The notes under the pieces: model-generated
What the model saw: only the letters and a program-made list of their open reading frames with translations
Database searches by the model: none
What the model was told of the DNA's origin: nothing
Shown here: positions 1 to 64,000 of the stretch, piece by piece
Layout: each line of letters opens with the position of its first letter
Numbering within the stretch: position 1 is the first letter of the stretch
Assembly: GCF_004358325.1 (NCBI RefSeq)
Contig: NZ_CP037940.1
Span: forward strand, 2,604,001-2,668,000
Reading direction: 5' to 3'
DNA length: 64,000 bases
DNA from: Periweissella cryptocerci
GTDB lineage: Bacteria > Bacillota > Bacilli > Lactobacillales > Lactobacillaceae
Position numbers and translations under genes: made by a program

Positions 1-578
1 TCAACGTGGGTGGTGGTTTTGGTATTCGCTATACGACTGATGATGATCCGATTCCAGCTAGTGATTTTGTTAAAGCTATCATTCAGGCAGTGAAGCAAGC
101 AACCGCGACCAATCATTTAGCGATGCCCGCCATTTGGATTGAACCTGGGCGCTCAATTGTCGGTGAAGCTGGATATAGCCTCTATACCGTTGGGACGCGC
201 AAGGTTGTGCCGGATTTATTGCCATACATCAATGTGGACGGGGGGATGGGCGACAATATTCGGCCAGCGCTTTATCAAGCCAAATACGAAGCCATCCTCG
301 CAAATAATCCGCAGGCGCCAACGACGCGTAAAGTACGGATTTCGGGGAAGTATTGTGAGTCAGGCGATATTTTAGTTTATGAACAAGATATGCCGGCGGT
401 GCAAACTGGCGATATTATCGCGTTATTAGCGACGGGTGCTTATGGCTATTCGATGGCGTCAAATTATAACCGGAATCCGCGGCCGGCGGTGGTCTTCATT
501 GAAAACGGGGCGGCCAAGGTGGTTGTCGAGCGCGAAACATATGCGGATTTAGTCCGCCTCGATAGGAGTTACTTATAA
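1..578 (+). CDS. lysA: Diaminopimelate decarboxylase, C-terminal part
   Basis: This gene is cut by the window start; the open frame is already running at base 3 and stops at 576-578. The enzyme decarboxylates meso-diaminopimelate to L-lysine with PLP, the last step of the pathway encoded just downstream. Visible are the glycine-rich NVGGGFGI phosphate-binding stretch, the EPGRSIVGEAG block, the CESGDIL motif that supplies active-site residues across the dimer, and the GAYGYSMASNYN block typical of the group IV decarboxylase C-terminal beta domain. It lies upstream of dapH on the same strand, with a repeat core between them. Identity is secure; the N-terminal half cannot be judged. Confidence 0.95.
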   Translation, partial: NVGGGFGIRYTTDDDPIPASDFVKAIIQAVKQATATNHLAMPAIWIEPGRSIVGEAGYSLYTVGTRKVVPDLLPYINVDGGMGDNIRPALYQAKYEAILANNPQAPTTRKVRISGKYCESGDILVYEQDMPAVQTGDIIALLATGAYGYSMASNYNRNPRPAVVFIENGAAKVVVERETYADLVRLDRSYL

Positions 579-624
579 CTTTAGGTGCACTGCTGCTTCC
601 AGTTAGGTGTATAAAGTGTAGGAT

Positions 625-815
625 ACTTGTACCAAACTAACGAAACGTTTAAGGAATCTGCTTTTCGGCGTGGTGAATACCGCGATGGGAAGTGAGAATC
701 ACTTCGCTCAGTGGAAATGAGAGGGGTTAGCGCTTTAGCAGGGAACGCTGTCACTTCGCGTCGACTTGCTAAGACTACATCAGCACGAAAAACAGAATTC
801 ATGCCACACGGTGAA
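625..815 (-). repeat. Divergent solo core of the structured repeat family (type C)
   Basis: The lysA-dapH gap holds a divergent copy of the core seen in the other repeats, read on the minus strand. It ends with a TTTCGTTAGTTTGG-like flank (about 632-645). It has a terminal stem (GGAATCTGCTTTTCGG at 653-668 against CGAAAAACAGAATTC at 785-799). It also has a GAAGTGA-TCACTTC hairpin where other copies have the ATGTG-CACAT hairpin, and a TCGCGGT-like block. Sequence identity to the other cores is low, and homology rests on the order of conserved blocks. No lysine riboswitch was recognised here. Confidence 0.55.
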
Positions 816-850
816 TATTGCCGACATAAAAGCAACAATAAGGGGAAAAC

Positions 851-1561
851 ATGACACAATTAAATTCACAAGAAATTATCAATTTTATTAGTAATGCTAA
901 AAAGCGAACACCGGTCAAAGTTTACTTGAAAGGGAATTTAGGGGTGTTGGAAATTCCCGAGAGTATTCAAGGGTTTATTGAAAATCATACGGGGACGATT
1001 TTTGGTGATTGGGCGGATGTGCAACCGTTCTTGGCGGCCAATAAATTAAAAATTGCGGATTACGTGGTGGAAAATGATACGCGTAATTCGGCGGTGCCGC
1101 TCCTGGATTTGAAGGGGATTAATGCGCGGATTGAACCCGGCGCGACGATTCGTGAGCAAGTTGTGATTGGCGATAATGCGGTGATTATGATGGGGGCGCT
1201 GATTAATATTGGCGCTGAAATCGGTGAAAGTACGATGATTGATATGGGAGCAGTGCTTGGTGGCCGCGCGATTGTCGGCAAGCACGCGCATGTCGGGGCG
1301 AATGCCGTTTTAGCGGGTGTTATTGAGCCGGCTTCGGCTACTCCAGTCATTGTTGAAGATGATGTTTTGATTGGTGCCAATGCGGTGGTGCTTGAAGGTG
1401 TGCGCATTGGTCAAGGCGCGATTGTTGCGGCTGGGGCAATTGTGACTGAAGATGTGGCGCCGTACACGGTTGTCGGGGGAGTGCCTGCTCGTAAATTGAA
1501 AGATGTTGATGCAAAAACAATTTCGAAGACAGGGCTCCTGGAAGCATTAAGAAAGTTGTGA
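851..1561 (+). CDS. dapH: Tetrahydrodipicolinate N-acetyltransferase
   Basis: This enzyme transfers acetyl from acetyl-CoA to tetrahydrodipicolinate, committing the pathway to the acetylated branch used by many Firmicutes. The 236-residue protein has a short alpha/beta N-domain (about 1-90) and then a left-handed beta helix of hexapeptide repeats (about 90-210), seen as repeated I-G-x-x-x-x and G-A-x-x-x steps, ending in the [11 protein letters not shown] cap common to hexapeptide acyltransferases. The ATG at 851 follows an AAGGGG Shine-Dalgarno. It opens the run dapH-dapL-dapA-dapB-patA. The length matches the acetyl-type enzyme rather than the longer succinyl-type DapD. Confidence 0.93.
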
Positions 1562-1565
1562 TGAG

Positions 1566-2720
1566 ATGGTATTAACGGAAGCAGAATTAATTAATATTCG
1601 GCGTGAACTGCACCAAATTCCAGAATTAGCGCTAGCAGAATTTACGACAATTGCCAAAATTCGGGCAATTGTTGGGGGATTTGACCAGACGTATTTGGAA
1701 ACGACGATGGTGCCTGAATTACCCACGGCATGGTTGGTGAAAGTTAATGGTAGTAACCCAGTGCGGACGATTGGCTACCGGACGGATATTGATGGCTTGC
1801 CAATTGAAGAAGCGACGGGCTTGCCGTTTAGTTCGGTGCACCCCGGGCGGATGCATGCGTGTGGGCACGATATTCATATGAGTGTGGCGCTGGGGTTGTT
1901 GAGTTATTTCGCTGAGAATCAGCCGACTGATAACTTGATTTTTATTTTCCAACCGGCAGAAGAAAGCATTTCGGGCGGGAAGCTTCTATATGATAGCGGC
2001 ATTTTACAAGGTGATTGGCAGCTTGATGAAATTTATGGGCTCCATGATAATCCGAGTTTGCCAGTGGGGACGATTGGTTGTCGGCCGGGCACGCTGTTTG
2101 CGGGGACGACGGAAATTAATTTGCAGCTCACTGGTAAAGGTGGGCACGCGGCGTTTCCACATCTGGCAAATGATATGGTGGTCGCGTTAAGCAGCTGGGT
2201 GACGCAGTTGCAAACGATTGTGTCACGCAATGTCGATCCGATTGTTGGTGGCGTTGTGACGATTGGGCAAATGCATGCTGGCACGACGAGTAACGTGATT
2301 GCTGGTCAAGCGACGGCGGATGGGACGATTCGGGCGTTGGAGCAAACAACGATTGAAGCCATTCAAGAGCGCGTGCGCCAGGTTACTGACGGGATTGCGT
2401 TGAGTTTTGACTGTGAAGCCGAGCTGATTTTGAAGCAAGATGGCTATTTGCCAGTTGAAAATGATCCCGAATTAACAACTAATTTGATTGATTATATGGC
2501 GAAGACGGACACGGTGAACTACGTTGAAGTGGCACCAGCAATGACGGGCGAAGATTTCGGTTATCTTTTAGCGAAAATTCCGGGGGCGATGTTTTGGTTA
2601 GGGGTGGATAGTCCTTATTCATTACACTCCGAACATTTGGCGCCCAATGAAGCAGCAATTCAAATGGGTATTGATGCAATTTGTGGTTTCCTCATTGACC
2701 GGATGCAACAGGCGCAGTGA
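1566..2720 (+). CDS. dapL: N-acetyldiaminopimelate deacetylase (M20 family)
   Basis: The protein removes the acetyl group from N-acetyl-LL-diaminopimelate and equals B. subtilis YkuR/DapL. This is not the LL-DAP aminotransferase that shares the symbol. The 384-residue M20 amidohydrolase shows the metal-binding [10 protein letters not shown] motif (about residues 97-106), the FQPAEE catalytic and metal motif (about 128-133), the [10 protein letters not shown] dimerisation-domain motif (about 190-199) and the late LHSEH metal ligand. The start ATG lies four bases after the dapH stop, so the two are translationally linked. Related amidohydrolases act on N-acetyl or aromatic amino acids, but the pathway context settles the role. 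Confidence 0.92.
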
Positions 2721-2757
2721 ACGAATTAATTTGAAGAAAAATGCAATGGAGGTAAAT

Positions 2758-3639
2758 ATGAAAATTTCAGATGCAAAAATCATGACGGCGATTGTGACGC
2801 CATTTGATGTGCACGGTGAACTTGATTTAAATGCGCTCGCAAACTTGACTGAGCATTTATTAGCGCATGGTAGTGAAGGGTTTGTGATTGGTGGGACGAC
2901 GGGTGAAGCGCCAACGTTGAGCCATGATGAAAAATTGCGGTTATACCGCGCCTTTGCGGAAATTATTGATGGGCGTGTGCCAGTGATTGCGGGGATTGGC
3001 TCATATAATACGGCGGAAACGATTGCGTTTGGGCAAGAAGTAGCCGCGATTGCCGGGATCGATATGGGATTAGTGGTTGTGCCGTATTATAATAAACCCA
3101 ATCAACGGGGGATGGTGGCGCACTTTACGGCTATCGCTGATGCAGTTGCGTTACCAATTATGATGTACAACATTCCTGGCCGGACTGGGGTGACGATGGC
3201 AAATGAAACCGTCGTGACTTTGGCCAAACACCCGAATATTCACGCGGTGAAACAATGTACGTCAATTGATGACCTCGGCTACTTAGTTGAGCACACGCCA
3301 ACTGGGTTTGCCGTGTATACTGGGGAAGATGCCCAAGCATTAGCGGCCAAAACGATTGGCGCGACCGGCTTAGTGTCGGTGGCCAGCCACATTTATGGTG
3401 ATGAAATTGCGGCAATGTACACGGCCGTTGATGCGGGGGATTTTGCGCATGCGGCGGAACTGCAACGTTTTTTGACACCTCGGATGAATGCGTTGTTTAT
3501 GTATCCATCACCATCACCGGTCAAAGCCCTGCTGAATGAACAGGGGCTTGAAACGGGGAGTCCGCGGTTACCAATTTTGCCGTTGGATGCCGAAGAGTTT
3601 GTGATGTTAAAAAGTGTGCTTGCAGGAGGTGCCAAATGA
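2758..3639 (+). CDS. dapA: 4-hydroxy-tetrahydrodipicolinate synthase
   Basis: DapA condenses pyruvate with aspartate semialdehyde. The 293-residue TIM barrel shows the [10 protein letters not shown] motif (about residues 42-51), the YYNKPNQRG loop, the YNIPGRTG segment with the catalytic tyrosine and AVKQ, whose lysine forms the Schiff base. The start is placed at the ATG at 2758, five bases after a GGAGGT Shine-Dalgarno at 2748-2753. The same frame is open further upstream inside dapL, but that part resembles no DapA. The 3' end overlaps dapB by four bases (ATGA), which indicates coupled translation. Confidence 0.95.
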
Positions 3640-4340
3640 TTTCAGTAATTGTCGCGGGTTTTCGCGGTAAAATGGGGCGCCAAGTCGTCGAATTAATAAA
3701 TACATCACCAGGATTAAAATTAGTCGGCGGTTATGATCCCAAAGCTGTTGCTAGTGATTTGTACCAAACGGTTTATACTGATTTGGCTAATATTCCCGCC
3801 AATGCGGCCGATGTCTGGGTTGATTTTAGTACGCCAACGACGGTCTTTGAAAATGTGGTTGGCGCGTTGAATAAGGACATGCGGCCAGTCATTGGGACGA
3901 CGGGTTTGACGGCAAATGAAATTGAACAGTTAAGTGCGCTCGCTAGCGAACACCAAATTGGCGGGTTGCTTGTACCTAATTTTAGTTTGTCAGCCGTGGT
4001 GATGATTATGCTCGCAAAACAAGCGGTCAAATTCTTCCCGGATGTGGAAATTATTGAATTGCATAATGCAAAAAAGGTCGATGCGCCATCTGGGACAGCT
4101 AAATATACCGCCACTCAACTAGAAAATGAGTCACCAGCAACGAGTGAGGTTCCAATTCATTCAGTGCGGTTACCCGGGTATGTTGCTCATCAAGAAGTGC
4201 TTTTTGGTGGCACGGGCGAGGCGCTAACGATTCGCCAAGACTCATTTGATCGTACATCCTTCATGCCGGGTGTGCAGCTCGGTATTCAAAAAGTCATGAC
4301 CTCAAATGAATTTGTCATTGGCTTAGAAAATTTAATTTAA
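3636..4340 (+). CDS. dapB: 4-hydroxy-tetrahydrodipicolinate reductase
   Basis: DapB reduces the DapA product with NAD(P)H. The N-terminal [12 protein letters not shown] is the dinucleotide-binding loop, IGTTGL follows it, and [14 protein letters not shown] is the catalytic signature. In that signature the usual His-His pair reads His-Asn: the first, catalytic His is kept and the second is changed. At 234 residues it is shorter than many homologues (about 250-270), mostly through compact loops, and the C-terminal block is intact. It overlaps the end of dapA by four bases and is followed by patA after 18 bases. Confidence 0.93.
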
Positions 4341-4358
4341 GATAAAGGGGAATCCGCA

Positions 4359-5534
4359 ATGCCACAATTAAAAACAAATTTAATCAACCAGATCAATCAA
4401 TATTTGCCCCAAATGAAGCCATCGGCGATTCGGGCGTTTGATGAAGAAGTATCGAGTATTCCTGACATTTTAAAATTGACGTTAGGTGAACCAGATTTTA
4501 ACGTGCCGGCTGAAATCAAAGCTGCCGGGATTCAATCAATCGAAAATGATGACTCGCACTATGCTGCTTCACGCGGAACTGTCGACTTGCGGCAAGCAAT
4601 TGCGGATTTCTTAGCACGAAAATATCAAGTTAGTTATAATCCAGCGACCGAAGTTGTTGTGACAATCGGGGCGACCGAGGCCATCTATGATGTGATTGGG
4701 ACGGTGATTAATCCTGGCGATGAAGTCTTGATTCCGACCCCAACTTTTCCATTGTATGAAGCGGTGGTCGCTGTGAACGGTGGTGTACCAGTGTTCATCA
4801 ATACGCAACCGGATGATTTCATTTTGACACCCGCTCGTTTAGCCGCTACTTTAGCAGAGCATCCAACGGCCAAAATGCTGGTCTTGAATTTCCCTTCAAA
4901 TCCCACTGGTGTGACGTATAGTGAAACAGAATTAGCGGATTTGGCCGCTGTGATTAAGCAACACGACCTGTTCGTCTTATCAGATGAAATTTACAGTGAG
5001 CTCGCTTATGATGCGGCGCACACGTCGATTGCTAAACTGTTGCCTGAACAAACAATTTTAATTAACGGGGCGTCAAAAGCGTATGCCATGACGGGGTACC
5101 GGATTGGTTTCTTGACGGGTCCGGCGGAATTAGTCACAGAAATTGCCAAACTACACCAGTTTGTGGTGACGACGCCAATTAACAGTTCAATGGCGGCTGC
5201 TGCTAAAGCGTTTGCGGATGGGGATGACGATATTGCGGAAATGAAGCAAGCATATCAAAACCGCCGGGACTACTTAATGAAAGAACTGAGTACGCTAGGT
5301 TTTGGGGTTGCCAAGCCTGAAGGAGCCTTCTACTTGTTCGTTAAAATTCCCGCGCAATTTGGTTCGGATGACGAAGCGTTTGCGCGCCAACTTGCGCATG
5401 AAGGAAAACTTGCTTTGGTGCCGGGGCATGTGTTTGGTGCCGGTGGTGAAGGGTATGTGCGGTTATCATACGCGGCTAGTTTGGAGCATTTGCAGTTAGC
5501 GGTGGCACGTTTGACGGCTTTTATTAAAGGTTGA
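4359..5534 (+). CDS. patA: N-acetyl-LL-2,6-diaminopimelate aminotransferase
   Basis: This is a class I/II PLP aminotransferase that should convert N-acetyl-2-amino-6-oxopimelate to N-acetyl-LL-diaminopimelate, the one step not supplied by the preceding genes. Fold-type I marks are FPSNPTG (about residues 185-191), the DEIYSEL aspartate and tyrosine, the Schiff-base lysine in GASKAYAMTGYRIGF (about 238-252), and the C-terminal VRLSYA arginine that binds the substrate carboxylate. The ATG follows an AAGGGG Shine-Dalgarno. It is the last gene of the run; a repeat core begins within six bases of its stop. Pathway position gives the specific call. Confidence 0.88.
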   Translation: MPQLKTNLINQINQYLPQMKPSAIRAFDEEVSSIPDILKLTLGEPDFNVPAEIKAAGIQSIENDDSHYAASRGTVDLRQAIADFLARKYQVSYNPATEVVVTIGATEAIYDVIGTVINPGDEVLIPTPTFPLYEAVVAVNGGVPVFINTQPDDFILTPARLAATLAEHPTAKMLVLNFPSNPTGVTYSETELADLAAVIKQHDLFVLSDEIYSELAYDAAHTSIAKLLPEQTILINGASKAYAMTGYRIGFLTGPAELVTEIAKLHQFVVTTPINSSMAAAAKAFADGDDDIAEMKQAYQNRRDYLMKELSTLGFGVAKPEGAFYLFVKIPAQFGSDDEAFARQLAHEGKLALVPGHVFGAGGEGYVRLSYAASLEHLQLAVARLTAFIKG

Positions 5535-5539
5535 TTGAG

Positions 5540-5785
5540 TGATTTGGTGGTTGGTTCCACTTCGTGCCTGGAAATTGCTTGGCGCACTGCGCTGGAAGCA
5601 CATGTTCAAGCCAAAGGGCGGTCTTGAACAACTCGGACAAGCTGGGACTCTAGGGGATAAATCCCCAAGACTCCTCATCTCATCCTCAGCGGAAATATGT
5701 GCTGCACACATATTCCCCCAGTCGCGGTGTAAAGGCTGCGCCCGCCAAGCAATTTCCAGCCACTTCGTTGGTTTTCAATAAATCA
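5540..5785 (+). repeat. Solo core module A1 of the structured repeat family
   Basis: The core is 5566-5761 (196 bp) and is flanked by exact ACTTCGT copies at 5559-5565 and 5762-5768. The terminal stem pairs GCCTGGAAATTGCTTGGCG with CGCCAAGCAATTTCCAG. Inside are the TTCAAG/CTTGAA hairpin, a GGGG-ATAAAT-CCCC hairpin and the ATATGTG/CACATAT hairpin, followed by CGCGGTGTAAAGG. Unlike A2-A4, it lacks the GTGGGATT arms; TGATTT (5540) and AAATCA (5780) close the outside instead. It lies directly behind patA and may act as, or replace, its transcript end. Confidence 0.85.
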
Positions 5786-5952
5786 CTGACTAGCTTTAAT
5801 ATGGTAGTTACACATTATTTGGCGGAAAATTCCGCTTTCTTGGAGTAATGGTGTAGTCGAGTATGCAGCCTGTAGCACTGATCAAATTAGAATAACATTG
5901 CCAATTCTTGCGAATAAATATGATAGTACATTAAAAGAAAAAGGGGTAGCTG

Positions 5953-7014
5953 ATGGTAGGATATAATGTAGCGATTTTAGGGGCCACGGGAGCGGTTGGT
6001 ACGCGGATGATTGAGCAGCTTGCGCAATCTTCAATTGAGGTGGCGAGTTTGAAATTGTTGGCTTCAAAGCGGTCAGCTGGGCAAACCCGTGAATTTAAGG
6101 GGCGCACGCTGATTATCGAAGAAGCGACGCCGGATAGTTTTTCGGGCGTGGATTTGGTATTTTCTTCAGCGGGTGGGTCTGTATCAGAAGCTTTGCTGCC
6201 AGAAGCGGTCAAACGTGGGGCGGTCTGTGTGGATAATACGAGTGCCTTTCGGATGGATCCGGCTGTGCCGTTGGTGGTGCCTGAGGTGAATGCGGATGAT
6301 TTGAATTGGCATCACGGGATCATCGCTAATCCGAACTGTTCGACGATTCAGATGGTGGTGGCGTTAGCGCCGATTAAAGCGCAGTTTGGTTTGGAACGAG
6401 TGATTGTTTCTACGTATCAAGCGGCTTCAGGTGCTGGGCAAAGTGCTTGGAATGAATTGAACACTGAAGCACAGGCACATTTGAATGGTGAAACGATGGA
6501 TGCGCACATTTTGCCGGCGAAGGGTGACAAGCGGCATTTTCCCTTAGCGTTTAATTTATTGCCGCAAATTGATGTCTTTGAAGCGGATGGTTATACGCAT
6601 GAAGAATGGAAAATGATTCACGAGACGAAGAAAATTTTGTTGGGTGATATGAATGCGAAGGCGCTCAAAGTTACGGCGACATGTGTCCGCGTGCCCGTTG
6701 GGATTGGACATGGAGAAACTGTGTATTTTGAAACGAGTGACGAAGCGGTTACGGCTGCGCAAATTCAGCATGCCTTAGCCAATGGTGCGGGCGTCGTGTT
6801 AGAAGATGATCCAGCCACCCAAACATACCCAACGCCATTGACGGCAGCTGGCAAGCGTGAGACGTTTGTTGGCCGTGTGCGTCCCGACCTTGAAGTTGAT
6901 GGGGCGTTCCACATGTGGGTCGTTGCTGATAACTTGCTCAAGGGTGCCGCTTGGAATGCCATTCAAATTGGTGAAACCTTAGTGGCACGTGATTTAGTGC
7001 GAGTGTCAGCGTAA
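5953..7014 (+). CDS. asd: Aspartate-semialdehyde dehydrogenase
   Basis: Asd reduces aspartyl phosphate to aspartate semialdehyde, which feeds DapA and also threonine and methionine synthesis. The N-terminal VAILGATGAVGTRM is the NADP-binding loop, NPNCSTIQM holds the catalytic cysteine, and VRVPVGIGHGE is the substrate-binding segment with its histidine. At 353 residues it is full length. ATG 5953 follows AAAAGGGG. It has its own upstream region (5786-5952) and an intrinsic terminator, so it forms a separate transcription unit from the dap genes, although it is functionally linked. Confidence 0.96.
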   Translation: MVGYNVAILGATGAVGTRMIEQLAQSSIEVASLKLLASKRSAGQTREFKGRTLIIEEATPDSFSGVDLVFSSAGGSVSEALLPEAVKRGAVCVDNTSAFRMDPAVPLVVPEVNADDLNWHHGIIANPNCSTIQMVVALAPIKAQFGLERVIVSTYQAASGAGQSAWNELNTEAQAHLNGETMDAHILPAKGDKRHFPLAFNLLPQIDVFEADGYTHEEWKMIHETKKILLGDMNAKALKVTATCVRVPVGIGHGETVYFETSDEAVTAAQIQHALANGAGVVLEDDPATQTYPTPLTAAGKRETFVGRVRPDLEVDGAFHMWVVADNLLKGAAWNAIQIGETLVARDLVRVSA

Positions 7015-7031
7015 TTAATGACGTAAATGAG

Positions 7032-7064
7032 TGAAGCTTGTCCAATTTGGGCGAGCTTTTTTTG
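7032..7064 (+). terminator. Intrinsic terminator of asd
   Basis: AAGCTTGTCC and GGGCGAGCTT form a hairpin that is followed by seven T. The T-run leads straight into the left end of repeat B1. Confidence 0.85.
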
Positions 7065-7066
7065 TT

Positions 7067-7629
7067 CTATTTCGTTTGACGTAGAATTTATAAAATGTGA
7101 TAGATGTAGGATGTCACTGCGTGCCAGAAAATCACATTGTGCACCGAGATGGAAGCACATGCCCAAGCCACGTGCTTATGCCTGAGATACGGCAACGCAA
7201 AACATTCCAGCGGTTTGTTTTCAACAAACAACTGAATCTAATCAAAACCCGATTAGATTAGCCTTCCAGGCTGAATGTCTGTCTTGGGCAATTCGGGATA
7301 GCTGGCAGTCTAATGGCTAAAGCCAAAAGACTGCTCATCTACCCTCAGCGACAAACTCGACACGTGGTGTCAAGTTCGTCCCATCACGTTGTAAAGCCTG
7401 CCGGCCACAAGGTGATTTTCAGTCACTCCGCTAGATAAGCGTGGAATTATTGATTACCGCTAAACTTGTAGTGACAAGGATTACGGCATATTACTAGTCA
7501 GACTGCCTGCTCAAACTAACGAAGAGGATGGAAACGGGCTTGTCTTCGATCATGACGGTGTCCAGACTGGTTCCAGCCTCGTAGTGGGAATCAATTTGAG
7601 ACACATATCCAAATTCCACGCTAGATTTT
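7067..7629 (+). repeat. Two-core structured repeat element B1
   Basis: The outer inverted repeats are TTTGACGTAGAATTT at the left (7073-7090) and AAATTCCACGCTAG at the right (7610-7624). Core 1 (7123-7424) is set between ACTGCGT and ACTCCGC and has an AAAATCAC/GTGATTTT terminal stem, a CCCAAG/CTTGGG hairpin and the ATCACGTTGTAAAGCCTGCC block. A second core in the opposite orientation (about 7513-7587) is shortened to its ends, AACTAACGAAGAGG and CCTCGTAGTGG, with a short centre. No protein is encoded. It sits directly behind the asd terminator. Confidence 0.85.
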
Positions 7630-7769
7630 GCATGTTATCGCAAATATTTGTAACTCGTCGTATTTTGCTACGGGTTTGCTGGGGTGTGGATTATTATCAA
7701 TATATTGATTGATAGCAATTATACAGGTGCCTTGGTGCTAGTGAATTTATGGAAAATGAGGAAGAAATA

Positions 7770-8267
7770 ATGATGATGAATGTGTTGATTGGTGTAGTGG
7801 TGATGGGATTTGTTTTGGCGCGGCAATTGCGGGTGCGCGAGGTCGAAAATAAGTGGGTGGCGCAATTTATCATGGGGGGTATTGGGTTTGTTGGTTTTCT
7901 CGAATTTTTGCAACACCAAAGTATGCAACAACCAATGGCGAGTTTGACATTAGTGTTAGTTGTGTTGGGCAGTTTAGTGCTTGCGGTTGCGACGGCGTTT
8001 GTGCGGGTACCAAGCTATGAAGTGACGGTCGTTGATGGCAAAGTATTTCGCAAAGGGACGGTCAAATCAGTGATTTTGTGGTTGTTGACGATTGTCTTGC
8101 ACGTGGGTTACGACCAATTGGTTACGCTATTGCATGTACCAGGGATGGCAGCGGTCGGGACGTCAACGTTATTGATTTATTTAGCGGTGTCATTTGGGAT
8201 GCAAAAATTCTTGATTTTAAAGCGCGTTAAGGGCGAAAGTTGGGGCGCAACGGTAATTGATGCCTGA
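7770..8267 (+). CDS. Hypothetical integral membrane protein
   Basis: The protein is not recognised. The roughly 165-residue product has five hydrophobic segments (near the N-terminus, about 40-60, 65-85, 105-125 and 135-150), with short basic loops and a charged middle loop rich in V, R and K. It resembles CcdC/DUF1453-like membrane proteins only in general layout. Several in-frame ATGs exist. The one at 7770 (or 7773) is preferred because GAGGAAG lies five to eight bases upstream, whereas the ATG at 7749 has no such site. It overlaps the following small gene by eight bases, so the two are probably coupled. Confidence 0.7.
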   Translation: MMMNVLIGVVVMGFVLARQLRVREVENKWVAQFIMGGIGFVGFLEFLQHQSMQQPMASLTLVLVVLGSLVLAVATAFVRVPSYEVTVVDGKVFRKGTVKSVILWLLTIVLHVGYDQLVTLLHVPGMAAVGTSTLLIYLAVSFGMQKFLILKRVKGESWGATVIDA

Positions 8268-8415
8268 TGTGATTACGCGCGAAATCCATGGATTTATTAC
8301 ACTATGGCAGCTGTTAGGTTATGATTCAGGGAGTCGCCACGTTGAAGTCGTTGACCGGGTCGATGCCCAGACGTTAAAGGCGCTGAAGCAATATGCCATT
8401 AACATGCTTGACTAG
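8260..8415 (+). CDS. Small hypothetical protein, 51 residues
   Basis: A short frame starts at ATG 8260 inside the end of the membrane protein gene and stops at TAG 8413-8415. The product begins MPDVITREIHGF and ends with an amphipathic helix (TLKALKQYAINML). Its codon use resembles that of the neighbours. Overlapping start and stop signals suggest translational coupling. No family is recognised. It could be a non-functional frame, but the tight overlap and protein-like composition favour a real gene. Confidence 0.5.
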   Translation: MPDVITREIHGFITLWQLLGYDSGSRHVEVVDRVDAQTLKALKQYAINMLD

Positions 8416-8499
8416 GCTTTCTCAACGTTGAGTATTACAATAGAAATAAATGCGCCTAAAATGTTGGCAAATCAGTCAGTATTTGTGGTGGTGTCAAGA

Positions 8500-8600
8500 A
8501 TTATTCCTTGTCAGGGTACGGCAGGCATGGTAAGATATTCTTTGGCTACAAGCCCATATTAACGATGTTGCGCTGCTAGGTACTGCCATCAATGTCGAAA
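8500..8600 (+). promoter_or_regulatory. Candidate ribosomal protein L19 leader
   Basis: The segment directly upstream of rplS contains GGCTACAAGCCC, GCGCTGCTAGGTACTGCC and other pairing stretches, ending at the Shine-Dalgarno ACAGGAG. A structured autoregulatory leader is known ahead of rplS in Firmicutes, and this region is in the right place and has that general character. The assignment rests on position and hairpin content and has not been checked against a covariance model. Confidence 0.45.
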
Positions 8601-8614
8601 CAGGAGATTTAATC

Positions 8615-8968
8615 ATGAAGCAAAACCAATTACTTGAATTGATCACTAAGGATCAAATCCGCGAAGACGTTCCAGCATTCCGTGCCGGTGACTCTGTCCG
8701 CGTTCACGCCCGTATCGTTGAAGGTACTCGCGAACGTGTGCAACTCTTCGAAGGTGTTGTTATTAAGCGCAAGGGTACTGGTATCCAAGCTACTTACACT
8801 GTTCGTAAGATTTCTAACGGTGTTGGTGTTGAACGTACTTTCCCATTGCACTCACCACGTGTTGACAAGATCGAAGTGACTCGTCACGGTCGTGTTCGTC
8901 GTGCTAAGTTGTACTACCTCCGTGCATTGCACGGTAAGGCTGCCCGTATCAAGGAAGCCCGTCGTTAA
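8615..8968 (+). CDS. rplS: 50S ribosomal protein L19
   Basis: This component of the large ribosomal subunit lies at the subunit interface. The 117-residue protein carries the family blocks [45 protein letters not shown] and the basic end RRAKLYYLR. Codon use is clearly more biased than in neighbouring genes (CGT, GGT and AAG preferred), as expected for a highly expressed gene. It is monocistronic here, with a candidate structured leader and a strong terminator. Confidence 0.98.
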
Positions 8969-8981
8969 GATAACTTATAAG

Positions 8982-9013
8982 AAAACCTCATCAATTACGA
9001 TGAGGTTTTTTTG
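8982..9013 (+). terminator. Intrinsic terminator of rplS
   Basis: AAAACCTCATC and GATGAGGTTTT form a perfect hairpin followed by a T-run. The T-run runs into the left end of repeat A2. Confidence 0.9.
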
Positions 9014-9018
9014 TTGCT

Positions 9019-9399
9019 CTATTTCGTCTGACGTGGGATTGAATAAACTTGGCCACTGCGTGCCGGTAAATTACTTGGCGCACCACGTCGGAAGCGCATG
9101 TTCAAGCCAAAGTGCGGTCTTGAACAACTCGGATAAGCTGGGATTCTAAGGAATAAATTCCTAAGAATCCTCATCTTATCCTCAGCGGAAATATGTGCTG
9201 CACACATATTCCCCCAGTCGCGGTGTAAAGGCTACGCCCGCCAAGTAATTTACCGGTACTTCGTTAGTTAGGAATATTGCTCAAACGAGCGAAAAATAGT
9301 TACCAAATGCAGGTCGCAGCAGGAAAAATGGCATATAGAATCTCAGTAATTCGATGCTTGAAAAGTACAGAAACGATAATCCCACGCTAGAATAAATAG
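9019..9399 (+). repeat. Complete single-core structured repeat A2
   Basis: The left end GTCTGACGTGGGATT (9026-9040) and right end AATCCCACGCTAGA (9378-9391) form an inverted repeat. It extends outward through CTATTT to the TTTTTTGTT of the rplS terminator and AACAAAAAA at 9400-9407. The core is 9062-9257 (196 bp), between ACTGCGT (9055) and ACTTCGT (9258). The terminal stem is GCCGGTAAATTACTTGGCG/CGCCAAGTAATTTACCGG. The inner hairpins match A1, A3 and A4 with paired substitutions. The right arm (9265-9377) also occurs, without any core, at 52634-52750 on the other strand. This is the best-preserved reference copy. Confidence 0.88.
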
Positions 9400-9482
9400 A
9401 ACAAAAAATGATATATTATTGAGGAATAATAATGTAGCTATGCTAATACGTATACTATGTTTAATTAGGAGAAGTAAACATA

Positions 9483-9878
9483 ATGGAAGTTCAAATTGTT
9501 ATTTCAGAAGGATTTGAAAGTCAACTGGTTAATGAGGGACAGACTCTAAATAAGGTTGTATCACCAACTTTAGTCTTAGGCGCCCGAGTTATCCCTACGG
9601 CGTTGTCATTTTCATTGAGTGTTTTTGTAGCTAACTTTGAGGATATTACTTCTTTTGAATTGGGATTAAAGGTTATCAATCTGAAAACGGACGACGTGGT
9701 TTTTGAATTACCAAATACTGATGTCCAACTCGATCCGAAGATGAATAGCGTTAATATGAATGCTGATTTGCGAAATGTTTTTATCGCAAATGCAGGTGCA
9801 TTTAAAGCAGTTGCTACGATTGATGGAATGGAGTACAGCCAAAAGTTTTTCGTTGTGGAAACGGATGTCTCAAAGTAG
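9483..9878 (+). CDS. Hypothetical protein, first gene of a HEPN-associated cassette
   Basis: The protein is not recognised with certainty. The 131-residue product is predicted to be mostly beta strands (alternating hydrophobic residues through FSLSVFVANF, FELGLKVINL and AFKAVATIDG), without a signal peptide or cysteines, suggesting a small cytosolic Ig-like or DUF6941-like fold. ATG 9483 follows TTAGGAGAAGTAAACATA. Twelve bases separate it from the next gene, and the third gene carries a broken HEPN domain, so the three probably form one unit. The predicted fold is inference. Confidence 0.65.
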   Translation: MEVQIVISEGFESQLVNEGQTLNKVVSPTLVLGARVIPTALSFSLSVFVANFEDITSFELGLKVINLKTDDVVFELPNTDVQLDPKMNSVNMNADLRNVFIANAGAFKAVATIDGMEYSQKFFVVETDVSK

Positions 9879-9890
9879 GAGGTTTATCAC

Positions 9891-10271
9891 ATGTCATTTC
9901 AAAAGAATATTAGTTTGACTGGTACAGCTGCCCTTACTACGACACTTGTTTTTGGCACGCAAATGATTACGTTGCCGAGTGCAGATGCTAGTACCTCAGT
10001 AAAGACACCGACACATGAGATGAAAATTAATGAGGGTGTCTCGAATAATTTCACCCCTGATAGGTCCTTACTTGCAAAGTTAGATGATCAATTTGGTCAA
10101 AATCAATATCACTATGAATATGATTCTGACGTCCAGAAAATGGTATTTACAATTAACACCAGTAGGTCATCATTTGACACCGATTTTGACAAATTGAACG
10201 AGGTGGATAGTTGGATGGTTGAACATAACTTGAATCATTTATATCTGCTTGAACTTGATGAGGATGTATAA
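9891..10271 (+). CDS. Hypothetical protein, second gene of the HEPN-associated cassette
   Basis: The protein is not recognised. It has 126 residues. The first 30 or so (ISLTGTAALTTTLVFGTQMI, then ADAST) could be a weak signal peptide or membrane segment. The rest is acidic, with FTINTSRSSFDTDFDKLNEV and an ELDEDV tail. ATG 9891 has AGGAGG nine bases upstream. Its stop overlaps the ATG of the HEPN gene (TAATG), so translation is coupled. It may be a partner or neutraliser of the HEPN protein; that is inference from context. Confidence 0.6.
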   Translation: MSFQKNISLTGTAALTTTLVFGTQMITLPSADASTSVKTPTHEMKINEGVSNNFTPDRSLLAKLDDQFGQNQYHYEYDSDVQKMVFTINTSRSSFDTDFDKLNEVDSWMVEHNLNHLYLLELDEDV

Positions 10272-10684
10272 TGTATGACTTTTTTAAATTCTACACTTTT
10301 GCCAGTAACGAGTATAAAGATGGAAATATAAAAGATGAACTAAGCCGGAGAATAATGATTTCTCGTGCATATTATGGGATTTATTACACCGTGCGTCGTG
10401 TAACTGGGGGACTAATTGGGCAAGTAAACCCTGATTATTCTGGCGGGAATTCGCATACGGGTATGTGGCAAGCCCTAGAATCTAGTAAGTATAGGTAATG
10501 GCAAACACCTGAAATAGAACAAGTTGGCACTTTGGGTTTGAAACTTATGCGTAAGCGAATTAAGGCTGATTATAAGGACGGCGAAGTTACTGATGTAGAT
10601 GTACGTTTTGTCATAAAAAATTCAGAAAAGATAATTGAGTTGTTAGATATTGACGCAACAAATTTTTCTGTGGGTGATAGATAA
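10271..10684 (+). pseudogene. HEPN-like protein broken by an in-frame stop
   Basis: The frame from ATG 10271 gives 75 residues ending at TAA 10496-10498. The same frame then continues for another 61 codons to 10684 with sensible protein (WQTPEIEQVGTL, then LMRKRIKADYKDGEV). The N-part contains SRAYYGIYYTVRR, and the C-part has the R-x-x-A-D-Y pattern seen near the end of many HEPN-domain proteins. A single nonsense change would turn a roughly 137-residue HEPN protein into this. It may be inactivated, read through, or a sequencing error. HEPN proteins are often RNases in toxin or defence systems. Confidence 0.65.
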
Positions 10685-10760
10685 TGTATTGAATGAGGTT
10701 CTCTAATTGTGCGAACCTAACGTATTTTGCAGAAGTGCTGGCTTTATCAGACAAGAGAAC

Positions 10761-10796
10761 ACGCTAATGCTTTTTAATAAGTATTAGCGTTTTTTG
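10761..10796 (+). terminator. Intrinsic terminator after the HEPN cassette
   Basis: ACGCTAATGC and GTATTAGCGT pair and are followed by six T. Confidence 0.85.
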
Positions 10797-10966
10797 TTGC
10801 ATAATCCGCAACTGTAACCACAAGCACATTGATTGGATATGTCTGAAAATGTCCAATTTGGTAAAAAATATCAAGCATTTTTGGAGTCTGTTATAATTAA
10901 GGTAGCTTGATTTTGATGATGTAATTTAGCAAACGTTATTTTGAACGTGAAAAGGGGATACGAATT

Positions 10967-11191
10967 ATGGCGGAATTAAAATTTGAAATTACAGAACACA
11001 TTGCGACCTTATCGACGAATGCCAAAGGATGGACGACGGAATTGAATTTGATTTCGTGGAATGACCGTGATCCTAAATTGGATATTCGTTCGTGGGATCC
11101 TGAACATGGCAAGATGGGGAAAGGTATTACGTTGACTCCCGATGAAGCCAAGGAACTGCTCAGCGGTTTGCAAAAATTGATGATTGATTAG
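10967..11191 (+). CDS. ydbC: YdbC-type single-strand nucleic-acid-binding protein (PC4-like)
   Basis: The 74-residue protein matches the short bacterial PC4/YdbC family: beta-rich FEITEHIATLSTNAKGWTTE, then LNLISWNDRDPKLDIRSWDP and a C-terminal helix TPDEAKELLSGLQKL. Family members dimerise and bind single-stranded DNA, and they are linked to transcription and repair. ATG 10967 follows AAAAGGGGA. It stands alone, with a separate small membrane protein gene 36 bases downstream. Confidence 0.85.
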   Translation: MAELKFEITEHIATLSTNAKGWTTELNLISWNDRDPKLDIRSWDPEHGKMGKGITLTPDEAKELLSGLQKLMID

Positions 11192-11227
11192 CATGCGAAC
11201 TTGGGCTGCTGAAAGAAGGAGGACCTG

Positions 11228-11515
11228 ATGGGAATAATTGCGGCGATAATAATTGGCGTGGCGAGTTTCTTTAACTATACTGCTTATGTGAATGGGGATG
11301 ACTCGTTACAATTTGTCATTCAAGGGGTCGTTTTAGCGATTCTTGGGGTGATTGTGTTGGTGAGTTATCAAGGCGTGCGATTGAAAAAATACGCGTGGGA
11401 ATGGTATAGCAATTTTACGTTGGGGTACGGGATCGTTATCTTGGCGTTCCTGGGTAGTTTGACGACGGGCGTTGTGCTGGTTTTGAACTATGCGGGGATT
11501 ATTAATAGTTTGTAA
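11228..11515 (+). CDS. Small hypothetical membrane protein, 95 residues
   Basis: The family is not recognised. Three transmembrane segments are visible (about residues 2-20, 28-48 and 62-90), separated by short loops, with Lys/Arg between the second and third. The start has a very good Shine-Dalgarno (AAGGAGG at 11215-11221). Its stop lies about 30 bases before the start of the acetyltransferase gene, so the two may be co-transcribed. Confidence 0.75.
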   Translation: MGIIAAIIIGVASFFNYTAYVNGDDSLQFVIQGVVLAILGVIVLVSYQGVRLKKYAWEWYSNFTLGYGIVILAFLGSLTTGVVLVLNYAGIINSL

Positions 11516-11546
11516 AGAATTGTACAAGTTTATGAGGGAGCAGCTG

Positions 11547-12731
11547 ATGATTGAAAAATTAACTAAAACTGACTATGCAGAGCTTTTTGCATTAATCAAA
11601 TATGCGTTTCATAAAGTACCAACCGGTGGGGAGACGGCGTTTAATTTTTTTGCTGAACACTCACTTAATTATAGTTTTAAAAGTGACGGCAAAATTTCAA
11701 GTGATGTGATTGTGACGCCATTTGATGTCGATTTCTGGGGTACGACATACAAGGCAACTGGGATTGGGTATGTGGCGAGTTATCCGGAGACACGCGGGAA
11801 TGGTGGTATTCGTGAACTGATGGCGCGAATTTTGGATGATGAATATGCAGATGGGGTGGTCATTTCGTATCTGGCACCATTTTCATATGGGTTCTATCGT
11901 CGGTTTGGCTATGAACAAATTTTTAATCATATGCAGCTGACTTGGGCGGCGTCCGATTTCCCCCATGGTGCCAAAACGGCAGGTGACATCAAACGGTTGT
12001 CATTTGATGAGGCGCAACCACTGATGGCCGCAGTCTATCGTGACAATCCGGAAATGCACCGCGGTGCGCTTAAACGGGCATCTTGGTGGTGGCAATATTG
12101 GTATGGCAAGAAGTTAGCTGGGCTGAACTTTGCGATTTATTTTGATGATGCGGGGCAACCACAGGGTTACGTGATTTATAACTTTGATGGAATGAATTTT
12201 AATATCAAAGAATGGGTGAACACTACGATGGCCGCGCAAAATGCGACGACGCGGTTCATTCAAAGTCACGCGGGGGCATTCGATACGTTCACGTACGTCT
12301 CGCCACAAAGCGATGCGACAAAGATTCGGGTCTTGCAGCAAATGCCTGAGCCTAATCGTGCCAAGGCGGAACTCGTACCAGATATGCAGGCGCGGATTGT
12401 GAATTTGGTAGAATTTTTGAACCAGTATCCGGTGCGTAATTATGTATCGCGTAGTTTTGTGATGGCCGTGCATGATGACAATGCCACTTGGAATGACGGT
12501 GCGTTTGCAGTTGCCGAAAACTGGCAAACGCAAAAACTAGCGACACCACCTGCCGAAGCCGAAGTTGATTTCAGCACTGATATTCAAGCGCTGACACAGT
12601 GGCTGATGGGGTATCGGACATTTGCCGAGTTAGTGTTTGCTGGCCGAATTACGGTCGCGGAGGATTTGGATGTCGCAGAATTTGACCGGCTGGTGCAAAT
12701 TGAGAAGCCGATATTGGCGGATTATTTCTAG
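11547..12731 (+). CDS. Eis-like GNAT acetyltransferase
   Basis: The protein is a roughly 394-residue acetyltransferase of the Eis family: an N-terminal GNAT domain with the acetyl-CoA region YPETRGNGGIRELM (about residues 80-95) and SYGFYRRFGYE, a second GNAT-like region, and a C-terminal sterol-carrier-like domain (about 290-394). Family members acetylate amines, including aminoglycosides in mycobacteria; the substrate here is unknown. The start is set at ATG 11547 because GAGGGAG lies seven bases upstream; the frame is open further upstream but without a better start. A strong terminator follows. Confidence 0.85.
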   Translation: MIEKLTKTDYAELFALIKYAFHKVPTGGETAFNFFAEHSLNYSFKSDGKISSDVIVTPFDVDFWGTTYKATGIGYVASYPETRGNGGIRELMARILDDEYADGVVISYLAPFSYGFYRRFGYEQIFNHMQLTWAASDFPHGAKTAGDIKRLSFDEAQPLMAAVYRDNPEMHRGALKRASWWWQYWYGKKLAGLNFAIYFDDAGQPQGYVIYNFDGMNFNIKEWVNTTMAAQNATTRFIQSHAGAFDTFTYVSPQSDATKIRVLQQMPEPNRAKAELVPDMQARIVNLVEFLNQYPVRNYVSRSFVMAVHDDNATWNDGAFAVAENWQTQKLATPPAEAEVDFSTDIQALTQWLMGYRTFAELVFAGRITVAEDLDVAEFDRLVQIEKPILADYF

Positions 12732-12736
12732 TAAAT

Positions 12737-12780
12737 GAAAACCGACCTGACACGAGGGATTGTGTTGGGTCGGTTTTGTT
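12737..12780 (+). terminator. Intrinsic terminator of the acetyltransferase gene
   Basis: AAAACCGACC and GGTCGGTTTT form the stem, followed by GTTT. The symmetric A/T flanks could let it act in both directions. Confidence 0.85.
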
Positions 12781-12976
12781 TATAGGAAGAAAACGCATTT
12801 TGTGTATTGCAATTAGGTGTTCCCCGGATAAGGCTGAATGTAAATAGCTGAATTGCTGCAAACTGGATAGTGAAGTTGCGGATTAAATAGGGTAGAATGG
12901 GGTGCAATACTTATTTTACGAATTGTTGATTTTTGGTATATACAAGTATTGAATTTAAGCGAAAAGTGGGGTTGAT

Positions 12977-13663
12977 ATGGCGACATTTTATTCAATGCGC
13001 GAATTATTTGATAAGATGCAGACCAACATGGGTGATCAGCATTGGTGGCCCCAAGAGCGATGGATGGAAACGATTGTTGGGAGCATTCTGATTCAAAATG
13101 CGAGTTCTGTGACCGTTGATCCGGTAATCCAACATGTCGGTGAAGTGACGGCTTTTGATCCCGAGGCGCTGCAGGCGTTAAGCCAGGAAGAGCTGGAAAA
13201 TCTGATTAAAGCTGCTGGTTTGTATCGCTCCAAAGCTAAATATTTGCGGAATGCGCTCGATTTTTTTGCGGAATATGATTTTGATGTGGCTAATTTTGCG
13301 ACGATAGAAACGCCGACGTTACGCAAATTGGTCAATGCAATTCCGGGAATTGGCAACGAAACGGCTGATGTGTGGCTGGTCTATATTTTTGGACGACCAC
13401 AATTTATCGCTGACTCTTACTCGCGCCGGTTGTTCACGTATCTAGGCATCAGCGATTCGAAACTTAACTATGGTAAACTGAAAAAGTACATTGAAACGCA
13501 AACGGATTTCGCGGAATTCGACATTAATAATGCGCGCGAGTGGCATGCGCTGATTGATGAATTTGGTAAGCTGTACTTACGAAGTCCGGAAACCTTTCAG
13601 CAAAGCTGGTTAGCCCGCAGTGAGTTATCGCCCGAATTATTGGCACGGTATCAGCAAAAATAG
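12977..13663 (+). CDS. HhH-GPD family DNA glycosylase (endonuclease III-like)
   Basis: The 228-residue protein has the helix-hairpin-helix signature VNAIPGIGNETADVWLVY (about residues 114-131) and the catalytic aspartate in FIADSYSRR. The lysine that gives bifunctional Nth its lyase activity (G-x-G-R-K-T) is replaced (GIGNET), and no C-terminal iron-sulfur cysteines are present. A monofunctional base-excision glycosylase is therefore likely. The substrate is unknown. ATG 12977 has GTGGGG upstream. It appears to be transcribed alone. Confidence 0.85.
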   Translation: MATFYSMRELFDKMQTNMGDQHWWPQERWMETIVGSILIQNASSVTVDPVIQHVGEVTAFDPEALQALSQEELENLIKAAGLYRSKAKYLRNALDFFAEYDFDVANFATIETPTLRKLVNAIPGIGNETADVWLVYIFGRPQFIADSYSRRLFTYLGISDSKLNYGKLKKYIETQTDFAEFDINNAREWHALIDEFGKLYLRSPETFQQSWLARSELSPELLARYQQK

Positions 13664-13665
13664 TT

Positions 13666-13865
13666 TTGCACGGAGCGTTGGAACTTTGGTACAATTGTAG
13701 ACATTGAATATAGAAAATATACTTATCGCAAGATGGGTAACAACAGATGTGAGGGTTAGACTCCATGAACGTTTTATTGGAGGCGACTCGGACATCTGTT
13801 TTTAATTTTGATGAGAGAAACGGGTGATTTGCCTGAGTGCAGGGAACCCGATGAAGGAGCTAAAT
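13666..13865 (+). promoter_or_regulatory. SMR operon promoter and attenuator-like leader
   Basis: A promoter-like pair is TTGCAC (13666) and TACAAT, 18 bases apart. The leader then folds into a long hairpin with arms ACAGATGT (13743-13750) and ACATCTGT (13792-13799) followed by five T, an intrinsic terminator shape. A second hairpin, CGGGT...ACCCG (13821-13850), lies directly before the AAGGAG site. A short ORF starts in the terminator loop and runs through the 3' arm. The exporter pair suggests ligand control such as guanidine, but no known guanidine riboswitch consensus was recognised. Confidence 0.6.
13765..13827 (+). CDS. Possible 20-residue leader peptide of the SMR operon
   Basis: The frame from ATG 13765 to TGA 13825-13827 gives a 20-residue peptide beginning MNVLLEATRTS. 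A GAGGG sequence lies nine bases upstream. Ribosomes moving along it would melt the 3' arm of the terminator hairpin at 13792-13799, which would fit translation-dependent attenuation. It may equally be a chance frame inside a structured leader. Confidence 0.3.
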   Translation: MNVLLEATRTSVFNFDERNG

Positions 13866-14234
13866 ATGAAATTGAATCCATGGGTAAAAATTATTATTGG
13901 AGTGTTGTTTGAAGTTGTCTGGGTCAGTGGTTTCAACCACGCGGGTAACTGGTGGCAATGGGCATTGACAATTGTGGCGTTGGGAACGAGTTATTATTTC
14001 TTTTTCCGCGCAGGGCAAGAATTGCCAGTCGGAACTTCGTATGCGGTGTTCGTTGGTTTAGGGACATTGGCCGCAGTGATTGTTGATTCCGTCGTGTTCA
14101 AAACGCCAATCAGTTTGATTCAAATCGCATTGATTATTTTATTGTTAATCGGTGTGGTTGGTTTAATGTTGGGTGCTGAAGTTGAACCAGAAAAAACGGC
14201 AGCCAAGCAAAAAATTAATGCGGAGGTAAACTAA
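13866..14234 (+). CDS. SMR family efflux subunit 1
   Basis: This is one half of a paired small multidrug resistance transporter, comparable to YkkC/GdnC. The 122-residue protein has four transmembrane helices, the family glutamate early in helix 1 (VLFEVVWVSGF), the LPVGTSYAVFVGLGT signature of helix 3 and an added charged C-terminal tail (about 103-122). ATG 13866 follows AAGGAGCTAAAT; upstream in-frame codons lie in the leader hairpin and are unlikely to be used. One base separates it from its partner. B. subtilis homologues export guanidinium; the substrate here is inferred. Confidence 0.88.
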   Translation: MKLNPWVKIIIGVLFEVVWVSGFNHAGNWWQWALTIVALGTSYYFFFRAGQELPVGTSYAVFVGLGTLAAVIVDSVVFKTPISLIQIALIILLLIGVVGLMLGAEVEPEKTAAKQKINAEVN

Positions 14235-14235
14235 T

Positions 14236-14550
14236 ATGTCATGGATATTTTTAATTATCGCCGGTTTATTTGAAATTTTTGGGGTCGTCGCCCTGAATCA
14301 ATTTAAAATTCGAGCCAACGTCTGGACGGTCTTGGGCTTGATGGTGACGTTTGGTGGCAGCTTGTCATTCTTATACCTCGCGATGCGTGGGATTGAGATG
14401 GGGACGGCCTATGCCGTTTGGACTGGGATTGGTGCGGCCGGTGGTGCGATTGTCGGTATCATTTGGTATGGTGAATCAAGAAGTTACACGCGGATTTTGT
14501 TCGTGACGCTGATCATTATTGCCGTGGTTGGTTTGAAGATTGTGAGTTAG
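14236..14550 (+). CDS. SMR family efflux subunit 2
   Basis: This is the partner of the preceding gene, comparable to YkkD/GdnD or SugE. The 104 residues form four helices, with the membrane glutamate in GLFEIFGV and GTAYAVWTGIGAAGGA in helix 3, a segment close to that of SugE-type guanidinium exporters. The pair probably forms an antiparallel heterodimer in the membrane. AGGTAAACTAAT supplies the ribosome site. The operon terminator appears to have been displaced by repeat A3, which begins within ten bases of the stop. Confidence 0.88.
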   Translation: MSWIFLIIAGLFEIFGVVALNQFKIRANVWTVLGLMVTFGGSLSFLYLAMRGIEMGTAYAVWTGIGAAGGAIVGIIWYGESRSYTRILFVTLIIIAVVGLKIVS

Positions 14551-14556
14551 TTATGC

Positions 14557-14934
14557 TTTATTCCGTCTGATGTGGGATTGCATAGACTTGGCCACTTCGT
14601 GCCAGCAAATTGCTTGGCGCACCACGCTGGAAGCAACCTCACAAGCCAAAATGCGGTCTTGTGAGGTTCGGATAAGCTGGGGGACTCTAAGGAATAAATT
14701 CCTAAGAGTCCTCATCTTATCCTCAGCGGAAATATGTGTTTCACGCATATTTCCCCAGTTGCGGTGTAAAGGCTACGCCCGCCAAGCAATTTGCCGGCAC
14801 TTCGTTAGTTAGGAATAATGGTCAAACTAGTAAAAAATAGGTGCGGTAGCATGGAAAAAATACGGACAATAGAACCACTGTGATTTGATGATTGAAAAGT
14901 GCAGAAACGACAATCCCATGCTTGAATAAATGGA
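14557..14934 (+). repeat. Complete single-core structured repeat A3
   Basis: The left end is GTCTGATGTGGGATT (14565-14579) and the right end AATCCCATGCTTGAATAAATGG (14912-14933). The core is 14601-14798 (198 bp), bounded by identical ACTTCGT copies at 14594 and 14799. Its hairpin reads CCTCACAAG/CTTGTGAGG where A1 and A2 read TTCAAG/CTTGAA, a multi-base compensatory change. GGACTCT/AGAGTCC here is GGATTCT/AGAATCC in A2. It lies between the SMR genes and a terminator. Confidence 0.88.
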
Positions 14935-14947
14935 ACTGTTAATTATG

Positions 14948-14979
14948 GAAAGGCCATTGCGAAAGCGGTAGCCTTTTTT
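14948..14979 (+). terminator. Intrinsic terminator, probably of the SMR operon
   Basis: AAAGGC...GCCTTTTTT forms the hairpin and T-run. It lies just after repeat A3, so the repeat probably separated it from the SMR genes. Confidence 0.75.
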
Positions 14980-15098
14980 GTGGAATCACGCATCTCCAAA
15001 ACAAATTTACTGAAATCACCGACAAAATATGTGATAAAAATCAAGCTAGTTTGTTTTTGAGAGAACCAATTTGTTTAAGGAGTATAAGCGTATTATGG

Positions 15099-15135
15099 TA
15101 TAATGTAATTACTAAATAGGAAAGTTGGTAATTAC
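15099..15135 (+). promoter_or_regulatory. Toxin-antitoxin promoter with paired operator palindromes
   Basis: A TATAAT -10 box (15099-15104) is followed by two identical palindromes GTAATTAC at 15105-15112 and 15128-15135, 23 bases apart, about two helical turns. They occupy the start-point region up to the antitoxin ATG. This layout fits cooperative autorepression by the antitoxin or the antitoxin-toxin complex. Confidence 0.65.
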
Positions 15136-15136
15136 A

Positions 15137-15370
15137 ATGGAAACTGTAACTCGTAAACTGCAAAGAACCGGTAACGCAACCACGATTGCGATTCCGAAGC
15201 AATGGTTAGATGCTAACGGTCTAGATGCACACTCAGAAATTGAATTTACGGAACTTGCGGATGGTAGTTTAAACATCAAGCCATACGTTGTGCGCGAGAA
15301 ACGGCGTGCTGACTTAAAGGCACGAATTCACGGAGACCATGACCTGATGGAAGCGTTGAAAAATGTATGA
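15137..15370 (+). CDS. AbrB/MazE-type antitoxin
   Basis: The 77-residue protein begins with a SpoVT/AbrB swapped-hairpin domain (TRKLQRTGNATTIAIPKQWL, then GLDAHSEIEFTELADGSLNI) that binds DNA, followed by a basic C-tail (VREKRRADLKARI) likely to neutralise the toxin. ATG 15137 is chosen; an AGGAAAG lies slightly far upstream, and an alternative TTG at 15125 overlaps that site. The stop overlaps the toxin start by four bases. The antitoxin should repress the operon through the GTAATTAC sites. Confidence 0.85.
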   Translation: METVTRKLQRTGNATTIAIPKQWLDANGLDAHSEIEFTELADGSLNIKPYVVREKRRADLKARIHGDHDLMEALKNV

Positions 15371-15768
15371 GATATTTGACTGAACAAGATTACATTGATA
15401 TCAATGAGTTCGTTGTCAGTGAAGTTGGTGGTACAACATTTGGGGTCCAATCACAAGAAAGTTTGGAAGTCGTAGTTGAAATTGCTAAGATTGAATATTT
15501 TGGAAACGAGATGTATCCAACTATTTATTCAAAAGCAGCCATTATTTTGCAAAAAATAACCAAGAAGCATGTCTTTCAGGATGGCAACAAACGCACATCT
15601 TACGAAAGTGCAAAAATTTTTCTTGAAGACAACGGATATTTTCAAGACACCAGCTTGACCGTACCTGAAATTAAGGAATTCGTATTGCAGGTAACTAATT
15701 CAAAAGATTCAGAAGAAGTAACTGTAATTATAGCTGAGTGGTTTAAACGGCATTTTCACCGATTGTAA
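15367..15768 (+). CDS. doc: Doc-type toxin (Fic fold)
   Basis: Doc toxins phosphorylate elongation factor Tu and stop translation. The 133-residue protein contains the full active-site motif HVFQDGNKRTSYESA (about residues 66-80), matching H-x-F-x-D-G-N-K-R, and the upstream flap-like region. It is encoded directly behind the antitoxin with an ATGA overlap. All catalytic residues are present, so it should be active. Some Fic proteins AMPylate instead, but the size and the partner favour Doc. Confidence 0.9.
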   Translation: MRYLTEQDYIDINEFVVSEVGGTTFGVQSQESLEVVVEIAKIEYFGNEMYPTIYSKAAIILQKITKKHVFQDGNKRTSYESAKIFLEDNGYFQDTSLTVPEIKEFVLQVTNSKDSEEVTVIIAEWFKRHFHRL

Positions 15769-15876
15769 AAATGAACCGCTGAAAAACGCATGGATTTTTT
15801 TCACGTGAGAGGTGATTTCTTTCTGACTCACTAATCAAGCTTGGCACAAAAGTGTAACCGGAGGCGGTAATAATAA

Positions 15877-16143
15877 ATGATTTATTTAGTGGTTTTAATT
15901 GCGATACTGGCTGTGCTAATTGGCGCGGTTGTATATAGCATTAAGCGTAAAGACGCGCGGACTTTGTCGTTGGTTGTCGGCTTTGTTGTTGGGAATTTTA
16001 CGCGGAATATCTTCCATGCCAATGTGTGGGATAACAATATTGCTCAAATAGCGGTGTTCGTGGTCGTTTTCTGGGCGGTGAGCGTCTTGGTCGAGAAGTT
16101 TTTGCCAGCAACGTGGCGTAAAGGGCCGAAACGCGACCGTTAA
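15877..16143 (+). CDS. Small hypothetical membrane protein, 88 residues
   Basis: The protein has an N-terminal transmembrane helix (residues 2-20), a basic stretch (KRKDARTL), two further hydrophobic segments (about 30-42 and 55-72) and a strongly basic C-terminus (WRKGPKRDR). No family is recognised. The start has GGAGGCGGTAATAA upstream. It is monocistronic, with two terminators following. Confidence 0.7.
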   Translation: MIYLVVLIAILAVLIGAVVYSIKRKDARTLSLVVGFVVGNFTRNIFHANVWDNNIAQIAVFVVVFWAVSVLVEKFLPATWRKGPKRDR

Positions 16144-16163
16144 TCTGTTAAAATGTATAACAC

Positions 16164-16294
16164 AAAAAGCCTGGTGAGGACAAATGTTGTCTGCGCCGGG
16201 CTTTTTGATATGGAGTTGTATCGTGAAGCAGAAGAACGCGACAATAAGCAGATTGCGGACTTCAGTGAGGGTAGGGCATATCCTCACTTTTTTG
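16164..16294 (+). terminator. Two successive intrinsic terminators
   Basis: The first hairpin is AAAGCCTGG/CCGGGCTTT (16166-16205) with a T-run. The second is AGTGAGG/CCTCACT (16264-16288) with six T. No convincing gene lies between or after them up to gntP. Confidence 0.75.
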
Positions 16295-16341
16295 CGTGGA
16301 AATCGTCTTTCGTTGGTTGCAAAGACAAACCATAGGAAGTG

Positions 16342-16391
16342 TTGACAGTTAGTAAGTAATCCAGTAATCTTATTTATGGTAAACGCTTACA
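16342..16391 (+). promoter_or_regulatory. gntP promoter with a cre site
   Basis: TTGACA (16342-16347) and TAATCT (16365-16370) are spaced 17 bases. GGTAAACGCTTACA (16378-16391), in reverse TGTAAGCGTTTACC, matches the catabolite-responsive element consensus at all but the last position. Its position just after the -10 predicts CcpA repression of gntP. Confidence 0.75.
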
Positions 16392-16480
16392 TGCGCTTGC
16401 TAGCGATGTTGTTAGTTACTTGTCGAGGACGATTACGGGGATGTCTTTGATATAACTTTGGGAAAATAGAGGGAACGGAT

Positions 16481-17836
16481 ATGCCATTCATTATACTAAC
16501 GGTGGGGATTGTTTTTTTACTGCTGCTAATTGTTAAGTTCAAGTTAAATACTTTTGTTTCGTTAATTATTACCGCTACCTTGGTGGCTTTAGGGCTGGGG
16601 ATGAACCCAGCTGACATTGCGCATTCGATTGAAACTGGGATTGGTGGCACACTTGGTGAGCTCGCGATTGTCTTTGGGATGGGCGCAATGTTAGGCCGGT
16701 TGGTTGCCGATGCTGGTGGGGCGTTTCGGATTGCAGAAACGCTGATTCAAAAATTCGGGCGCAAACGCCTGCAACTCGCCGTCATGGTGGCGTCATTTAT
16801 CATCGGGATTGCGTTGTTCTTTGAAGTGGGGATGGTCTTATTGATCCCAATCGTCTTCGCAATTGCGATGGAGGCGAGTGTACCTTTGCTGTACTTGGGG
16901 ATTCCAATGGCGACTGCCTTGTCAGTTACGCACGGATTCTTACCACCACACCCAGCGCCAACTGCAATTGCGGTGGCGTTAGGGGCGAACCCCGGGAAAG
17001 TTTTGATCTTCGGGTTAATCACAGCGGTGGTCGCTGCAATCATTGCGGGACCATTATTTACTAAGGTCATTATGAAAGTCATTCCTGATGCGTTCACAAT
17101 CAAGAAAGAATTGACGGCGTTTGGTGAACAAAAAACCTTCAAGCTTGAAGATACACCATCATTTGGGATTGCGACGTTGACGTCATTATTCCCAGTTATT
17201 CTGATGGCGATTACGACAGGGTGGCAGATTTTCCGCTTCGATGGCCGAGTGCCCAAGAGTCCACAAGGGATTGACGCCGTCATCGAAATGATTGGTAACC
17301 CTGTGATGGCGATTTTGATTTCATTAGTCGTTGCGCTGTTTACGATGGGTTACTTACGCAAGCGTTCATTCAAGGAAATCGCTAATTCAATTGATACTTC
17401 AACCCGTTCGATTGCTGGTTTATTACTGGTTATCGGGGGTGGGGCCGCCTTCAAGCAAGTCTTAATCGACGGTGGCGTTGGTAAGGCCGTGGCCGAAGTT
17501 TTCCAAGGCGTGGACGTTTCACCAATTATCCTTGCTTGGGTGATTACGGTGATTCTGCGGATTGCACTTGGTTCAGCGACGGTGGCGGCTTTAACCGCCG
17601 CTGGTTTGGTGATGCCACTGATGCAAGGTGCTGGTATCGATCCAACCTTCATGGTGCTTTCAATTGGGGCGGGTTCATTGGCCTTCAGTCACGTGAACGA
17701 TGCCGGGTTCTGGATGTTCAAGGAATACTTTGACTTAAACATTAAGCAAACTTTCCAGACATGGACATTGCTGGAAACGATTATCGCGGTCGTCGGCTTA
17801 GGGATGTCACTGTTCTTGAATATGTTGTTTGGGTAA
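16481..17836 (+). CDS. gntP: Gluconate:H+ symporter, GntP family
   Basis: The 451-residue carrier has 12-14 hydrophobic segments. It carries family blocks such as FGMGAMLGRLVADAGGA, the SVTHGFLPPHPAPTAIA signature (about residues 145-161) and the C-terminal SVNDAGFW-like stretch (FSHVNDAGFWMFKEYF). It imports gluconate or a related sugar acid. GGGAACGGAT precedes the ATG. No gluconate kinase or regulator is adjacent, so phosphorylation must be encoded elsewhere. A cre site in the promoter predicts repression on preferred sugars. Confidence 0.93.
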   Translation: MPFIILTVGIVFLLLLIVKFKLNTFVSLIITATLVALGLGMNPADIAHSIETGIGGTLGELAIVFGMGAMLGRLVADAGGAFRIAETLIQKFGRKRLQLAVMVASFIIGIALFFEVGMVLLIPIVFAIAMEASVPLLYLGIPMATALSVTHGFLPPHPAPTAIAVALGANPGKVLIFGLITAVVAAIIAGPLFTKVIMKVIPDAFTIKKELTAFGEQKTFKLEDTPSFGIATLTSLFPVILMAITTGWQIFRFDGRVPKSPQGIDAVIEMIGNPVMAILISLVVALFTMGYLRKRSFKEIANSIDTSTRSIAGLLLVIGGGAAFKQVLIDGGVGKAVAEVFQGVDVSPIILAWVITVILRIALGSATVAALTAAGLVMPLMQGAGIDPTFMVLSIGAGSLAFSHVNDAGFWMFKEYFDLNIKQTFQTWTLLETIIAVVGLGMSLFLNMLFG

Positions 17837-17920
17837 ACAGGAGTGCTTGGACTTGAGGTGTTCAGACGGGTTCAGGTGGTGTGGCAGTAAAGTATTATTA
17901 AATTGATAAATTAACGGAGA

Positions 17921-17946
17921 GTTCACCAGCGATGGTGGGCTTTTTT
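17921..17946 (+). terminator. Intrinsic terminator of gntP
   Basis: A short TTCACCA/TGGTGGG hairpin is followed by six T. Confidence 0.7.
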
Positions 17947-17970
17947 GTTGTGTATGTGTAAAACTACGAA

Positions 17971-18019
17971 AAGTTATATAAAGTTATATAAACAAATAAA
18001 AGTTATATAAAGTTATATA
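17971..18019. repeat. Four copies of AAGTTATATA
   Basis: Two tandem pairs of the 10-mer AAGTTATATA lie at 17971-17990 and 18000-18019, with ten bases between the pairs. This AT-rich stretch lies between the convergent ends of gntP and the minus-strand surface-protein gene. No function is assigned; DNA bending or protein binding is possible. Confidence 0.7.
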
Positions 18020-18040
18020 CGACTTCGAAAGGATGAAATG

Positions 18041-18146
18041 AAAAAAGTCTCGGGTGCATTTCTCCTGAGGCTTGCTTAAGGTGAATTTTAGCAAAAATAT
18101 GTAATAAGAACTACATCGAGGCGCGTGCCTATGGATGTAGTTCTTA
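18041..18146 (-). terminator. Terminator region of the minus-strand surface-protein gene
   Basis: On the minus strand, a perfect AAGAACTACATC/GATGTAGTTCTT hairpin (18106-18146) is followed by a second hairpin with GAGACT then TTTTTT (18041-18072). The first hairpin is symmetrical enough to work in either direction. Confidence 0.65.
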
Positions 18147-18226
18147 GTGGGGAATGATTCAAATGATGCTATGCGTAATCTATGCAGCGTGTGTCTATAA
18201 TCAAGCCTTCGATTATAGTTTTTCAC

Positions 18227-19384
18227 TTATTTTCCAGAGCTGCTAGTACTACCGTCATACCCATATAGTTCGCGCACTTGTTCCTCGAGTTTTGCGAGGC
18301 GGTCAGTGAGTTCTGTCAAGTCCATTGAATTTGGTAATGCGCGTAATGCAGCGTTAATTTCTTCGAGATTATCATAGATTTGGGTCAAGTCCGTTGAACT
18401 TAAAAGCTTGCTTAAAGCTTCCTCAATAGTGACGAAACGGTCGTTGATGGCCGCCAGATCAATTGCGCCATCAGCATTGGTGTTTTCATTATTAGTATTT
18501 CCGTTTTCACTATTGTTGCCGTTAGTATTTTCAGTTCCAGAAGTATTTTGTAATGCCGTTAATGCTGCCTGTAAGCTTTGAACTGTTAGCTGCAACTCGG
18601 CAAATTCTTGCGGCGTGATTCCCTTGTTGGGCGCCTGATAGTCGGCTTTGAGTTGAGCCAAGGCGGCTTCTAAGGCCGCCACCTGCGCTTGCGTTGCCTG
18701 TAATGCGGTTAAATCGGCTTTCGCTGGTGTTGCAGCTTTTGGCACAATCTTAATTTGGGCATTCTTCTTAGCCAAATTTGTGTAGTGCACAACTTGGACT
18801 TCAACGTTATTACCCGCTTTAGTAGCAGGTAAGGCATGGTGCCAGTGGCCATAACGAGTAGCGTTAATTTTGTAATGGCGCTTATGACCATTTTTATCAA
18901 TGTAGCGAACATGTACGGCTTGCTTAGGAGTTGCCGTACCATGGGCAATTCTTTGGCCGCCTTCGGTTACGGTTTTACTTGTAACGCTTAAAGCAACTTT
19001 ACTAGTGCGCACCATCTTAGTCTTTTGACCCGGTTTGAAGCCTTTCTTCATGGCGATCAACTTAATTGTGCCACCCTTAGTGATTTGATCAGTTCCACGA
19101 TCAATAATCGTGAATGTCCCACTAGCATTAGCCTTGGTTTGCCCAATTTTGGTGACATGCTTGCCAACCACTTGGTACGCAACAACTGTCGAGCCTGCCG
19201 TTGCGTTCCCTTTAATTTTATTGCTTAAGTGGAAAATTTTGTTGACGCGATAAATCATCGCTTGTCGAGTGGTTGCTGCGTCAACTTGAACGTCTTCAGT
19301 TGAAAAACCGGCACCCATTAGTGCGGCAGATAGGAGTCCCGCTGCCAAGTATGTTTTTCCACGCTTGTTAAACTTCATTTCCAT
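18227..19384 (-). CDS. Secreted surface protein with Ig-like domains and coiled coil
   Basis: The protein has a signal peptide (KFNKRGKTYLAAGLLSAAL, cleavage near VDAATT), two or three beta-rich Ig-like modules (about residues 35-215) with KITKGGT-like repeats, an Ala/Gln-rich coiled coil (about 220-290), an Asn/Glu/Thr linker (about 290-320) and a second coiled coil (about 320-375). No LPxTG motif or lipobox is visible, so it is probably released or held non-covalently. ATG 19384 is preferred because GAGGTG lies six bases upstream. Role unknown; adhesion is possible. Confidence 0.75.
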   Translation of the reverse strand: MEMKFNKRGKTYLAAGLLSAALMGAGFSTEDVQVDAATTRQAMIYRVNKIFHLSNKIKGNATAGSTVVAYQVVGKHVTKIGQTKANASGTFTIIDRGTDQITKGGTIKLIAMKKGFKPGQKTKMVRTSKVALSVTSKTVTEGGQRIAHGTATPKQAVHVRYIDKNGHKRHYKINATRYGHWHHALPATKAGNNVEVQVVHYTNLAKKNAQIKIVPKAATPAKADLTALQATQAQVAALEAALAQLKADYQAPNKGITPQEFAELQLTVQSLQAALTALQNTSGTENTNGNNSENGNTNNENTNADGAIDLAAINDRFVTIEEALSKLLSSTDLTQIYDNLEEINAALRALPNSMDLTELTDRLAKLEEQVRELYGYDGSTSSSGK

Positions 19385-19445
19385 ATTTTTCACCTCATTT
19401 TCATTTATCACACTACATTCAATACATAAATTCTAGCAAAAAAGT

Positions 19446-19643
19446 ATGAATAAAATTATGAGGAAGCTTGCCGTGTCAATCGTAGTATCTTCACATTTAG
19501 GATTAGGGTGGACAGCTGTCTTATTAGACGTTAATTGGTATTGTGAATTATTTCTCGATGCAGTATTATCTATTTTAAAGATTAAGGGGCCCGATTTAAT
19601 CGTTAGCTTATTTTGGGAATTAGGGAGAATATATTATGGATGA
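19446..19643 (+). CDS. Small hydrophobic protein, 65 residues
   Basis: The family is not recognised. It has an N-terminal basic MNKIMRKLAVS followed by a hydrophobic helix and a second hydrophobic stretch (LFLDAVLSILKIKG). It overlaps the next 37-residue frame by eight bases. The start has no strong ribosome site, and the region lies between divergent genes, so the call is tentative. Confidence 0.45.
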   Translation: MNKIMRKLAVSIVVSSHLGLGWTAVLLDVNWYCELFLDAVLSILKIKGPDLIVSLFWELGRIYYG

Positions 19644-19749
19644 ACGGAAACGATTTAGGCTGTATAAAGGTAAACACTGGGTGATTGCTGAATTTACAGT
19701 TATGGCGAGTGCTGATGACAACCGACAACTTGGTAAGGATTGGTATTAA
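19636..19749 (+). CDS. 37-residue ORF resembling an isolated KxYKxGKxW signal peptide
   Basis: The frame begins MDERKRFRLYKGKHWVIAEF and ends after KDWY. The segment RLYKGKHW matches the KxYKxGKxW signal-peptide motif of large LAB surface proteins with one residue missing between K and G. A mature protein does not follow. AGGGAGAATATATT supplies a plausible ribosome site. It is probably the remnant of a lost adhesin or glucansucrase gene, or a free-standing micro-protein. Confidence 0.45.
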   Translation: MDERKRFRLYKGKHWVIAEFTVMASADDNRQLGKDWY

Positions 19750-19754
19750 CTCAA

Positions 19755-20159
19755 ATGAAAAAGCTCATTCGCATAATTTTAATAGTGGCGATAACTATTT
19801 TAGGTTTATTAGTTATCACAACTCCCTTTGTATTTCACCAATATGGTGCACCGATGGAACGTAACCTGGATAAGCAACTGAAGCGAGCTATCAAAGAAGA
19901 TGATAATTTCATGTTTTTAGATGGTGATCATGGTAGGCAAACGATTATTGAAGACTATAAACATGGCGAGCATATCGAAAAAATTTCTGATATGCAAGGG
20001 GGCAATTCAGAAGGGCTTTATGTGTATTTTGCACAGCTTGGAAAACAAAAGATTGAATTGAATGTGTACACAAAAGATTCAGGCGTTAATTATTTTTTCC
20101 CGAAATTTAAATTGGATAGTGTCCGGGTGTTTGATGAAGATGGAAGTTCCGGTCATTGA
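19755..20159 (+). CDS. Membrane-anchored hypothetical protein
   Basis: A single N-terminal transmembrane helix (about residues 4-25 of the 134-residue product) carries a hydrophilic extracellular domain of about 105 residues with many charged residues (LDKQLKRAIKEDDNFMFLDG and later ELNVYTKDSG). No cysteine follows the helix, so it is not a lipoprotein. It starts five bases after the stop of the 37-residue ORF, suggesting one transcript. Function not recognised. Confidence 0.65.
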   Translation: MKKLIRIILIVAITILGLLVITTPFVFHQYGAPMERNLDKQLKRAIKEDDNFMFLDGDHGRQTIIEDYKHGEHIEKISDMQGGNSEGLYVYFAQLGKQKIELNVYTKDSGVNYFFPKFKLDSVRVFDEDGSSGH

Positions 20160-20228
20160 GTTTGGGCGAGCTAATGTAGAATATGCGATGAAGATTTTGT
20201 ACGTATAGTTAAGAAAGGAGTTAGTGGT

Positions 20229-20669
20229 ATGCCAGTGCGGGCCTCAGATAAGCCCTGCGCAGGTATATCGGTGAAGATGATGGAAAAAAGATTGATTTAT
20301 CCCGTTGTAATTGGCGAATTTCATGACGATGGTGACTATTTTGTCGCATCGTCACCTAATATTCCTGGAATGGTTACGCAAGGTGATACATTGGCGGATG
20401 CGGCGTATTGGAGTGAAGATGCAATTGCAACGATGATTGATGAAATGCCGGAATATCCGGCGTCCGCTGATCCAAGTGGTTGGCAGCTGGCAGCCAATGA
20501 GCGCATTGTCTATGTGTCGGTTGATATGCCCAAATGGTTGCAGGCTAACTCCAAAACCATTAAGAAGACAATTACCGTCCCAAAGTATTTGAGCGACTTA
20601 GCTAAAGAACGCGGGATTAATGTGTCGAAGGTCGCTACCGAAGCGTTGGCGAAGATTGTATTGGATTAG
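20229..20669 (+). CDS. HicB-like antitoxin without a visible HicA
   Basis: The first part has the HicB partial RNase H-like fold (YPVVIGEFHDDGDYFVASSP, then NIPGMVTQGDTLADA). The C-terminal part (TIKKTITVPKYLSDLAKERGI) looks like the DNA-binding ribbon-helix-helix of HicB. ATG 20229 has AAAGGAG at good spacing, giving 146 residues with about 17 extra N-terminal residues; a shorter start at 20277-20280 lacks such a site. The neighbours contain no HicA toxin. It may be an orphan regulator or the remnant of a HicAB pair. Confidence 0.75.
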   Translation: MPVRASDKPCAGISVKMMEKRLIYPVVIGEFHDDGDYFVASSPNIPGMVTQGDTLADAAYWSEDAIATMIDEMPEYPASADPSGWQLAANERIVYVSVDMPKWLQANSKTIKKTITVPKYLSDLAKERGINVSKVATEALAKIVLD

Positions 20670-20756
20670 TTTTTTCACACTGGCTACGTTATGGCTCAGT
20701 CCAAATTGACAAAGCTTGCGGGTGACTGCCATTTTGGTCCCCTGAAAATAAATACA

Positions 20757-20790
20757 AAAAAGGCCGCAAGAATATTTGCGGTCTGTTTTC
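20757..20790 (+). terminator. Intrinsic terminator
   Basis: AGGCCGCAAG and TTGCGGTCT pair and are followed by GTTTT. It ends the hicB-like unit. Confidence 0.7.
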
Positions 20791-21021
20791 GTGCCCCGAT
20801 TATTTTGCCAGCGCCCCAGCCAGCGGGCTACTCCACCCAGATTTCACGGCATTTACAAGCAATACCCTACCCACTACATGTAGATAATGTGTCACCTCAA
20901 AACAACCCAAACACAACATGTTGTGTCGAGAAACTTACTTTTTGATAGTAATTTAATTCTAGGTATGCTATATTAATTTATGTTGAAAATAAGAAATAGC
21001 TAATTAGGAGAATTAGAAATT

Positions 21022-22098
21022 ATGAAGAAGTCTATGAAGTACTCACTTATCGGTGTTGGGGTGGCAGTTGTGATTGCGTTGATTGGGGTTAACATGCACA
21101 AGCCTAGCAAAGCTGCCGAAGGGCAATCGACAGCGCAGTCTGTTGCCATGGTGACAAATGGGGGTGGCGTGGATGACCGGTCATTTAACCAATCGACTTG
21201 GGAAGGGATAACGCGGTTTGGAAAGGCGAATGGCTTGAAGAAGGGGATGGTTAACGGCAAGCCGGGCTACGATTACTTCAATTCAGATGATCAAAGCCAA
21301 TTCCTAGCCAATTTCTTGTTGGCAGCGAAGTCAAACTACAAGATTGTCTTCGGGGCGGGCTTCCAATTAGCGGATTCAATCAAGCAAGCCGCGGCGCAAT
21401 ACCCAAAGACGAAGTTCGTCATCATTGATTCAGTGGTGAAGGGCAAAAACATCGCGTCCGTTAACTTCCGGTCAAATGAAGCTTCATACTTAGCTGGGGT
21501 GGCGGCGGCCAAGACCACGAAAACTAACACGATTGGTTTTGTTGGGGGGATGCACTCAGAATTGATTGACATGTTCCAAGCCGGCTACATGGCGGGTGCC
21601 AAGTCAGTGAACCCCAAGATTAGCATCAAAATCGCCTATGCCAACACTTTTACGGACGCATCAAAGGGATCCGCAATTGCTGCGGCAATGACGGCTGACC
21701 ACGCGGACGTCATCTACTCAGCTGCTGGCCAAGTCGGTTCAGGGGTCGCTGCCGAATTACGCTCACAAAACCAAAAAGTGCCTGCAGCCGACAAAAAGTA
21801 CTTCATCGGGGTCGATATTGATCAACACGCCGATGGTGACTACACGGATTCAAAGGGCGTGAAGTCAAACTTCACCTTAACATCAGTTCTCACCCAAGTC
21901 GGTAACGCCGCAAACACCATTGCGACGGCGGCTAATGACGGCTACTTCCCAGCTGGCAAGGACACTATCCTGGGCTTGAAGGAAAACGGAGTTGACATCG
22001 TGAAGACGGAACTTTCACCCGCAATCGTCAAGGCGACTGACAAGGCCAAGGCTGAAATCATTGCTGGTAAGATAACGGTATCTGCGACGTTGAAGTAA
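21022..22098 (+). CDS. BMP family nucleoside-binding protein
   Basis: The 358-residue periplasmic-binding-type protein matches the BMP/PnrA/Med family of ABC-transporter nucleoside receptors: VAMVTNGGGVDDRSFNQSTW at the ligand entrance, YKIVFGAGFQL, KFVIIDS and VGGMHSELIDMFQAGY. An N-terminal hydrophobic segment (about residues 8-25) anchors or exports it, but the usual lipobox cysteine is absent, which is atypical. AATTAGGAGAATTAG precedes the ATG. No permease or ATPase gene is adjacent, so the transporter is encoded elsewhere. A cytosolic regulatory (Med-like) role is less likely. Confidence 0.85.
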   Translation: MKKSMKYSLIGVGVAVVIALIGVNMHKPSKAAEGQSTAQSVAMVTNGGGVDDRSFNQSTWEGITRFGKANGLKKGMVNGKPGYDYFNSDDQSQFLANFLLAAKSNYKIVFGAGFQLADSIKQAAAQYPKTKFVIIDSVVKGKNIASVNFRSNEASYLAGVAAAKTTKTNTIGFVGGMHSELIDMFQAGYMAGAKSVNPKISIKIAYANTFTDASKGSAIAAAMTADHADVIYSAAGQVGSGVAAELRSQNQKVPAADKKYFIGVDIDQHADGDYTDSKGVKSNFTLTSVLTQVGNAANTIATAANDGYFPAGKDTILGLKENGVDIVKTELSPAIVKATDKAKAEIIAGKITVSATLK

Positions 22099-22173
22099 AA
22101 CGTGAATTAACGCCAAACGAAATGCAACGCAGAAAACGAAATAAGCAGAGAAATATTATTTAAGCATTATATT

Positions 22174-22218
22174 GAGGAGTGATTTTATCCATAAAGGGAT
22201 AGAGCCACTTCTTTTTTT
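22174..22218 (+). terminator. Intrinsic terminator of the BMP gene
   Basis: GGAGTG...TTATCC pairs with GGGATA...CCACTTC, followed by seven T. Confidence 0.75.
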
Positions 22219-22922
22219 ATTGCGTTATTTTCCAACAAACAATGTGTAACATAATTAGGGGGCGCTTGGGACAAAATACGAAAATAGTTAGTAGCGGCCA
22301 ATGAACACACTTCAGATTAGACTTGTCTAATAGAAGTTCACTATTTTAATTTATACACGGATAAAACCTTGCATGTTAATTCACAAAACCATAGAATAAT
22401 AAAGTCGGTTGCAAGCAAACCTTGCAGCGGAAGGGTGCCAAAAGACGAAGAATGTGAATGGATGATCATCAGTAAATGAACAAGGTTTTAATTATGTGTT
22501 CATTAGCTGAGTGATTATGCATTATATTGTGAATGTGTTAATTCATTGCGTGCTTTTTCACATGCGCGAGTACACGTGGGGTTCAGGGGATTGTTCAGAA
22601 ATCGTGCTATTAAGACGCGCGATTATCCGGAAATGTGAACAAAACGTGAACTTTATCCATAATGAGGTCATGATTTCTTCGGCTTTTTGTAACACTTTCG
22701 CTATGGTATGTGTGCGGTGGGCTATGTATAATAAATCTTGTTATAGAAAGTCAAGTGAAAGGCTTAAATGAGTTAATTATTTTAACCATTTAAGTTGTTG
22801 GCGAGATTGTTGTACCTATATGTACAAAGTGATGGTTGGTTAACTAAATCAACTTGCTGGATGAATTATTAAGAGACATTACTATTGGAATCACTGGGGA
22901 ATATAAATGGAGGATTCAGAAA
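22219..22922 (+). promoter_or_regulatory. Long upstream region of the exopolysaccharide cluster
   Basis: About 700 bases without a convincing gene precede the first glycan gene. A hairpin ATTAGAC/GTCTAAT lies near 22314-22331, and short GTTCAC/GTGAAC and TGTTCA/TGAACA motifs recur (22302, 22335, 22477, 22497, 22592, 22635 and 22645). An 86-codon open frame at 22511-22771 looks unlike protein. The length suggests complex regulation or a decayed upstream gene. Confidence 0.4.
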
Positions 22923-23633
22923 ATGTATAAAAATTATATTAAACGATATTTAGATATTATTATGGCGCTTATCATCTTGATTTGTGCTTCACCAATCATG
23001 TTGATTACAGCATTAGCAATTAAATTCGAATCAAAGGGACCGGCAATTTTCAAACAAGAGCGTGTCGGAATTCACTCGGTTCAGTTTACATTAAAGAAGT
23101 TTCGTTCAATGCGAATTGATACGCCGGAAGTTGCTTCAAATGATTTGGATGCACATGATTACCATACTAAAATTGGTACATTTATCCGAAAGGTGTCAAT
23201 CGACGAATTACCACAGCTTTTCAACGTCCTTACTGGTGAAATGAGCATGATTGGCCCACGTCCATTAATTCGCAGTGAACGAGAAGTTTTATTGATGCGT
23301 CATGCAGGTGGTGCTGATCGTGTACGCCCTGGTTTGACGGGATTGGCCCAAGTTAACGGTCGCGACACACTAGACGATGAAGCAAAGGCAAATTTTGATA
23401 GTATATACGCATCAGATGTGACTTTCATGAAGGATGCTAAAATCGTCGTTCGGACAATGTTCTACGTACTTGGTTCAAAGGGAATCGTGGAAGACAAGAT
23501 TTCTAAGGTAACCAATGCGGAACGGCGGAAGGAACACAAGCTTGAAAGGGCTGAAGTTAAAGCCGAAAAAGTGGAACGAAAAGCTGATGTAGTGGCTATT
23601 AAAAGCGTTAAGCCGGTGTTTGAGAGCAAATAA
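22923..23633 (+). CDS. Undecaprenyl-phosphate sugar phosphotransferase (initiating)
   Basis: This enzyme starts repeat-unit assembly by moving a sugar-1-phosphate to undecaprenyl phosphate at the membrane. The 236-residue protein is the short catalytic form: one N-terminal hydrophobic helix (YLDIIMALIILI), then KQERVGIHSVQFTLKKFRSM, ELPQLFNVLTGEMSMIGPRP and RVRPGLTGLAQVNGR, all signature blocks of the bacterial sugar transferase family. The last 35 residues are an unusual Lys/Glu-rich extension. ATG 22923 follows TGGAGG. No wzd/wze tyrosine kinase pair precedes it, unlike many EPS loci. Confidence 0.92.
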   Translation: MYKNYIKRYLDIIMALIILICASPIMLITALAIKFESKGPAIFKQERVGIHSVQFTLKKFRSMRIDTPEVASNDLDAHDYHTKIGTFIRKVSIDELPQLFNVLTGEMSMIGPRPLIRSEREVLLMRHAGGADRVRPGLTGLAQVNGRDTLDDEAKANFDSIYASDVTFMKDAKIVVRTMFYVLGSKGIVEDKISKVTNAERRKEHKLERAEVKAEKVERKADVVAIKSVKPVFESK

Positions 23634-23649
23634 CATAGATAATTAAATT

Positions 23650-23682
23650 GAGGCAATGGCGAATGATGTAGTCATTGCCTTG
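23650..23682 (+). terminator. Hairpin between the first two glycan genes
   Basis: AGGCAATG and CATTGCCT form an eight-base-pair stem followed by TGTATT, a weak U-run. It could attenuate transcription into the rest of the cluster. Confidence 0.45.
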
Positions 23683-23729
23683 TATTACATAAAGAGTATT
23701 TAATGATACATAGGAGTGTGGGGAAAAAG

Positions 23730-24878
23730 ATGGGTGAAACGAAGAAAGTATTAATTGTCAGTTCAACTGCTTCAATGATTAAACAGTTTAATATGCGGAA
23801 CATTGAAATTCTGCAGGAATTAGGGAATGAAGTCCATGTGGCGGCTAATTTTGTGGAACCCGGAACAATTACAAAACGAATGGCAGAACACTTGCAGGAG
23901 CAGTTGCAAGAGATGGGTGTGACTTGGTATCAAGTTGATTTTGGTCGTGGAGCAGGTTCGCTCAAAAGTAACATGAAGGCATATAAGCAAATTCACAAAA
24001 TTATTAAACAAGGATATAGTTTTGTACATACGCAAGCATCACTGGCGAGTATGTTGACACGCCTAGCTACACATGTAACAAAAACACCACTGATTTATAT
24101 GGCGCATGGATTCCAGTTTTATAAAGGGTCATCGACAGTTAGTTGGTTAGTTTATTACAATATCGAGAAATTCCTTTCACGATGGACTGATTTATTAATT
24201 ACAATCAATCATGAAGATACGAAACTTGCTAAGAAAAAATTTCATGCAGGTGAGGTGATTGAAGTGCCAGGTGTAGGAATTAACTACAATAAATTTGCGA
24301 CACCAGTTGGTGAAGATGTTATCATTAAAACGCGCAGTGAGTTAGGTGTACCACAAGATGCAAAATTACTGATTTCAGTGGGTGAACTGAGTGCACGTAA
24401 GAACCATCGAATCGTGATTGAAGCACTGGCTAAATTGAACAATCCCAATTTATATTACGTAATTGCGGGAATTGGTCCGTTGAAAGATGAACTTAATGAG
24501 TTGATCGCACAAAATCACTTAGGAGATAACGTTAAGTTGCTTGGGTATCGCAGTGACTTACCTGAATTGTATCAAGCATCGAATGCTGCTATTTTCCCTT
24601 CTAAATTTGAAGGCTTAATGGTTGCAGGCATGGAAGCCATGGCTGCAGGAGTGCCATTACTATATGCGGACGTTCGTGGGATTAGGGACTATTCAGAAGA
24701 TGGACGTACTGGTTTTTCCTTTAACTATGATGACGTGGGTTCAGTGGCGAAAGCAATGAAGCAGTTGGCTAATGTTGAAAATCGTGATGCATTAGGAATT
24801 AGTGCGCAGCAACATGCTCGGCAGTTTGAAATGGCTGAGATTGATGGGCAGATGAAAGCTATATATAACCAAATATAA
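23730..24878 (+). CDS. Glycosyltransferase family 4 protein
   Basis: The GT-B enzyme of about 382 residues has the N-terminal KKVLIVSSTASMIKQF segment and the C-terminal nucleotide-sugar region SVGELSARKNHRI, GIGPLKDELNEL and PSKFEGLMVAGMEAMAAG, the last holding the EX7E-type retaining motif. It is probably the second enzyme of repeat-unit assembly (EpsD/CapJ-like). ATG 23730 sits next to the conserved first strand; an ATG at 23703 with no better ribosome site is an alternative. Sugar specificity cannot be read. Confidence 0.88.
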   Translation: MGETKKVLIVSSTASMIKQFNMRNIEILQELGNEVHVAANFVEPGTITKRMAEHLQEQLQEMGVTWYQVDFGRGAGSLKSNMKAYKQIHKIIKQGYSFVHTQASLASMLTRLATHVTKTPLIYMAHGFQFYKGSSTVSWLVYYNIEKFLSRWTDLLITINHEDTKLAKKKFHAGEVIEVPGVGINYNKFATPVGEDVIIKTRSELGVPQDAKLLISVGELSARKNHRIVIEALAKLNNPNLYYVIAGIGPLKDELNELIAQNHLGDNVKLLGYRSDLPELYQASNAAIFPSKFEGLMVAGMEAMAAGVPLLYADVRGIRDYSEDGRTGFSFNYDDVGSVAKAMKQLANVENRDALGISAQQHARQFEMAEIDGQMKAIYNQI

Positions 24879-24892
24879 TTGGAGAAATTAAA

Positions 24893-25936
24893 ATGAAAAA
24901 AGTATTTCATTTTTTAAATACTGGTAATTATTCAGGTGCAGAAAATGTTGTAACTAATATCGCTTTACTGGTGGATGGGTATGATCACTACTATGTTTCC
25001 CCTGATGGCGATATTAATGCAATTCTTAATGAATTAGGAATTAATCATATATCTATCGAAAGCCTTTCGATAGATTCGATGAAACAAATAATCGTAAAAC
25101 ACAAACCTGACATTGTTCATGCACATGACTTCAGAGCAAGCATATTTGCGGCGAAAAATGCGAAGCTGATAAAAGAAAATAATGGGAAAATTATTTCTCA
25201 TTTACATAATAATGATCCGAGAATGGCAAAGGTAGGCTCATTACCATTAATATATAGATTGGCTATGCCAAAGTTTGATAATATTCTGGTTGTCTCAAAA
25301 GCAGTTATTAATGAATATGTATTTGAACATTCATTGGGAAAAAAAGCGATTATTTTGAATAACATTGTAAATCAAAAAATGATTGAAAAAAAATCCGTTG
25401 AGCTTGTTGCACCTAGTTCAGACTTGATTATGGTAGCTAGACTAGTTGAACAAAAAAATCCAATTAGATTTGTTAAGTTGGTAGGTGAGTTAGCAAATGT
25501 TGTTCCGAATATTAAAGTCATTATGGTTGGTGATGGTGATATGCGGGAGAAAATTGTGAACACTATTGAAAAATTGGGATTAACAGATAATATATCAATG
25601 GTGGGGTATGTTTCAAATCCGTACCCGTATGTAAAGGCAGCAAAAATTAGTATTCTTACGTCCAGCTGGGAAGGATTTGGTTTGAGCGCATTAGAGGCTT
25701 TAATACTTGGAAAACCTGTTGTTGCAACGCGAGTGGGTGGACTTGCAGGTTTTATTAATGAAGTTAATGGGTTACTTTCCGATGATGATGAAGAAATTGT
25801 GGAAGAAATCATAAAATTATTTTCTGATAATGACTATTATAAAGCAAAATCTAATGCTGCCTTAGCTAGTAGTACCCGAATTAATAACATCGAAGGTTTT
25901 ATATCCACGATTAAAAAAGTGTACGAGGGAATATGA
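24893..25936 (+). CDS. Glycosyltransferase family 4 protein
   Basis: The 347-residue GT-B enzyme shows VFHFLNTGNYSGAENVVTNI at the acceptor side, MVARLVEQKNPIRFVKLV at the start of the donor domain, and SSWEGFGLSALEALILGKPV with the catalytic glutamates. It is separated from the preceding gene by 14 bases, with TTGGAGAAATTAAA as ribosome site, and overlaps the next by four. From here to 33685 the DNA is visibly richer in A and T than in flanking operons, typical of transferred polysaccharide genes. Confidence 0.9.
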   Translation: MKKVFHFLNTGNYSGAENVVTNIALLVDGYDHYYVSPDGDINAILNELGINHISIESLSIDSMKQIIVKHKPDIVHAHDFRASIFAAKNAKLIKENNGKIISHLHNNDPRMAKVGSLPLIYRLAMPKFDNILVVSKAVINEYVFEHSLGKKAIILNNIVNQKMIEKKSVELVAPSSDLIMVARLVEQKNPIRFVKLVGELANVVPNIKVIMVGDGDMREKIVNTIEKLGLTDNISMVGYVSNPYPYVKAAKISILTSSWEGFGLSALEALILGKPVVATRVGGLAGFINEVNGLLSDDDEEIVEEIIKLFSDNDYYKAKSNAALASSTRINNIEGFISTIKKVYEGI

Positions 25937-26814
25937 TGAAGATTACAATATTGACCACTACGTATAATCGGGCGAAGTTACTTGATAAATTATATGGTAG
26001 TCTGCAAAAACAGACTAATAAAAATTTTGAGTGGCTGATTATCGATGATGGTAGTTCTGATAATACGGGAGAAATTGTGCGATCCTTTCAAAAAAAAGGT
26101 GATTCATTTGAAATAATTTATTACGTAAAGAAAAATGGTGGGAAACATACAGCTCTGAATTTTTCACATGGACATATCACTGGGGATGTGGTGATTATCA
26201 TGGATAGCGATGATATTCTTTTACCCAATGCGATTGAACGAATTTCTGATGAATGGGAAAGGCTTGAAAGCGTAAATTCCTACGGAACAATTACGTTTGA
26301 GCAACAAGATGAAAATAATAATTACTTAGGAAGATTTCCCCAAAAAAAGTTTGATGGCTCAGAATTAGATTACAGATTTCGAAATGGGGTTACTGGAGAT
26401 TTTGTCGAGACCATTCGAGCTGATATTTTTAAAAAATTTATTTTTCCAGAATATGTGGGTGAAAAATTTTTCCCAGAAGGTTGGCTTTGGACACAAGTAT
26501 TTTTGAGTTATCGGACGGTGGACTTTGATGAGGTACTTGCGGTAGGTGGTTATCAAGAAGATGGATTAACTAATGACGGTCGAAAGATGCGAATAAAATC
26601 GCCACATGCAATGATGGATTATTATGATGTAATGATGAATTTAAAGTTGCCATTTAAATTACGCATTAAAAGTGGGATTGCATTCAATACTTACGCTCAT
26701 TTTTTGAAACGAAATGAAATTGTTAAGACAAAACATCGCATTATGCGAGCAATAACTTATGTCCCAGGTGTGCTTATAGCGTGGCATTGGACAAAATATA
26801 AGTCGGAACGATAG
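25933..26814 (+). CDS. Glycosyltransferase family 2 protein
   Basis: The GT-A enzyme of 293 residues begins KITILTTTYNRAKLLDKLY and has EWLIIDDGSSDNT, KKNGGKHTALN and the metal-binding IMDSDDILLPNAIE segment, all typical of family 2 inverting transferases. The C-terminal half resembles WcaA/EpsI-type proteins. Its start overlaps the preceding gene by four bases. Donor and acceptor are unknown. Confidence 0.9.
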   Translation: MMKITILTTTYNRAKLLDKLYGSLQKQTNKNFEWLIIDDGSSDNTGEIVRSFQKKGDSFEIIYYVKKNGGKHTALNFSHGHITGDVVIIMDSDDILLPNAIERISDEWERLESVNSYGTITFEQQDENNNYLGRFPQKKFDGSELDYRFRNGVTGDFVETIRADIFKKFIFPEYVGEKFFPEGWLWTQVFLSYRTVDFDEVLAVGGYQEDGLTNDGRKMRIKSPHAMMDYYDVMMNLKLPFKLRIKSGIAFNTYAHFLKRNEIVKTKHRIMRAITYVPGVLIAWHWTKYKSER

Positions 26815-26825
26815 GAGTTAATAAC

Positions 26826-27977
26826 ATGATAGTATACGCACCCCTGTTTATCGTGGCTGCACTTGCAATGCTTTTTTCTGGAATGATTGGAAATAGAAAA
26901 ATTACTGAGATGCTCGGTTTTGTCATAATTCTGGGATTAGTAATTGTATCGGGTACTCGGTATCATCTGGGTGGATATGATTATCAGAATTATGTTTATA
27001 TGTTTAAACAGGCCCCCAGCTTAGCTCAGTTTAACTTAATTGATTATATTAAGTTAAATGGATTAATTGGAAATGATATTGGATGGACTTTGTTAAACTC
27101 GCTAATAAAGAGTCTAGGAATGGGATTTTATGGGCTCACGATGTTCGTTGCACTATTTTTTTGGCTTTCAATGTTTTTTGGCTTAAAAAAATTTTTTGCT
27201 AATATTAATGTATTAATTGTTATAGTTTTTTATAAATACTTTTTAGATATGTCATTTGTTTATATGAGGCAATCAATTGCAGTTGCACTATTTATCATTG
27301 CTCTCCCCGCGTTAAGGGATAGAAAAATAATACGCTATATGATTCTGGTAATATTGGCTGCAAGCGTGCATTTTTCAGCGATAATTTTAATTCCGTTATA
27401 TTGGATTGGGAACATTAAACTTTCTAAGAAAAAAGTAATTAGCTACTCTATTATTTTTACATTTAGCTTCGTTGCCTCATTGATGCATATTGATGTTATG
27501 AGCATTTTTTCTTCATTTGCAAACCTTATTGGTGGTACCGGTGGTACAAAAATATCTGAAGCTGCTGCGGGTAATTTATATGGTGGTAATGCGACAAATA
27601 TTCTACATTTACTAGAGTTCTGGGTACTAAATTTATTTTTGTTACTGAAATATGAAACTATTGATTTAGGCGATAAATCGAACGCGTTGATTATACGGCT
27701 GTTTCTAATTTTGCTACCCATATATTCATTATTTGCCGGATCGCCAATTATGGTCAGAGATGGATTTTATTTTCTTTTCACATACGCAATATTATTGGAT
27801 TTACTTACAAAGAATGTAACTATCAAAAATAGGTTGGTTACGTATATGGTAATCGCTACAATTTCATTTTATGGTATGTATAGATTTGCTACGAATTTTG
27901 ATAATGGTGCCAGTTATCACTACGATAGCTTTTTAATGCATAAAGAAAATCTAAAAACAAACGTTAATGTTGAATAA
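26826..27977 (+). CDS. EpsG-like polysaccharide polymerase (Wzy)
   Basis: The 383-residue protein has about ten transmembrane helices and a periplasmic-loop pattern typical of EpsG/Wzy polymerases: VSGTRYHLGGYDYQNYVYMF near the N-terminus, the MSFVYMRQSIAVALFIIALP helix pair, then ASVHFSAIILIPLYWI. It would join lipid-linked repeat units outside the membrane after flipping. A Wzx flippase is encoded three genes later. Sequence divergence in this class is high, so the call rests on topology and the few family motifs. Confidence 0.88.
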   Translation: MIVYAPLFIVAALAMLFSGMIGNRKITEMLGFVIILGLVIVSGTRYHLGGYDYQNYVYMFKQAPSLAQFNLIDYIKLNGLIGNDIGWTLLNSLIKSLGMGFYGLTMFVALFFWLSMFFGLKKFFANINVLIVIVFYKYFLDMSFVYMRQSIAVALFIIALPALRDRKIIRYMILVILAASVHFSAIILIPLYWIGNIKLSKKKVISYSIIFTFSFVASLMHIDVMSIFSSFANLIGGTGGTKISEAAAGNLYGGNATNILHLLEFWVLNLFLLLKYETIDLGDKSNALIIRLFLILLPIYSLFAGSPIMVRDGFYFLFTYAILLDLLTKNVTIKNRLVTYMVIATISFYGMYRFATNFDNGASYHYDSFLMHKENLKTNVNVE

Positions 27978-28004
27978 GTGCGGATAGTTGAAGGGGAGAA
28001 GAAA

Positions 28005-28970
28005 ATGTCCATATTAGTTTCTATTGTTGTGCCTGTATACAATGTTGAAGTTGTATTAAGTAGATGTATGGAATCGATTTTGAATCAAACATATTCTAAT
28101 TTACAAATCATATTAGTCAATGATGGATCAACCGATAATTCGGGGAACGTTTGTGATGAATACGCAAAAAAAGATTCACGAGTAACGGTAATACACCAAA
28201 AAAATCAAGGATTATCGGCTGCTAGAAATAACGCGCTTCCAAGTGTTAAGGGAAAGTATTTAATGTTTGTTGATTCAGATGACTTTATTGACACTAATTT
28301 AATTAGTGAATTGGTAGAAGCCATGAATCACTCGGAAGCAGAGATGGGAATATTCGACTATAAAACTGTTGACGGTAACGATATGAGCATTATAAGTTCC
28401 ACAAATTTTGAAGTGAGTAGAAATAATTACGGGGATGTGGCGTGGAATAAATTTTACTTAACAGAATTTTATTTAGAAAATAAGTTTTTATATCCAGTGG
28501 GAAAGTTATTTGAGGATACTGCTATTACACATGTTATTTATGCAGTCGCCAAGAAAAAGATAAAAATATCTGGCTCTTATTACTATTATGTGCGTAATCG
28601 AAGTGGAGCTATAACTTCTTCGGTATTGACAAAAGATCTTGCTTTAAAGAAATTTGAAGCACTAGATATTTTAGCAGATAACATTAATAAGTATAAAAAG
28701 CAGATAAGTTCAGAAAATTTTGAAATACTTTCAGTTATTCAAGAAAAATCATGGTTCTTTGCGATTATTGATTTTTTTCGTGCTAGTGATTTTAGTTTTT
28801 CAAGAGATGAATTTAGCCTATGTAAAACAAAAATTATGAACTTGCATTTGGAAAACAAACGTTCAAAAATCCCCCTAAAAGAATCAATTGCGTTGAATTT
28901 GATGATTGGCGCAGTAGTAATAAAATCGAATGGTTTAATGAAATTTATTAATAAGCTTGTTGAAATGTAA
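28005..28970 (+). CDS. Glycosyltransferase family 2 protein
   Basis: The 321-residue protein begins ILVSIVVPVYNVEVVLSRCM, with LQIILVNDGSTDNSG, NQGLSAARNNAL and MFVDSDDFID, the donor and metal sites of CpsJ/EpsH-like family 2 enzymes. ATG 28005 is chosen, as AAGGGGAG lies directly upstream; a GTG at 27978 lacks such a site. A second hydrophobic C-terminal region may associate with the membrane. Specificity unknown. Confidence 0.9.
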   Translation: MSILVSIVVPVYNVEVVLSRCMESILNQTYSNLQIILVNDGSTDNSGNVCDEYAKKDSRVTVIHQKNQGLSAARNNALPSVKGKYLMFVDSDDFIDTNLISELVEAMNHSEAEMGIFDYKTVDGNDMSIISSTNFEVSRNNYGDVAWNKFYLTEFYLENKFLYPVGKLFEDTAITHVIYAVAKKKIKISGSYYYYVRNRSGAITSSVLTKDLALKKFEALDILADNINKYKKQISSENFEILSVIQEKSWFFAIIDFFRASDFSFSRDEFSLCKTKIMNLHLENKRSKIPLKESIALNLMIGAVVIKSNGLMKFINKLVEM

Positions 28971-29029
28971 GAAGTTGAATCTTATACTTTTTTTAAATAG
29001 AATATGAATATTATGGATCAGGGTGGGTA

Positions 29030-29929
29030 ATGAATAAAATAAAAAAATTTAATAATATAGTACGTAGTGGTTTGCTACCATTGTATTTACGAAAAAGAAT
29101 GTCTATTAGCCAGGATGTTAGCCTAAATAAGGCGTATTACTGGCTAAATAAGCACTATGGAAAACAGGTAAAAAAGTATATTTGTGCGGCTAAGGGCAAG
29201 GACTCAGAAGGGCAAAAAAAAGATGGCCGAAATATTGTATGGCTTTATTGGGCACAGGGATTTGAGCAAGCCCCGGAGTTTGTTAAGTCGACGATTCAGT
29301 CGACAATTGATCATCTACAAGGGTATGATGTGCGAATAGTTTCTGAAGAAAATTTATTTTCCTACGTTGAATTTCCTGATTACATTTTAAAAAAGTGGAA
29401 GGAAGGAATAATTTCACAAACACATTTTTCTGATTTAGTCCGACTACAATTGCTAATTGAACATGGTGGGCTTTGGTTAGATTCCACTGTACTAACTACT
29501 GTAACTGCAATTCCTGATTATATGTCTGAGGCTAATCTTTTCTTTTATTCTAATTTGACTCGTCTATCGATAACGGGTTCAAATTGGTTAATATTTTCTA
29601 AATTCTCAAAAAATATAACGCTTACAGTAACTAGGGATATTTTGTTTGAATATTGGCAAAATAGAAATGCATTATCTGATTATTTTTTAATGCATCATGT
29701 TTTGACTCTTGTAGTTAATGAATATCCTGAAGATATCAAAATGATGCCAATTGTTAGCAATCAACAACCTCATGTGTTGGTCTCAGAATTATTTAAGGAA
29801 TTCAATCAAAACGTGTATTTTGAATATTGTGAATTGAGTGCTTTTCATAAATTGAATTATAAAATGATGATACCTACTGATGTTAAGGGAACGTATTATG
29901 AGCACTTAATCGTGGATAGAAAGTTTTAG
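29030..29929 (+). CDS. Capsular polysaccharide synthesis glycosyltransferase (GT32-like)
   Basis: The 299-residue protein fits the capsular polysaccharide synthesis family related to GT32: NIVWLYWAQGFEQAPEFVK, ISQTHFSDLVRLQLLIEHGG and LWLDSTV, in which the usual D-x-D is represented by LDS. GGGTGGGTA precedes the ATG. It lies between a family 2 transferase and the flippase and should add one sugar to the repeat unit. Confidence 0.85.
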   Translation: MNKIKKFNNIVRSGLLPLYLRKRMSISQDVSLNKAYYWLNKHYGKQVKKYICAAKGKDSEGQKKDGRNIVWLYWAQGFEQAPEFVKSTIQSTIDHLQGYDVRIVSEENLFSYVEFPDYILKKWKEGIISQTHFSDLVRLQLLIEHGGLWLDSTVLTTVTAIPDYMSEANLFFYSNLTRLSITGSNWLIFSKFSKNITLTVTRDILFEYWQNRNALSDYFLMHHVLTLVVNEYPEDIKMMPIVSNQQPHVLVSELFKEFNQNVYFEYCELSAFHKLNYKMMIPTDVKGTYYEHLIVDRKF

Positions 29930-29944
29930 AGAGATAATACTATT

Positions 29945-31399
29945 ATGCCGTCATTGAAAAAAAATTTCACATATAATTTGGTGTATCAAATATTAATTGT
30001 GTTAGTGCCAGTTTTAACCACACCGTATGTATCTCGTGTATTGGGAGCAGAATCATTAGGTGTGTATGGATTTACAGCATCAGTTGCTGGATATTTTTTA
30101 GTTTTTGCTAACCTTGGATTTGCAAATTATGGTAATCGAAGCATCGCTAAAGTTCGGAATGACAAATATCAGTTAAGAGAAACGTTTTGGAGTATATATA
30201 TGCTTCAAATATTAGTTGGATTAGTAATTGTATGTATATATTTGGTTGTGACGTTAGGAATCATGCGTCAAAATAATATTATTTTTTTAGTGCAAGGGAT
30301 AATAATTTTAAGCGCTTTGTTTGATACAACTTGGTTGTTTATGGGTTTAGAAAAATTTGGTATTGTTATTTTTAGAAACACGTTAATAAAAATACTAACG
30401 TTGGCTGCAATTTTTATGTTTGTCAAGGGACCAGATGATTTACTTAAATATGCATTGATTGTTCCGGCGGGACAACTGATAGGATTTATTATTGTTCTTC
30501 CAATGGCCGTGAAAGAAGTAGGAAAACTTAAGTTTAACCTAAAAAAAAGCTTTCAGCACTTTAAGCCCGTATTGGTATTATTCGTACCAATGATTGCAAT
30601 TAGTCTCTTTACATCGATGGATACCATTTTAGTTGGAATTTTTTCGTCGGCCAAACAAGTGGCTTTTTACCAATTAACATCGACAATTCTTTCGATGCCC
30701 AAAAGTGTAATTGGCGCCTTAGGGGCGGTTATGTTACCTAGACTGGCGCATACTTTTGCAAATGGAAACGACAATTCAAGCACAAATATTAGTGTGTATA
30801 TGGATAATTCTATAATATTTATATCGTTTTATTCTTTTGCCGCTATGTTCGGGTTAATTGGAGTAGCTCCTATTCTTGCAAATGTATTTTTAGGAAATGG
30901 CTACGGTGAAGTGGGATATTTACTAACAATAATTGCAACGGTAATTCCTATTTATGCGTGGGGAAACCTGATTCGCACGCAGCTGTTGATTCCTAAGTCA
31001 AATGATAAGCCATATGTCATCTCAATTGTATTAGGTGCAATTACAAATGTTACATTAAATTTAATTTTGATTCGTTTCCTTGGTGCCTTGGGTGGTGTAA
31101 TTGCAACGGTTCTCACAGAGTATGTATTAGCAACGTACGTAATGGTCTATTGTGCAAAAGACATACATTACTCGAGGTATGGAATGATGAGTGGCGTTTT
31201 TATTAGCATTGGAATCATAATGGCAATTGTTACGCGGTTAATAGGAATTAAAATGGGGTACGGGGTCGTTACGTTAATGGTTCAGGTGATTGTAGGAATG
31301 TTTATTTATTTAAGCTTTACACTGGTTTACCTTAAAAAATCCAAAAACAAATTATTTTCAGAATTGTCCTTGAAAGTTCTTGGGTATAAAATCATTTAG
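29945..31399 (+). CDS. Polysaccharide flippase (Wzx)
   Basis: The 484-residue MOP-superfamily protein has about 12-14 membrane helices. It begins KKNFTYNLVYQILIVLVPVL and TTPYVSRVLGAESLGVYGF, the standard start of oligosaccharide flippases of Gram-positive clusters. It would move lipid-linked repeats across the membrane for the EpsG-like polymerase. The gene starts 15 bases after the previous one. Confidence 0.93.
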   Translation: MPSLKKNFTYNLVYQILIVLVPVLTTPYVSRVLGAESLGVYGFTASVAGYFLVFANLGFANYGNRSIAKVRNDKYQLRETFWSIYMLQILVGLVIVCIYLVVTLGIMRQNNIIFLVQGIIILSALFDTTWLFMGLEKFGIVIFRNTLIKILTLAAIFMFVKGPDDLLKYALIVPAGQLIGFIIVLPMAVKEVGKLKFNLKKSFQHFKPVLVLFVPMIAISLFTSMDTILVGIFSSAKQVAFYQLTSTILSMPKSVIGALGAVMLPRLAHTFANGNDNSSTNISVYMDNSIIFISFYSFAAMFGLIGVAPILANVFLGNGYGEVGYLLTIIATVIPIYAWGNLIRTQLLIPKSNDKPYVISIVLGAITNVTLNLILIRFLGALGGVIATVLTEYVLATYVMVYCAKDIHYSRYGMMSGVFISIGIIMAIVTRLIGIKMGYGVVTLMVQVIVGMFIYLSFTLVYLKKSKNKLFSELSLKVLGYKII

Positions 31400-31483
31400 T
31401 AGTTCAAGTAAGTTAAAAAGCCTAAAGATTTGGAAGTCTTTGGCGTACATATATTAAAAAAATAAAATGATGGAGAGATTAAA

Positions 31484-32632
31484 ATGATAAAAAAGAGCTT
31501 TAATCAGGTAGGTAAGTTACTGAGCATCATACCTAATATTTTGCCCATTAGAAAAAATAAAATTGTTTTTGATAATTTTTCTGGACGTGGTTTTGGTGAT
31601 TCACCAAAGTATATTGCACAAAAGCTATTGTTAGAAAGAAATTTAGATTTAGTTTGGTTGATGAATGATATAAATTCTAAGCCTAATATTAAAGGTATTA
31701 GATTTATCAAACGAAAATCAATTAGGGCTGTATACGAGTTGGCTACCGCTAATGTTTGGGTAGACAACGTACGCAAATCATTAGTTACAAGAAAAAAGCG
31801 AAAGCAATTATATATTCAAACATGGCATGCATTTATGGGATTGAAGTATTTAGAAGCAGATTCCGAAAATACATTATCTCTTGGATATGTGAAATCTGCA
31901 CAAAAAGATGCAATGAGGACAGATATAATGTTATCTGGTGTGCATTTTAGAACGGAATTGTATAAACGTGCATTTTGGTTCAACGGGGAAGTGTTAGAAA
32001 CAGGAACACCACGTTTAGATTTGTTTTTTGAAAATCATTCGGAAATTAACGATAATGTAAATACATTTTTTAAGATAAATGAAAAGGCAAAAGTTGTTCT
32101 TTATGCTCCAACATTCCGTAAAAATTGGACTGTGGAAATGTATAGTCTTGATTTTGAACGTGTTCTGCAGAATGTACAACAAAGATTTAACGGCAGTTGG
32201 GAGCTACTCATTCGATTACATCCAAACGTTAATTTTAGTGATGTTGGTTTCAATAACGAAAAAATTCATCAAGCAAGTGGATATGCCGATTCACAAGAGC
32301 TGGTGTATCGAGCGGATATAATAATTTCCGACTATTCATCGATTATGTTTGATGGGATGATTGCTAAGAAAAAAGTTATTTTATATGTTCCAGATTTAGA
32401 TGAATATCAGAATGGTGATCGTAAGTTATATTTCAAAATTGATGAGTTACCATTTGTAGTGGCAAAATCAGAAAATGAACTAAATGATGTTATTCTGGGG
32501 TTTGATGATTCCGAATACGAGTCAAAGATAGCTAAATTCACAGATGAAATTGGCGTTGTAGAAGATGGACATGCTTCTGAGCGAGTGGCAAAAATAATTT
32601 TAGAACATATCGAGGGGAAAGATAAAAAATGA
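31484..32632 (+). CDS. CDP-glycerol glycerophosphotransferase family protein
   Basis: The 382-residue protein has the TagB/TagF C-terminal fold: LYIQTWHAFMGLKYLEAD (in place of the common QTWHGTPLK), YAPTFRKNW, LLIRLHPN and the SDYSSIMFDGMIAKK signature, with KVILYVPDLDEYQ after it. It should transfer glycerol phosphate from CDP-glycerol to the polymer or its lipid-linked repeat. The next gene, overlapping by four bases, encodes the matching cytidylyltransferase, a strong sign that the polymer carries phosphoglycerol. A teichoic-acid role is less likely inside this cluster. Confidence 0.9.
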   Translation: MIKKSFNQVGKLLSIIPNILPIRKNKIVFDNFSGRGFGDSPKYIAQKLLLERNLDLVWLMNDINSKPNIKGIRFIKRKSIRAVYELATANVWVDNVRKSLVTRKKRKQLYIQTWHAFMGLKYLEADSENTLSLGYVKSAQKDAMRTDIMLSGVHFRTELYKRAFWFNGEVLETGTPRLDLFFENHSEINDNVNTFFKINEKAKVVLYAPTFRKNWTVEMYSLDFERVLQNVQQRFNGSWELLIRLHPNVNFSDVGFNNEKIHQASGYADSQELVYRADIIISDYSSIMFDGMIAKKKVILYVPDLDEYQNGDRKLYFKIDELPFVVAKSENELNDVILGFDDSEYESKIAKFTDEIGVVEDGHASERVAKIILEHIEGKDKK

Positions 32633-33093
32633 AAAAATCAAAAATTGGGTTTACCGCTGGTACATTTGATATGTTCCATATTGGGCATTTGAACCTATTA
32701 AAGGCAGCTAAAGAAAGAACCGAATATTTAATTGTTGGCGTTAATGCGGCAGACTTGGTATTTTCATATAAGAAAAAATATCCTCTGATTGCTGAAGAAC
32801 AACGTTTAGCAATTGTCGAAGCCATTAAGTATGTTGATGAAGTTCATGTAATGGATTCACTAGATAAGATGGATGCATGGGAAAAGTACAAATTTGACAC
32901 TGTATTTATCGGAAGCGATTACAAGGGGAGTGAACGATATAAGCAGGAAGAAATACGACTTGCCAAGGTTGGTGCGATGGTTGATTATTTGCCATATACA
33001 GAGTCAATCTCGTCAACTGATTTAGCAAAACGAGTGCTCGATGATGAAGCTAATAAAGTTTATTTTAAAGAACATTTGGATGGGATGAAATAA
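32629..33093 (+). CDS. Glycerol-3-phosphate cytidylyltransferase-like (TagD family)
   Basis: The nucleotidyltransferase of 154 residues has TAGTFDMFHIGHLNLL, with the H-x-G-H active site (residues about 16-19), and the ISSTDLAKR motif that matches the I-S-[ST]-T-x-[IL]-x-x-R block of the family. It should make CDP-glycerol from glycerol 3-phosphate and CTP for the preceding transferase. It is somewhat longer than standard TagD (about 130 residues). Another polyol phosphate is possible. Confidence 0.87.
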   Translation: MKKSKIGFTAGTFDMFHIGHLNLLKAAKERTEYLIVGVNAADLVFSYKKKYPLIAEEQRLAIVEAIKYVDEVHVMDSLDKMDAWEKYKFDTVFIGSDYKGSERYKQEEIRLAKVGAMVDYLPYTESISSTDLAKRVLDDEANKVYFKEHLDGMK

Positions 33094-33094
33094 T

Positions 33095-33685
33095 ATGAAT
33101 ATTGTACGCAAAATCAGAACATTTTTCAGACTATATTCTGATTTTTTTCAAAATAAAATTGTACGTAACAAAAATTTTGTTGAAATACAAAAAAACGCGC
33201 GATTTTACGGAAAACCAATTATTCAAAATCGTACACAATCTGGAAAAATAGAAATTGGTAATAATGTGGTACTGAATTCACGTAATTTAAATTATCACGT
33301 AAATATGTATGCGCCAATGAAATTAATGATTAGTGGTAAAAGCGGAAGTATTAAAATAGGCGATAACACAAGAATTCACGGTACATTAATTCACGCATAT
33401 AACTCAGTTATAATTGGACGAAATGTTTTAATTGCTGCTAACACACAAATTTTTGACGCCAACAGACATGAGTTGCACTTTGATCATCCAGAGTTACGCT
33501 TAATTACTTCTGAGAATACGAAACCAGTAGTGATTGAAGATAATGTGTGGATAGGACTTAACTCAATTATTTTACCTGGTGTGACGATTCATGAAGGCGC
33601 TGTGGTTGCCGCGGGAAGTGTCGTTACAAAGGATGTTGAGAAACGGACTCTCGTTGGAGGGAATCCGGCAAAACGACTTAAATAA
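33095..33685 (+). CDS. Hexapeptide-repeat acyltransferase
   Basis: The 196-residue protein is a left-handed beta-helix acetyltransferase: IEIGNNVVLNSRN, IKIGDNTRIHGTLIHAYNSV, IIGRNVLIAANTQIFDANRH and VIEDNVWIGLNSIILPGVTI, ending VVAAGSVVTKDV and LVGGNPAKRLK. The DANRHELH segment carries the catalytic histidine of the maltose/galactoside acetyltransferase group. As the last gene of the cluster, it likely O-acetylates the polysaccharide. It starts one base after the preceding stop. Confidence 0.9.
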   Translation: MNIVRKIRTFFRLYSDFFQNKIVRNKNFVEIQKNARFYGKPIIQNRTQSGKIEIGNNVVLNSRNLNYHVNMYAPMKLMISGKSGSIKIGDNTRIHGTLIHAYNSVIIGRNVLIAANTQIFDANRHELHFDHPELRLITSENTKPVVIEDNVWIGLNSIILPGVTIHEGAVVAAGSVVTKDVEKRTLVGGNPAKRLK

Positions 33686-33750
33686 GGGTATTTCTGGTGT
33701 CAATAATTAATTTATTGAAATGGTACCGAGCCGTTAAAAAGCACTTAGTG

Positions 33751-33789
33751 AAAGGAAATTGACACAAAGTTAGTGTTAATTTCCTTTTA
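33751..33789 (+). terminator. Intrinsic terminator of the exopolysaccharide cluster
   Basis: AAAGGAAATT and AATTTCCTTTT pair around GACAC/GTGT. It closes the long plus-strand operon. Confidence 0.85.
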
Positions 33790-33944
33790 CTAAATCAGAT
33801 AGTTAACTGGTTAATTGTTATTTGTAAGCGATTCATACATTTTTAAGCACCACAAAAACATGACAGCCTGCTCCCGCCAAATAACCGACAAGTTCAAACC
33901 GCCATATTCATATGCATAACTAATCCATCCTCAACACCACCTCA

Positions 33945-34592
33945 TCACCGATTCCGACTCAACATCACCATCCGACACCGTTGCAAATGCACCTGATGTT
34001 CTGTCTCATTCTCAGGAAAAGCCAACTTCACCAACGGCATGTAATTGGCATCGACGGCGTTGTAGTCGGACTTGGTGCGCGAAATGTTGCTACGGGCGAC
34101 GAGGAGGGCACTGGTTTGCCCAAAAGTGTTGATAATCTGAGGTGAAGAAAACTGCTTTGACCAGATGAATACGTCGTAGCGGTATGCTTGACCGTCAGCG
34201 AAGGTGATGAACGACGCGGTCTTGACGTCTTCAACTCCAGGATCAAGTGCTTTGAGTTTTTGGACTTGAACTGCGAGCAACTCAATAATCGTATCGGCAA
34301 TTTGCGAATTGCCCTTGATCAGGGGCTTGATGAGCATGTTAAGCAAACTAATTTCATTGGTGACTTGATTGTTCATCATGAAATTATCGAAGCGTTCAAT
34401 AACCATCGAATCAGGGCGCACAACAATCTCGGTGTCGCGTTGGTGTTCTTCTTTTACCTGGTATTCGAAGACATCTAACTTGGCATTCGCAAGGTCCGCG
34501 TTCGTGCTATGTAAGTCGTCAAGAATGAAGGCGTGGACATTATGAATTTCAGCGTCATACTTTTCTTGAATCAAAGTTTGGATGTTTTGCAT
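33945..34592 (-). CDS. Hypothetical protein, 215 residues
   Basis: The protein is not recognised. The soluble product has no signal peptide or membrane segment. Predicted helices dominate the first 110 residues, and a beta-rich part follows (ASFITFADGQAYRYDVFIW). AGGTATTTCTATGC precedes the start on the minus strand. It is the last of four minus-strand genes that begin with the sigma-like regulator. The gap of about 250 bases to the Mrr gene contains that gene's terminator, so this one probably has its own promoter. Confidence 0.65.
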   Translation of the reverse strand: MQNIQTLIQEKYDAEIHNVHAFILDDLHSTNADLANAKLDVFEYQVKEEHQRDTEIVVRPDSMVIERFDNFMMNNQVTNEISLLNMLIKPLIKGNSQIADTIIELLAVQVQKLKALDPGVEDVKTASFITFADGQAYRYDVFIWSKQFSSPQIINTFGQTSALLVARSNISRTKSDYNAVDANYMPLVKLAFPENETEHQVHLQRCRMVMLSRNR

Positions 34593-34745
34593 AGAAATAC
34601 CTCGTGCTTTCGTAGGGAATGATATTTACAACATCGGAATCAAAACCGCATTCCAATGCGTAAATAGTAGCTGGTTATATGCATTCTAGCAAGCCCACTA
34701 CGGCGGGGTCAACGAAAACAGGGATAGTTCACAGAATCTTCTAAC

Positions 34746-34846
34746 TTGGGGGTGAATACACCTTATTCAGCCCCAAACATCAGTTAATGTGCCCCATATT
34801 AAAACCCCTGATACCAAGCGTTGGGCTGAGTATCAAGGGTTATTTC
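34746..34846 (-). terminator. Terminator hairpins after the Mrr-like gene
   Basis: On the minus strand, AACCCTTGATAC and GTATCAGGGGTT pair and are followed by TTAATAT (34799-34846). A second hairpin, TTGGGGCTGAATA with TATTCACCCCCAA, lies at 34746-34775. Confidence 0.7.
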
Positions 34847-35585
34847 AGTTATCTACACTACTAATCACCTGTACCCCACAAGCCCGCACCAACCCCACCA
34901 ACTCATCACCATCTACCAAAGTAATCGGCTTAACCCCAGCTCGTGACGCTGCGACAGCTTCCTTCGTAAAACGCGAGGTGGTAATGAAAATCCCAAAGTC
35001 CGCATGAAACTTGTCCATCGCACCACGGAATGAGTCGATTTCGCGGCTACCGATGTTGCTTTGCCAACGCTTAGCTTGGATGGCGATGCGCTCGGTGCGC
35101 AAGTAGATTGTGCGTAGATAGCCGAAGCCATCAATACCACCATCAGCGGACTGCTTCACACCTAAAGTTAAGTCGAGTTCGAGACCTAGCGCGTGCATCA
35201 GTTCGCGGGTAAACACTTCGAACTGATGGGGTGGCATTTGTAGTAAATGCTCCTTTAATTGGTGGTCGGGTGGCGTTTTGATACGGGCGACTTTCGTATT
35301 TAAAAATCCGGCCAAATGGTTAAAAACTTGCTCACTGGTTAAACAACCAGTTTGACGTTGGCGCAAATACTTGACCATCGCGGGGAGTAAATCACTCACG
35401 ACAGCGTCAGCTGGCCCGGTACTACTAATCTGCCCAGTCACGCGTGCATAACTAATCAACGCCTTGCAGTAAGCATTGAAACCAGGGTGATCGCCATAAT
35501 GGGGACGCTCGAGCAGCGCCAAGAGAATATCTTCATCAATAACGCTAATGGTATGTTCAGGAATACAACACTGTGGATTTTTCAC
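34845..35585 (-). CDS. Mrr-type restriction endonuclease
   Basis: The protein has 246 residues. The C-terminal Mrr catalytic domain (about 125-235) contains FEVFTRELMHALG, then SADGGIDGFG (the active-site aspartate) and AIQAKRW, the Q-x-K that replaces E-x-K in this group, followed by FITTSRFTKEA. The N-terminal 110 residues form a winged-helix-like specificity domain. Mrr-type enzymes cut modified DNA, so it may target foreign methylated DNA; it lies close to the DpnII-type system. The likely start is GTG at 35585 behind AAGGAGG. Small gaps separate it from the next minus-strand gene upstream. Confidence 0.85.
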   Translation of the reverse strand: MKNPQCCIPEHTISVIDEDILLALLERPHYGDHPGFNAYCKALISYARVTGQISSTGPADAVVSDLLPAMVKYLRQRQTGCLTSEQVFNHLAGFLNTKVARIKTPPDHQLKEHLLQMPPHQFEVFTRELMHALGLELDLTLGVKQSADGGIDGFGYLRTIYLRTERIAIQAKRWQSNIGSREIDSFRGAMDKFHADFGIFITTSRFTKEAVAASRAGVKPITLVDGDELVGLVRACGVQVISSVDN

Positions 35586-35656
35586 GGAATACTTGACCTC
35601 CTTTTTTACGTAGTCAATGAGTGATCGGACGTGGCGCGATGCACTAGCGCACCAAT

Positions 35657-35887
35657 TCAGTTAACGGCAGGTCGTAAAATCGGATTGCCCTTAACCATTG
35701 GTGCTTGCGTAGTTTGCTTAAACGGCGGGTGAGTATCGACACGCTCACTAATACATAATAAATACGCCCGGGCATCATCCAAATGCACGAGATGCCCCAA
35801 CGGGGTGCGAATAATATCTGGCGTATTGGGCAAAATTAACTGCCCATCCCAAGTGTTACCGTAAATTGGTTGGATTCGCGAATTCAT
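35657..35887 (-). CDS. Small hypothetical protein, 76 residues
   Basis: The start is set at the ATG at 35887, read on the minus strand, with ATAAGGAGC upstream; the same frame is open for 19 more codons without a good site. The product begins NSRIQPIYGNTWDGQLIL and includes HLVHLDDARAYLLCI. No family is recognised. It lies between the sigma-like gene and the Mrr gene on the same strand, so all are possibly co-transcribed. Confidence 0.55.
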   Translation of the reverse strand: MNSRIQPIYGNTWDGQLILPNTPDIIRTPLGHLVHLDDARAYLLCISERVDTHPPFKQTTQAPMVKGNPILRPAVN

Positions 35888-35968
35888 AATTAAGCTCCTT
35901 ATTATTTGAATGGTGTTCAGGCACGCAGTAGGGCTCAGGTGCACCTGGCAGGTTCAGAGACACTAAAT

Positions 35969-36466
35969 TCAAGCACCCAACGTGTCATCCCAAATCTCAC
36001 GCGCCACCGCCTGAATCGCCTGGCGTTCACGACTAATCTGCGTGATACTAATCCCAAGCTTGGCACTAATTTGCCGGAAGGTGTCGCCTTGATATAAGCT
36101 ACACAAAATCTGGTATTGGCGCGGTGTTAGCTGTGCTTGCAGCAAACTAACATTGTGAATCGGGTCAAGCTCAAAATCAGGGCGAACCAATGCCACTTGG
36201 TGTTCAGTAATGATTTCAGTCCGGCGACGTTGCACTCGGTAATGGTCGAGGACAAAATTACGATACGCGCGTTTGAACAAGCCACGAAAGGCGCAGATGT
36301 CGTGTGTGTGCCAGTCTTGTTTTGCTGCCAGTAAATAGCCGAGTAGGAGACCCTCGTTCTTGAGGTCGTCGTATTCGGCTTTATTCGGCCAACAATTGAA
36401 GCTTTGGTTACCAATATAACGAGAAAGGTTAGGAATTATTCTTTTTTTGCTGTAACCCTTTAGCAT
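35969..36466 (-). CDS. Sigma-70-like regulator (ComX/SigH-like)
   Basis: The 165-residue protein is laid out like a small alternative sigma factor: a region 2-like helical part (FKRAYRNFVLDHYRVQRRR, about residues 65-83) and a C-terminal region 4 helix-turn-helix (LTPRQYQILCSLYQGDTFRQ, then ISAKLGISITQISRERQAI, about 113-152). The size and layout resemble the competence sigma factors of lactic acid bacteria. Its targets are unknown; it lies head-to-head with the dpnM operon, about 60 bases apart, so the shared region could couple their expression. A helix-turn-helix phage-type regulator is an alternative. Confidence 0.7.
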   Translation of the reverse strand: MLKGYSKKRIIPNLSRYIGNQSFNCWPNKAEYDDLKNEGLLLGYLLAAKQDWHTHDICAFRGLFKRAYRNFVLDHYRVQRRRTEIITEHQVALVRPDFELDPIHNVSLLQAQLTPRQYQILCSLYQGDTFRQISAKLGISITQISRERQAIQAVAREIWDDTLGA

Positions 36467-36511
36467 TGGTCTACATGATGTTACACTGATTTAGCACAAA
36501 AAATTAAATAG

Positions 36512-37456
<945 letters not shown>

Positions 37457-37799
37457 TAGTCGACTAATTGTTGAAGCAAGCCAACAAACGAGTGGTTACT
37501 GATTTCATTAATGGGTATGGATTAAGTTAAGAGCTCACAACTGACTATATTGAATCAGGATTGGAAGCTAGTTTTTGTTGTTGCTTGCAGAAAGCAACCA
37601 AGATGAAGAAGCTCCAGACTATTGAACTAGTTTAGGCTGTTACGGCGAAAAGTAAAATTGACCATAAGCATTTGCGACTGATTCAGATGCTTATGGATTG
37701 AAGTGGAAAATATAAACACTTTAATAATTCAGTAATACCAGGTGTTTAGCTGATATTAAATAAATAGACCTCTGTAGAATTAATTGATACAATCAGTAT
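37457..37799 (+). other. Degenerate segment between dpnM and dpnA
   Basis: There is no intact gene in these roughly 340 bases. The plus strand holds short protein-like stretches cut by stops (for example KQANKRVVTDFINGYGL, and AVTAKSKIDHKHLRL near 37640-37680), suggesting a decayed gene. A CATAAGCAT/ATGCTTATG stem lies at about 37663-37696. A promoter for dpnA may lie in the last 80 bases. Confidence 0.45.
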
Positions 37800-37850
37800 A
37801 TGGCACAGTTTTTTTCTTATATCGTGAAACGAAAAAAAGGGGAGACATGG

Positions 37851-38660
37851 ATGGACATATTTGATGATGCACTCGAGTTAAACGAAGAAGTAACACCATA
37901 TTATACGAGTGAGCAGGTGATGTTATTGCATGGGGATGCATTTGAAACATTAGCACAGGTTAAAGACGAATCTGTTGATGCGTTTATCACTGACCCACCA
38001 TATTTTCTTAGCAATGGTGGTTTTTCTAATTCAGGGGGGAAAGTTGTTTCAGTTGATAAGGGGGATTGGGACAAGGCTGAAAACGTCGATGTAGAGGAAT
38101 TTTACAGCAAGTTGCTAGACGAAGCTCGTCGAGTATTGAAACCCAATGGTGCGTTATGGATATTTGGAACAATGCACAACATCTACACACTAGGCTATTT
38201 GCTAAAGAAGAAAGATTGGGCGATTCTAAATAATGTCACTTGGCAGAAGTCAAATCCTGCACCAAACCTAAGTCGCCGTATGTTTACACACTCGACTGAA
38301 ACAATTCTCTGGGCGAAAAAAGAGAAAAAAGCTAAGCAAACTTTTAATTATGACCTTATGCGTGAATACAACGGTGGCAAGCAGATGAAGGACGTTTGGA
38401 CGACTAGCACCATTAGGAATTCAGAACGTATCTTTGGAAAACATCCGACCCAAAAACCACTAGCATTAATGGAACGTATTATTGAAGCCTCAACAGGTAA
38501 GGGGGATGTGATTATTGACCCGTTTGTTGGGTCAGGAACAACTGCATTAGCTGGGATGATCCATGGTCGTCAAGTCATAGGTGTAGACCTAGAAACAGAA
38601 TATTTAGATATTGCTAAGGCTAGAATTAAGAATCAAGAATTGACGTTAGACTTAAATTAA
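37851..38660 (+). CDS. dpnA: DpnA-type DNA methyltransferase
   Basis: This is the second methyltransferase of DpnII-type systems; DpnA can also methylate single-stranded GATC DNA. The 269-residue beta-class enzyme has the catalytic TDPPYFLSNGG (about residues 43-53) before the AdoMet-binding DPFVGSGTTALAGM (about 223-236), the order expected for this class, and the HPTQKPLALMERII segment. ATG 37851 follows AAGGGGAGAC; an ATG at 37800 in frame lacks a good site. The endonuclease gene begins 22 bases downstream. Confidence 0.93.
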   Translation: MDIFDDALELNEEVTPYYTSEQVMLLHGDAFETLAQVKDESVDAFITDPPYFLSNGGFSNSGGKVVSVDKGDWDKAENVDVEEFYSKLLDEARRVLKPNGALWIFGTMHNIYTLGYLLKKKDWAILNNVTWQKSNPAPNLSRRMFTHSTETILWAKKEKKAKQTFNYDLMREYNGGKQMKDVWTTSTIRNSERIFGKHPTQKPLALMERIIEASTGKGDVIIDPFVGSGTTALAGMIHGRQVIGVDLETEYLDIAKARIKNQELTLDLN

Positions 38661-38682
38661 AAACAAAAGGAAGAATCTCAAC

Positions 38683-39603
38683 ATGTTAAGTTTTGATGAA
38701 TATATGAAGCAATCAGACGACAGCAAGCTGAAAAACTTTATGGATACCCTTGCAATTAGTAACCGTAAGCCCACCTACTATGTGAATTGGGATAAAGTTT
38801 ACAACAATTCAGATAAGTACGAATATGAATTAAATGCTTTAAACTTCTTGATTGGTAAGGATAACATTGAAAACGAAGCAACCAAAGTGTTCACGGAACA
38901 CCCAGAATTATTAAAGGTAATGCCAGCACTAATTGCTAGCCGTGAAGCAGATTTAGACGTTTTAAAAATTGATGATGAAGCAGACTTTAGTTTTTACAAC
39001 GTTAACTTTAAGAAGATTGATGACACAAAAATTACTGAGTATGTAGATTTTCTGAGTGAAGCGGGAGTGTTGAACTTTATTCAAAAACACGCTAAGAAGT
39101 CACTCGTAGATTATGTTTATGGTGTTGAGGTAGGGATTGATAGTAACGGACGAAAAAACCGTTCAGGCAAGCAAAATGAAGAAATCTTAGAAATTAATTT
39201 GAAAAAGTTGGTTAAGGGTACGAACTTAGAATGGGGAACGCAAGTGACCGCCGATGAAATTAAAGCACGGTGGAATTTGGACGTACCGATTGATAAATCA
39301 ACACGTATCTACGATGGTGTAGTGTATAACCCAGATAACAAGGGAATCACAATCATTGAAACCAATTTCTATGGTTCAGGTGGTTCTAAGTTGAAGTCCG
39401 TTGCGGGTGAATTTACGGAATTACAAGCCTTGTTTAACACAGAAGCTACTGAGACGGACATACGGTTTGTGTGGATTAGTGATGGTAAGGTGGGGTGGAC
39501 AACGGCCAAGAAACCAATGGCAGCGGCCTTTACACATATTCCACATATCATTAACTTAGCGATGGTTGATGCTGGCTACTTGGAAGCAATAGTAAAAAAA
39601 TAA
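38683..39603 (+). CDS. dpnB: DpnII-type restriction endonuclease
   Basis: This nuclease cuts unmethylated GATC. Its 306 residues align in content with DpnII/MboI: LAISNRKPTYYVNWDKVY, FGSGGSK-like YGSGGSKLKSVAGEF, ITIIETNFYGSGGSKLKSVA near the catalytic E-x-N/K region, and FVWISDGKVGWTTAKKPM. AAAAGGAAGAATCTC precedes ATG 38683. The gene appears complete, so the system should be active if dpnM and dpnA are expressed. Confidence 0.93.
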   Translation: MLSFDEYMKQSDDSKLKNFMDTLAISNRKPTYYVNWDKVYNNSDKYEYELNALNFLIGKDNIENEATKVFTEHPELLKVMPALIASREADLDVLKIDDEADFSFYNVNFKKIDDTKITEYVDFLSEAGVLNFIQKHAKKSLVDYVYGVEVGIDSNGRKNRSGKQNEEILEINLKKLVKGTNLEWGTQVTADEIKARWNLDVPIDKSTRIYDGVVYNPDNKGITIIETNFYGSGGSKLKSVAGEFTELQALFNTEATETDIRFVWISDGKVGWTTAKKPMAAAFTHIPHIINLAMVDAGYLEAIVKK

Positions 39604-39817
39604 CAGCATGTGAGCTAACAGCTAACGTAGCAACTATTATGAAATCTAGCTTCCATAAATTGGCCTACTCAAAAAGAACAAATTAAATAGTATCTGGAGA
39701 GGGCATGAGAAGTAAATAGGGCATTATGGAACCTAAATTTAGAATAAAAGTTATTGAAGATGTTGTTTAATATACATTAGTTAGTATGAATTATCATTAG
39801 TATTTTCAATCAAATAC

Positions 39818-39853
39818 AAAAACAGGAGGCCAGACATTTTCGTCTAACCTCCT
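39818..39853 (-). terminator. Terminator of the 37-residue minus-strand ORF
   Basis: On the minus strand, AGGAGGTTAGAC pairs with GTCTGGCCTCCT and is followed by GTTTTTG. Confidence 0.8.
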
Positions 39854-39859
39854 ATTTAC

Positions 39860-39973
39860 TTACAATGATACTTCAGTTGCAACACCATCTACGGCATCAA
39901 TTTGAGTTACGACAACCCATGCTGATACCGGTGTCATATATTTAAAAATTGCGAGTGTTTTTGCTGCTGCCAT
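39860..39973 (-). CDS. 37-residue peptide gene with good signals
   Basis: A short minus-strand frame (MAAAKTLAIFKYMTPVSAWV, then VVTQIDAVDGVATEVSL) has ATGGAGGAA seven bases before the ATG and a strong terminator just behind the stop, so it looks like a complete mini-gene. The peptide is mostly hydrophobic with a net charge near zero or slightly negative, unlike a leaderless bacteriocin. It could be a small membrane peptide, a type I toxin or a signal. No family is recognised. Confidence 0.5.
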   Translation of the reverse strand: MAAAKTLAIFKYMTPVSAWVVVTQIDAVDGVATEVSL

Positions 39974-40779
39974 ATGCATTTCCTCCATTTAATGTGAGTG
40001 CGCCAGAACTGGATTTGTTGGATTCTCATACCGGTGATTCTAGCTGACTAGGATGTTTTGGGTTACATATAGTTAAGCGAGTGGCGCGGGCGTTTGTTCC
40101 GTGGTTTTAACAAAGTAATCGTTGATGCCGGGGAGTGCTGATAATAGAGTCAGTCAATGAATAACACATTTGGTATTATTTGTGGTAACATACAACGAGG
40201 GTGACATATGCTTAAAGTTAAGTGAAGTTTTAATGCACTTTGTTGATTTCATTATCGAATATTTAGGTTGCCAACAACGGCAGGGGATGTCACATATCCA
40301 CATATAGTGTATTTGCTGTTAATTATTATTTTTTTCATGAGTGAAAAGGAGTTGATGGCCGTTATGAGTGAAAAAGGGAAAAATATTTTGAACAAAGTAG
40401 TGGTGTCGCTAATTACAGATTCCGTAAAATCCGTCATTATGTGGGTGGCAACCTAAGTATTCGATGTGTGTCAATTATTGGAATGTTTAACGAGGAAGAT
40501 TATGTGGGTACTTTTTGCGCACTCATAATTTTTCACCAGCCTAGTAAATACGGCAATTGACTGCAATTTTTTCTCCTTCCTATGCATTTCGTAACAAGAT
40601 AGACAAATTATGTCTACCACATTGTATATAGTGATAGTACCAACTAGATTGCCGACTATTGTTGATTTCAGATGAAATCTTTATGCGGATTGATTCGCGC
40701 GAACAAGGAGGATAGGGCAGTTGGTAGCAAATTACTATTATATTCGGAAAATAACGAAGCAAATGAAGGGGAAATAAAA
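39974..40779. other. Gene-poor region with one micro-ORF candidate
   Basis: About 800 bases hold no convincing gene apart from a 30-codon frame at 40364-40456 (MSEKGKNILNKVVVSLITDS, then VKSVIMWVAT). AAGGAG lies 13 bases before its ATG. The sequence ATGAGTGAAAA is present twice, at 40338 and 40364, in the same frame. The peptide is amphipathic and would suit a membrane-active or type I toxin peptide, but this is speculative. Confidence 0.35.
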
Positions 40780-41256
40780 ATGACAAAACTGGTAACAGAA
40801 AAGAAGCTTATTAAATGGCTTGGTAAAAAAGAGATTCAACTTTCGCAGCATGATGCAAAACAAATCATGGGCGTTTTGGAAAAGTACAATAATGGCAAGA
40901 AAATGGATGCTGTAACTGAAAGTGTGCAAAATTACTTTGACGACTATCGAAATTACGATCTTGACAGCTTGCGGGCAGTATTGGAATTAGCTGATGGGAG
41001 CGCACTGTTTGCTGATATAAAGTCATACACTACCTCTGCACGGTGGGACTTGTTATGGGGACGCGATGTAAGTGGTCCGATTAAGCGAGTTTTCCATAGT
41101 GAAGAATTTGTTCTGGGCAGCGATTCATACCTTGATAATGAGGAATATGTAGATATGGATGCAGTTGATTTGATTAATCATGTGCGGAAATTCAATTTGA
41201 GTGAATTTACAAAGTTAGGTGAATTGATTCAAGAACATGGTGGGTTAGTAAAATAA
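40780..41256 (+). CDS. Hypothetical protein, 158 residues
   Basis: The protein is not recognised. The start is set at ATG 40780 behind AAGGGGAAATAAAA; an upstream in-frame ATG at 40672 lacks such a site. The product is soluble and acidic with a helical first half (KLIKWLGKKEIQLSQHDAKQ) and a second half containing FHSEEFVLGSDSYLDNEEY. There is no signal peptide. It is followed by a repeat-arm fragment and a terminator. Confidence 0.65.
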   Translation: MTKLVTEKKLIKWLGKKEIQLSQHDAKQIMGVLEKYNNGKKMDAVTESVQNYFDDYRNYDLDSLRAVLELADGSALFADIKSYTTSARWDLLWGRDVSGPIKRVFHSEEFVLGSDSYLDNEEYVDMDAVDLINHVRKFNLSEFTKLGELIQEHGGLVK

Positions 41257-41260
41257 TGGT

Positions 41261-41304
41261 TATTTTCTAGCGCGGGATTGTCGCTTCTGTACTTTTCAAT
41301 CAAT
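41261..41304 (-). repeat. End fragment of a structured repeat arm
   Basis: TTCTAGCGCGGGATTGTCG and CTTCTGTACTTTTCAAT match the right end of A2/A3 read in reverse (for A3, GATTGAAAAGTGCAGAAACG then ACAATCCCATGC). The rest of the element is missing. It lies directly behind a gene. Confidence 0.7.
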
Positions 41305-41313
41305 CGCAAATCC

Positions 41314-41356
41314 AAAAAAGTTCAGCACATCCCAAGATGGATGCGCTGAACTTTTT
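41314..41356. terminator. Bidirectional terminator
   Basis: AAAAAGTTCAGC and GCTGAACTTTTT form a long stem with A and T runs on both sides, serving the plus-strand gene and the convergent dsdA. Confidence 0.85.
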
Positions 41357-41374
41357 CATTTGGTTACGTAATTA

Positions 41375-42697
41375 TTACTTACTAAATACAGGAGTATCCC
41401 GTGCTAATAGTTCACGCCCATATTCGTAGTACGAATGCATAATATCGGTAGGTACCATTGAGCCACCAGTTGCCCAAACGATATGGGTCGCATTTTGGGC
41501 ACGGGGACCATAGATGGGATGTTGCATCACATCGGTCAGGGCTTTCATGCCAATAGTTGATGAAGGCTCAAGCCAAATATTTTCGGCATCGGCTAATTCA
41601 GCCAGGTATTTGAACATGCGGTCCTCAGTGCTAGTCGCGATGCCAGCTAACAAGCCCCGCATGTAGACGCCCGCAATCTTAGAGGGTCGCCCGACCGCCA
41701 GACCATCCGCACGCGTTTGACCATCAATACCAACGTCATAAACTGTGATATCGTTGTTGAGCTGGGTTTCCATGCCAACGAGGACGGAGGGAATATGCGC
41801 AGGTTCAACGAAAATTGGATAGACGTTGGCGCCAAACATCATTTTTAAGCCAAAAGCAACGCCCGAAGGTGAACCACCGACACCAGCCGGCAAATAAACA
41901 AAGAGCGGGTGATCCGCGTCGACCGGAATATTAGCGGCCGCAAGTTGGGCTTTGATTCGAGGTCCTGCAGTTGCATAGCCTAAAAATAAATCGGTGGAAG
42001 CTTCATCATCGACAAAGTAACTCCGCATATCTTGGCTGGAAGCTTTGCGGGCCGCTGCGACGGCATTAGAGAAATTATCATCATATACGACAACTTCGAC
42101 ACCGTTTGCACGCAGTTTGGCAATCTTCCAAGCGACAGCGTCTTTTGACATGTGAATACAAGTTTGGAACCCCAGGGTGCTCGCCATCAACCCAACACTT
42201 AGCCCTAAGTTTCCAGTCGAGGCGACTTCGATTTTGTGTTGAGCGAAGAAATCGCGGAATTTTGCTGAGTTGAATTTGGTGTAATCGTCGGTGGTTGAGA
42301 AACCGAGGTGGGCAATCGCCAAAGACTCCGCGTATTTCAACACTTCGTAGAGGCCACCACGGGATTTGATTGAGCCAGACACTGGCATTTTGTTGTCTTC
42401 TTTTAAATAAAGTTGGCCGTGAATTGGCGTATCCGCGCTCAAATGTTGTTGCATGTTGGGGATTTTAGTTAGCGGTGATTCGATAATGCCATGTGTGGCG
42501 CGGGTATCGGGGAAAACTAGTGCGAGGTAAGGCGCAAAACGTTCAAAACGCTTGGTAGCAGCTAAAACATCGGCCACGCCAAACGGTAACGTGAATTCTT
42601 GTTGGTATTCAGGGTTATTCCAGAATAATTCCTGGTATGTGAGCAGATCATCTAAAATCGGGTGGGTTGCTTTAAGTGCTTCAACATCGATTGCCAT
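41375..42697 (-). CDS. dsdA: D-serine dehydratase
   Basis: DsdA deaminates D-serine to pyruvate with PLP. The 440-residue protein shows the PLP lysine in MPVSGSIKSRGGLYEVLK (about residues 104-121), the STGNLGLSVGL phosphate-binding turn, GVGGSPSGVAFGLK and late ATGGSMVP, all typical of the DsdA subgroup. It is read alone on the minus strand, back to back with nrtR. It may protect against D-serine entering the cell wall or serve nutrition. Confidence 0.95.
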   Translation of the reverse strand: MAIDVEALKATHPILDDLLTYQELFWNNPEYQQEFTLPFGVADVLAATKRFERFAPYLALVFPDTRATHGIIESPLTKIPNMQQHLSADTPIHGQLYLKEDNKMPVSGSIKSRGGLYEVLKYAESLAIAHLGFSTTDDYTKFNSAKFRDFFAQHKIEVASTGNLGLSVGLMASTLGFQTCIHMSKDAVAWKIAKLRANGVEVVVYDDNFSNAVAAARKASSQDMRSYFVDDEASTDLFLGYATAGPRIKAQLAAANIPVDADHPLFVYLPAGVGGSPSGVAFGLKMMFGANVYPIFVEPAHIPSVLVGMETQLNNDITVYDVGIDGQTRADGLAVGRPSKIAGVYMRGLLAGIATSTEDRMFKYLAELADAENIWLEPSSTIGMKALTDVMQHPIYGPRAQNATHIVWATGGSMVPTDIMHSYYEYGRELLARDTPVFSK

Positions 42698-42917
42698 AGT
42701 TTCGTCCTCATTCTTTTAGTTGATATGGTAATTATCGCTGTTTTAATATTTAGTACAAGACTTCATGTCGGGAAAGCTGACATCTAAAAATGCAAATATT
42801 TTGTGTCAGTGAGATGGTAATTTGGTAAATTAACGTATTTAATTGCCGAAGTATGTTAAGCTGAACCCACACAGATTAATAATAAAAGTTATTAAAATAC
42901 AAAGAAGGGACGTTACG

Positions 42918-43691
42918 ATGAATTTTTCCAGTAAAGCAGCTGAACGTCAATATTATGAAACGGAGGCAACGGAAGCAGAATTTCTCGCGTGGTATGCCGC
43001 ATACGATTTAGCAACGTATGCCAAGCCGAGTTTAGCGGTCGATAATGTCATTTTTGGGTACGATGCGGATACCGAACAGGTCAAAGTCTTATTGGTGCGG
43101 CGGAAACAACATCCATTTCAGGGGAAATGGGCGTTACCGGGTGCATTTGTCCGCCCAAATGAAGATACCACGCAGACAACAATCCGTGGGGTGCTAGGTG
43201 AGACGGGGATTTTACTAAATGAGCAACACGTCGAACAACTCAAAACGATTGGCACCCCAAATCGTGATCCACGGGGGTGGATTATCACGGTGTCGCACAT
43301 CGCTTATCTACCAACGATGCAAGTTGTAGTAGCGCGCGATGACGTCGTTGAAGCACGTTGGTTTAGTTTTACAAAGCACGGGGATGAGTTCACAGTTGCA
43401 GGTATTGATTTGGCAGATTTAGCGTTTGACCATGCGGAAATCTTACAAACAGCGTTCCAACGCGTGGCTAATCGCTTGAGCTATGCACCAACTATTTTGC
43501 AAATCTTAGGCCCAACATTTTCCCTACCACAGGCGCAAAATGTGTACGCGCAATTTCTTGCGAAGGATTTTAGCGGGAATCTGGGTAGTAACTTCAAAAC
43601 GGTTTATGGCAAATTATTTACCGAAACTGGTTTGACGGTTTCAACGAAGGGCAAGGGGCGCCCGGCCAAATTGTACGTCTTAAAGGATTAG
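42918..43691 (+). CDS. nrtR: NrtR-like Nudix transcriptional regulator of NAD metabolism
   Basis: The protein has an N-terminal Nudix domain (about residues 30-160) and a C-terminal winged helix (about 170-257) with SLPQAQNVYAQFL and TKGKGRPAKLYVLK, the standard NrtR plan. The Nudix box reads ...EDTTQTTIRGVLGETG: the R-E-x-x-E-E glutamates are partly lost, as in regulators that sense ADP-ribose-type ligands without hydrolysing them. ATG 42918 follows GAAGGGAC. It precedes nadR and pnuC, so it probably controls them. An active ADP-ribose hydrolase is less likely. Confidence 0.88.
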   Translation: MNFSSKAAERQYYETEATEAEFLAWYAAYDLATYAKPSLAVDNVIFGYDADTEQVKVLLVRRKQHPFQGKWALPGAFVRPNEDTTQTTIRGVLGETGILLNEQHVEQLKTIGTPNRDPRGWIITVSHIAYLPTMQVVVARDDVVEARWFSFTKHGDEFTVAGIDLADLAFDHAEILQTAFQRVANRLSYAPTILQILGPTFSLPQAQNVYAQFLAKDFSGNLGSNFKTVYGKLFTETGLTVSTKGKGRPAKLYVLKD

Positions 43692-43837
43692 CGGTTGTGG
43701 TAGTTTGACGGTGAATGGTACAAAGCGTGTTGTGTTAGTCGGGGGATGTGAATAGACGTTAGGCATCATAGTGGGAAGCGGTGGCTAACGTTATCGGTTA
43801 TTTTTAATAAAATATATTAAAAGGAATGAGGGGAATC

Positions 43838-44965
43838 ATGCGTAAGAAGATTGCAGGTAACAGAATTGGGGTGTATTTTGGTACGTTTGCGCCATTCCAC
43901 ATCGGGCACTATTCCGTGGCGATGAAGGCAAAGCGCCAAAATGATGGTGCGGTGGTGATTGCTTCAGGGCGAGACGACGACCGCGGCACTAAAATCGGCT
44001 TGGGGGTCGATAAGCGTTTCCGCTATGTCCGCGAAGTTTTTCGCAATGATGAGTTAGTGGCGGTTGGCAAGTTAAATGAAAGTCAGGCCAACATTCCGGC
44101 GGCGCCACATGGTTGGCCGTTATGGCTGGATGAGGTTGAAAAACAAATCAAAACGTTGATTGTTAATCCCGCCGCGAAACTGACTTTTTACGTCGGTGAG
44201 GCGGATTATGCGCAACGAATTCGCGCATTACGGCCACAGTATGAAGTTGAGGTGTTAGATCGGAGCGATTTGAAGATTTCCGCGACTGAAATTCGGAAGG
44301 ATCCCATGAAAAACTGGAATTACATTACCACCCCATTTCGGCGCCATTTTTCCAAGCATGTGTTAATTTCTGGGGGCGGTAGTGTGGGTAAAACGACGTT
44401 GGTCCAAGATCTGGCCCGCAGTTATGGTTCACCATATTCACTGGAGTACGCGCGTGATTATCAGGAAAAAAACGGTATTTTCGATGAAGAGCTCACGGCA
44501 ATGGATTATCAAAAGTTATTACTGGGGCAATATAATCGTACGAGTTCAGTCATTAATGGATCAACTAATAATGGGCTGGTGTTTGCCGATACTAATTCGA
44601 CAGCGACAAAAGCGTATATGGATTATTATTTGGCAAAAACGGCGACGGCAATCGAACTGGAAGTTTTAGATGGCATGTACCAAAACACAATTGCGCAGGA
44701 GCAGTGGGACTTGATTATCATCGTGCCCCCATATGCGGATTATTATGATGATGGGGTGCGCGATATGAATATGGGCGACCAACATATTCGTGAATTATTT
44801 ACTCAACATCTGGTTGATTTGTTCCGGGACGCGGGTTTGGGGGATAAATTAGTGATTTTGGATAGCGCATTTAGCGAGGCGGATCCGCATGGCTATTACG
44901 GACGGTTTAAGCAGGCGCAACAGCTAATCGCCGAACACCTCCATATTAATTTGGGGAACGTATAA
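43838..44965 (+). CDS. nadR: NadR: NMN adenylyltransferase / ribosylnicotinamide kinase
   Basis: This bifunctional NAD salvage enzyme has an N-terminal nucleotidyltransferase domain with YFGTFAPFHIGHYSVAM (H-x-G-H) and ISATEIRKDP (I-S-[AS]-T-x-[IL]-R). Its C-terminal kinase has the P-loop ISGGGSVGKTTLVQDLA (about residues 175-191) and the SLEYARDY segment. The E. coli-type N-terminal helix-turn-helix is absent, so regulation is left to the NrtR-like protein. ATG 43838 follows GAGGGGAATC. The total of about 375 residues is normal for the two-domain form. Confidence 0.93.
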   Translation: MRKKIAGNRIGVYFGTFAPFHIGHYSVAMKAKRQNDGAVVIASGRDDDRGTKIGLGVDKRFRYVREVFRNDELVAVGKLNESQANIPAAPHGWPLWLDEVEKQIKTLIVNPAAKLTFYVGEADYAQRIRALRPQYEVEVLDRSDLKISATEIRKDPMKNWNYITTPFRRHFSKHVLISGGGSVGKTTLVQDLARSYGSPYSLEYARDYQEKNGIFDEELTAMDYQKLLLGQYNRTSSVINGSTNNGLVFADTNSTATKAYMDYYLAKTATAIELEVLDGMYQNTIAQEQWDLIIIVPPYADYYDDGVRDMNMGDQHIRELFTQHLVDLFRDAGLGDKLVILDSAFSEADPHGYYGRFKQAQQLIAEHLHINLGNV

Positions 44966-45027
44966 AGTTGGCTAGCAGTTAGCAACATACAATAGTTGGA
45001 GTACACACACACTTGGGGGAGCAACAG

Positions 45028-45810
45028 ATGCAAACAATTAAGCACATAGGACCCGGATTACGGGCGACGTTTAAACCAGCACGTTTGGTGGGGGATTTCA
45101 TTACTTTATCGGGCAAAGATTTCATTTTGCTGGGGATGATGTTAATTGCAACCATTGCAGCGTTTATTTTTGGGCAAGATTTCTCGGTATTGGGCGTCGT
45201 GTCGTTTGTTGTCGGCATCGCGACGGTGGCAAATTTAATCTTGATTGACCGGGGACGGCTGACGAATTACGCGTGGGGGATGATTTCGACATTGACGTGG
45301 TTGATTATTGCGTGGCATAACCATTTAATTGGCGATATCACCACGCAAATATTTTTCTTCATCATGCAATTTGTGGGGATTGCGGTGTGGCACAAATCAA
45401 TCACAGATAACCACGATGAGCATGGAGAAATTATCGCCAAGAAGCTTAGTCGGCGCCAAATGGTGGTGTTAGCGGTGATTTTATTAATCGCCTATTTCGT
45501 CCAAGTTTATCTGTCACGCCAGCTTCACGGCACGCAAATTTGGCTGGATTCAGCGGTCTTACCATTGAATATTGCCGCTGAAATCTTGATGATTTACGGT
45601 TTTGCGAGCCAATGGTTCATGTGGACGCTGATTAATTTGATTAATATCGTCATTTGGATTAACCAACTTCACGCGGGTGGCGTTGGTTCAACCTCAATGC
45701 TAATTTTGCAAATCGTGATGACGATTAATGGCATGTGGGGGTGGTATTTGTGGAATAAATCCGCTAATACACAGCAGACCACGAGTGATTTTGAAAAGGA
45801 ATTGGTGTAA
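45028..45810 (+). CDS. pnuC: PnuC nicotinamide riboside transporter
   Basis: The 260-residue membrane protein has seven to eight helices and the PnuC pattern: VSFVVGIATVANLILIDRGR, NYAWGMISTLTWLIIAW, and late NLINIVIWINQLHAGG and MTINGMWGWYLWNKS. It brings in nicotinamide riboside, which the NadR kinase traps. ATG 45028 has GGGGGAG upstream. It lies 62 bases after nadR, so co-transcription is likely. Confidence 0.93.
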   Translation: MQTIKHIGPGLRATFKPARLVGDFITLSGKDFILLGMMLIATIAAFIFGQDFSVLGVVSFVVGIATVANLILIDRGRLTNYAWGMISTLTWLIIAWHNHLIGDITTQIFFFIMQFVGIAVWHKSITDNHDEHGEIIAKKLSRRQMVVLAVILLIAYFVQVYLSRQLHGTQIWLDSAVLPLNIAAEILMIYGFASQWFMWTLINLINIVIWINQLHAGGVGSTSMLILQIVMTINGMWGWYLWNKSANTQQTTSDFEKELV

Positions 45811-45869
45811 CACGGGTAATATAAAAATTGCATTCTGCACACTTTTCTAATTTATTTTTAATAAAACGG

Positions 45870-46186
45870 TTGACAATCGTATGTAGTGGGCTTAAACTGA
45901 TGGCAATCACTTGCGATGAAGAGATAAGTACTTGATTAACATTGGCGCCAGCGAGCGTTCATTTGGTGAAAGAACGCCCAATGTGATTTTGGAAAATGGT
46001 CTTGGAGCAAACGGAATGTGAGCAAGATGTTGTTAGCATTCCCCGGGATACGCCCGTTATAGCGTGCCGAGTTAACGCTAATTATGGTTGACTTGATGAG
46101 GTTGCCCTAGTGATTGGGCAATAAACGCAGGTGGTAACACGAGTAAATTCGTCCCGCAGTCTAAAATTTTAGGCTGCGGGATTTTT
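45870..46186 (+). promoter_or_regulatory. T-box riboswitch, probably methionine-specific
   Basis: A promoter-like TTGACA (45870) and TAAACT (45893) precede the leader. Stem I has GATGAAGAGATAAGTA and GCGAGCG-like motifs. A likely specifier ATG lies at 45996-45998 in GGAAAATGG, fitting methionine. The T-box sequence GCAGGTGGTAACACG (46127-46141) follows, and then the terminator CCCGCAG/CTGCGGG with six T (46153-46187). The downstream gene is a MetE-like enzyme, in agreement. Repeat A4 begins immediately behind the T-run. Confidence 0.88.
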
Positions 46187-46189
46187 TGG

Positions 46190-46515
46190 CTCCGTTTTGT
46201 CTGACGTGGGATTGGATAAACTTGGCCACTTCGTGCCGGTAAATTGCTTGGCGCACCACGCTGGAAGCGCATTGCCAAGCCGAAGTGCTGTCTTGGCAAA
46301 CTCGGACAAGCTGGGACTCTAAGGAATAAATTCTTAAGACTCCTCATCTCATCCTCAGCGGCGACATGTGTTACACACATATCACCCCAGCCGCGGTGTA
46401 AAGGCTACGCCCGCCAAGCAATTTACCGGCACTACGTTAGTTAGGTATAATGCCAAATCAGCGGAAAACTAGTACCAAGCACAAACCGCAGTGGCATGGG
46501 AAAAACACTGGGGGC
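46190..46515 (+). repeat. Single-core structured repeat A4, right end lost
   Basis: The left end is GTCTGACGTGGGATT (46199-46213). The core is 46235-46430 (196 bp) between ACTTCGT (46228) and ACTACGT (46431), with terminal stem GCCGGTAAATTGCTTGGCG/CGCCAAGCAATTTACCGGC and hairpin TTGCCAAG/CTTGGCAA. The right arm follows to about 46515 and then breaks off before the GTGGGATT inverted end. A tandem GAATTTATAACAAAC pair (46519-46551) follows. It lies between the T-box and the metE-like gene. Confidence 0.85.
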
Positions 46516-46566
46516 AGCGAATTTATAACAAACCGAATTTATAACAAACGAAAAGGGGGCTACCAA

Positions 46567-46671
46567 ATGGTGCAAGCATTGAAAATTTATTATTTACACG
46601 CGAATGCGAAAGTGACGGCAATCTTGCTATTTGGTAGTGGCGCCGTGGTAAATGCGACCATGTGGTGGTAA
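46567..46671 (+). CDS. 34-residue micro-ORF upstream of the metE-like gene
   Basis: The frame MVQALKIYYLHANAKVTAIL, then LFGSGAVVNATMWW, has AAAAGGGGGC upstream of the ATG. It is hydrophobic and ends 74 bases before the metE-like start. It may be a small membrane protein co-transcribed under the T-box, or a chance frame. It resembles no known family. Confidence 0.45.
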   Translation: MVQALKIYYLHANAKVTAILLFGSGAVVNATMWW

Positions 46672-46745
46672 CTAGCAGTGAATTGGCGGGATTGTACCGC
46701 CAAGTTTAGCGATGAAAATCACCAGGAATATGGGGAGAAAAACAC

Positions 46746-47873
46746 ATGCCAAATACACAAACACAACAAAAAATTGGGTTCCAACACGTTGGTTCATTCT
46801 TACGCCCAACAGCATTGAAGACAGCTCGGGCCGAATTTGCAGCCAATGAAATTACAGCCGCGCAATTACGCACCGTGGAAGATGACGCAATTACCGCACT
46901 GGTTGCTAAGCAAAAAGCAGTCGGCTTGGACGTGGTCACAGACGGCGAATTTCGGCGAGCATACTGGCACTTGGACAACTTCTGGGGCTTTGGGGGCGTT
47001 GAAAAAATTAAATTTGGTGAAGGGTATCTATTTGCCCACGAAGAAACCAAAGACGACTCAGCCCGGTTGAATGGCCGATTGAGTTTTATCGCTGCCACGC
47101 ATCCAGTGATTGCCGATTTTGGTTTCTTACAAAAAGTTGCCACCGAACAAAACATTCAAGCCAAAATAACGTTACCATCGCCAGCACAATTTTATTCGGA
47201 ACTCGTGCGGGGGATCAACGCCAGCGAAATTGAAAAATACTATGATTCAGATGAAGCGTTATTCACCGATATCAAACGCGTTTACCACGAAGAAATTTTA
47301 GCGTTATATGATTTGGGTGCCCGCATTGTCCAATTGGATGATTGCACGTGGGGGATGTTAGTCGATCCGCACTTTTGGAATACGATCGCAGGTGCTGGTT
47401 TCGATCCGCAAAAATTACAAGCCATCTATGTCGATTTGAATAATGGCGCCATTGCGGATTTACCAGCCGATTTGACGGTTAATACCCACGTGTGCCGGGG
47501 GAATTTTCATTCTGATTGGGCCGCTCAAGGTGGTTACGATACTGTCGCCGACGTGTTGTTTGGGCAAGAAAATGTCAGCAGCTATTTCTTAGAATACGAC
47601 AGCGACCGCGCTGGGAGCTTCGCACCATTAGCGAAAGTCAGTGGGGATAAACGTGTGGTCTTGGGCTTGATTACGACCAAGTCTGGTGAATTAGAAGACA
47701 AACAAACGATTATTAACCGCATTCAAGAAGCAACCACATACCTACCATTAGAGCGTTTGTGGTTAAGCACCCAATGCGGATTTGCTTCAACGGAGGAAGG
47801 TAATATTTTAACGGAAGACCAGCAGTGGGCGAAGTTAGCATTAGTCAAAGAAATTCTGGTTGAAGTGTTTTAG
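46746..47873 (+). CDS. MetE-like cobalamin-independent methionine synthase (YxjG type)
   Basis: The 375-residue protein covers only the catalytic C-terminal barrel of MetE, as in B. subtilis YxjG/YxjH. Zinc ligands are seen in VNTHVCRGNFHSDW (His and Cys) and in STQCGFASTEEGN (second Cys), with a conserved IVQLDDCTWG strand. The enzyme probably methylates homocysteine with a methyl donor other than long-chain folate, possibly in methylthio salvage. ATATGGGGAG precedes the ATG. It lies behind a methionine T-box leader. Confidence 0.9.
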   Translation: MPNTQTQQKIGFQHVGSFLRPTALKTARAEFAANEITAAQLRTVEDDAITALVAKQKAVGLDVVTDGEFRRAYWHLDNFWGFGGVEKIKFGEGYLFAHEETKDDSARLNGRLSFIAATHPVIADFGFLQKVATEQNIQAKITLPSPAQFYSELVRGINASEIEKYYDSDEALFTDIKRVYHEEILALYDLGARIVQLDDCTWGMLVDPHFWNTIAGAGFDPQKLQAIYVDLNNGAIADLPADLTVNTHVCRGNFHSDWAAQGGYDTVADVLFGQENVSSYFLEYDSDRAGSFAPLAKVSGDKRVVLGLITTKSGELEDKQTIINRIQEATTYLPLERLWLSTQCGFASTEEGNILTEDQQWAKLALVKEILVEVF

Positions 47874-47901
47874 TTGGAATAAGTAAAGTTAGTTCAATGT
47901 T

Positions 47902-47937
47902 AGGCTGGGTGATTCTGCTGGAATCTCCAGCCTTTTT
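47902..47937 (+). terminator. Intrinsic terminator of the metE-like gene
   Basis: AGGCTGG and CCAGCCT pair and are followed by TTTTG. Confidence 0.8.
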
Positions 47938-48154
47938 GATTTCGCTCTCAGTCCATCAATCAGTGCTTTTAATTATCTGATTAATGGACGGGAACTTTGA
48001 GGTTAAGACTACCCGGAAGAAGGACGATTACGGCTGCCTTGATTAATATAGTAGATTATTGTAATTGAATAGCTTAATCAATGAATATTCATATTTACTT
48101 GCGAAAATAGAACTATAGATGGTAATAATAGTTAAGATTAGTGAGGAGAATAAT

Positions 48155-49816
48155 ATGGCTTCAGAACAATTTATCAAGGAAAACATCAGTCAATTTTTTG
48201 ACGATTTAGGTGGTGTAAAAGTTTTTGTAACCCCAAATATTTCTGAAAAACAATTAGTTAATGCTTCAAAAGTAGTGGGTATAGATGCCGGATTAATTTT
48301 GGCAATTGCAGATACTACCTTGCTGAATAGTGGTAAAGGTGGCTACGTATTTACTGGTTCTAAGGTACTATATAAAGCTACAATGACAGATCCGGTTTCA
48401 ATGGACTATGAAGCCATTGAGAGTGTTGAACAAGTAGATAAAGTTACGAAAGATAAAAAAGGAAGAGATGTTCACTCATATTCTTTAGAATTCACCCTTA
48501 AGGATGGGTCAACAGTAAAATGGGAAGAAGGGATAATGGACACTGGTGGAACAAATAAAGGTGTAGCAGATTTCTTGTACATTTTGATTTCGGAATTGGC
48601 AGATGGGGACGAATTTGAGGAAACAAACCAGCTACTAGAACTTCAGGATTTTGGTGATGAGGTTATTTTGGCTTATTTGAAAATTATTGTTAATTACTTA
48701 CGGAGTGATGATGGCTTGATTGACCCAACTGAAAACAGTAGCTTGTTGGGAATTATTAGTTCTGTACGGCTGTCTAAAGCTGCCGGTGAAGAGTTACGAG
48801 AGTACCGGCTGAATCCAGCAAACGTGTTGGAAAACGATGAGCTATTGAGTGTTTTAAAAGAAAATATTCCAACGGGTAGTCAGGATACAGTGTTCCAATC
48901 ATTGGGAAACAACCTTGTGTTAGTTAAGGAACTAAAATTTAAGGCACTAATGCAAAATACTATGTTTGTTGAATTAGAACAAAAATTGGGTTTAACAGAT
49001 GATCAAATAAAATTCTTTATTAGAAGTGTTGAACAAGATAAAAAAATTATCACTGAACGCTTAAATGATACCCAAGCTGAAGCTGCTACAAAAGAGCTAA
49101 CGGCATTAGCAGGTGGAGCTGGTGTGACGTTAGCAGCACTTGCTGTTACCGGTGGTGTTTCAGGTGGTGTTTCAACAGGACTTTTAACGTTGGCTTTTGC
49201 AAGTACTGGTGGCATGTTGATTGGCGTTGGAGCAATTGCCGGTGCTGGATATTTAGCTTACAAAGGTATGAAATATCTTACAGTCGGTAAAGAGATGGAG
49301 AAAAATCAAGTACGACAAGAGTTGCTTCAAGCAAGTATTAAAAAGTTGAAAATTTCAACTACAATCTTGCTCGAAGATGTTAACTGGGTTACCACCAAGT
49401 TAGCAGATGCACTTGACGACGTTGATAGTTTATCTGATACAAATAATTTAATCATGACAAAGATTAAGATGCTGAAGCAAATCACAGCAAGTTCAAAGGT
49501 TGTTATGGATGACCAGTCAGATGCACAAAAAGAGCTTACCATTGCAAACTTAGTTAATGTTTTGAATATAGATAAATTCAATGATTTGGCGTCTAAAAAT
49601 GTGAACTCAGTGAAGTTCAAAGAATTTGTGATGAATGCATATAATGAGGAAACAAGTGACGACGGGAAAAATAAATTTGTGCTACGGCAAGATTTGGATG
49701 AAGATTATCTTGAAAAAGTCCGGGCAATTTTGGAAACAATCGGATATTTTGATATGAAGGAATCTGCAGTCTCAGATATGAAAAATTCCGTTAAAAAAAT
49801 GTTTGGTGGTTCATAA
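48155..49816 (+). CDS. Putative TerB/PH-like membrane protein of an unknown two-gene system
   Basis: The protein has 553 residues. Residues about 45-160 form an alternating-strand region (GYVFTGSKVLYKA, then YSLEFTLKDGSTVKW) like bacterial PH domains. VNYLRSDDGLIDPTENSSLL (about 179-198) looks like a TerB-type helical repeat. Residues about 315-365 hold a glycine-rich hydrophobic hairpin (GGAGVTLAALAVTGGVSGG, then MLIGVGAIAGAGYLAYKG). A helical C-terminus follows. ATG 48155 has GAGGAG upstream. Eighteen bases separate it from the partner gene. The layout suggests a cytosolic sensor joined to a membrane-inserting hairpin, as in some defence effectors; that is inference. Confidence 0.6.
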   Translation: MASEQFIKENISQFFDDLGGVKVFVTPNISEKQLVNASKVVGIDAGLILAIADTTLLNSGKGGYVFTGSKVLYKATMTDPVSMDYEAIESVEQVDKVTKDKKGRDVHSYSLEFTLKDGSTVKWEEGIMDTGGTNKGVADFLYILISELADGDEFEETNQLLELQDFGDEVILAYLKIIVNYLRSDDGLIDPTENSSLLGIISSVRLSKAAGEELREYRLNPANVLENDELLSVLKENIPTGSQDTVFQSLGNNLVLVKELKFKALMQNTMFVELEQKLGLTDDQIKFFIRSVEQDKKIITERLNDTQAEAATKELTALAGGAGVTLAALAVTGGVSGGVSTGLLTLAFASTGGMLIGVGAIAGAGYLAYKGMKYLTVGKEMEKNQVRQELLQASIKKLKISTTILLEDVNWVTTKLADALDDVDSLSDTNNLIMTKIKMLKQITASSKVVMDDQSDAQKELTIANLVNVLNIDKFNDLASKNVNSVKFKEFVMNAYNEETSDDGKNKFVLRQDLDEDYLEKVRAILETIGYFDMKESAVSDMKNSVKKMFGGS

Positions 49817-49834
49817 AATATAGTAGGTGAATTT

Positions 49835-51442
49835 ATGATGAATGAAGGACAACGTAACAAAGACAATAAATTGTATGATGAAATGGCTGAATTGCTCGCA
49901 ACTGACACTGCTATGCATGAAGCGGCATCTGCACAGATGGATACGAATTATCGTCAGTTAGAAGAGTTAAAAAACAATGTGCAATCCGTAAAAAATCAGC
50001 AAGTAGACATTCTGGATGACTTAGATGCTTTGTTAGCTGCAAATGTTAAGACGTCAGAATTTGATGATTTTGAACAGCAACTTGCGGAGGAATCAAGCGA
50101 AAAGCGAAGTCGAAATATTTTACAGACGATGGATATATCGGATGACTGGAAAGAACTGTTGGAAGATAACCGTGCGTATGCTAAGGAAATAAATTTTGAT
50201 ATTTCAAATCCTTATTTGAAATTGTTTAGTACACAAGAATTTGCGACATTGAGCCATCAATTGGTAGATAAGTATGAAATTTCTAAATTAGAGAAAAAGG
50301 ATTATGCATTTGCAGCGGTTGTCGGAATTATTATGGGACTAGTTGATGCTTTTCTTGTCGGTTCTATTACTGATGGTAATAATCCCTTAACCAAAAATGC
50401 TCAAGGGAAATTAAGTAAAGAAGTAGATAATTTGTATGCTTCGGTTGTTCAAAAGATGGGACGAAATATAAAGATTAATGAAATTTTGGCAAATAAAAAC
50501 GATTATATTGCAAGCCAAGCCAAAAAAGGATTACAGCCATCTTCTAAAAAGCTCGAGCAATTTGACAGTTTAGTTGACATTGCAAAAAATGCTGATCGAA
50601 AAAAAGCTATTGGGTATTTGGAAAAACACTTTAAGGTGAATTATGATGCTTCTAACAACGCGCATGTTCTTAGCGGAAACGTAACTGGCATAAACGCATC
50701 TAACCATCACCTGTTGAGTTTGTCACATGATCCAGGACCAATGGGGTTGATTATGGGTATTTTCGATCAATTGACAAACAAGTCAACGATGATTGGAACT
50801 GATGGCAGTATAGTGAGAGTGGTGACTGACAACGCATCTAGTTTATCCGGTGAAGGCAATATTATTAAGCGCATAATCGATGCTGTTGTTAATTGGTTTG
50901 GACATACGATGTCTGACGTTGCGGGGACAAGTGGTTCCGTTGGGCGTGGTGCAGGATTGCCGGTTCCATTTTATGCAATCACGCAAGAGCTGCAGTTTGG
51001 TAAATTTGATGCCAATGGCAGTGAAATGAATGCTGCAGGACTTGCCGAATCGCTTTATAAGCAAGGATATGATGTGCGGGCTTTTACTGCACAAGCCATC
51101 CCGGTTTTAGTAGCAGAAGTGTTAGTGCGGCTATATTGGGCGTTTAAGCAGAAATTTTATTATGGCAAAACTTGGAAGGAAAGTTTGCCAATTGGCAATA
51201 AACCGGATTTGGCAAAGTTGTTGCTTGTGGCAATTGCGACATTTGAAACAATTGATGTAGCTGACGCGATTATGAGAAATGGTATAACACCAGCGATATT
51301 GTTCCGTTTAAACTTTGGTGGCCTAGTTGATCTTGGATTCAGATCTATTCAAGTTGCCAGAAATTATAGTAAACATATCAAACATTTGCAGAAGCTTGAT
51401 GATGATTTGCAAGCTGAATGGGATCGATTGTTAGTAACGTAA
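49835..51442 (+). CDS. Multi-pass membrane protein of the unknown two-gene system
   Basis: The protein has 535 residues. An N-terminal coiled coil (about 10-90) is followed by hydrophobic segments (FAAVVGIIMGLVDAFLVGSI at about 152-171, MGLIMGIF, IPVLVAEVLVRLYWAF and LLLVAIATF). Conserved-looking blocks are HHLLSLSHDPGPMGLI (about 289-304), VNWFGHTMSDVAGTSGS and RGAGLPVPFY. These blocks recall a widespread uncharacterised family remembered from other Gram-positive and Bacteroidetes genomes; that recall is unchecked. No enzyme motif is proven. It is probably co-expressed with the preceding gene. Confidence 0.6.
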   Translation: MMNEGQRNKDNKLYDEMAELLATDTAMHEAASAQMDTNYRQLEELKNNVQSVKNQQVDILDDLDALLAANVKTSEFDDFEQQLAEESSEKRSRNILQTMDISDDWKELLEDNRAYAKEINFDISNPYLKLFSTQEFATLSHQLVDKYEISKLEKKDYAFAAVVGIIMGLVDAFLVGSITDGNNPLTKNAQGKLSKEVDNLYASVVQKMGRNIKINEILANKNDYIASQAKKGLQPSSKKLEQFDSLVDIAKNADRKKAIGYLEKHFKVNYDASNNAHVLSGNVTGINASNHHLLSLSHDPGPMGLIMGIFDQLTNKSTMIGTDGSIVRVVTDNASSLSGEGNIIKRIIDAVVNWFGHTMSDVAGTSGSVGRGAGLPVPFYAITQELQFGKFDANGSEMNAAGLAESLYKQGYDVRAFTAQAIPVLVAEVLVRLYWAFKQKFYYGKTWKESLPIGNKPDLAKLLLVAIATFETIDVADAIMRNGITPAILFRLNFGGLVDLGFRSIQVARNYSKHIKHLQKLDDDLQAEWDRLLVT

Positions 51443-51914
51443 AAGATGTATATTCATTTTAATGGTATCGAATTGGTGATGAACCATGTTTAATTCAAAA
51501 AAACGTACATCAATACTATCGATAGCAATTAATGGAGTGGTGAAATCAGGTACGGCGACAGAGGTTGATTGTGGTCGGTAAGGCAAAAAAACATGAGGTT
51601 GATTTAATCGAAAGTCCTAACTTGCTGCGTGCAGATTAGGGCTTATTCGTATTGAGAAACAGATAAGTATACTAGTCGAAGCACACGGTAACACTTGCGA
51701 ATATGGTAAAGTAAATTTCGTGAATGATGCTAATTTACCAAGTATGATTCTAATGTAAGGTTTTGTTCTCAGCAAATTCCTAATGAATCGATTACAAATA
51801 ATAAGCAATGTGACACAATTCGGTAATGCAACCGATACCATTTCTGTAACATTGTGAGAATATACTAATGAGTATTGAAATACGACAATTAACGAAATTT
51901 GGAGTTCACATAAT
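51443..51914 (+). other. Intergenic region before the NlpC/P60 gene
   Basis: This stretch of about 470 bases has no convincing gene. A hairpin AGTCCTAAC/GATTAGGGCT (51613-51637) followed by TATT may end the two-gene operon. The last 60 bases contain the ribosome site GGAG of the hydrolase gene. Confidence 0.45.
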
Positions 51915-52556
51915 ATGAAAAATAAGCTTGGTAAATTAGTTTTTGCGTGTGTTGCGACTTTAATCACAATTGTGGCGACTAGTGGAATTGTTAGTGCGGA
52001 TAGCACCAGCGTTCAGGTAGTTAAAGGCGACACGTTGACGTCACTTGCTAAGAAGTATAATGTCACGGTAAGTGCGATTAAAAGCGAAAATAATTTGAAC
52101 TCTGACGTAATTAAAATTGGCCAAACTTTGGTAATTGGCGATGATAGCGCGACACCTGCCACTAGTACGGGTACAACCACAGTTACCCCCGCAACAACCG
52201 CACCTTACCAAGGCGTGGCTGAATATGCCCAACGCTTCATTGGTACGCATTATGTATGGGGTGGTATGAGTCCGCGTGGATTTGATTGCTCAGGTTTAGT
52301 CGCATATAGTTTTGCGCACAAAGCCGGTGTAAAATTACCACACAGTTCGGCCCGCCAAGCAGCCGTAACTAAGCGCATTGCCGTTGCCAACGTTAAAGCC
52401 GGTGATTTATTATTCTGGTCATCAAATGGCCGTGTCTACCACGTTGGTCTAGCAATTAGTAATAAGAAATTTGTCCAAGCCCCAGAAGCTGGTAAGCGGG
52501 TCGAAATTTCAAGCATTGCCAAATGGCACCCATCATTTGCCGGCCGTGTTAAATAA
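51915..52556 (+). CDS. Secreted LysM and NlpC/P60 cell-wall hydrolase
   Basis: The 213-residue protein has a signal peptide (about 1-28, ending SGIVSADS), one LysM domain (about 33-78: VVKGDTLTSLAKKYNVTVSA and IKIGQTLVIG), a Thr-rich linker, and an NlpC/P60 domain (about 95-210). The catalytic cysteine is in RGFDCSGLVAYSF, the histidine in VYHVGLAIS, and the third polar residue near WHPSF. It should cleave gamma-D-Glu-diamino acid bonds in peptidoglycan. A terminator follows. Confidence 0.93.
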   Translation: MKNKLGKLVFACVATLITIVATSGIVSADSTSVQVVKGDTLTSLAKKYNVTVSAIKSENNLNSDVIKIGQTLVIGDDSATPATSTGTTTVTPATTAPYQGVAEYAQRFIGTHYVWGGMSPRGFDCSGLVAYSFAHKAGVKLPHSSARQAAVTKRIAVANVKAGDLLFWSSNGRVYHVGLAISNKKFVQAPEAGKRVEISSIAKWHPSFAGRVK

Positions 52557-52570
52557 TAATCAATAAACAG

Positions 52571-52608
52571 ACGATGAAATCACACCAAGATTTCATCGTT
52601 TTTTTTTT
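52571..52608 (+). terminator. Intrinsic terminator of the NlpC/P60 gene
   Basis: ACGATGAAAT and ATTTCATCGT form a perfect stem followed by a run of ten T. It continues into the end of an inverted repeat element. Confidence 0.9.
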
Positions 52609-52609
52609 G

Positions 52610-52796
52610 CTATATTTTTTCTACCGTGGGATTGTCGTTTCTGTACTGTTTAATCATCCAATTACTGAAGTTCAATTGTCAGTGGTTTTTCCATGCTACT
52701 GCGACCGGTGGTTGGTAACTGCTTTTTGCTAGTTACATTATTCCTAAGTAACGCAGTGGCCAAGTTTATTCAATCCCAGTCAGACAGAACGGAGCC
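52610..52796 (-). repeat. Structured repeat arms without a core (empty site)
   Basis: Read on the minus strand, this copy runs GTCTGACTGGGATTGAATAA, then ACTTGGCCACTGCGT, then directly TACTTAGGAATAATG and the right arm to AATCCCACGGTAGA. The roughly 196 bp core seen in A2 between ACTGCGT and the TTAGTTAGGAAT flank is absent, and a single ACTGCGT (52751-52757 on the plus strand as ACGCAGT) remains. The left and right inverted ends are both present. It shows what the element looks like before core insertion or after clean loss. Confidence 0.85.
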
Positions 52797-52876
52797 GTAA
52801 TTTTCCCCTTAGTTCATAAACTGTTCATAATTTTATGCTAATCTTAAAAGTAACTATTAATACGGATTGGAGATAA

Positions 52877-53386
52877 ATGATGTTAAGAAAGTTTTTTGGA
52901 TTGGATGATACTACTAAAGTCAATGCGGATGAAAAACAAGTCATCCCAACCGTAACCAGTTTTGAAGAGTTAAAAGACCGTTCATTTAAGGATGGATACA
53001 TGACCCTCACGCCAGAAGAATTGCTACAATTGATGGCAATTGGTGCTAAACCGGGTGATTTGTTAACGCTGGATGAATTCGGCGATGTGACATTGTTAGA
53101 TAACGACGGAGTGGAACGTAGTAGTGACCAACGTGCATTCAGAGTGTTTAGCGACGATGACACTGAAATCTATCAAGTGTCATCACAGAGTGTGGTTGAC
53201 TATGAAATTGAAAATTATGGAAAAAGCAAGACCGAAATCTTAGCTAAAATTCCCAAACGCGTGGTTACCAGTGTCAATGATGAAGAAAAGACACTCGAAC
53301 TATTGGCGGAAGCTACTAAAAAACTAACAAGTTTACAAAAGCGAACGGAAAAAATAGTAGCGAGCATTGCAGAATTCAAAGAATAG
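52877..53386 (+). CDS. Hypothetical protein, first gene of an unknown three-gene cassette
   Basis: The 169-residue acidic protein has LTPEELLQLMAIGAKPGDLL and FRVFSDDDTEIYQVSSQSVV in a mixed alpha/beta part and a C-terminal coiled coil (about residues 130-167). There is no signal peptide or membrane segment. TTGGAGATAA precedes the start. Twelve bases separate it from the next gene. No family is recognised; the C-terminal coiled coil is shared in style with the two following proteins. Confidence 0.6.
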   Translation: MMLRKFFGLDDTTKVNADEKQVIPTVTSFEELKDRSFKDGYMTLTPEELLQLMAIGAKPGDLLTLDEFGDVTLLDNDGVERSSDQRAFRVFSDDDTEIYQVSSQSVVDYEIENYGKSKTEILAKIPKRVVTSVNDEEKTLELLAEATKKLTSLQKRTEKIVASIAEFKE

Positions 53387-53398
53387 AGCGGTGGCTAG

Positions 53399-54397
53399 AT
53401 GACAATTCAAAATAACCTCACGGCGACACTTAAATATGAAAACGATGCACTAGCCAACATGTTGGCACAAGTGTTACCAGATGAAGCTTTGATTGTGTTG
53501 CAAGGTAAACGGCTGGTCAATATTATCGATGCCGGCAGTGTGCTTGATCAGCCCGATAGTTCATTTAGTGTTCAGAAAATCGAACCACAAAAATTAACCG
53601 TGCGCGTTGAAGCGCAAAAAGGAAGTGTCCAAAAGCAAAGTAATGTAAATGATGCATTGCTGGCATTTACCGAATTGGAACAAACCGTCAGCAATAAAAT
53701 TACCGCGATAACCCGAAAAATCAACCAACTTAAACCAACTACGTCATTGCTGCAAATTGAACAACTAAAAACAGAGTTATTGCGGGCTGAGTTTAAACTT
53801 GAGGCGGTTAAAAATGAATTTACAGAAAGATCAGCTGAAGTTTGGGATTTGCAAAACGAAATTAAGCTACATAAGCCAGCGCCAATTAGCGTCAAACCCA
53901 GTACCGATAACTTTAACGCAGCAATTTTGCAGGGGGAAATGCCAACGGTTGCTAGCGCTTTACTCGAACATAAAGGCAGCGAAATCAATCCGTTCATGGT
54001 TGGGGACACATTTATCCTACAAGAAGCATATACGTTATATGAAATCGAGTTTAATATTAAGCGGGCAATCACCGGTGAAGATGCAAAAAAACAAATTAAG
54101 CAGTGCAAAAAAATGGATTCATTCGCGGATGAATATAATCCGGATTTAAATGATTTATACGTCTTACATCTTACATTAACGGGAGATGACGTTAGGGACT
54201 ATCTGGCTTATGTTGATTTATTTGGTTGGACTGAATCCGGGGACTATCGTGAACATGATGCATATATTATTGCAACTGAATATCGGAATGATTCGGTGCA
54301 AGTTGTAATTGGGAGTGTCTATGTAAAAGGCGTCAAACCGTTGTTGCGAATCAGCGACTCAGATGACTCGTATTATCGAATTGCCATATTGGGCTAG
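53399..54397 (+). CDS. Hypothetical coiled-coil protein, second gene of the cassette
   Basis: The protein has 332 residues. A short N-domain (about 25-60, EALIVLQGKRLVNIIDAGSV) is followed by a long coiled coil (about 80-160), a linker, and a C-domain (about 170-332) with LYVLHLTLTGDDVRDYLAYV and DAYIIATEYRNDSVQVVIGS. The next gene has the same three-part layout, which suggests an old duplication or paired subunits. It is soluble and cytosolic. The function is unknown. Confidence 0.6.
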   Translation: MTIQNNLTATLKYENDALANMLAQVLPDEALIVLQGKRLVNIIDAGSVLDQPDSSFSVQKIEPQKLTVRVEAQKGSVQKQSNVNDALLAFTELEQTVSNKITAITRKINQLKPTTSLLQIEQLKTELLRAEFKLEAVKNEFTERSAEVWDLQNEIKLHKPAPISVKPSTDNFNAAILQGEMPTVASALLEHKGSEINPFMVGDTFILQEAYTLYEIEFNIKRAITGEDAKKQIKQCKKMDSFADEYNPDLNDLYVLHLTLTGDDVRDYLAYVDLFGWTESGDYREHDAYIIATEYRNDSVQVVIGSVYVKGVKPLLRISDSDDSYYRIAILG

Positions 54398-54443
54398 TTA
54401 GTGAGGGTGAATTAGTTGTAAGCATGAAAATGGAGGAGTGGCG

Positions 54444-55532
54444 ATGCCAATTGCAAATTATTTAGATTTATCACAACTTTACGCCAAAACAGATTTAGTC
54501 TCACGGTTTGCCCGCGTGCTGGATGATGGGGATTACGTTGTTTTTCAAGATGATGAAATTAAATTTTTTAATAAAGGGCAAGCAAAATCCGTAGTAGTAA
54601 ACATGGATGAAGTTGCTCGGACAGCTCATGAACTCGTTTATGTAGTTCACGAATGTACGCCGAAGCTGTCTAAAATTGACGATATTATGGCACAATGTGC
54701 ACTCATAAAAGATAATATTGCCAAGCTGGAAGAAAATATTACAAAAATCGAAAAGGGAACTAATACATGTGTTACCCAAGATAACCGCATCACGCGGGAA
54801 AAGTGTCTGGCAGAGATAGGTCAGCAACTAGAAAACCAATTAGCCATGATTGTTAAACAGGAAACTAAGCTCAAGCAGCAAAATGAATTGAGTGCGGTTT
54901 TAACACAACAAATTGAACAAATAAACACTGAAAAAGAACGGCAGGAAGTCGACGCTCAGGCGGAAAATAATATCCTTAAACAAGGAAACCACGATTTTCA
55001 TGGTGTGCCGCAACTAGGCGACTACTATGGGGGCGAAGAGAATCCATTGCCAGCGGGTGAATGGGGATGGATTGAACCCCGTGATGCCAAACCTAAGAAC
55101 GCGGCAAAATTATTAGTGCGAACGACCGAGGTGGTTCGTGGTGAGCAAGCGGCCACGATTGCCCGTTGGAACTCAATTAATGATTCGTTTTCTTCTGGCG
55201 ATGAGGATATTGATGAGACTGAAGATGAGTGGATTGTATTTGGCATTGAAATTTATCCAATTAATGTGAAACGGAAGCTTGCCGAAAAAGTCGCAAGTGA
55301 TATTAATTTCTGGAGAGCAGCAACCATTGATGAGGATATAGAATATGAGCGTTACTTGTACTTACTAATATCCGAAAATATGGAAAGTAAGTTAATTCAT
55401 GCAACTAAAACCCAAACTTCTATGAATTTGCTAATGATGGCTCAAGTAGGAATTAATGATGCTGTTCGTGTAGGAATTACTGATAAAGATTTTATGCCGC
55501 AATGGATTGAGGTCCGAAAAGCTGGGGAATAG
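54444..55532 (+). CDS. Hypothetical coiled-coil protein, third gene of the cassette
   Basis: The 362-residue product has an N-domain (DGDYVVFQDDEIKFFNKG) like that of the second gene, a coiled coil (about residues 80-175), a middle segment with FHGVPQLGDYYGGEENPLPA and WGWIEPRDAKPK, and a C-domain including DEWIVFGIEIYPINVKRKLA. ATG 54444 follows TGGAGGAG; GTG 54438 overlaps that site. No membrane segments are present. Role unknown. A TPP riboswitch begins 110 bases after the stop. Confidence 0.6.
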   Translation: MPIANYLDLSQLYAKTDLVSRFARVLDDGDYVVFQDDEIKFFNKGQAKSVVVNMDEVARTAHELVYVVHECTPKLSKIDDIMAQCALIKDNIAKLEENITKIEKGTNTCVTQDNRITREKCLAEIGQQLENQLAMIVKQETKLKQQNELSAVLTQQIEQINTEKERQEVDAQAENNILKQGNHDFHGVPQLGDYYGGEENPLPAGEWGWIEPRDAKPKNAAKLLVRTTEVVRGEQAATIARWNSINDSFSSGDEDIDETEDEWIVFGIEIYPINVKRKLAEKVASDINFWRAATIDEDIEYERYLYLLISENMESKLIHATKTQTSMNLLMMAQVGINDAVRVGITDKDFMPQWIEVRKAGE

Positions 55533-55645
55533 CTAGTTTAATTGATGTTCCAATTAAACTCACCAACATTTACTGGATGCTTCATCCAAAACCGCTTTAA
55601 CTACCAAAAAACTTGTGTTACACTCAATTGGTAATCAAATATTAT

Positions 55646-55786
55646 GCACTAGGGGTGCCGTTTAGCGGCTGAGAGACAATGTCGACCCTTTGAACCTGTT
55701 GAGTTTGAACTCGCGTAGGGAAGTGGTTAAACATTGGCAGAGTGCCGCTGTTTGGCTGTCTTTATGCAGTCGAACGGCGGTTTTTT
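55646..55786 (+). promoter_or_regulatory. TPP riboswitch with terminator
   Basis: The THI-box blocks are present in order: CACTAGGGGTGCC (55648-55660), GGCTGAGAG (55667-55675), ACCCTTTGAACCTG (55685-55698), then GCGTAGGGAAGTGG (55713-55726). The outer stem pairs CACT with AGTG. The terminator hairpin GCCGCTGTT/AACGGCGG and six T follow (55744-55786). It controls thiW, whose product imports a thiamine precursor. Confidence 0.95.
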
Positions 55787-55960
55787 AGTGCGGTTGGGGG
55801 GATTGATCAGAAATAAAGCTAGGTGTGGGAGCGCACAACTAGTACTCAAATATTTTGCGAGGGAACCCGATTGTTGCATACAACGCCACGGGGTGAGAGG
55901 TAACTGGTAGTTACGACCGCTAATTCAAGTAGCAATTTGAAGAGAGGGTTTGGTCAAAAA
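55787..55960 (+). promoter_or_regulatory. Unassigned structured leader between the TPP riboswitch and thiW
   Basis: Several hairpins follow each other: CTAGGTGTGGGAGCGCACAA-CTAG (about 55830-55853), GTTG-CATA-CAAC (55873-55884), and GTAACT-GGT-AGTTAC (55900-55914) inside GGGTGAGAGGTAACT. No known riboswitch consensus was recognised. It may be a second regulatory element in tandem with the TPP switch or simply a long leader with the ribosome site for thiW. Confidence 0.4.
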
Positions 55961-56488
55961 ATGACAAATGTATTGAAGCGCCAAGTACGCACGCGCAAAT
56001 TAATCGCCACGGCAATTTTATCCGCGATGAGTTACGTCTTATCAACGGTATTTGTATTCCCAAATATGGCGCCATTTCAACATTTTATCGATGTTTTAGC
56101 AGCAGTACTCCTAGGTCCGGGTTATGCGACGGCCGCAGCAATTATGACGGGATTGGCACGGATGGGCTTTGAAGGTCGGCCAGCAACCAGTGTCGTCAGC
56201 ATTTTGGTGGCACCAGCTTTGGCGGCAATCCTTTACCGACTGAGCGGAAAAATCTATATGGCGGTTATTGGTGAAGTAGTGGGGGTCGGCTTGTTTGGCG
56301 CCTTGTTCTCATATCCCGTGATGAAATTAATTTACGGGTTAGATTTACACCATTTCTATTTCTATATTCCGTTTTTCATTCCCTCGGCATTAGTTGGTGC
56401 AGTCCTCGGCGGCTGGGTTTTGTATTTACTGAATCATGGGCAGTTGGCTAAAATGCAACAAAGCTTTGGTACGCAGTTAGATGAGTGA
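55961..56488 (+). CDS. thiW: ThiW, ECF transporter S-component for a thiamine precursor
   Basis: The roughly 175-residue membrane protein has five to six helices and the ThiW blocks LIATAILSAMSYVLSTVFVF, NMAPFQHFIDVLAAVLLGPG and MTGLARMGFEGRPATSVVS. It captures a thiamine precursor, thought to be thiazole, and works with the shared ECF energy module encoded elsewhere. The ATG at 55961 is preferred over a TTG at 55937; the ribosome site is weak in either case. TPP riboswitch control fits this role. Confidence 0.9.
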   Translation: MTNVLKRQVRTRKLIATAILSAMSYVLSTVFVFPNMAPFQHFIDVLAAVLLGPGYATAAAIMTGLARMGFEGRPATSVVSILVAPALAAILYRLSGKIYMAVIGEVVGVGLFGALFSYPVMKLIYGLDLHHFYFYIPFFIPSALVGAVLGGWVLYLLNHGQLAKMQQSFGTQLDE

Positions 56489-56542
56489 ACACGTAACAAT
56501 TGACCGCAAATAAGCGGTCAGTTCCGATAGATTTTTAAATAA

Positions 56543-56588
56543 AAGTCCTGATTTCTATGCTAAGCGGGTTAGAAATCAGGACTTTTTT
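56543..56588 (+). terminator. Intrinsic terminator of thiW
   Basis: AAGTCCTGATTTCTA and TAGAAATCAGGACTT form a 15-bp stem followed by six T. It continues into the end of the next repeat. Confidence 0.93.
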
Positions 56589-56589
56589 G

Positions 56590-56907
56590 ACGTTCACGTC
56601 TGACGTGGAATTTATAAAATGTGATGAGATGTATGATGCTGCTGCGTGCCTACTCAAACTAACGAAGAGGCTGGAAACAGGCTGGACTTTAGCTCGCACC
56701 GTGATGGCATAATCAGTAACGGGTTTCGTTACTGATTATGGATTTGTGAAGATGGTTACCGCGTTAGCGAACCAAGCTTCGCAAACATTTGAAGACCGCA
56801 CTGTGGCTTCAAATGCTTGTCTTCCATCACGGTGTCCAGACTGGTTCCAGACACGTAGTGGGAATCAATCTGAGACGCATATCTAAATTCCACGCTAGAA
56901 AAAAATA
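56590..56907 (-). repeat. Structured repeat with a single inverted core
   Basis: The left end GTCTGACGTGGAATTT (56598-56613) and right end AAATTCCACGCTAG (56885-56898) are type-B arms. The only core (56668-56852) lies in the reverse direction, between AACGAAG and ACGTAGT. It is almost identical to core 2 of B3 at 63576-63760. Core 1 is missing. Hairpins CATAATCAGTAACG/CGTTACTGATTATG and CATTTGAAG/CTTCAAATG are clear. It sits directly behind the thiW terminator. Confidence 0.87.
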
Positions 56908-57020
56908 GCCCTTTTTTGATGCTTGATTTTAATGTTGTTAATTAGCTTATTGCGTATGACAAATCTTTTAATTGCTACATGCAAACAATGGGTTAAATAC
57001 GCCCGAATTACATAAATTTC

Positions 57021-57056
57021 TTTACATGTTGCAGTGTACTACGTATAGTAATACAC
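57021..57056 (+). promoter_or_regulatory. Promoter and operator of the YtrA-type regulator operon
   Basis: TTTACA (57021) and TATAGT (57044) are spaced 17 bases. The near-perfect inverted repeat GTGTACTAC-GTATA-GTAATACAC (57034-57056) covers the -10 box. This is the expected place for autorepression by the GntR/YtrA-type regulator. Confidence 0.75.
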
Positions 57057-57109
57057 ATGGCACACAAACATTGTGCTTAGAAGCATAGAAAGTTGGTGAA
57101 ACTTTGAAT

Positions 57110-57508
57110 ATGAATCAAAAAAGTGGGCGACCACTTTATGAGCAACTCATGTATGGGATTAAAGAAGATATTTTGTTGGGGATTTTACAGGTGGGGGATA
57201 AGTTACCATCGGTTCGTGAAATGGCCCAACGACAATTGGTTAATCCGAATACAGTCGCGAAAGCATACAAGGCGTTGGAGGCGCAAGGAATTATTGAAAC
57301 TGTGCTAGGGCGTGGCACGTTTGTCGCGATGCAGTTGAGTGGTGATGTGGATGATCGGCAGTTGCAAATTTTTAAGCAGCAGCTGAGCGAGCTTTTGACG
57401 GAAGCGACCTACATGGGATTAACAGAACAAAAAATGCAAGCTTTGGTTGCAGAGTGGTATGGGGGAAATCATGGAATTAAAAGTAAACAATTTAGCGAAA
57501 ATGATTAA
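57110..57508 (+). CDS. GntR family regulator, YtrA subfamily
   Basis: The protein of 132 residues has an N-terminal winged helix (about 5-75: PLYEQLMYGIKEDILLGIL, KLPSVREMAQRQLVNPNTVA and GRGTFVA) and a short C-terminal helical region, the YtrA subtype that usually represses a neighbouring ABC transporter. ATG 57110 is preferred; a TTG at 57104 is possible. The 3' end overlaps the ATPase gene by 38 bases. The operator at 57034-57056 is probably its target. Confidence 0.9.
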   Translation: MNQKSGRPLYEQLMYGIKEDILLGILQVGDKLPSVREMAQRQLVNPNTVAKAYKALEAQGIIETVLGRGTFVAMQLSGDVDDRQLQIFKQQLSELLTEATYMGLTEQKMQALVAEWYGGNHGIKSKQFSEND

Positions 57509-58361
57509 TAAACATGTCGTATTGAATGACATTAGTTTTACGGTTAAGCAAGGTGAAGTTTTAGGAATTATTGGGCGGAATGGGGTTGGTAAAACAACGT
57601 TATTTCGGACGATGATGGGGCAATATTTGGCGGATCAAGGAACCGTGGGAATTGATGACCAGCTGGTTAGTGATGATTTGGAATTACGGCAAAATATGTT
57701 CTTTATTGATCAGCAGAATAATTATTTGACGGATTATACGCCAGCGCAGATTGCCAAGATGTATAGCTTGTTATACGACAAGTTTGACAGTGACCGATTT
57801 TTGACGGTAGTCCAAGAGCATCATTTGCCAATGGATAGTCGTTATCGTAGTTATTCAAAGGGGATGCAGGGGCTATTTAACGTCTTGTTGGCGCTTGCCT
57901 CGAAAGCCCAATTCATAATTTTGGATGAACCACTCGATGGCTTGGATGTATTAGTGCGAGAAACGGTGAAGCGCGTTTTGATAGATGCAGTGCAAACACA
58001 ACATATTAGTATTTTGATTTCATCGCATAATTTAACGGAATTGGATACATTGATTGATCGAGCAATTATATTGGCTGACGCGCGCATTGCCCGTGAGTAC
58101 ACATTGGAATCATCGCGTGAAAATGCCCGCAAAATTCAATTAGTATTTCGTGAAGAAACCCCGGATTTCATTAGTGAATATGGAACGATAGTTGAACAGC
58201 GGGGGCGCGTTATTGTTGTGGTATTCAACGACTATAACCGCAAAATTGATGAAATGATCGCGCATAGCGCACCGTTGTTATTTGAAGATTTACCATTGAA
58301 CTTGGAGGACTTGTTCCGGACGACGCTGGTTAATGAAGCGGATTATGTGTTGGAAAAGTAG
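57471..58361 (+). CDS. ABC transporter ATP-binding protein
   Basis: The 296-residue ATPase has Walker A IGRNGVGKTTLFRTMMGQ (about residues 34-51), the signature YSKGMQGLFNVLLALA (about 125-140; SKGMQ in place of SGGQ, usual for YtrB/EcsA-like exporters), Walker B FIILDEPLDGLD and the switch histidine in ISSHNLTEL. A C-terminal extension of about 90 residues is present. ATG 57471 follows GGGGGAAATC. It is followed by its membrane subunit after ten bases. Confidence 0.92.
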   Translation: MELKVNNLAKMINKHVVLNDISFTVKQGEVLGIIGRNGVGKTTLFRTMMGQYLADQGTVGIDDQLVSDDLELRQNMFFIDQQNNYLTDYTPAQIAKMYSLLYDKFDSDRFLTVVQEHHLPMDSRYRSYSKGMQGLFNVLLALASKAQFIILDEPLDGLDVLVRETVKRVLIDAVQTQHISILISSHNLTELDTLIDRAIILADARIAREYTLESSRENARKIQLVFREETPDFISEYGTIVEQRGRVIVVVFNDYNRKIDEMIAHSAPLLFEDLPLNLEDLFRTTLVNEADYVLEK

Positions 58362-58371
58362 GGGGAACGAA

Positions 58372-59496
58372 ATGAAGTTATTTAAATTATTATGGCAACG
58401 TTATAAAGTGCTTGTCTTAACTGTGATGATAGTGATTGTGGGAAGCTTTGCAGTCACCACGGCCAATGATATTCATCAATGGAATCAAGCTAATGTGTAT
58501 CTGCACTCAGAAAAATTTGCGCAACAATATACTGCGCATCCAGATGATTTTGATAGCTCGGTGCTAAATGATGATAGCAAAGTCGTGCAAAAACGAGTGA
58601 AGCCAATTAGTGAGATTCAAAAGCGGGGAACGGCGAAATTCTGGAATAATCAATTTAGTTATGCAGGTCCCCACAATTTGCGAAATATGCCACTCGAACC
58701 GTCGCTTTTTGTCTTAGCAATGATTTTGGTAGCGACATTTGTCTTACTGGTGATGGACACAGCCAAGAATTTCAATAGTCTATTATTCGCATCGCGGTAC
58801 AAAAGGATATCAATTTTTTGGACTAAATTAGCAATTATTGTTGGTCTACCAACGTTATTGACGGTAATTGGTGAGGTACTGTACTTTGGTGCAATCTATC
58901 TCGCAATTCCAAATAGCGCATATAACGTTGGTGGGTATCTTACACCGATAAATGTGTTAGCAGTTAGCGCGTTCTTTATATTCGGAATTGGTTTGATTGT
59001 GTTAACTACGCAAATTATTGGCCAAACCCTGTGGGCGTTGATTTTAATTGGTGGCTTTGGTTTGTCGACAATTTTCTTTGCCCATGCGGTTAGCAATGTT
59101 TATCTCGACGTCGCAACAAACGTCCTGCATATGTCGACAACGGCGGCGCTTTCGATGATGGATAATCTGTTAACAGCGCAACGAATATTGATTATTGTGT
59201 TTGTGGTAGGTGTAATTGGTATCGTTTTTGCAAGCATTTTGTACAGTCGCTTCTCGTTTGAACGCAATGGTGATTTTGTAATGTTTGAAAAACTGAAGTG
59301 GCCCCTGTGGATTACCACTTTGGTATATACAACGTTCTCGATTAGCGAAGAAGTACAACCGTGGAACAACGGCTATATGCGCGCACAAATGGTGTATGTT
59401 ATCTTGACGATTGGGGTGATTGTCTTTATCAATGCCGTGATGTTCATCTTAATTTTTAAACCACGTGTTGGCTGGTGGCACCGTAAAGTGGCATAA
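58372..59496 (+). CDS. ABC transporter permease subunit
   Basis: The membrane protein of about 374 residues has one N-terminal helix, an extracellular loop of about 75 residues with a KRVKPISEIQKRGTAKFWN stretch, then about six further helices. It resembles YtrC/D-type exporter permeases that work with the preceding ATPase. ATG 58372 follows GGGGGAACGAA. The substrate is unknown. Similar units answer to cell-wall-active antibiotics in Bacillus, but that is by analogy only. Confidence 0.85.
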   Translation: MKLFKLLWQRYKVLVLTVMIVIVGSFAVTTANDIHQWNQANVYLHSEKFAQQYTAHPDDFDSSVLNDDSKVVQKRVKPISEIQKRGTAKFWNNQFSYAGPHNLRNMPLEPSLFVLAMILVATFVLLVMDTAKNFNSLLFASRYKRISIFWTKLAIIVGLPTLLTVIGEVLYFGAIYLAIPNSAYNVGGYLTPINVLAVSAFFIFGIGLIVLTTQIIGQTLWALILIGGFGLSTIFFAHAVSNVYLDVATNVLHMSTTAALSMMDNLLTAQRILIIVFVVGVIGIVFASILYSRFSFERNGDFVMFEKLKWPLWITTLVYTTFSISEEVQPWNNGYMRAQMVYVILTIGVIVFINAVMFILIFKPRVGWWHRKVA

Positions 59497-59504
59497 CCAT
59501 ACAA

Positions 59505-59550
59505 AATGGCTCGATTTCTCCTTAGTGATCTAAGGGGAAGTCGAGCTATT
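59505..59550 (+). terminator. Hairpin after the ABC operon
   Basis: ATGGCTCGATTTCTCCTTAG and CTAAGGGGAAGTCGAGCTAT form a 20-bp stem with few mismatches. The T-run is short (TTTG), so terminator strength is uncertain. Confidence 0.6.
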
Positions 59551-59707
59551 TGCCGTGAGGTGAAAAGCCCGCATTGAGACGAAATTTTTGTAAAAGTGGC
59601 AACGTTAAGTCGCGTAAATTGTGTGTTAATTTGCAGAGGAGTAAAATTTAATTAGATAGTAAACGAATGCAAATATTGCAAAAAATTTAGAAAATGGGGA
59701 AAGTAAA

Positions 59708-60907
59708 ATGAAACGATTTATAAAAATTCCGATGATTTTAGCGATGTTATTGGTAATGGCAATTTGTTTTGTAATGAATGCACCGAATGTTTCGGCGAGC
59801 ACGTATAACAAATATTACACCGTAACCAACACCAATAAGAATTCCATTAAGAAAAAACATTTCGTTCACGATGGCGATATTCTGTGGGATGACACGACAT
59901 ACCATTACCAAGCTATCTCTTCATTGCCATATATGTATTTTATCTCCGTTGATGAGGCTGATTGGCAGTGGGCGGATGATTCAATTGAGGATTCTAGCGG
60001 CGTGATTTTCCCAACCGTCGATGAGTTTTTGTATGGCGCGAAGGGTGATTACCGTGTTTGGTACAATTCACATGCTAAACCAACCGCATACGCATATGTG
60101 AAGAATAGCAACGGGAAAATTGTTAAAACGTACAAAATTGGTCAAACTGCTAAAAAAATTAAGATTAAATCAAACCAAAAATTAAAGCTAAGCCATGCCA
60201 AAGCCACCCGGCAAAAAGTGACAGTGCGAATTAAGTACAAAAATAGTTGGACGGGTTCAACGATTAGTTCGAAAAAATATCGGATTAACAAAGGTAGTAT
60301 TAAGCAAATAAAAACGGTTCGTGTAGCCGGTTACCAACCGAAGAAAATTAACAAAAAATATGTGATTAACAAGCGTAAGACATTGACGTTTAAATTAATG
60401 CCAAAAAAGGCGTGGGTCAGTGTTAAATTTGTTAATAGTCGCAACGCTAAATTAGTGGCAACTAAAAAATATCTGACAAAGCCGTACGCCAAGAAGTACA
60501 TTGCAACCTTTTCAAAGGTGGGGTATCAAGTGAAAAAAGGTGCTACTTATCGAATTAATAATAAAGTGTTAACTGTGAAAGTAGTGCCCAAGCAATTTGT
60601 CTATACGATTAAATATCAGCTGAAAACTACAGATGTTGATGACGGTTATAATGAAACGATTAAATATACAACGCTTGAAAAAGGGCAGAAATCGGTCTAC
60701 TATGACCAGCGATTTGTCTATACACAAACGGACGTTGATTATACGGGGGTGTTAAGCTACAAGGGTACAGATTATTTTCCAACTGGGAATCCGCTTGCGC
60801 TCCAGAATTATGACAATAGTAAGTATGAATATCACACGACGGTAACTGGTGATAAGGTTATTACATTCAAGTTTTCCGATGATGGGGGGGATTGGGACTT
60901 TCAATAA
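59708..60907 (+). CDS. Secreted protein with MucBP-like repeats
   Basis: The 399-residue protein has a signal peptide (about 1-31, ending NVSAS) and a unique N-domain (about 35-155) with tryptophans. After it come three repeats of about 65 residues, each with a VxVRIKYKN- or VSVKFVNS-type strand, a KKYRINKG-like turn and a final TLTFKLMPK-type strand. The body is strongly basic (Lys-rich). No LPxTG or membrane anchor is seen, so positive charge may hold it at the wall. GGGGAAAGTAAA precedes the ATG. The role is unknown. Confidence 0.7.
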   Translation: MKRFIKIPMILAMLLVMAICFVMNAPNVSASTYNKYYTVTNTNKNSIKKKHFVHDGDILWDDTTYHYQAISSLPYMYFISVDEADWQWADDSIEDSSGVIFPTVDEFLYGAKGDYRVWYNSHAKPTAYAYVKNSNGKIVKTYKIGQTAKKIKIKSNQKLKLSHAKATRQKVTVRIKYKNSWTGSTISSKKYRINKGSIKQIKTVRVAGYQPKKINKKYVINKRKTLTFKLMPKKAWVSVKFVNSRNAKLVATKKYLTKPYAKKYIATFSKVGYQVKKGATYRINNKVLTVKVVPKQFVYTIKYQLKTTDVDDGYNETIKYTTLEKGQKSVYYDQRFVYTQTDVDYTGVLSYKGTDYFPTGNPLALQNYDNSKYEYHTTVTGDKVITFKFSDDGGDWDFQ

Positions 60908-60979
60908 ATAGTAATACGTGATTCAGCAAAATATGCCATTAATTAGGTGGCAAATCGAACTTAATCGCGAGAAACTTGA

Positions 60980-61009
60980 GAACTGAGGGAAATCCTTAGT
61001 TCTTTTTTT
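60980..61009 (+). terminator. Intrinsic terminator
   Basis: GAACTGAGG and CCTTAGTTC pair and are followed by seven T, ending the secreted-protein gene. Confidence 0.8.
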
Positions 61010-61184
61010 CGCATTTACTGGTAAAATTATATAGTTAAGGTAAAGTACGGAATATTTTTATAGCAAATATAAAATTTCGGTTAGTCGTGCAGGTACTTTT
61101 TGACTGTCACGCTGTTCGTTAATCAAAATAAATTAAACTGCTGGTTATTTAGATACCAGCCTAATGAGAAAGGACGTCGCTTAA

Positions 61185-63029
61185 ATGAATTTAGAAGAAA
61201 TGCGAGAACGTCAAAAACATATTCGGAACTTTAGTATCGTCGCCCACATTGATCACGGTAAGTCGACCATTGCTGATCGTATCTTAGATTTAACCCACGC
61301 AATTACGGCCCGTGAAGCGCAAGACCAACTTTTGGATTCGATGGAGCTTGAACGTGAACGTGGCATAACTATCAAGATGAACTCCGTCGAATTGCACTAT
61401 GACGCTGAAGATGGTGAAACTTATGTCTTTCACTTGATTGACACACCAGGTCACGTCGATTTCCAATATGAAGTATCCCGGGCACTTGCTGCTGGTGAAG
61501 GGGCGGTCTTAGTTGTTGATGCGGCCCAAGGGGTTGAAGCCCAAACCTTGTCAAACGTTTACTTGGCGATGGACAATGATTTGGAAATCGTGCCTTTGAT
61601 TAACAAAATTGATTTACCAGCTGCTGAACCGGAAAAAGTTCGCGCTGAAATCGAAGACGTCATCGGAATCGACGCTTCTGAAGCAGTTTTGGCTTCCGCT
61701 AAGCAAGGTATCGGCATCAAGGAATTGCTTGAACAAATCGTGAAATCAGTGCCTGCGCCAGAAGGTGACATTGAAGCACCATTAAAAGCGTTGATCTTTG
61801 ATTCAGCTTACGATGCGTATCGTGGGGTTGTATTGACAGTCCGTGTGCGTGAAGGAATTGTGCGCGTTGGTGACAAGATTAAGATGATGCACTCTGGTGC
61901 GGAATTTGAAGTCACTGAAGTCGGCGTTAACTCACCAAAACCGGTTCCCCGCGATTACTTGGGTGCCGGGGATGTTGGTTATATCACCGCAGCTATCAAG
62001 GACATCAAGAGCACGCGTTCTGGGGATACTATTACGCACGTGAAGAATCCCGCTGCTGAACCTTTGGAAGGTTACCGGACGATGAAGCCAATGGTTTATT
62101 CTGGTTTGTATCCAACCGATAACGCCAAGTTCACGGATTTGCGCGAAGCCCTTGAAAAGCTCCAACTTAATGACGCTGCCTTGGAATTTGAACCAGAAAC
62201 ATCACAAGCTTTGGGCTTTGGTTTCCGGACGGGATTCTTAGGATTGTTGCACATGGATGTTGTGCAAGAACGATTGGAACGTGAATTTGACCTCGACTTG
62301 ATCACGACGGCGCCTTCCGTGACCTACAAGGTTACCAAGAACGACGGCACACAAGTTGAAGTGGCTAACCCAGCCGAAATGCCAGAAGTTAGTTCAATTC
62401 GTTTTATCGAAGAACCTTATGTCCATGCTAATATCATGGTGCCTAACGAATATGTTGGGGCGGTCATGGATTTGGCACAGCGCAAACGTGGTGAATTTGA
62501 TACGATGGATTACTTGGATGACTCACGGGTTAACGTGAAGTACTTCATACCATTGTCAGAAATCATCTTCGACTTCTTCGATAAACTCAAGTCAAACACG
62601 CGTGGGTACGCTTCATTGGATTATGAAGAAGCTGGCTACCGTCAATCTGACTTGGTAACAATTGATATCTTGTTGAATTCTGAAAAGGTCGATGCTTTGA
62701 GTTTCATCGTGCACCGTGATTTTGCCGCTGAACGTGGGCGTATTATTACTGGTAAGCTGAAAAACATCATTCCCCGCCAGAACTTTGAAATTCCAGTGCA
62801 AGCAGCCATTGGGGCCAAAATTATTGCGCGGACGAATATCAAGGCCTACCGTAAGGATGTTACCGCTAAGATTCACACCGGTGATCCTGACCGTCGTGCT
62901 AAGTTGTTAGACAAGCAAAAACGTGGGAAAGCCCGGATGAAGTCGGTTGGTACCGTTGAAGTACCGCAGGAAGCCTTCATGGCCGTTCTTAAAACTGAGG
63001 ACGATGATGAGTTCAAGAAGGGTCACTAG
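61185..63029 (+). CDS. lepA: Elongation factor 4
   Basis: This ribosomal GTPase helps stalled or incorrectly translocated ribosomes and affects initiation. The 614-residue protein has all G motifs ([21 protein letters not shown] and NKIDLP), domains II and III, and the LepA-specific C-terminal domain with [19 protein letters not shown] and the [10 protein letters not shown] end. GAAAGGACGTCGC precedes ATG 61185. It is monocistronic. No clear terminator is visible before repeat B3. Confidence 0.98.
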
Positions 63030-63079
63030 ACTAGTTTTTAGTAGCCATTGAATTTGCCGTCATAAGTTTAAAACAGGCT

Positions 63080-63795
63080 CTATTTCGTCTGACGTGGAAT
63101 TTATAAAAAGTGATGAGATGTATGATGCCACTGCGTGCCTGAAAATCACATTGTGCACCGAGATGGAAGCACATGCCCAAGCCACGTGCTTATGCCTGAG
63201 ATACGGCAACGCAAAACATTCCAGCAGTTTGTTTGTAACAAACAACTGAATCTAATCAAAAACCGATTAGATTAGCCTTCCAGGCTGAATGTCTGTCTTG
63301 GGCAATTCGGGATAGCTGGCAGTCTAATGGCTAAAGCCAAAAGACTGCTCACATTTGTAGCTACGCTGGACAAATAAGGCCCGGTCGGCTCTACCCCTCA
63401 GCGACAAACCCGACACGTGGTGTCAAGTTCGTCCCATCACGGTGTAAAGCCTGCCGGCCACAATGTGATTTTCAGTCACTCCGCTAGATAAGTGTGGAAT
63501 TATTGATTACCGCTAAACCTACAGCACAGGATTACGGCATATTACTAGTCAGATTGCTTGCTCAAACTAACGAAGAGGCTGGAACCAGGCTGGACTTTAG
63601 CTCGCACCGTGATGGCATAATCAGTAACGGGTTTCGTTACTGATTATGGATTTGTGAAGATGGTTGCCGCGTTAGCGAACCAAGCTTCGCAAACATTTGA
63701 AGACCGCACTGTGGCTTCAAATGCTTGTCTTCCATCACGGTGTCCAGACTGGTTCCAGCCTCGTAGTGGAAATGGATCTGAGACACATAGCCAAA
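63080..63795 (+). repeat. Two-core structured repeat B3, right end lost
   Basis: The left end is GTCTGACGTGGAATTT (63087-63102). Core 1 (63137-63477) matches B1 core 1 but has a roughly 40-base insertion near 63350-63392 that contains ATTTGT/ACAAAT. Core 2 (63576-63760) lies in reverse and is nearly identical to the core at 56668-56852. The right arm stops at about 63795, where AAATTCCACG should begin, and passes directly into a terminator. It is the longest copy in the window. Confidence 0.87.
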
Positions 63796-63841
63796 TAACC
63801 CCGCAACCATCTGTAATCAGTGGCTACGGGGTTATTTTTTA
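63793..63841. terminator. Bidirectional terminator before fba
   Basis: AAATAACCCCG and CGGGGTTATTT pair with A and T runs on both sides. It can serve the minus-strand fba gene and stop plus-strand transcripts. Confidence 0.85.
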
Positions 63842-63879
63842 TAGATCAAATTGAGTTAAACAGTATTTGCGGCAGACAG

Positions 63880-64000
63880 CTATTTATTGGCTGAGCCAAA
63901 CACATTAATGCGGTCGGTGAGGGCAGTTTCGATGGCTTTGACACCCGGCGCTAAGAATTTACGCGGGTCATAATTTTTACCGATTAAGTCTTTGTCGCTG
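63880..64000 (-). CDS. fba: Class II fructose-bisphosphate aldolase, C-terminal end
   Basis: The last 39 codons are present on the minus strand and run off the window. The product ends DPRKFLAPGVKAIETALTDR, then INVFGSANK, with stop at 63880-63882. This matches the C-terminus of the class II FbaA/FbaB type aldolase of Firmicutes, which splits fructose 1,6-bisphosphate in glycolysis. Its presence suggests that glycolysis is possible. Confidence 0.9.
   Translation of the reverse strand, partial: SDKDLIGKNYDPRKFLAPGVKAIETALTDRINVFGSANK

Follow-up and report, generated by a model that had tools for sequence, protein, structure and literature searches.

Structured repeats of Periweissella cryptocerci are probably ISL3-ended MITEs that carry a folded passenger core

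The modular repeats found in a 64-kb stretch of Periweissella cryptocerci DNA (the window) are most probably non-autonomous MITEs with ISL3 ends, mobilised in trans and carrying a passenger core, the core-free copies having arisen by deletion; we put the probability of this reading at roughly 0.8. Judged by sequence, the arms of the repeats are the ends of MITEs from an ISL3-family insertion sequence (IS), and the core, some 200 nt long, forms a module apart from them that shows strong compensatory change. The genome itself encodes an ISL3-family transposase, which would recognise two terminal repeats that differ slightly (left GGCTCTATTTCGTCTGACG..., right ...CGCTAGAATAAATAGAGCC) and insert the unit so that 8 bp of the target are duplicated, the core riding inside as a passenger. 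Replication slippage between the imperfect ACTNCGT repeats around the palindromic core may then produce arms-only copies, and deletion within the core would leave stem-only scars. The repeats lie well beyond chance expectation (90 exact matches to the core motif in the genome, 0 for a reversed-pattern control), and the original prediction described them aptly as MITE-like, BOX-like, modular and encoding no protein, with conserved inner blocks and ACTNCGT flanks.

Within the window, cores were located by a covariance model, and ISL3-type terminal repeats by a search allowing up to 8 mismatches, which gave 0 matches in one shuffled window. The elements are as follows.

5564..5763, plus strand: type A core without ISL3 ends, flanked instead by an outer stem, AGTGATTT...AAATCACT, that was identified directly in the sequence (model R1, 235.3 bits; motif at 5609-5624, 6/6 stem pairs).
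7063..7636, plus strand: B-type MITE with ISL3 left end at 7063 and a core with an inserted hairpin module at 7121-7426 (covariance model, terminal-repeat match); its right part holds a reverse-orientation core fragment at 7503-7546, then the right end (TTCCACGCTAGA), with the right boundary set by eye.
9015..9403, plus strand: A-type MITE with ISL3 left end 9015-9041, core 9060-9259, right arm and ISL3 right end 9377-9403.
14554..14937, plus strand: A-type MITE with left end at 14554, core 14599-14800 and right end 14911-14937.
41262..41302, minus strand: isolated right-end fragment of a MITE, with wider limits of about 41262-41364.
46188..46495, plus strand: A-type MITE with left end at 46188 and core 46233-46432; right end not found.
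52584..52790, minus strand: arms-only MITE (narrower limits about 52584-52756) with right-type end 52608-52634 and core-free junction CACTGCGTTACTTAGG.
56590..56911, plus strand: MITE with right end 56885-56911 and a degenerate B-type left end at 56590, which retains only CGTCTGACGTGG and falls below the terminal-repeat threshold.
56667-56854, minus strand: the single, reverse-orientation core of the preceding MITE (covariance model).
63076..63807, plus strand: B-type MITE with left end at 63076 and right end not found; core with inserted module 63135-63479 (plus) and reversed core 63575-63762 (minus), both by covariance model.

Cores were thus recovered where they had been predicted (5564, 7121, 9060, 14599, 46233, 56667 and 63135), except for a divergent core proposed at 639, for which the covariance model gave no match at E<=5. 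The cores described as doubled at 7123 and 63137, and the one at 56668, are present, but each of these loci involves a reverse-orientation core; the core reported to stand alone at 5566 is indeed free of ISL3 ends, though not of an outer stem, and the arms-only copy near 52610 was found, its junction without a core. The model also matches four plus-strand cores on the opposite strand, as palindromes do. Among open reading frames of at least 100 aa in the window, one 100-aa frame (46078-46380, minus strand) overlaps a MITE.

The statement that no described family could be recognised stands, within the searches made, for the core, which has no Rfam match, but not for the arms, which are the termini of an ISL3-family IS in this genome. 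This genome contains 22 matches to PF01610, several of them fragments, and its transposase scores 249.9 bits against the NCBIfam ISL3 model (NF033550; cut-off 180). We identified six ISL3 copies of 1530-1537 bp each, all with the ends GGCTCTATTCCGTCTGACGTGGG / GGCTGTATTTTTTTTAGCGTGGG and all flanked by perfect 8-bp target duplications (6/6); five of them are 96.4-99.2% identical to the sixth (L244). In three copies a frame of 483-484 aa is free of stops, whereas the reading frames of the other three are interrupted, which counts against the mobilisation that we favour. The left and right terminal repeats of the MITEs are the same as those of the ISL3 copies, left/right asymmetry included (GTCTGACG vs TTCTAGCG / TTTTAGCG), and the genome holds 157 left-arm and 82 right-arm matches with at most 3 mismatches (controls 0). 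Paired arms delimit 72 units of about 100-744 bp without a transposase gene. An 8-bp duplication matching at 7 or more of 8 positions flanks 14 of 56 arm pairs in a first count (0.35 in shuffled data) and 16 of 72 (0.65 by shuffling) in a second count, whose boundary was taken from the earlier 56-pair count; the 56 of 72 pairs without a clear duplication are what is expected of old copies, yet their state is not proof of age.

Asymmetric terminal repeats, 8-bp duplications, small elements without transposase and autonomous-looking copies in the same genome are all features of ISL3-family IS and IS-derived MITEs. The present elements differ from ISL3-derived MITEs in their A-type interior, which by eye is not a shortened ISL3 interior; it is a conserved folded core related to cores of other genera. 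Moreover, the core (GC 0.48-0.55, against 0.40-0.44 in genome stretches) departs from the AT-richness that PMC10969869 describes as what MITEs 'typically' show. Of the 51 exact-motif cores in the genome, eight are flanked on neither side by a recognisable ISL3 end. Targeting of terminators by the MITEs is unsupported, runs of five or more T being present in 16/72 left and 14/72 right flanks.

The original prediction also included a nested mobility of arms and cores. In this rival view the core would itself be mobile, inserting site-specifically into arms at CACTNCG^T, possibly via a single-stranded hairpin intermediate. Such mobility would fit the exact junction that core-free and core-filled arms have in common, the occurrence of the core in two arm types here and in different-ended units elsewhere, and the window core that lacks ISL3 ends. 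However, in just 4 of 53 cases do the ACTNCGT copies on the two sides of a core agree at N, the left N being A or G in 50/53 and the right N C or T in 52/53; the pair is therefore rejected as a duplication of the core's target site. Insertion into virgin arms would also not give the C and T, of right-hand type, that are found among the five clean core-free copies (N = C, A, G, T and G). Because the ACTNCGT copies differ and either version can be found in core-free arms, as expected of deletion, independent mobility of the core is unsupported, and arms that are empty or scarred resemble products of deletion. Of the 72 units, 11 match neither the filled nor the empty pattern. At the handful of polymorphic sites inspected, we saw no clean core insertion but TIR-bounded insertions, tandem duplication or truncation, and we regard a mobile core as improbable.

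The passenger core folds into a long terminal stem that closes a branched structure with one invariant hairpin (6-bp stem, AGCC-RAAGNGC-GGUCU, bulged U). All 150 scored candidates, drawn from 1534 first-look candidates, match the core model. In the window genome, 97.8% of alignment cells are paired and 24 of 63 pairs have changed on both sides, and for 22 core matches from other genera the values are 92.8% (55.5% when shuffled) and 59 of 63, the core alignment (A2) having been fitted to the model and many of its rows being related copies. As far as we looked, the core has no described family: Rfam 15 gave no match at the gathering threshold for the window or for six loci of other genera, only miRNA/snoRNA noise or nothing at E<=5, and no description of the core was found in the literature searched.

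Two accounts of this conserved fold, each of which we hold only tentatively, have to be weighed. The core may be a functional RNA (for example, protein-binding or regulatory) held in many copies by selection, as suggested by the bulged U in 116/116 hairpin matches selected by their stem (reversed-motif control 1), by the occurrence of each of the four Watson-Crick pairs at stem positions 2-6 (for positions 3-6, far more than in shuffles) and by the leading-strand orientation of 123 of the 150 cores. This orientation bias may not stem from the core, because 5/6 ISL3 copies have the same bias (read from search results); as to whether transcription or replication causes the bias, in seven tandem lagging-strand gene pairs, a set deliberately enriched for exceptions with ORFs called by a simple script, cores follow the genes in three and not in four. 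Against an RNA function, the terminal stem of the relatives contains 0 G-U among 15 pairs in 22 sequences (18 cells unpaired, 21 with gaps), which is unusual for RNA evolution. G-T departures are about as frequent as A-C departures in the window genome (34 vs 37 without one invariant pair of 51 cells, 85 vs 37 with it) and rarer in the relatives (21 vs 44 by cluster, p 0.006), and the complementary strand folds better (51/51 and 132/160), in part from composition. Finally, in the MITE-A consensus a search at up to 3 mismatches found no promoter on the minus strand and, on the plus strand, three candidates with 3 mismatches each, none convincing. Alternatively, the stems could be kept perfect without RNA selection, by DNA-level template switching between palindrome arms at replication, a mechanism put forward in PMC8794818. 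It would account for double changes in the terminal stem without G-U intermediates, but leaves unexplained why the hairpin has an invariant loop and bulge and why the branched plan is constant between genera.

The repeats are not restricted to this strain, absence elsewhere having been named beforehand as a refuting outcome: the core hairpin AGCCRAAGNGCGGTCT is present in 51 of the 397 family genomes, the window genome included, at up to 125 copies per genome, and in a single one of the 322 other genomes of the order. No core copies were found in four congeners of the window genome, and plasmids, phages and viral contigs gave no match to the repeats. Of 143 cores in other genera, 16 are enclosed in units with different ends (CTAAAGGTTGAAA; scrambled control 0), 9 of which are flanked by perfect 7-9 bp duplications. 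Levilactobacillus, one Lactiplantibacillus and one genome of a further genus have such units; for the other 127 of the 143 cores, the two CTAAAGG ends were not found together inside the span searched. Because units with other ends harbour this core in other Lactobacillaceae, we consider it a portable module. It is conceivable, although we would not rely on it, that the core, undescribed so far and specific to Lactobacillaceae, is a structured module that works as folded nucleic acid and rides unrelated transposon ends (ISL3 and CTAAAGGTTGAAA), having accumulated to about 100 copies per genome, its invariant hairpin recognised by some host or element protein.

The closest precedent, compared by architecture only, is provided by the BOX elements of Streptococcus (boxA/boxB/boxC, and boxE/boxF in S. 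suis), which likewise have modular outer and inner parts, an inner module that is absent, single or repeated, and proposed folds. For S. suis, PMC3049150 describes one inner module within different outer ends (boxAC and boxEF). Unlike in BOX, the outer ends here match an IS with a transposase, and the core is a branched fold found in Lactobacillaceae. REP elements and REPINs with their RAYT transposases resemble the present repeats in their many copies, intergenic hairpins and inverted pairing, seen here in double-core units. They differ in that the repeats described here have TIRs and target duplications and cores of about 200 nt, REP elements being some tens of nucleotides long. A family-wide core without Rfam entry connects, by one conserved fold, MITEs whose ends are unrelated, which makes it testable whether a MITE interior is selected for its own structure or is leftover transposon sequence, and its copies form a data set to tell RNA selection from DNA-level palindrome repair.

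An autonomous partner of the CTAAAGG-ended units was sought by eye in genome G355, where 90 matches included no plus-to-minus pair at 0.8-2.5 kb; a 736-bp insertion with a 7-bp overlap in this genome looked, also by eye, like an IS605/TnpB remnant and not like the core family. A CTAAAGG pair of Companilactobacillus nantensis (L224) does not enclose the exact hairpin motif and was left out of the count. One genome of the family has 86 hairpin matches, and two filled sites of CTAAAGG-ended units could be compared by eye with empty orthologues.

The repeat loci of the original prediction were found again as direct and inverted repeats in the window, which covers bases 2604001-2668000 of a Lactobacillaceae genome of 3.02 Mb in one contig. 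R1, a covariance model of the core with 51 copies as input, matched six cores on the plus strand and two on the minus strand of the window, and gave no match at position 639, where a divergent core had been claimed. Across the genome, there are 90 exact core motifs, 157 left arm ends and 82 right arm ends (with at most three mismatches), the reversed-pattern controls for these counts all being 0. R1 also matched 150/150 of the core candidates scored; because these were drawn from a pool of 1534, the true core number may exceed 150. The element is of a known kind, a MITE of an ISL3 insertion sequence (IS) with BOX-like modularity, and its core, of which we found no description in the literature searched, is conserved and common to many genomes.

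A search of the window genome for ISL3 transposases returned 22 matches, several of which are fragments. Six are surrounded by an IS of 1530-1537 bp, whose transposase is classed as ISL3 by NCBIfam and both ends of which are the arm ends of the repeats, left/right difference included. Perfect 8-bp target duplications are present at 6/6 copies; five are 96.4-99.2% identical to the sixth (locus L244), and a stop-free frame of 483-484 aa is found in three, being interrupted in the other three. Independently of the IS search, a boundary scan of 56 arm pairs (offsets 0-23, lengths 7-9) placed both MITE ends 11 nt beyond the originally proposed arm motif, with 8-bp duplications (at least 7/8) at 14/56 pairs versus 0.35 after shuffling. 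The signal of 7-bp windows at neighbouring offsets (16/56 versus 0.7 shuffled) is expected from parts of the 8-bp duplication. With 72 arm pairs, a set that largely contains those 56, the duplication at the scanned boundary was 8/8 in 10 (0.19 shuffled) and 7/8 in 6 (0.46 shuffled). Since the IS has the same ends and arm pairs carry 8-bp duplications, the arms are the ends of ISL3-type MITEs.

Nested mobility of arms and cores, as originally proposed, is not supported. The repeat is ACTRCGT left of the core in 50/53 cases and ACTYCGT right of it in 52/53, the two being equal in just 4/53. The core-free copies are explained by deletion, and a second mobility is not required: five clean copies have C, A, G and T, plus G in the window copy, at the variable position, a mixture expected from crossing-over anywhere in the flanking repeat. 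Four further core-free copies retain stem remnants, and 11/72 arm pairs fit neither the filled nor the empty pattern. Cores are repeated in tandem at loci L178 and L223, which resembles the repetition of boxB reported for BOX elements; at L223 (L. lanxiensis, about 4395-4870) the spacing is 274 bp. A module of ~100 nt (GTCTGTGCTTATGCC...GGATGTCTG or a relative) takes the place of the hairpin loop at about 7172-7270 and 63183-63280 of the window and at L034, L036 and L049, and some other cores have an extra stretch at CTCA^CATTTGTAGC.

In the window genome, both ISL3 ends were found at 29 of 51 cores and at least one at 43, and CTAAAGG ends at 0/51. Among 143 cores of other genera, CTAAAGGTTGAAA ends were present on both sides in 16 (scrambled 0) and on at least one in 33 (scrambled 0-2), so that most cores outside the window genome have ends of a type not yet recognised. 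The 16 two-ended units (14 in Levilactobacillus, one in Lactiplantibacillus [L090], one in G332 of genus g4) show perfect duplications in 9 (0.5 shuffled, maximum 3) and contain two relaxed motifs in 9, three in 1 and one in 6. Levilactobacillus has units of ~595 bp that end in CTAAAGGTTGAAA and show duplications of 7-9 bp; a single unit, in genome G355, was read completely and holds two cores in facing orientation. By eye, comparison of L. tongjiangensis with L. yonginensis gives empty orthologues for two filled sites, with other rearrangements close by; a TnpB-like (IS605-type) remnant (G355:C23, joined-stretch bases 58298-59034) is also polymorphic, by eye, between these species. At 5513-5830 of the window, the sequence outside the core that lacks ISL3 ends is TTAAAGGTTGATTGAGTGATTT ... 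AAATCACTGACTAGCTTTAA; it resembles these CTAAAGGTTGAAA ends, and no target duplication was seen around it.

Compensatory change in the core is strong. In the window genome, 97.8% of alignment cells are paired, both partners have changed in 24/63 pairs, and the covariation score was reached by 0/500 shuffles. For 22 distant matches in other genera, whose alignment was fitted to the covariance model, 92.8% are paired versus 55.5% shuffled, with both-side changes in 59/63 pairs. The remaining four, all of them inner pairs of a single hairpin, are invariant. In 139 sequences of other genera centred on the exact hairpin motif, pairing reaches 78-93% at stem positions 3-6, any of 200 shuffles giving at most 46-71%; positions 1-2 were to some degree set by the search pattern. 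AGCC, GG, a bulged T and CT are nearly invariant in stem-selected hits, for which the exact motif was not required (n=116; reversed motif, 1).

As for the strand, 123/150 cores of the window genome lie in leading-strand orientation (GC skew places the origin near 1.6 Mb), and 51/51 and 132/160 cores fold better on the complementary strand, an advantage due in part to composition, as shuffles move in the same direction. In relatives, counted by cluster, A-C departures outnumber G-T ones (44 versus 21), an excess not found in the window genome. Taken together, these data hint that the strand read in the original prediction is not the RNA-folding one, or that it is as DNA that the structure matters. 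No G-U pair occurs in the terminal stem of relatives, an observation consistent with template switching that corrects the stem at the DNA level, a mechanism proposed in PMC8794818.

The hairpin motif is present in 51/397 family genomes and 7/40 genera, counting that of the window, and other genomes of these genera lack it. The highest copy number is 125 (G346), and the reversed pattern gave two matches altogether. The core model matched in 31/397 family genomes, with six candidates scored per genome. Of 395 genomes sampled across the order (73 from the family, 322 others), 12 have the hairpin, only one of them outside the family (G538, one copy, with an unusual C). In a named collection described as covering 84,980 species, a 20-base version matched at least 100 stretches; all those listed are titled Lactobacillaceae, Levilactobacillus predominating among them, along with Secundilactobacillus, Lactiplantibacillus, Pediococcus argentinicus, Companilactobacillus nantensis and unclassified lactobacilli. 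The element was absent from all four congeners searched (G001-G004), whose genomes measure 1.8-2.0 Mb versus 3.02 Mb here.

The MITE at 46188 is immediately preceded, at 46060-46187, by a putative T-box-type leader (GGTGGTAACACG ... CGTCCCGCAG and a terminator), without an Rfam match at the gathering threshold. The window also contains:

55641-55738, plus strand, TPP riboswitch (RF00059, 62.4 bits)
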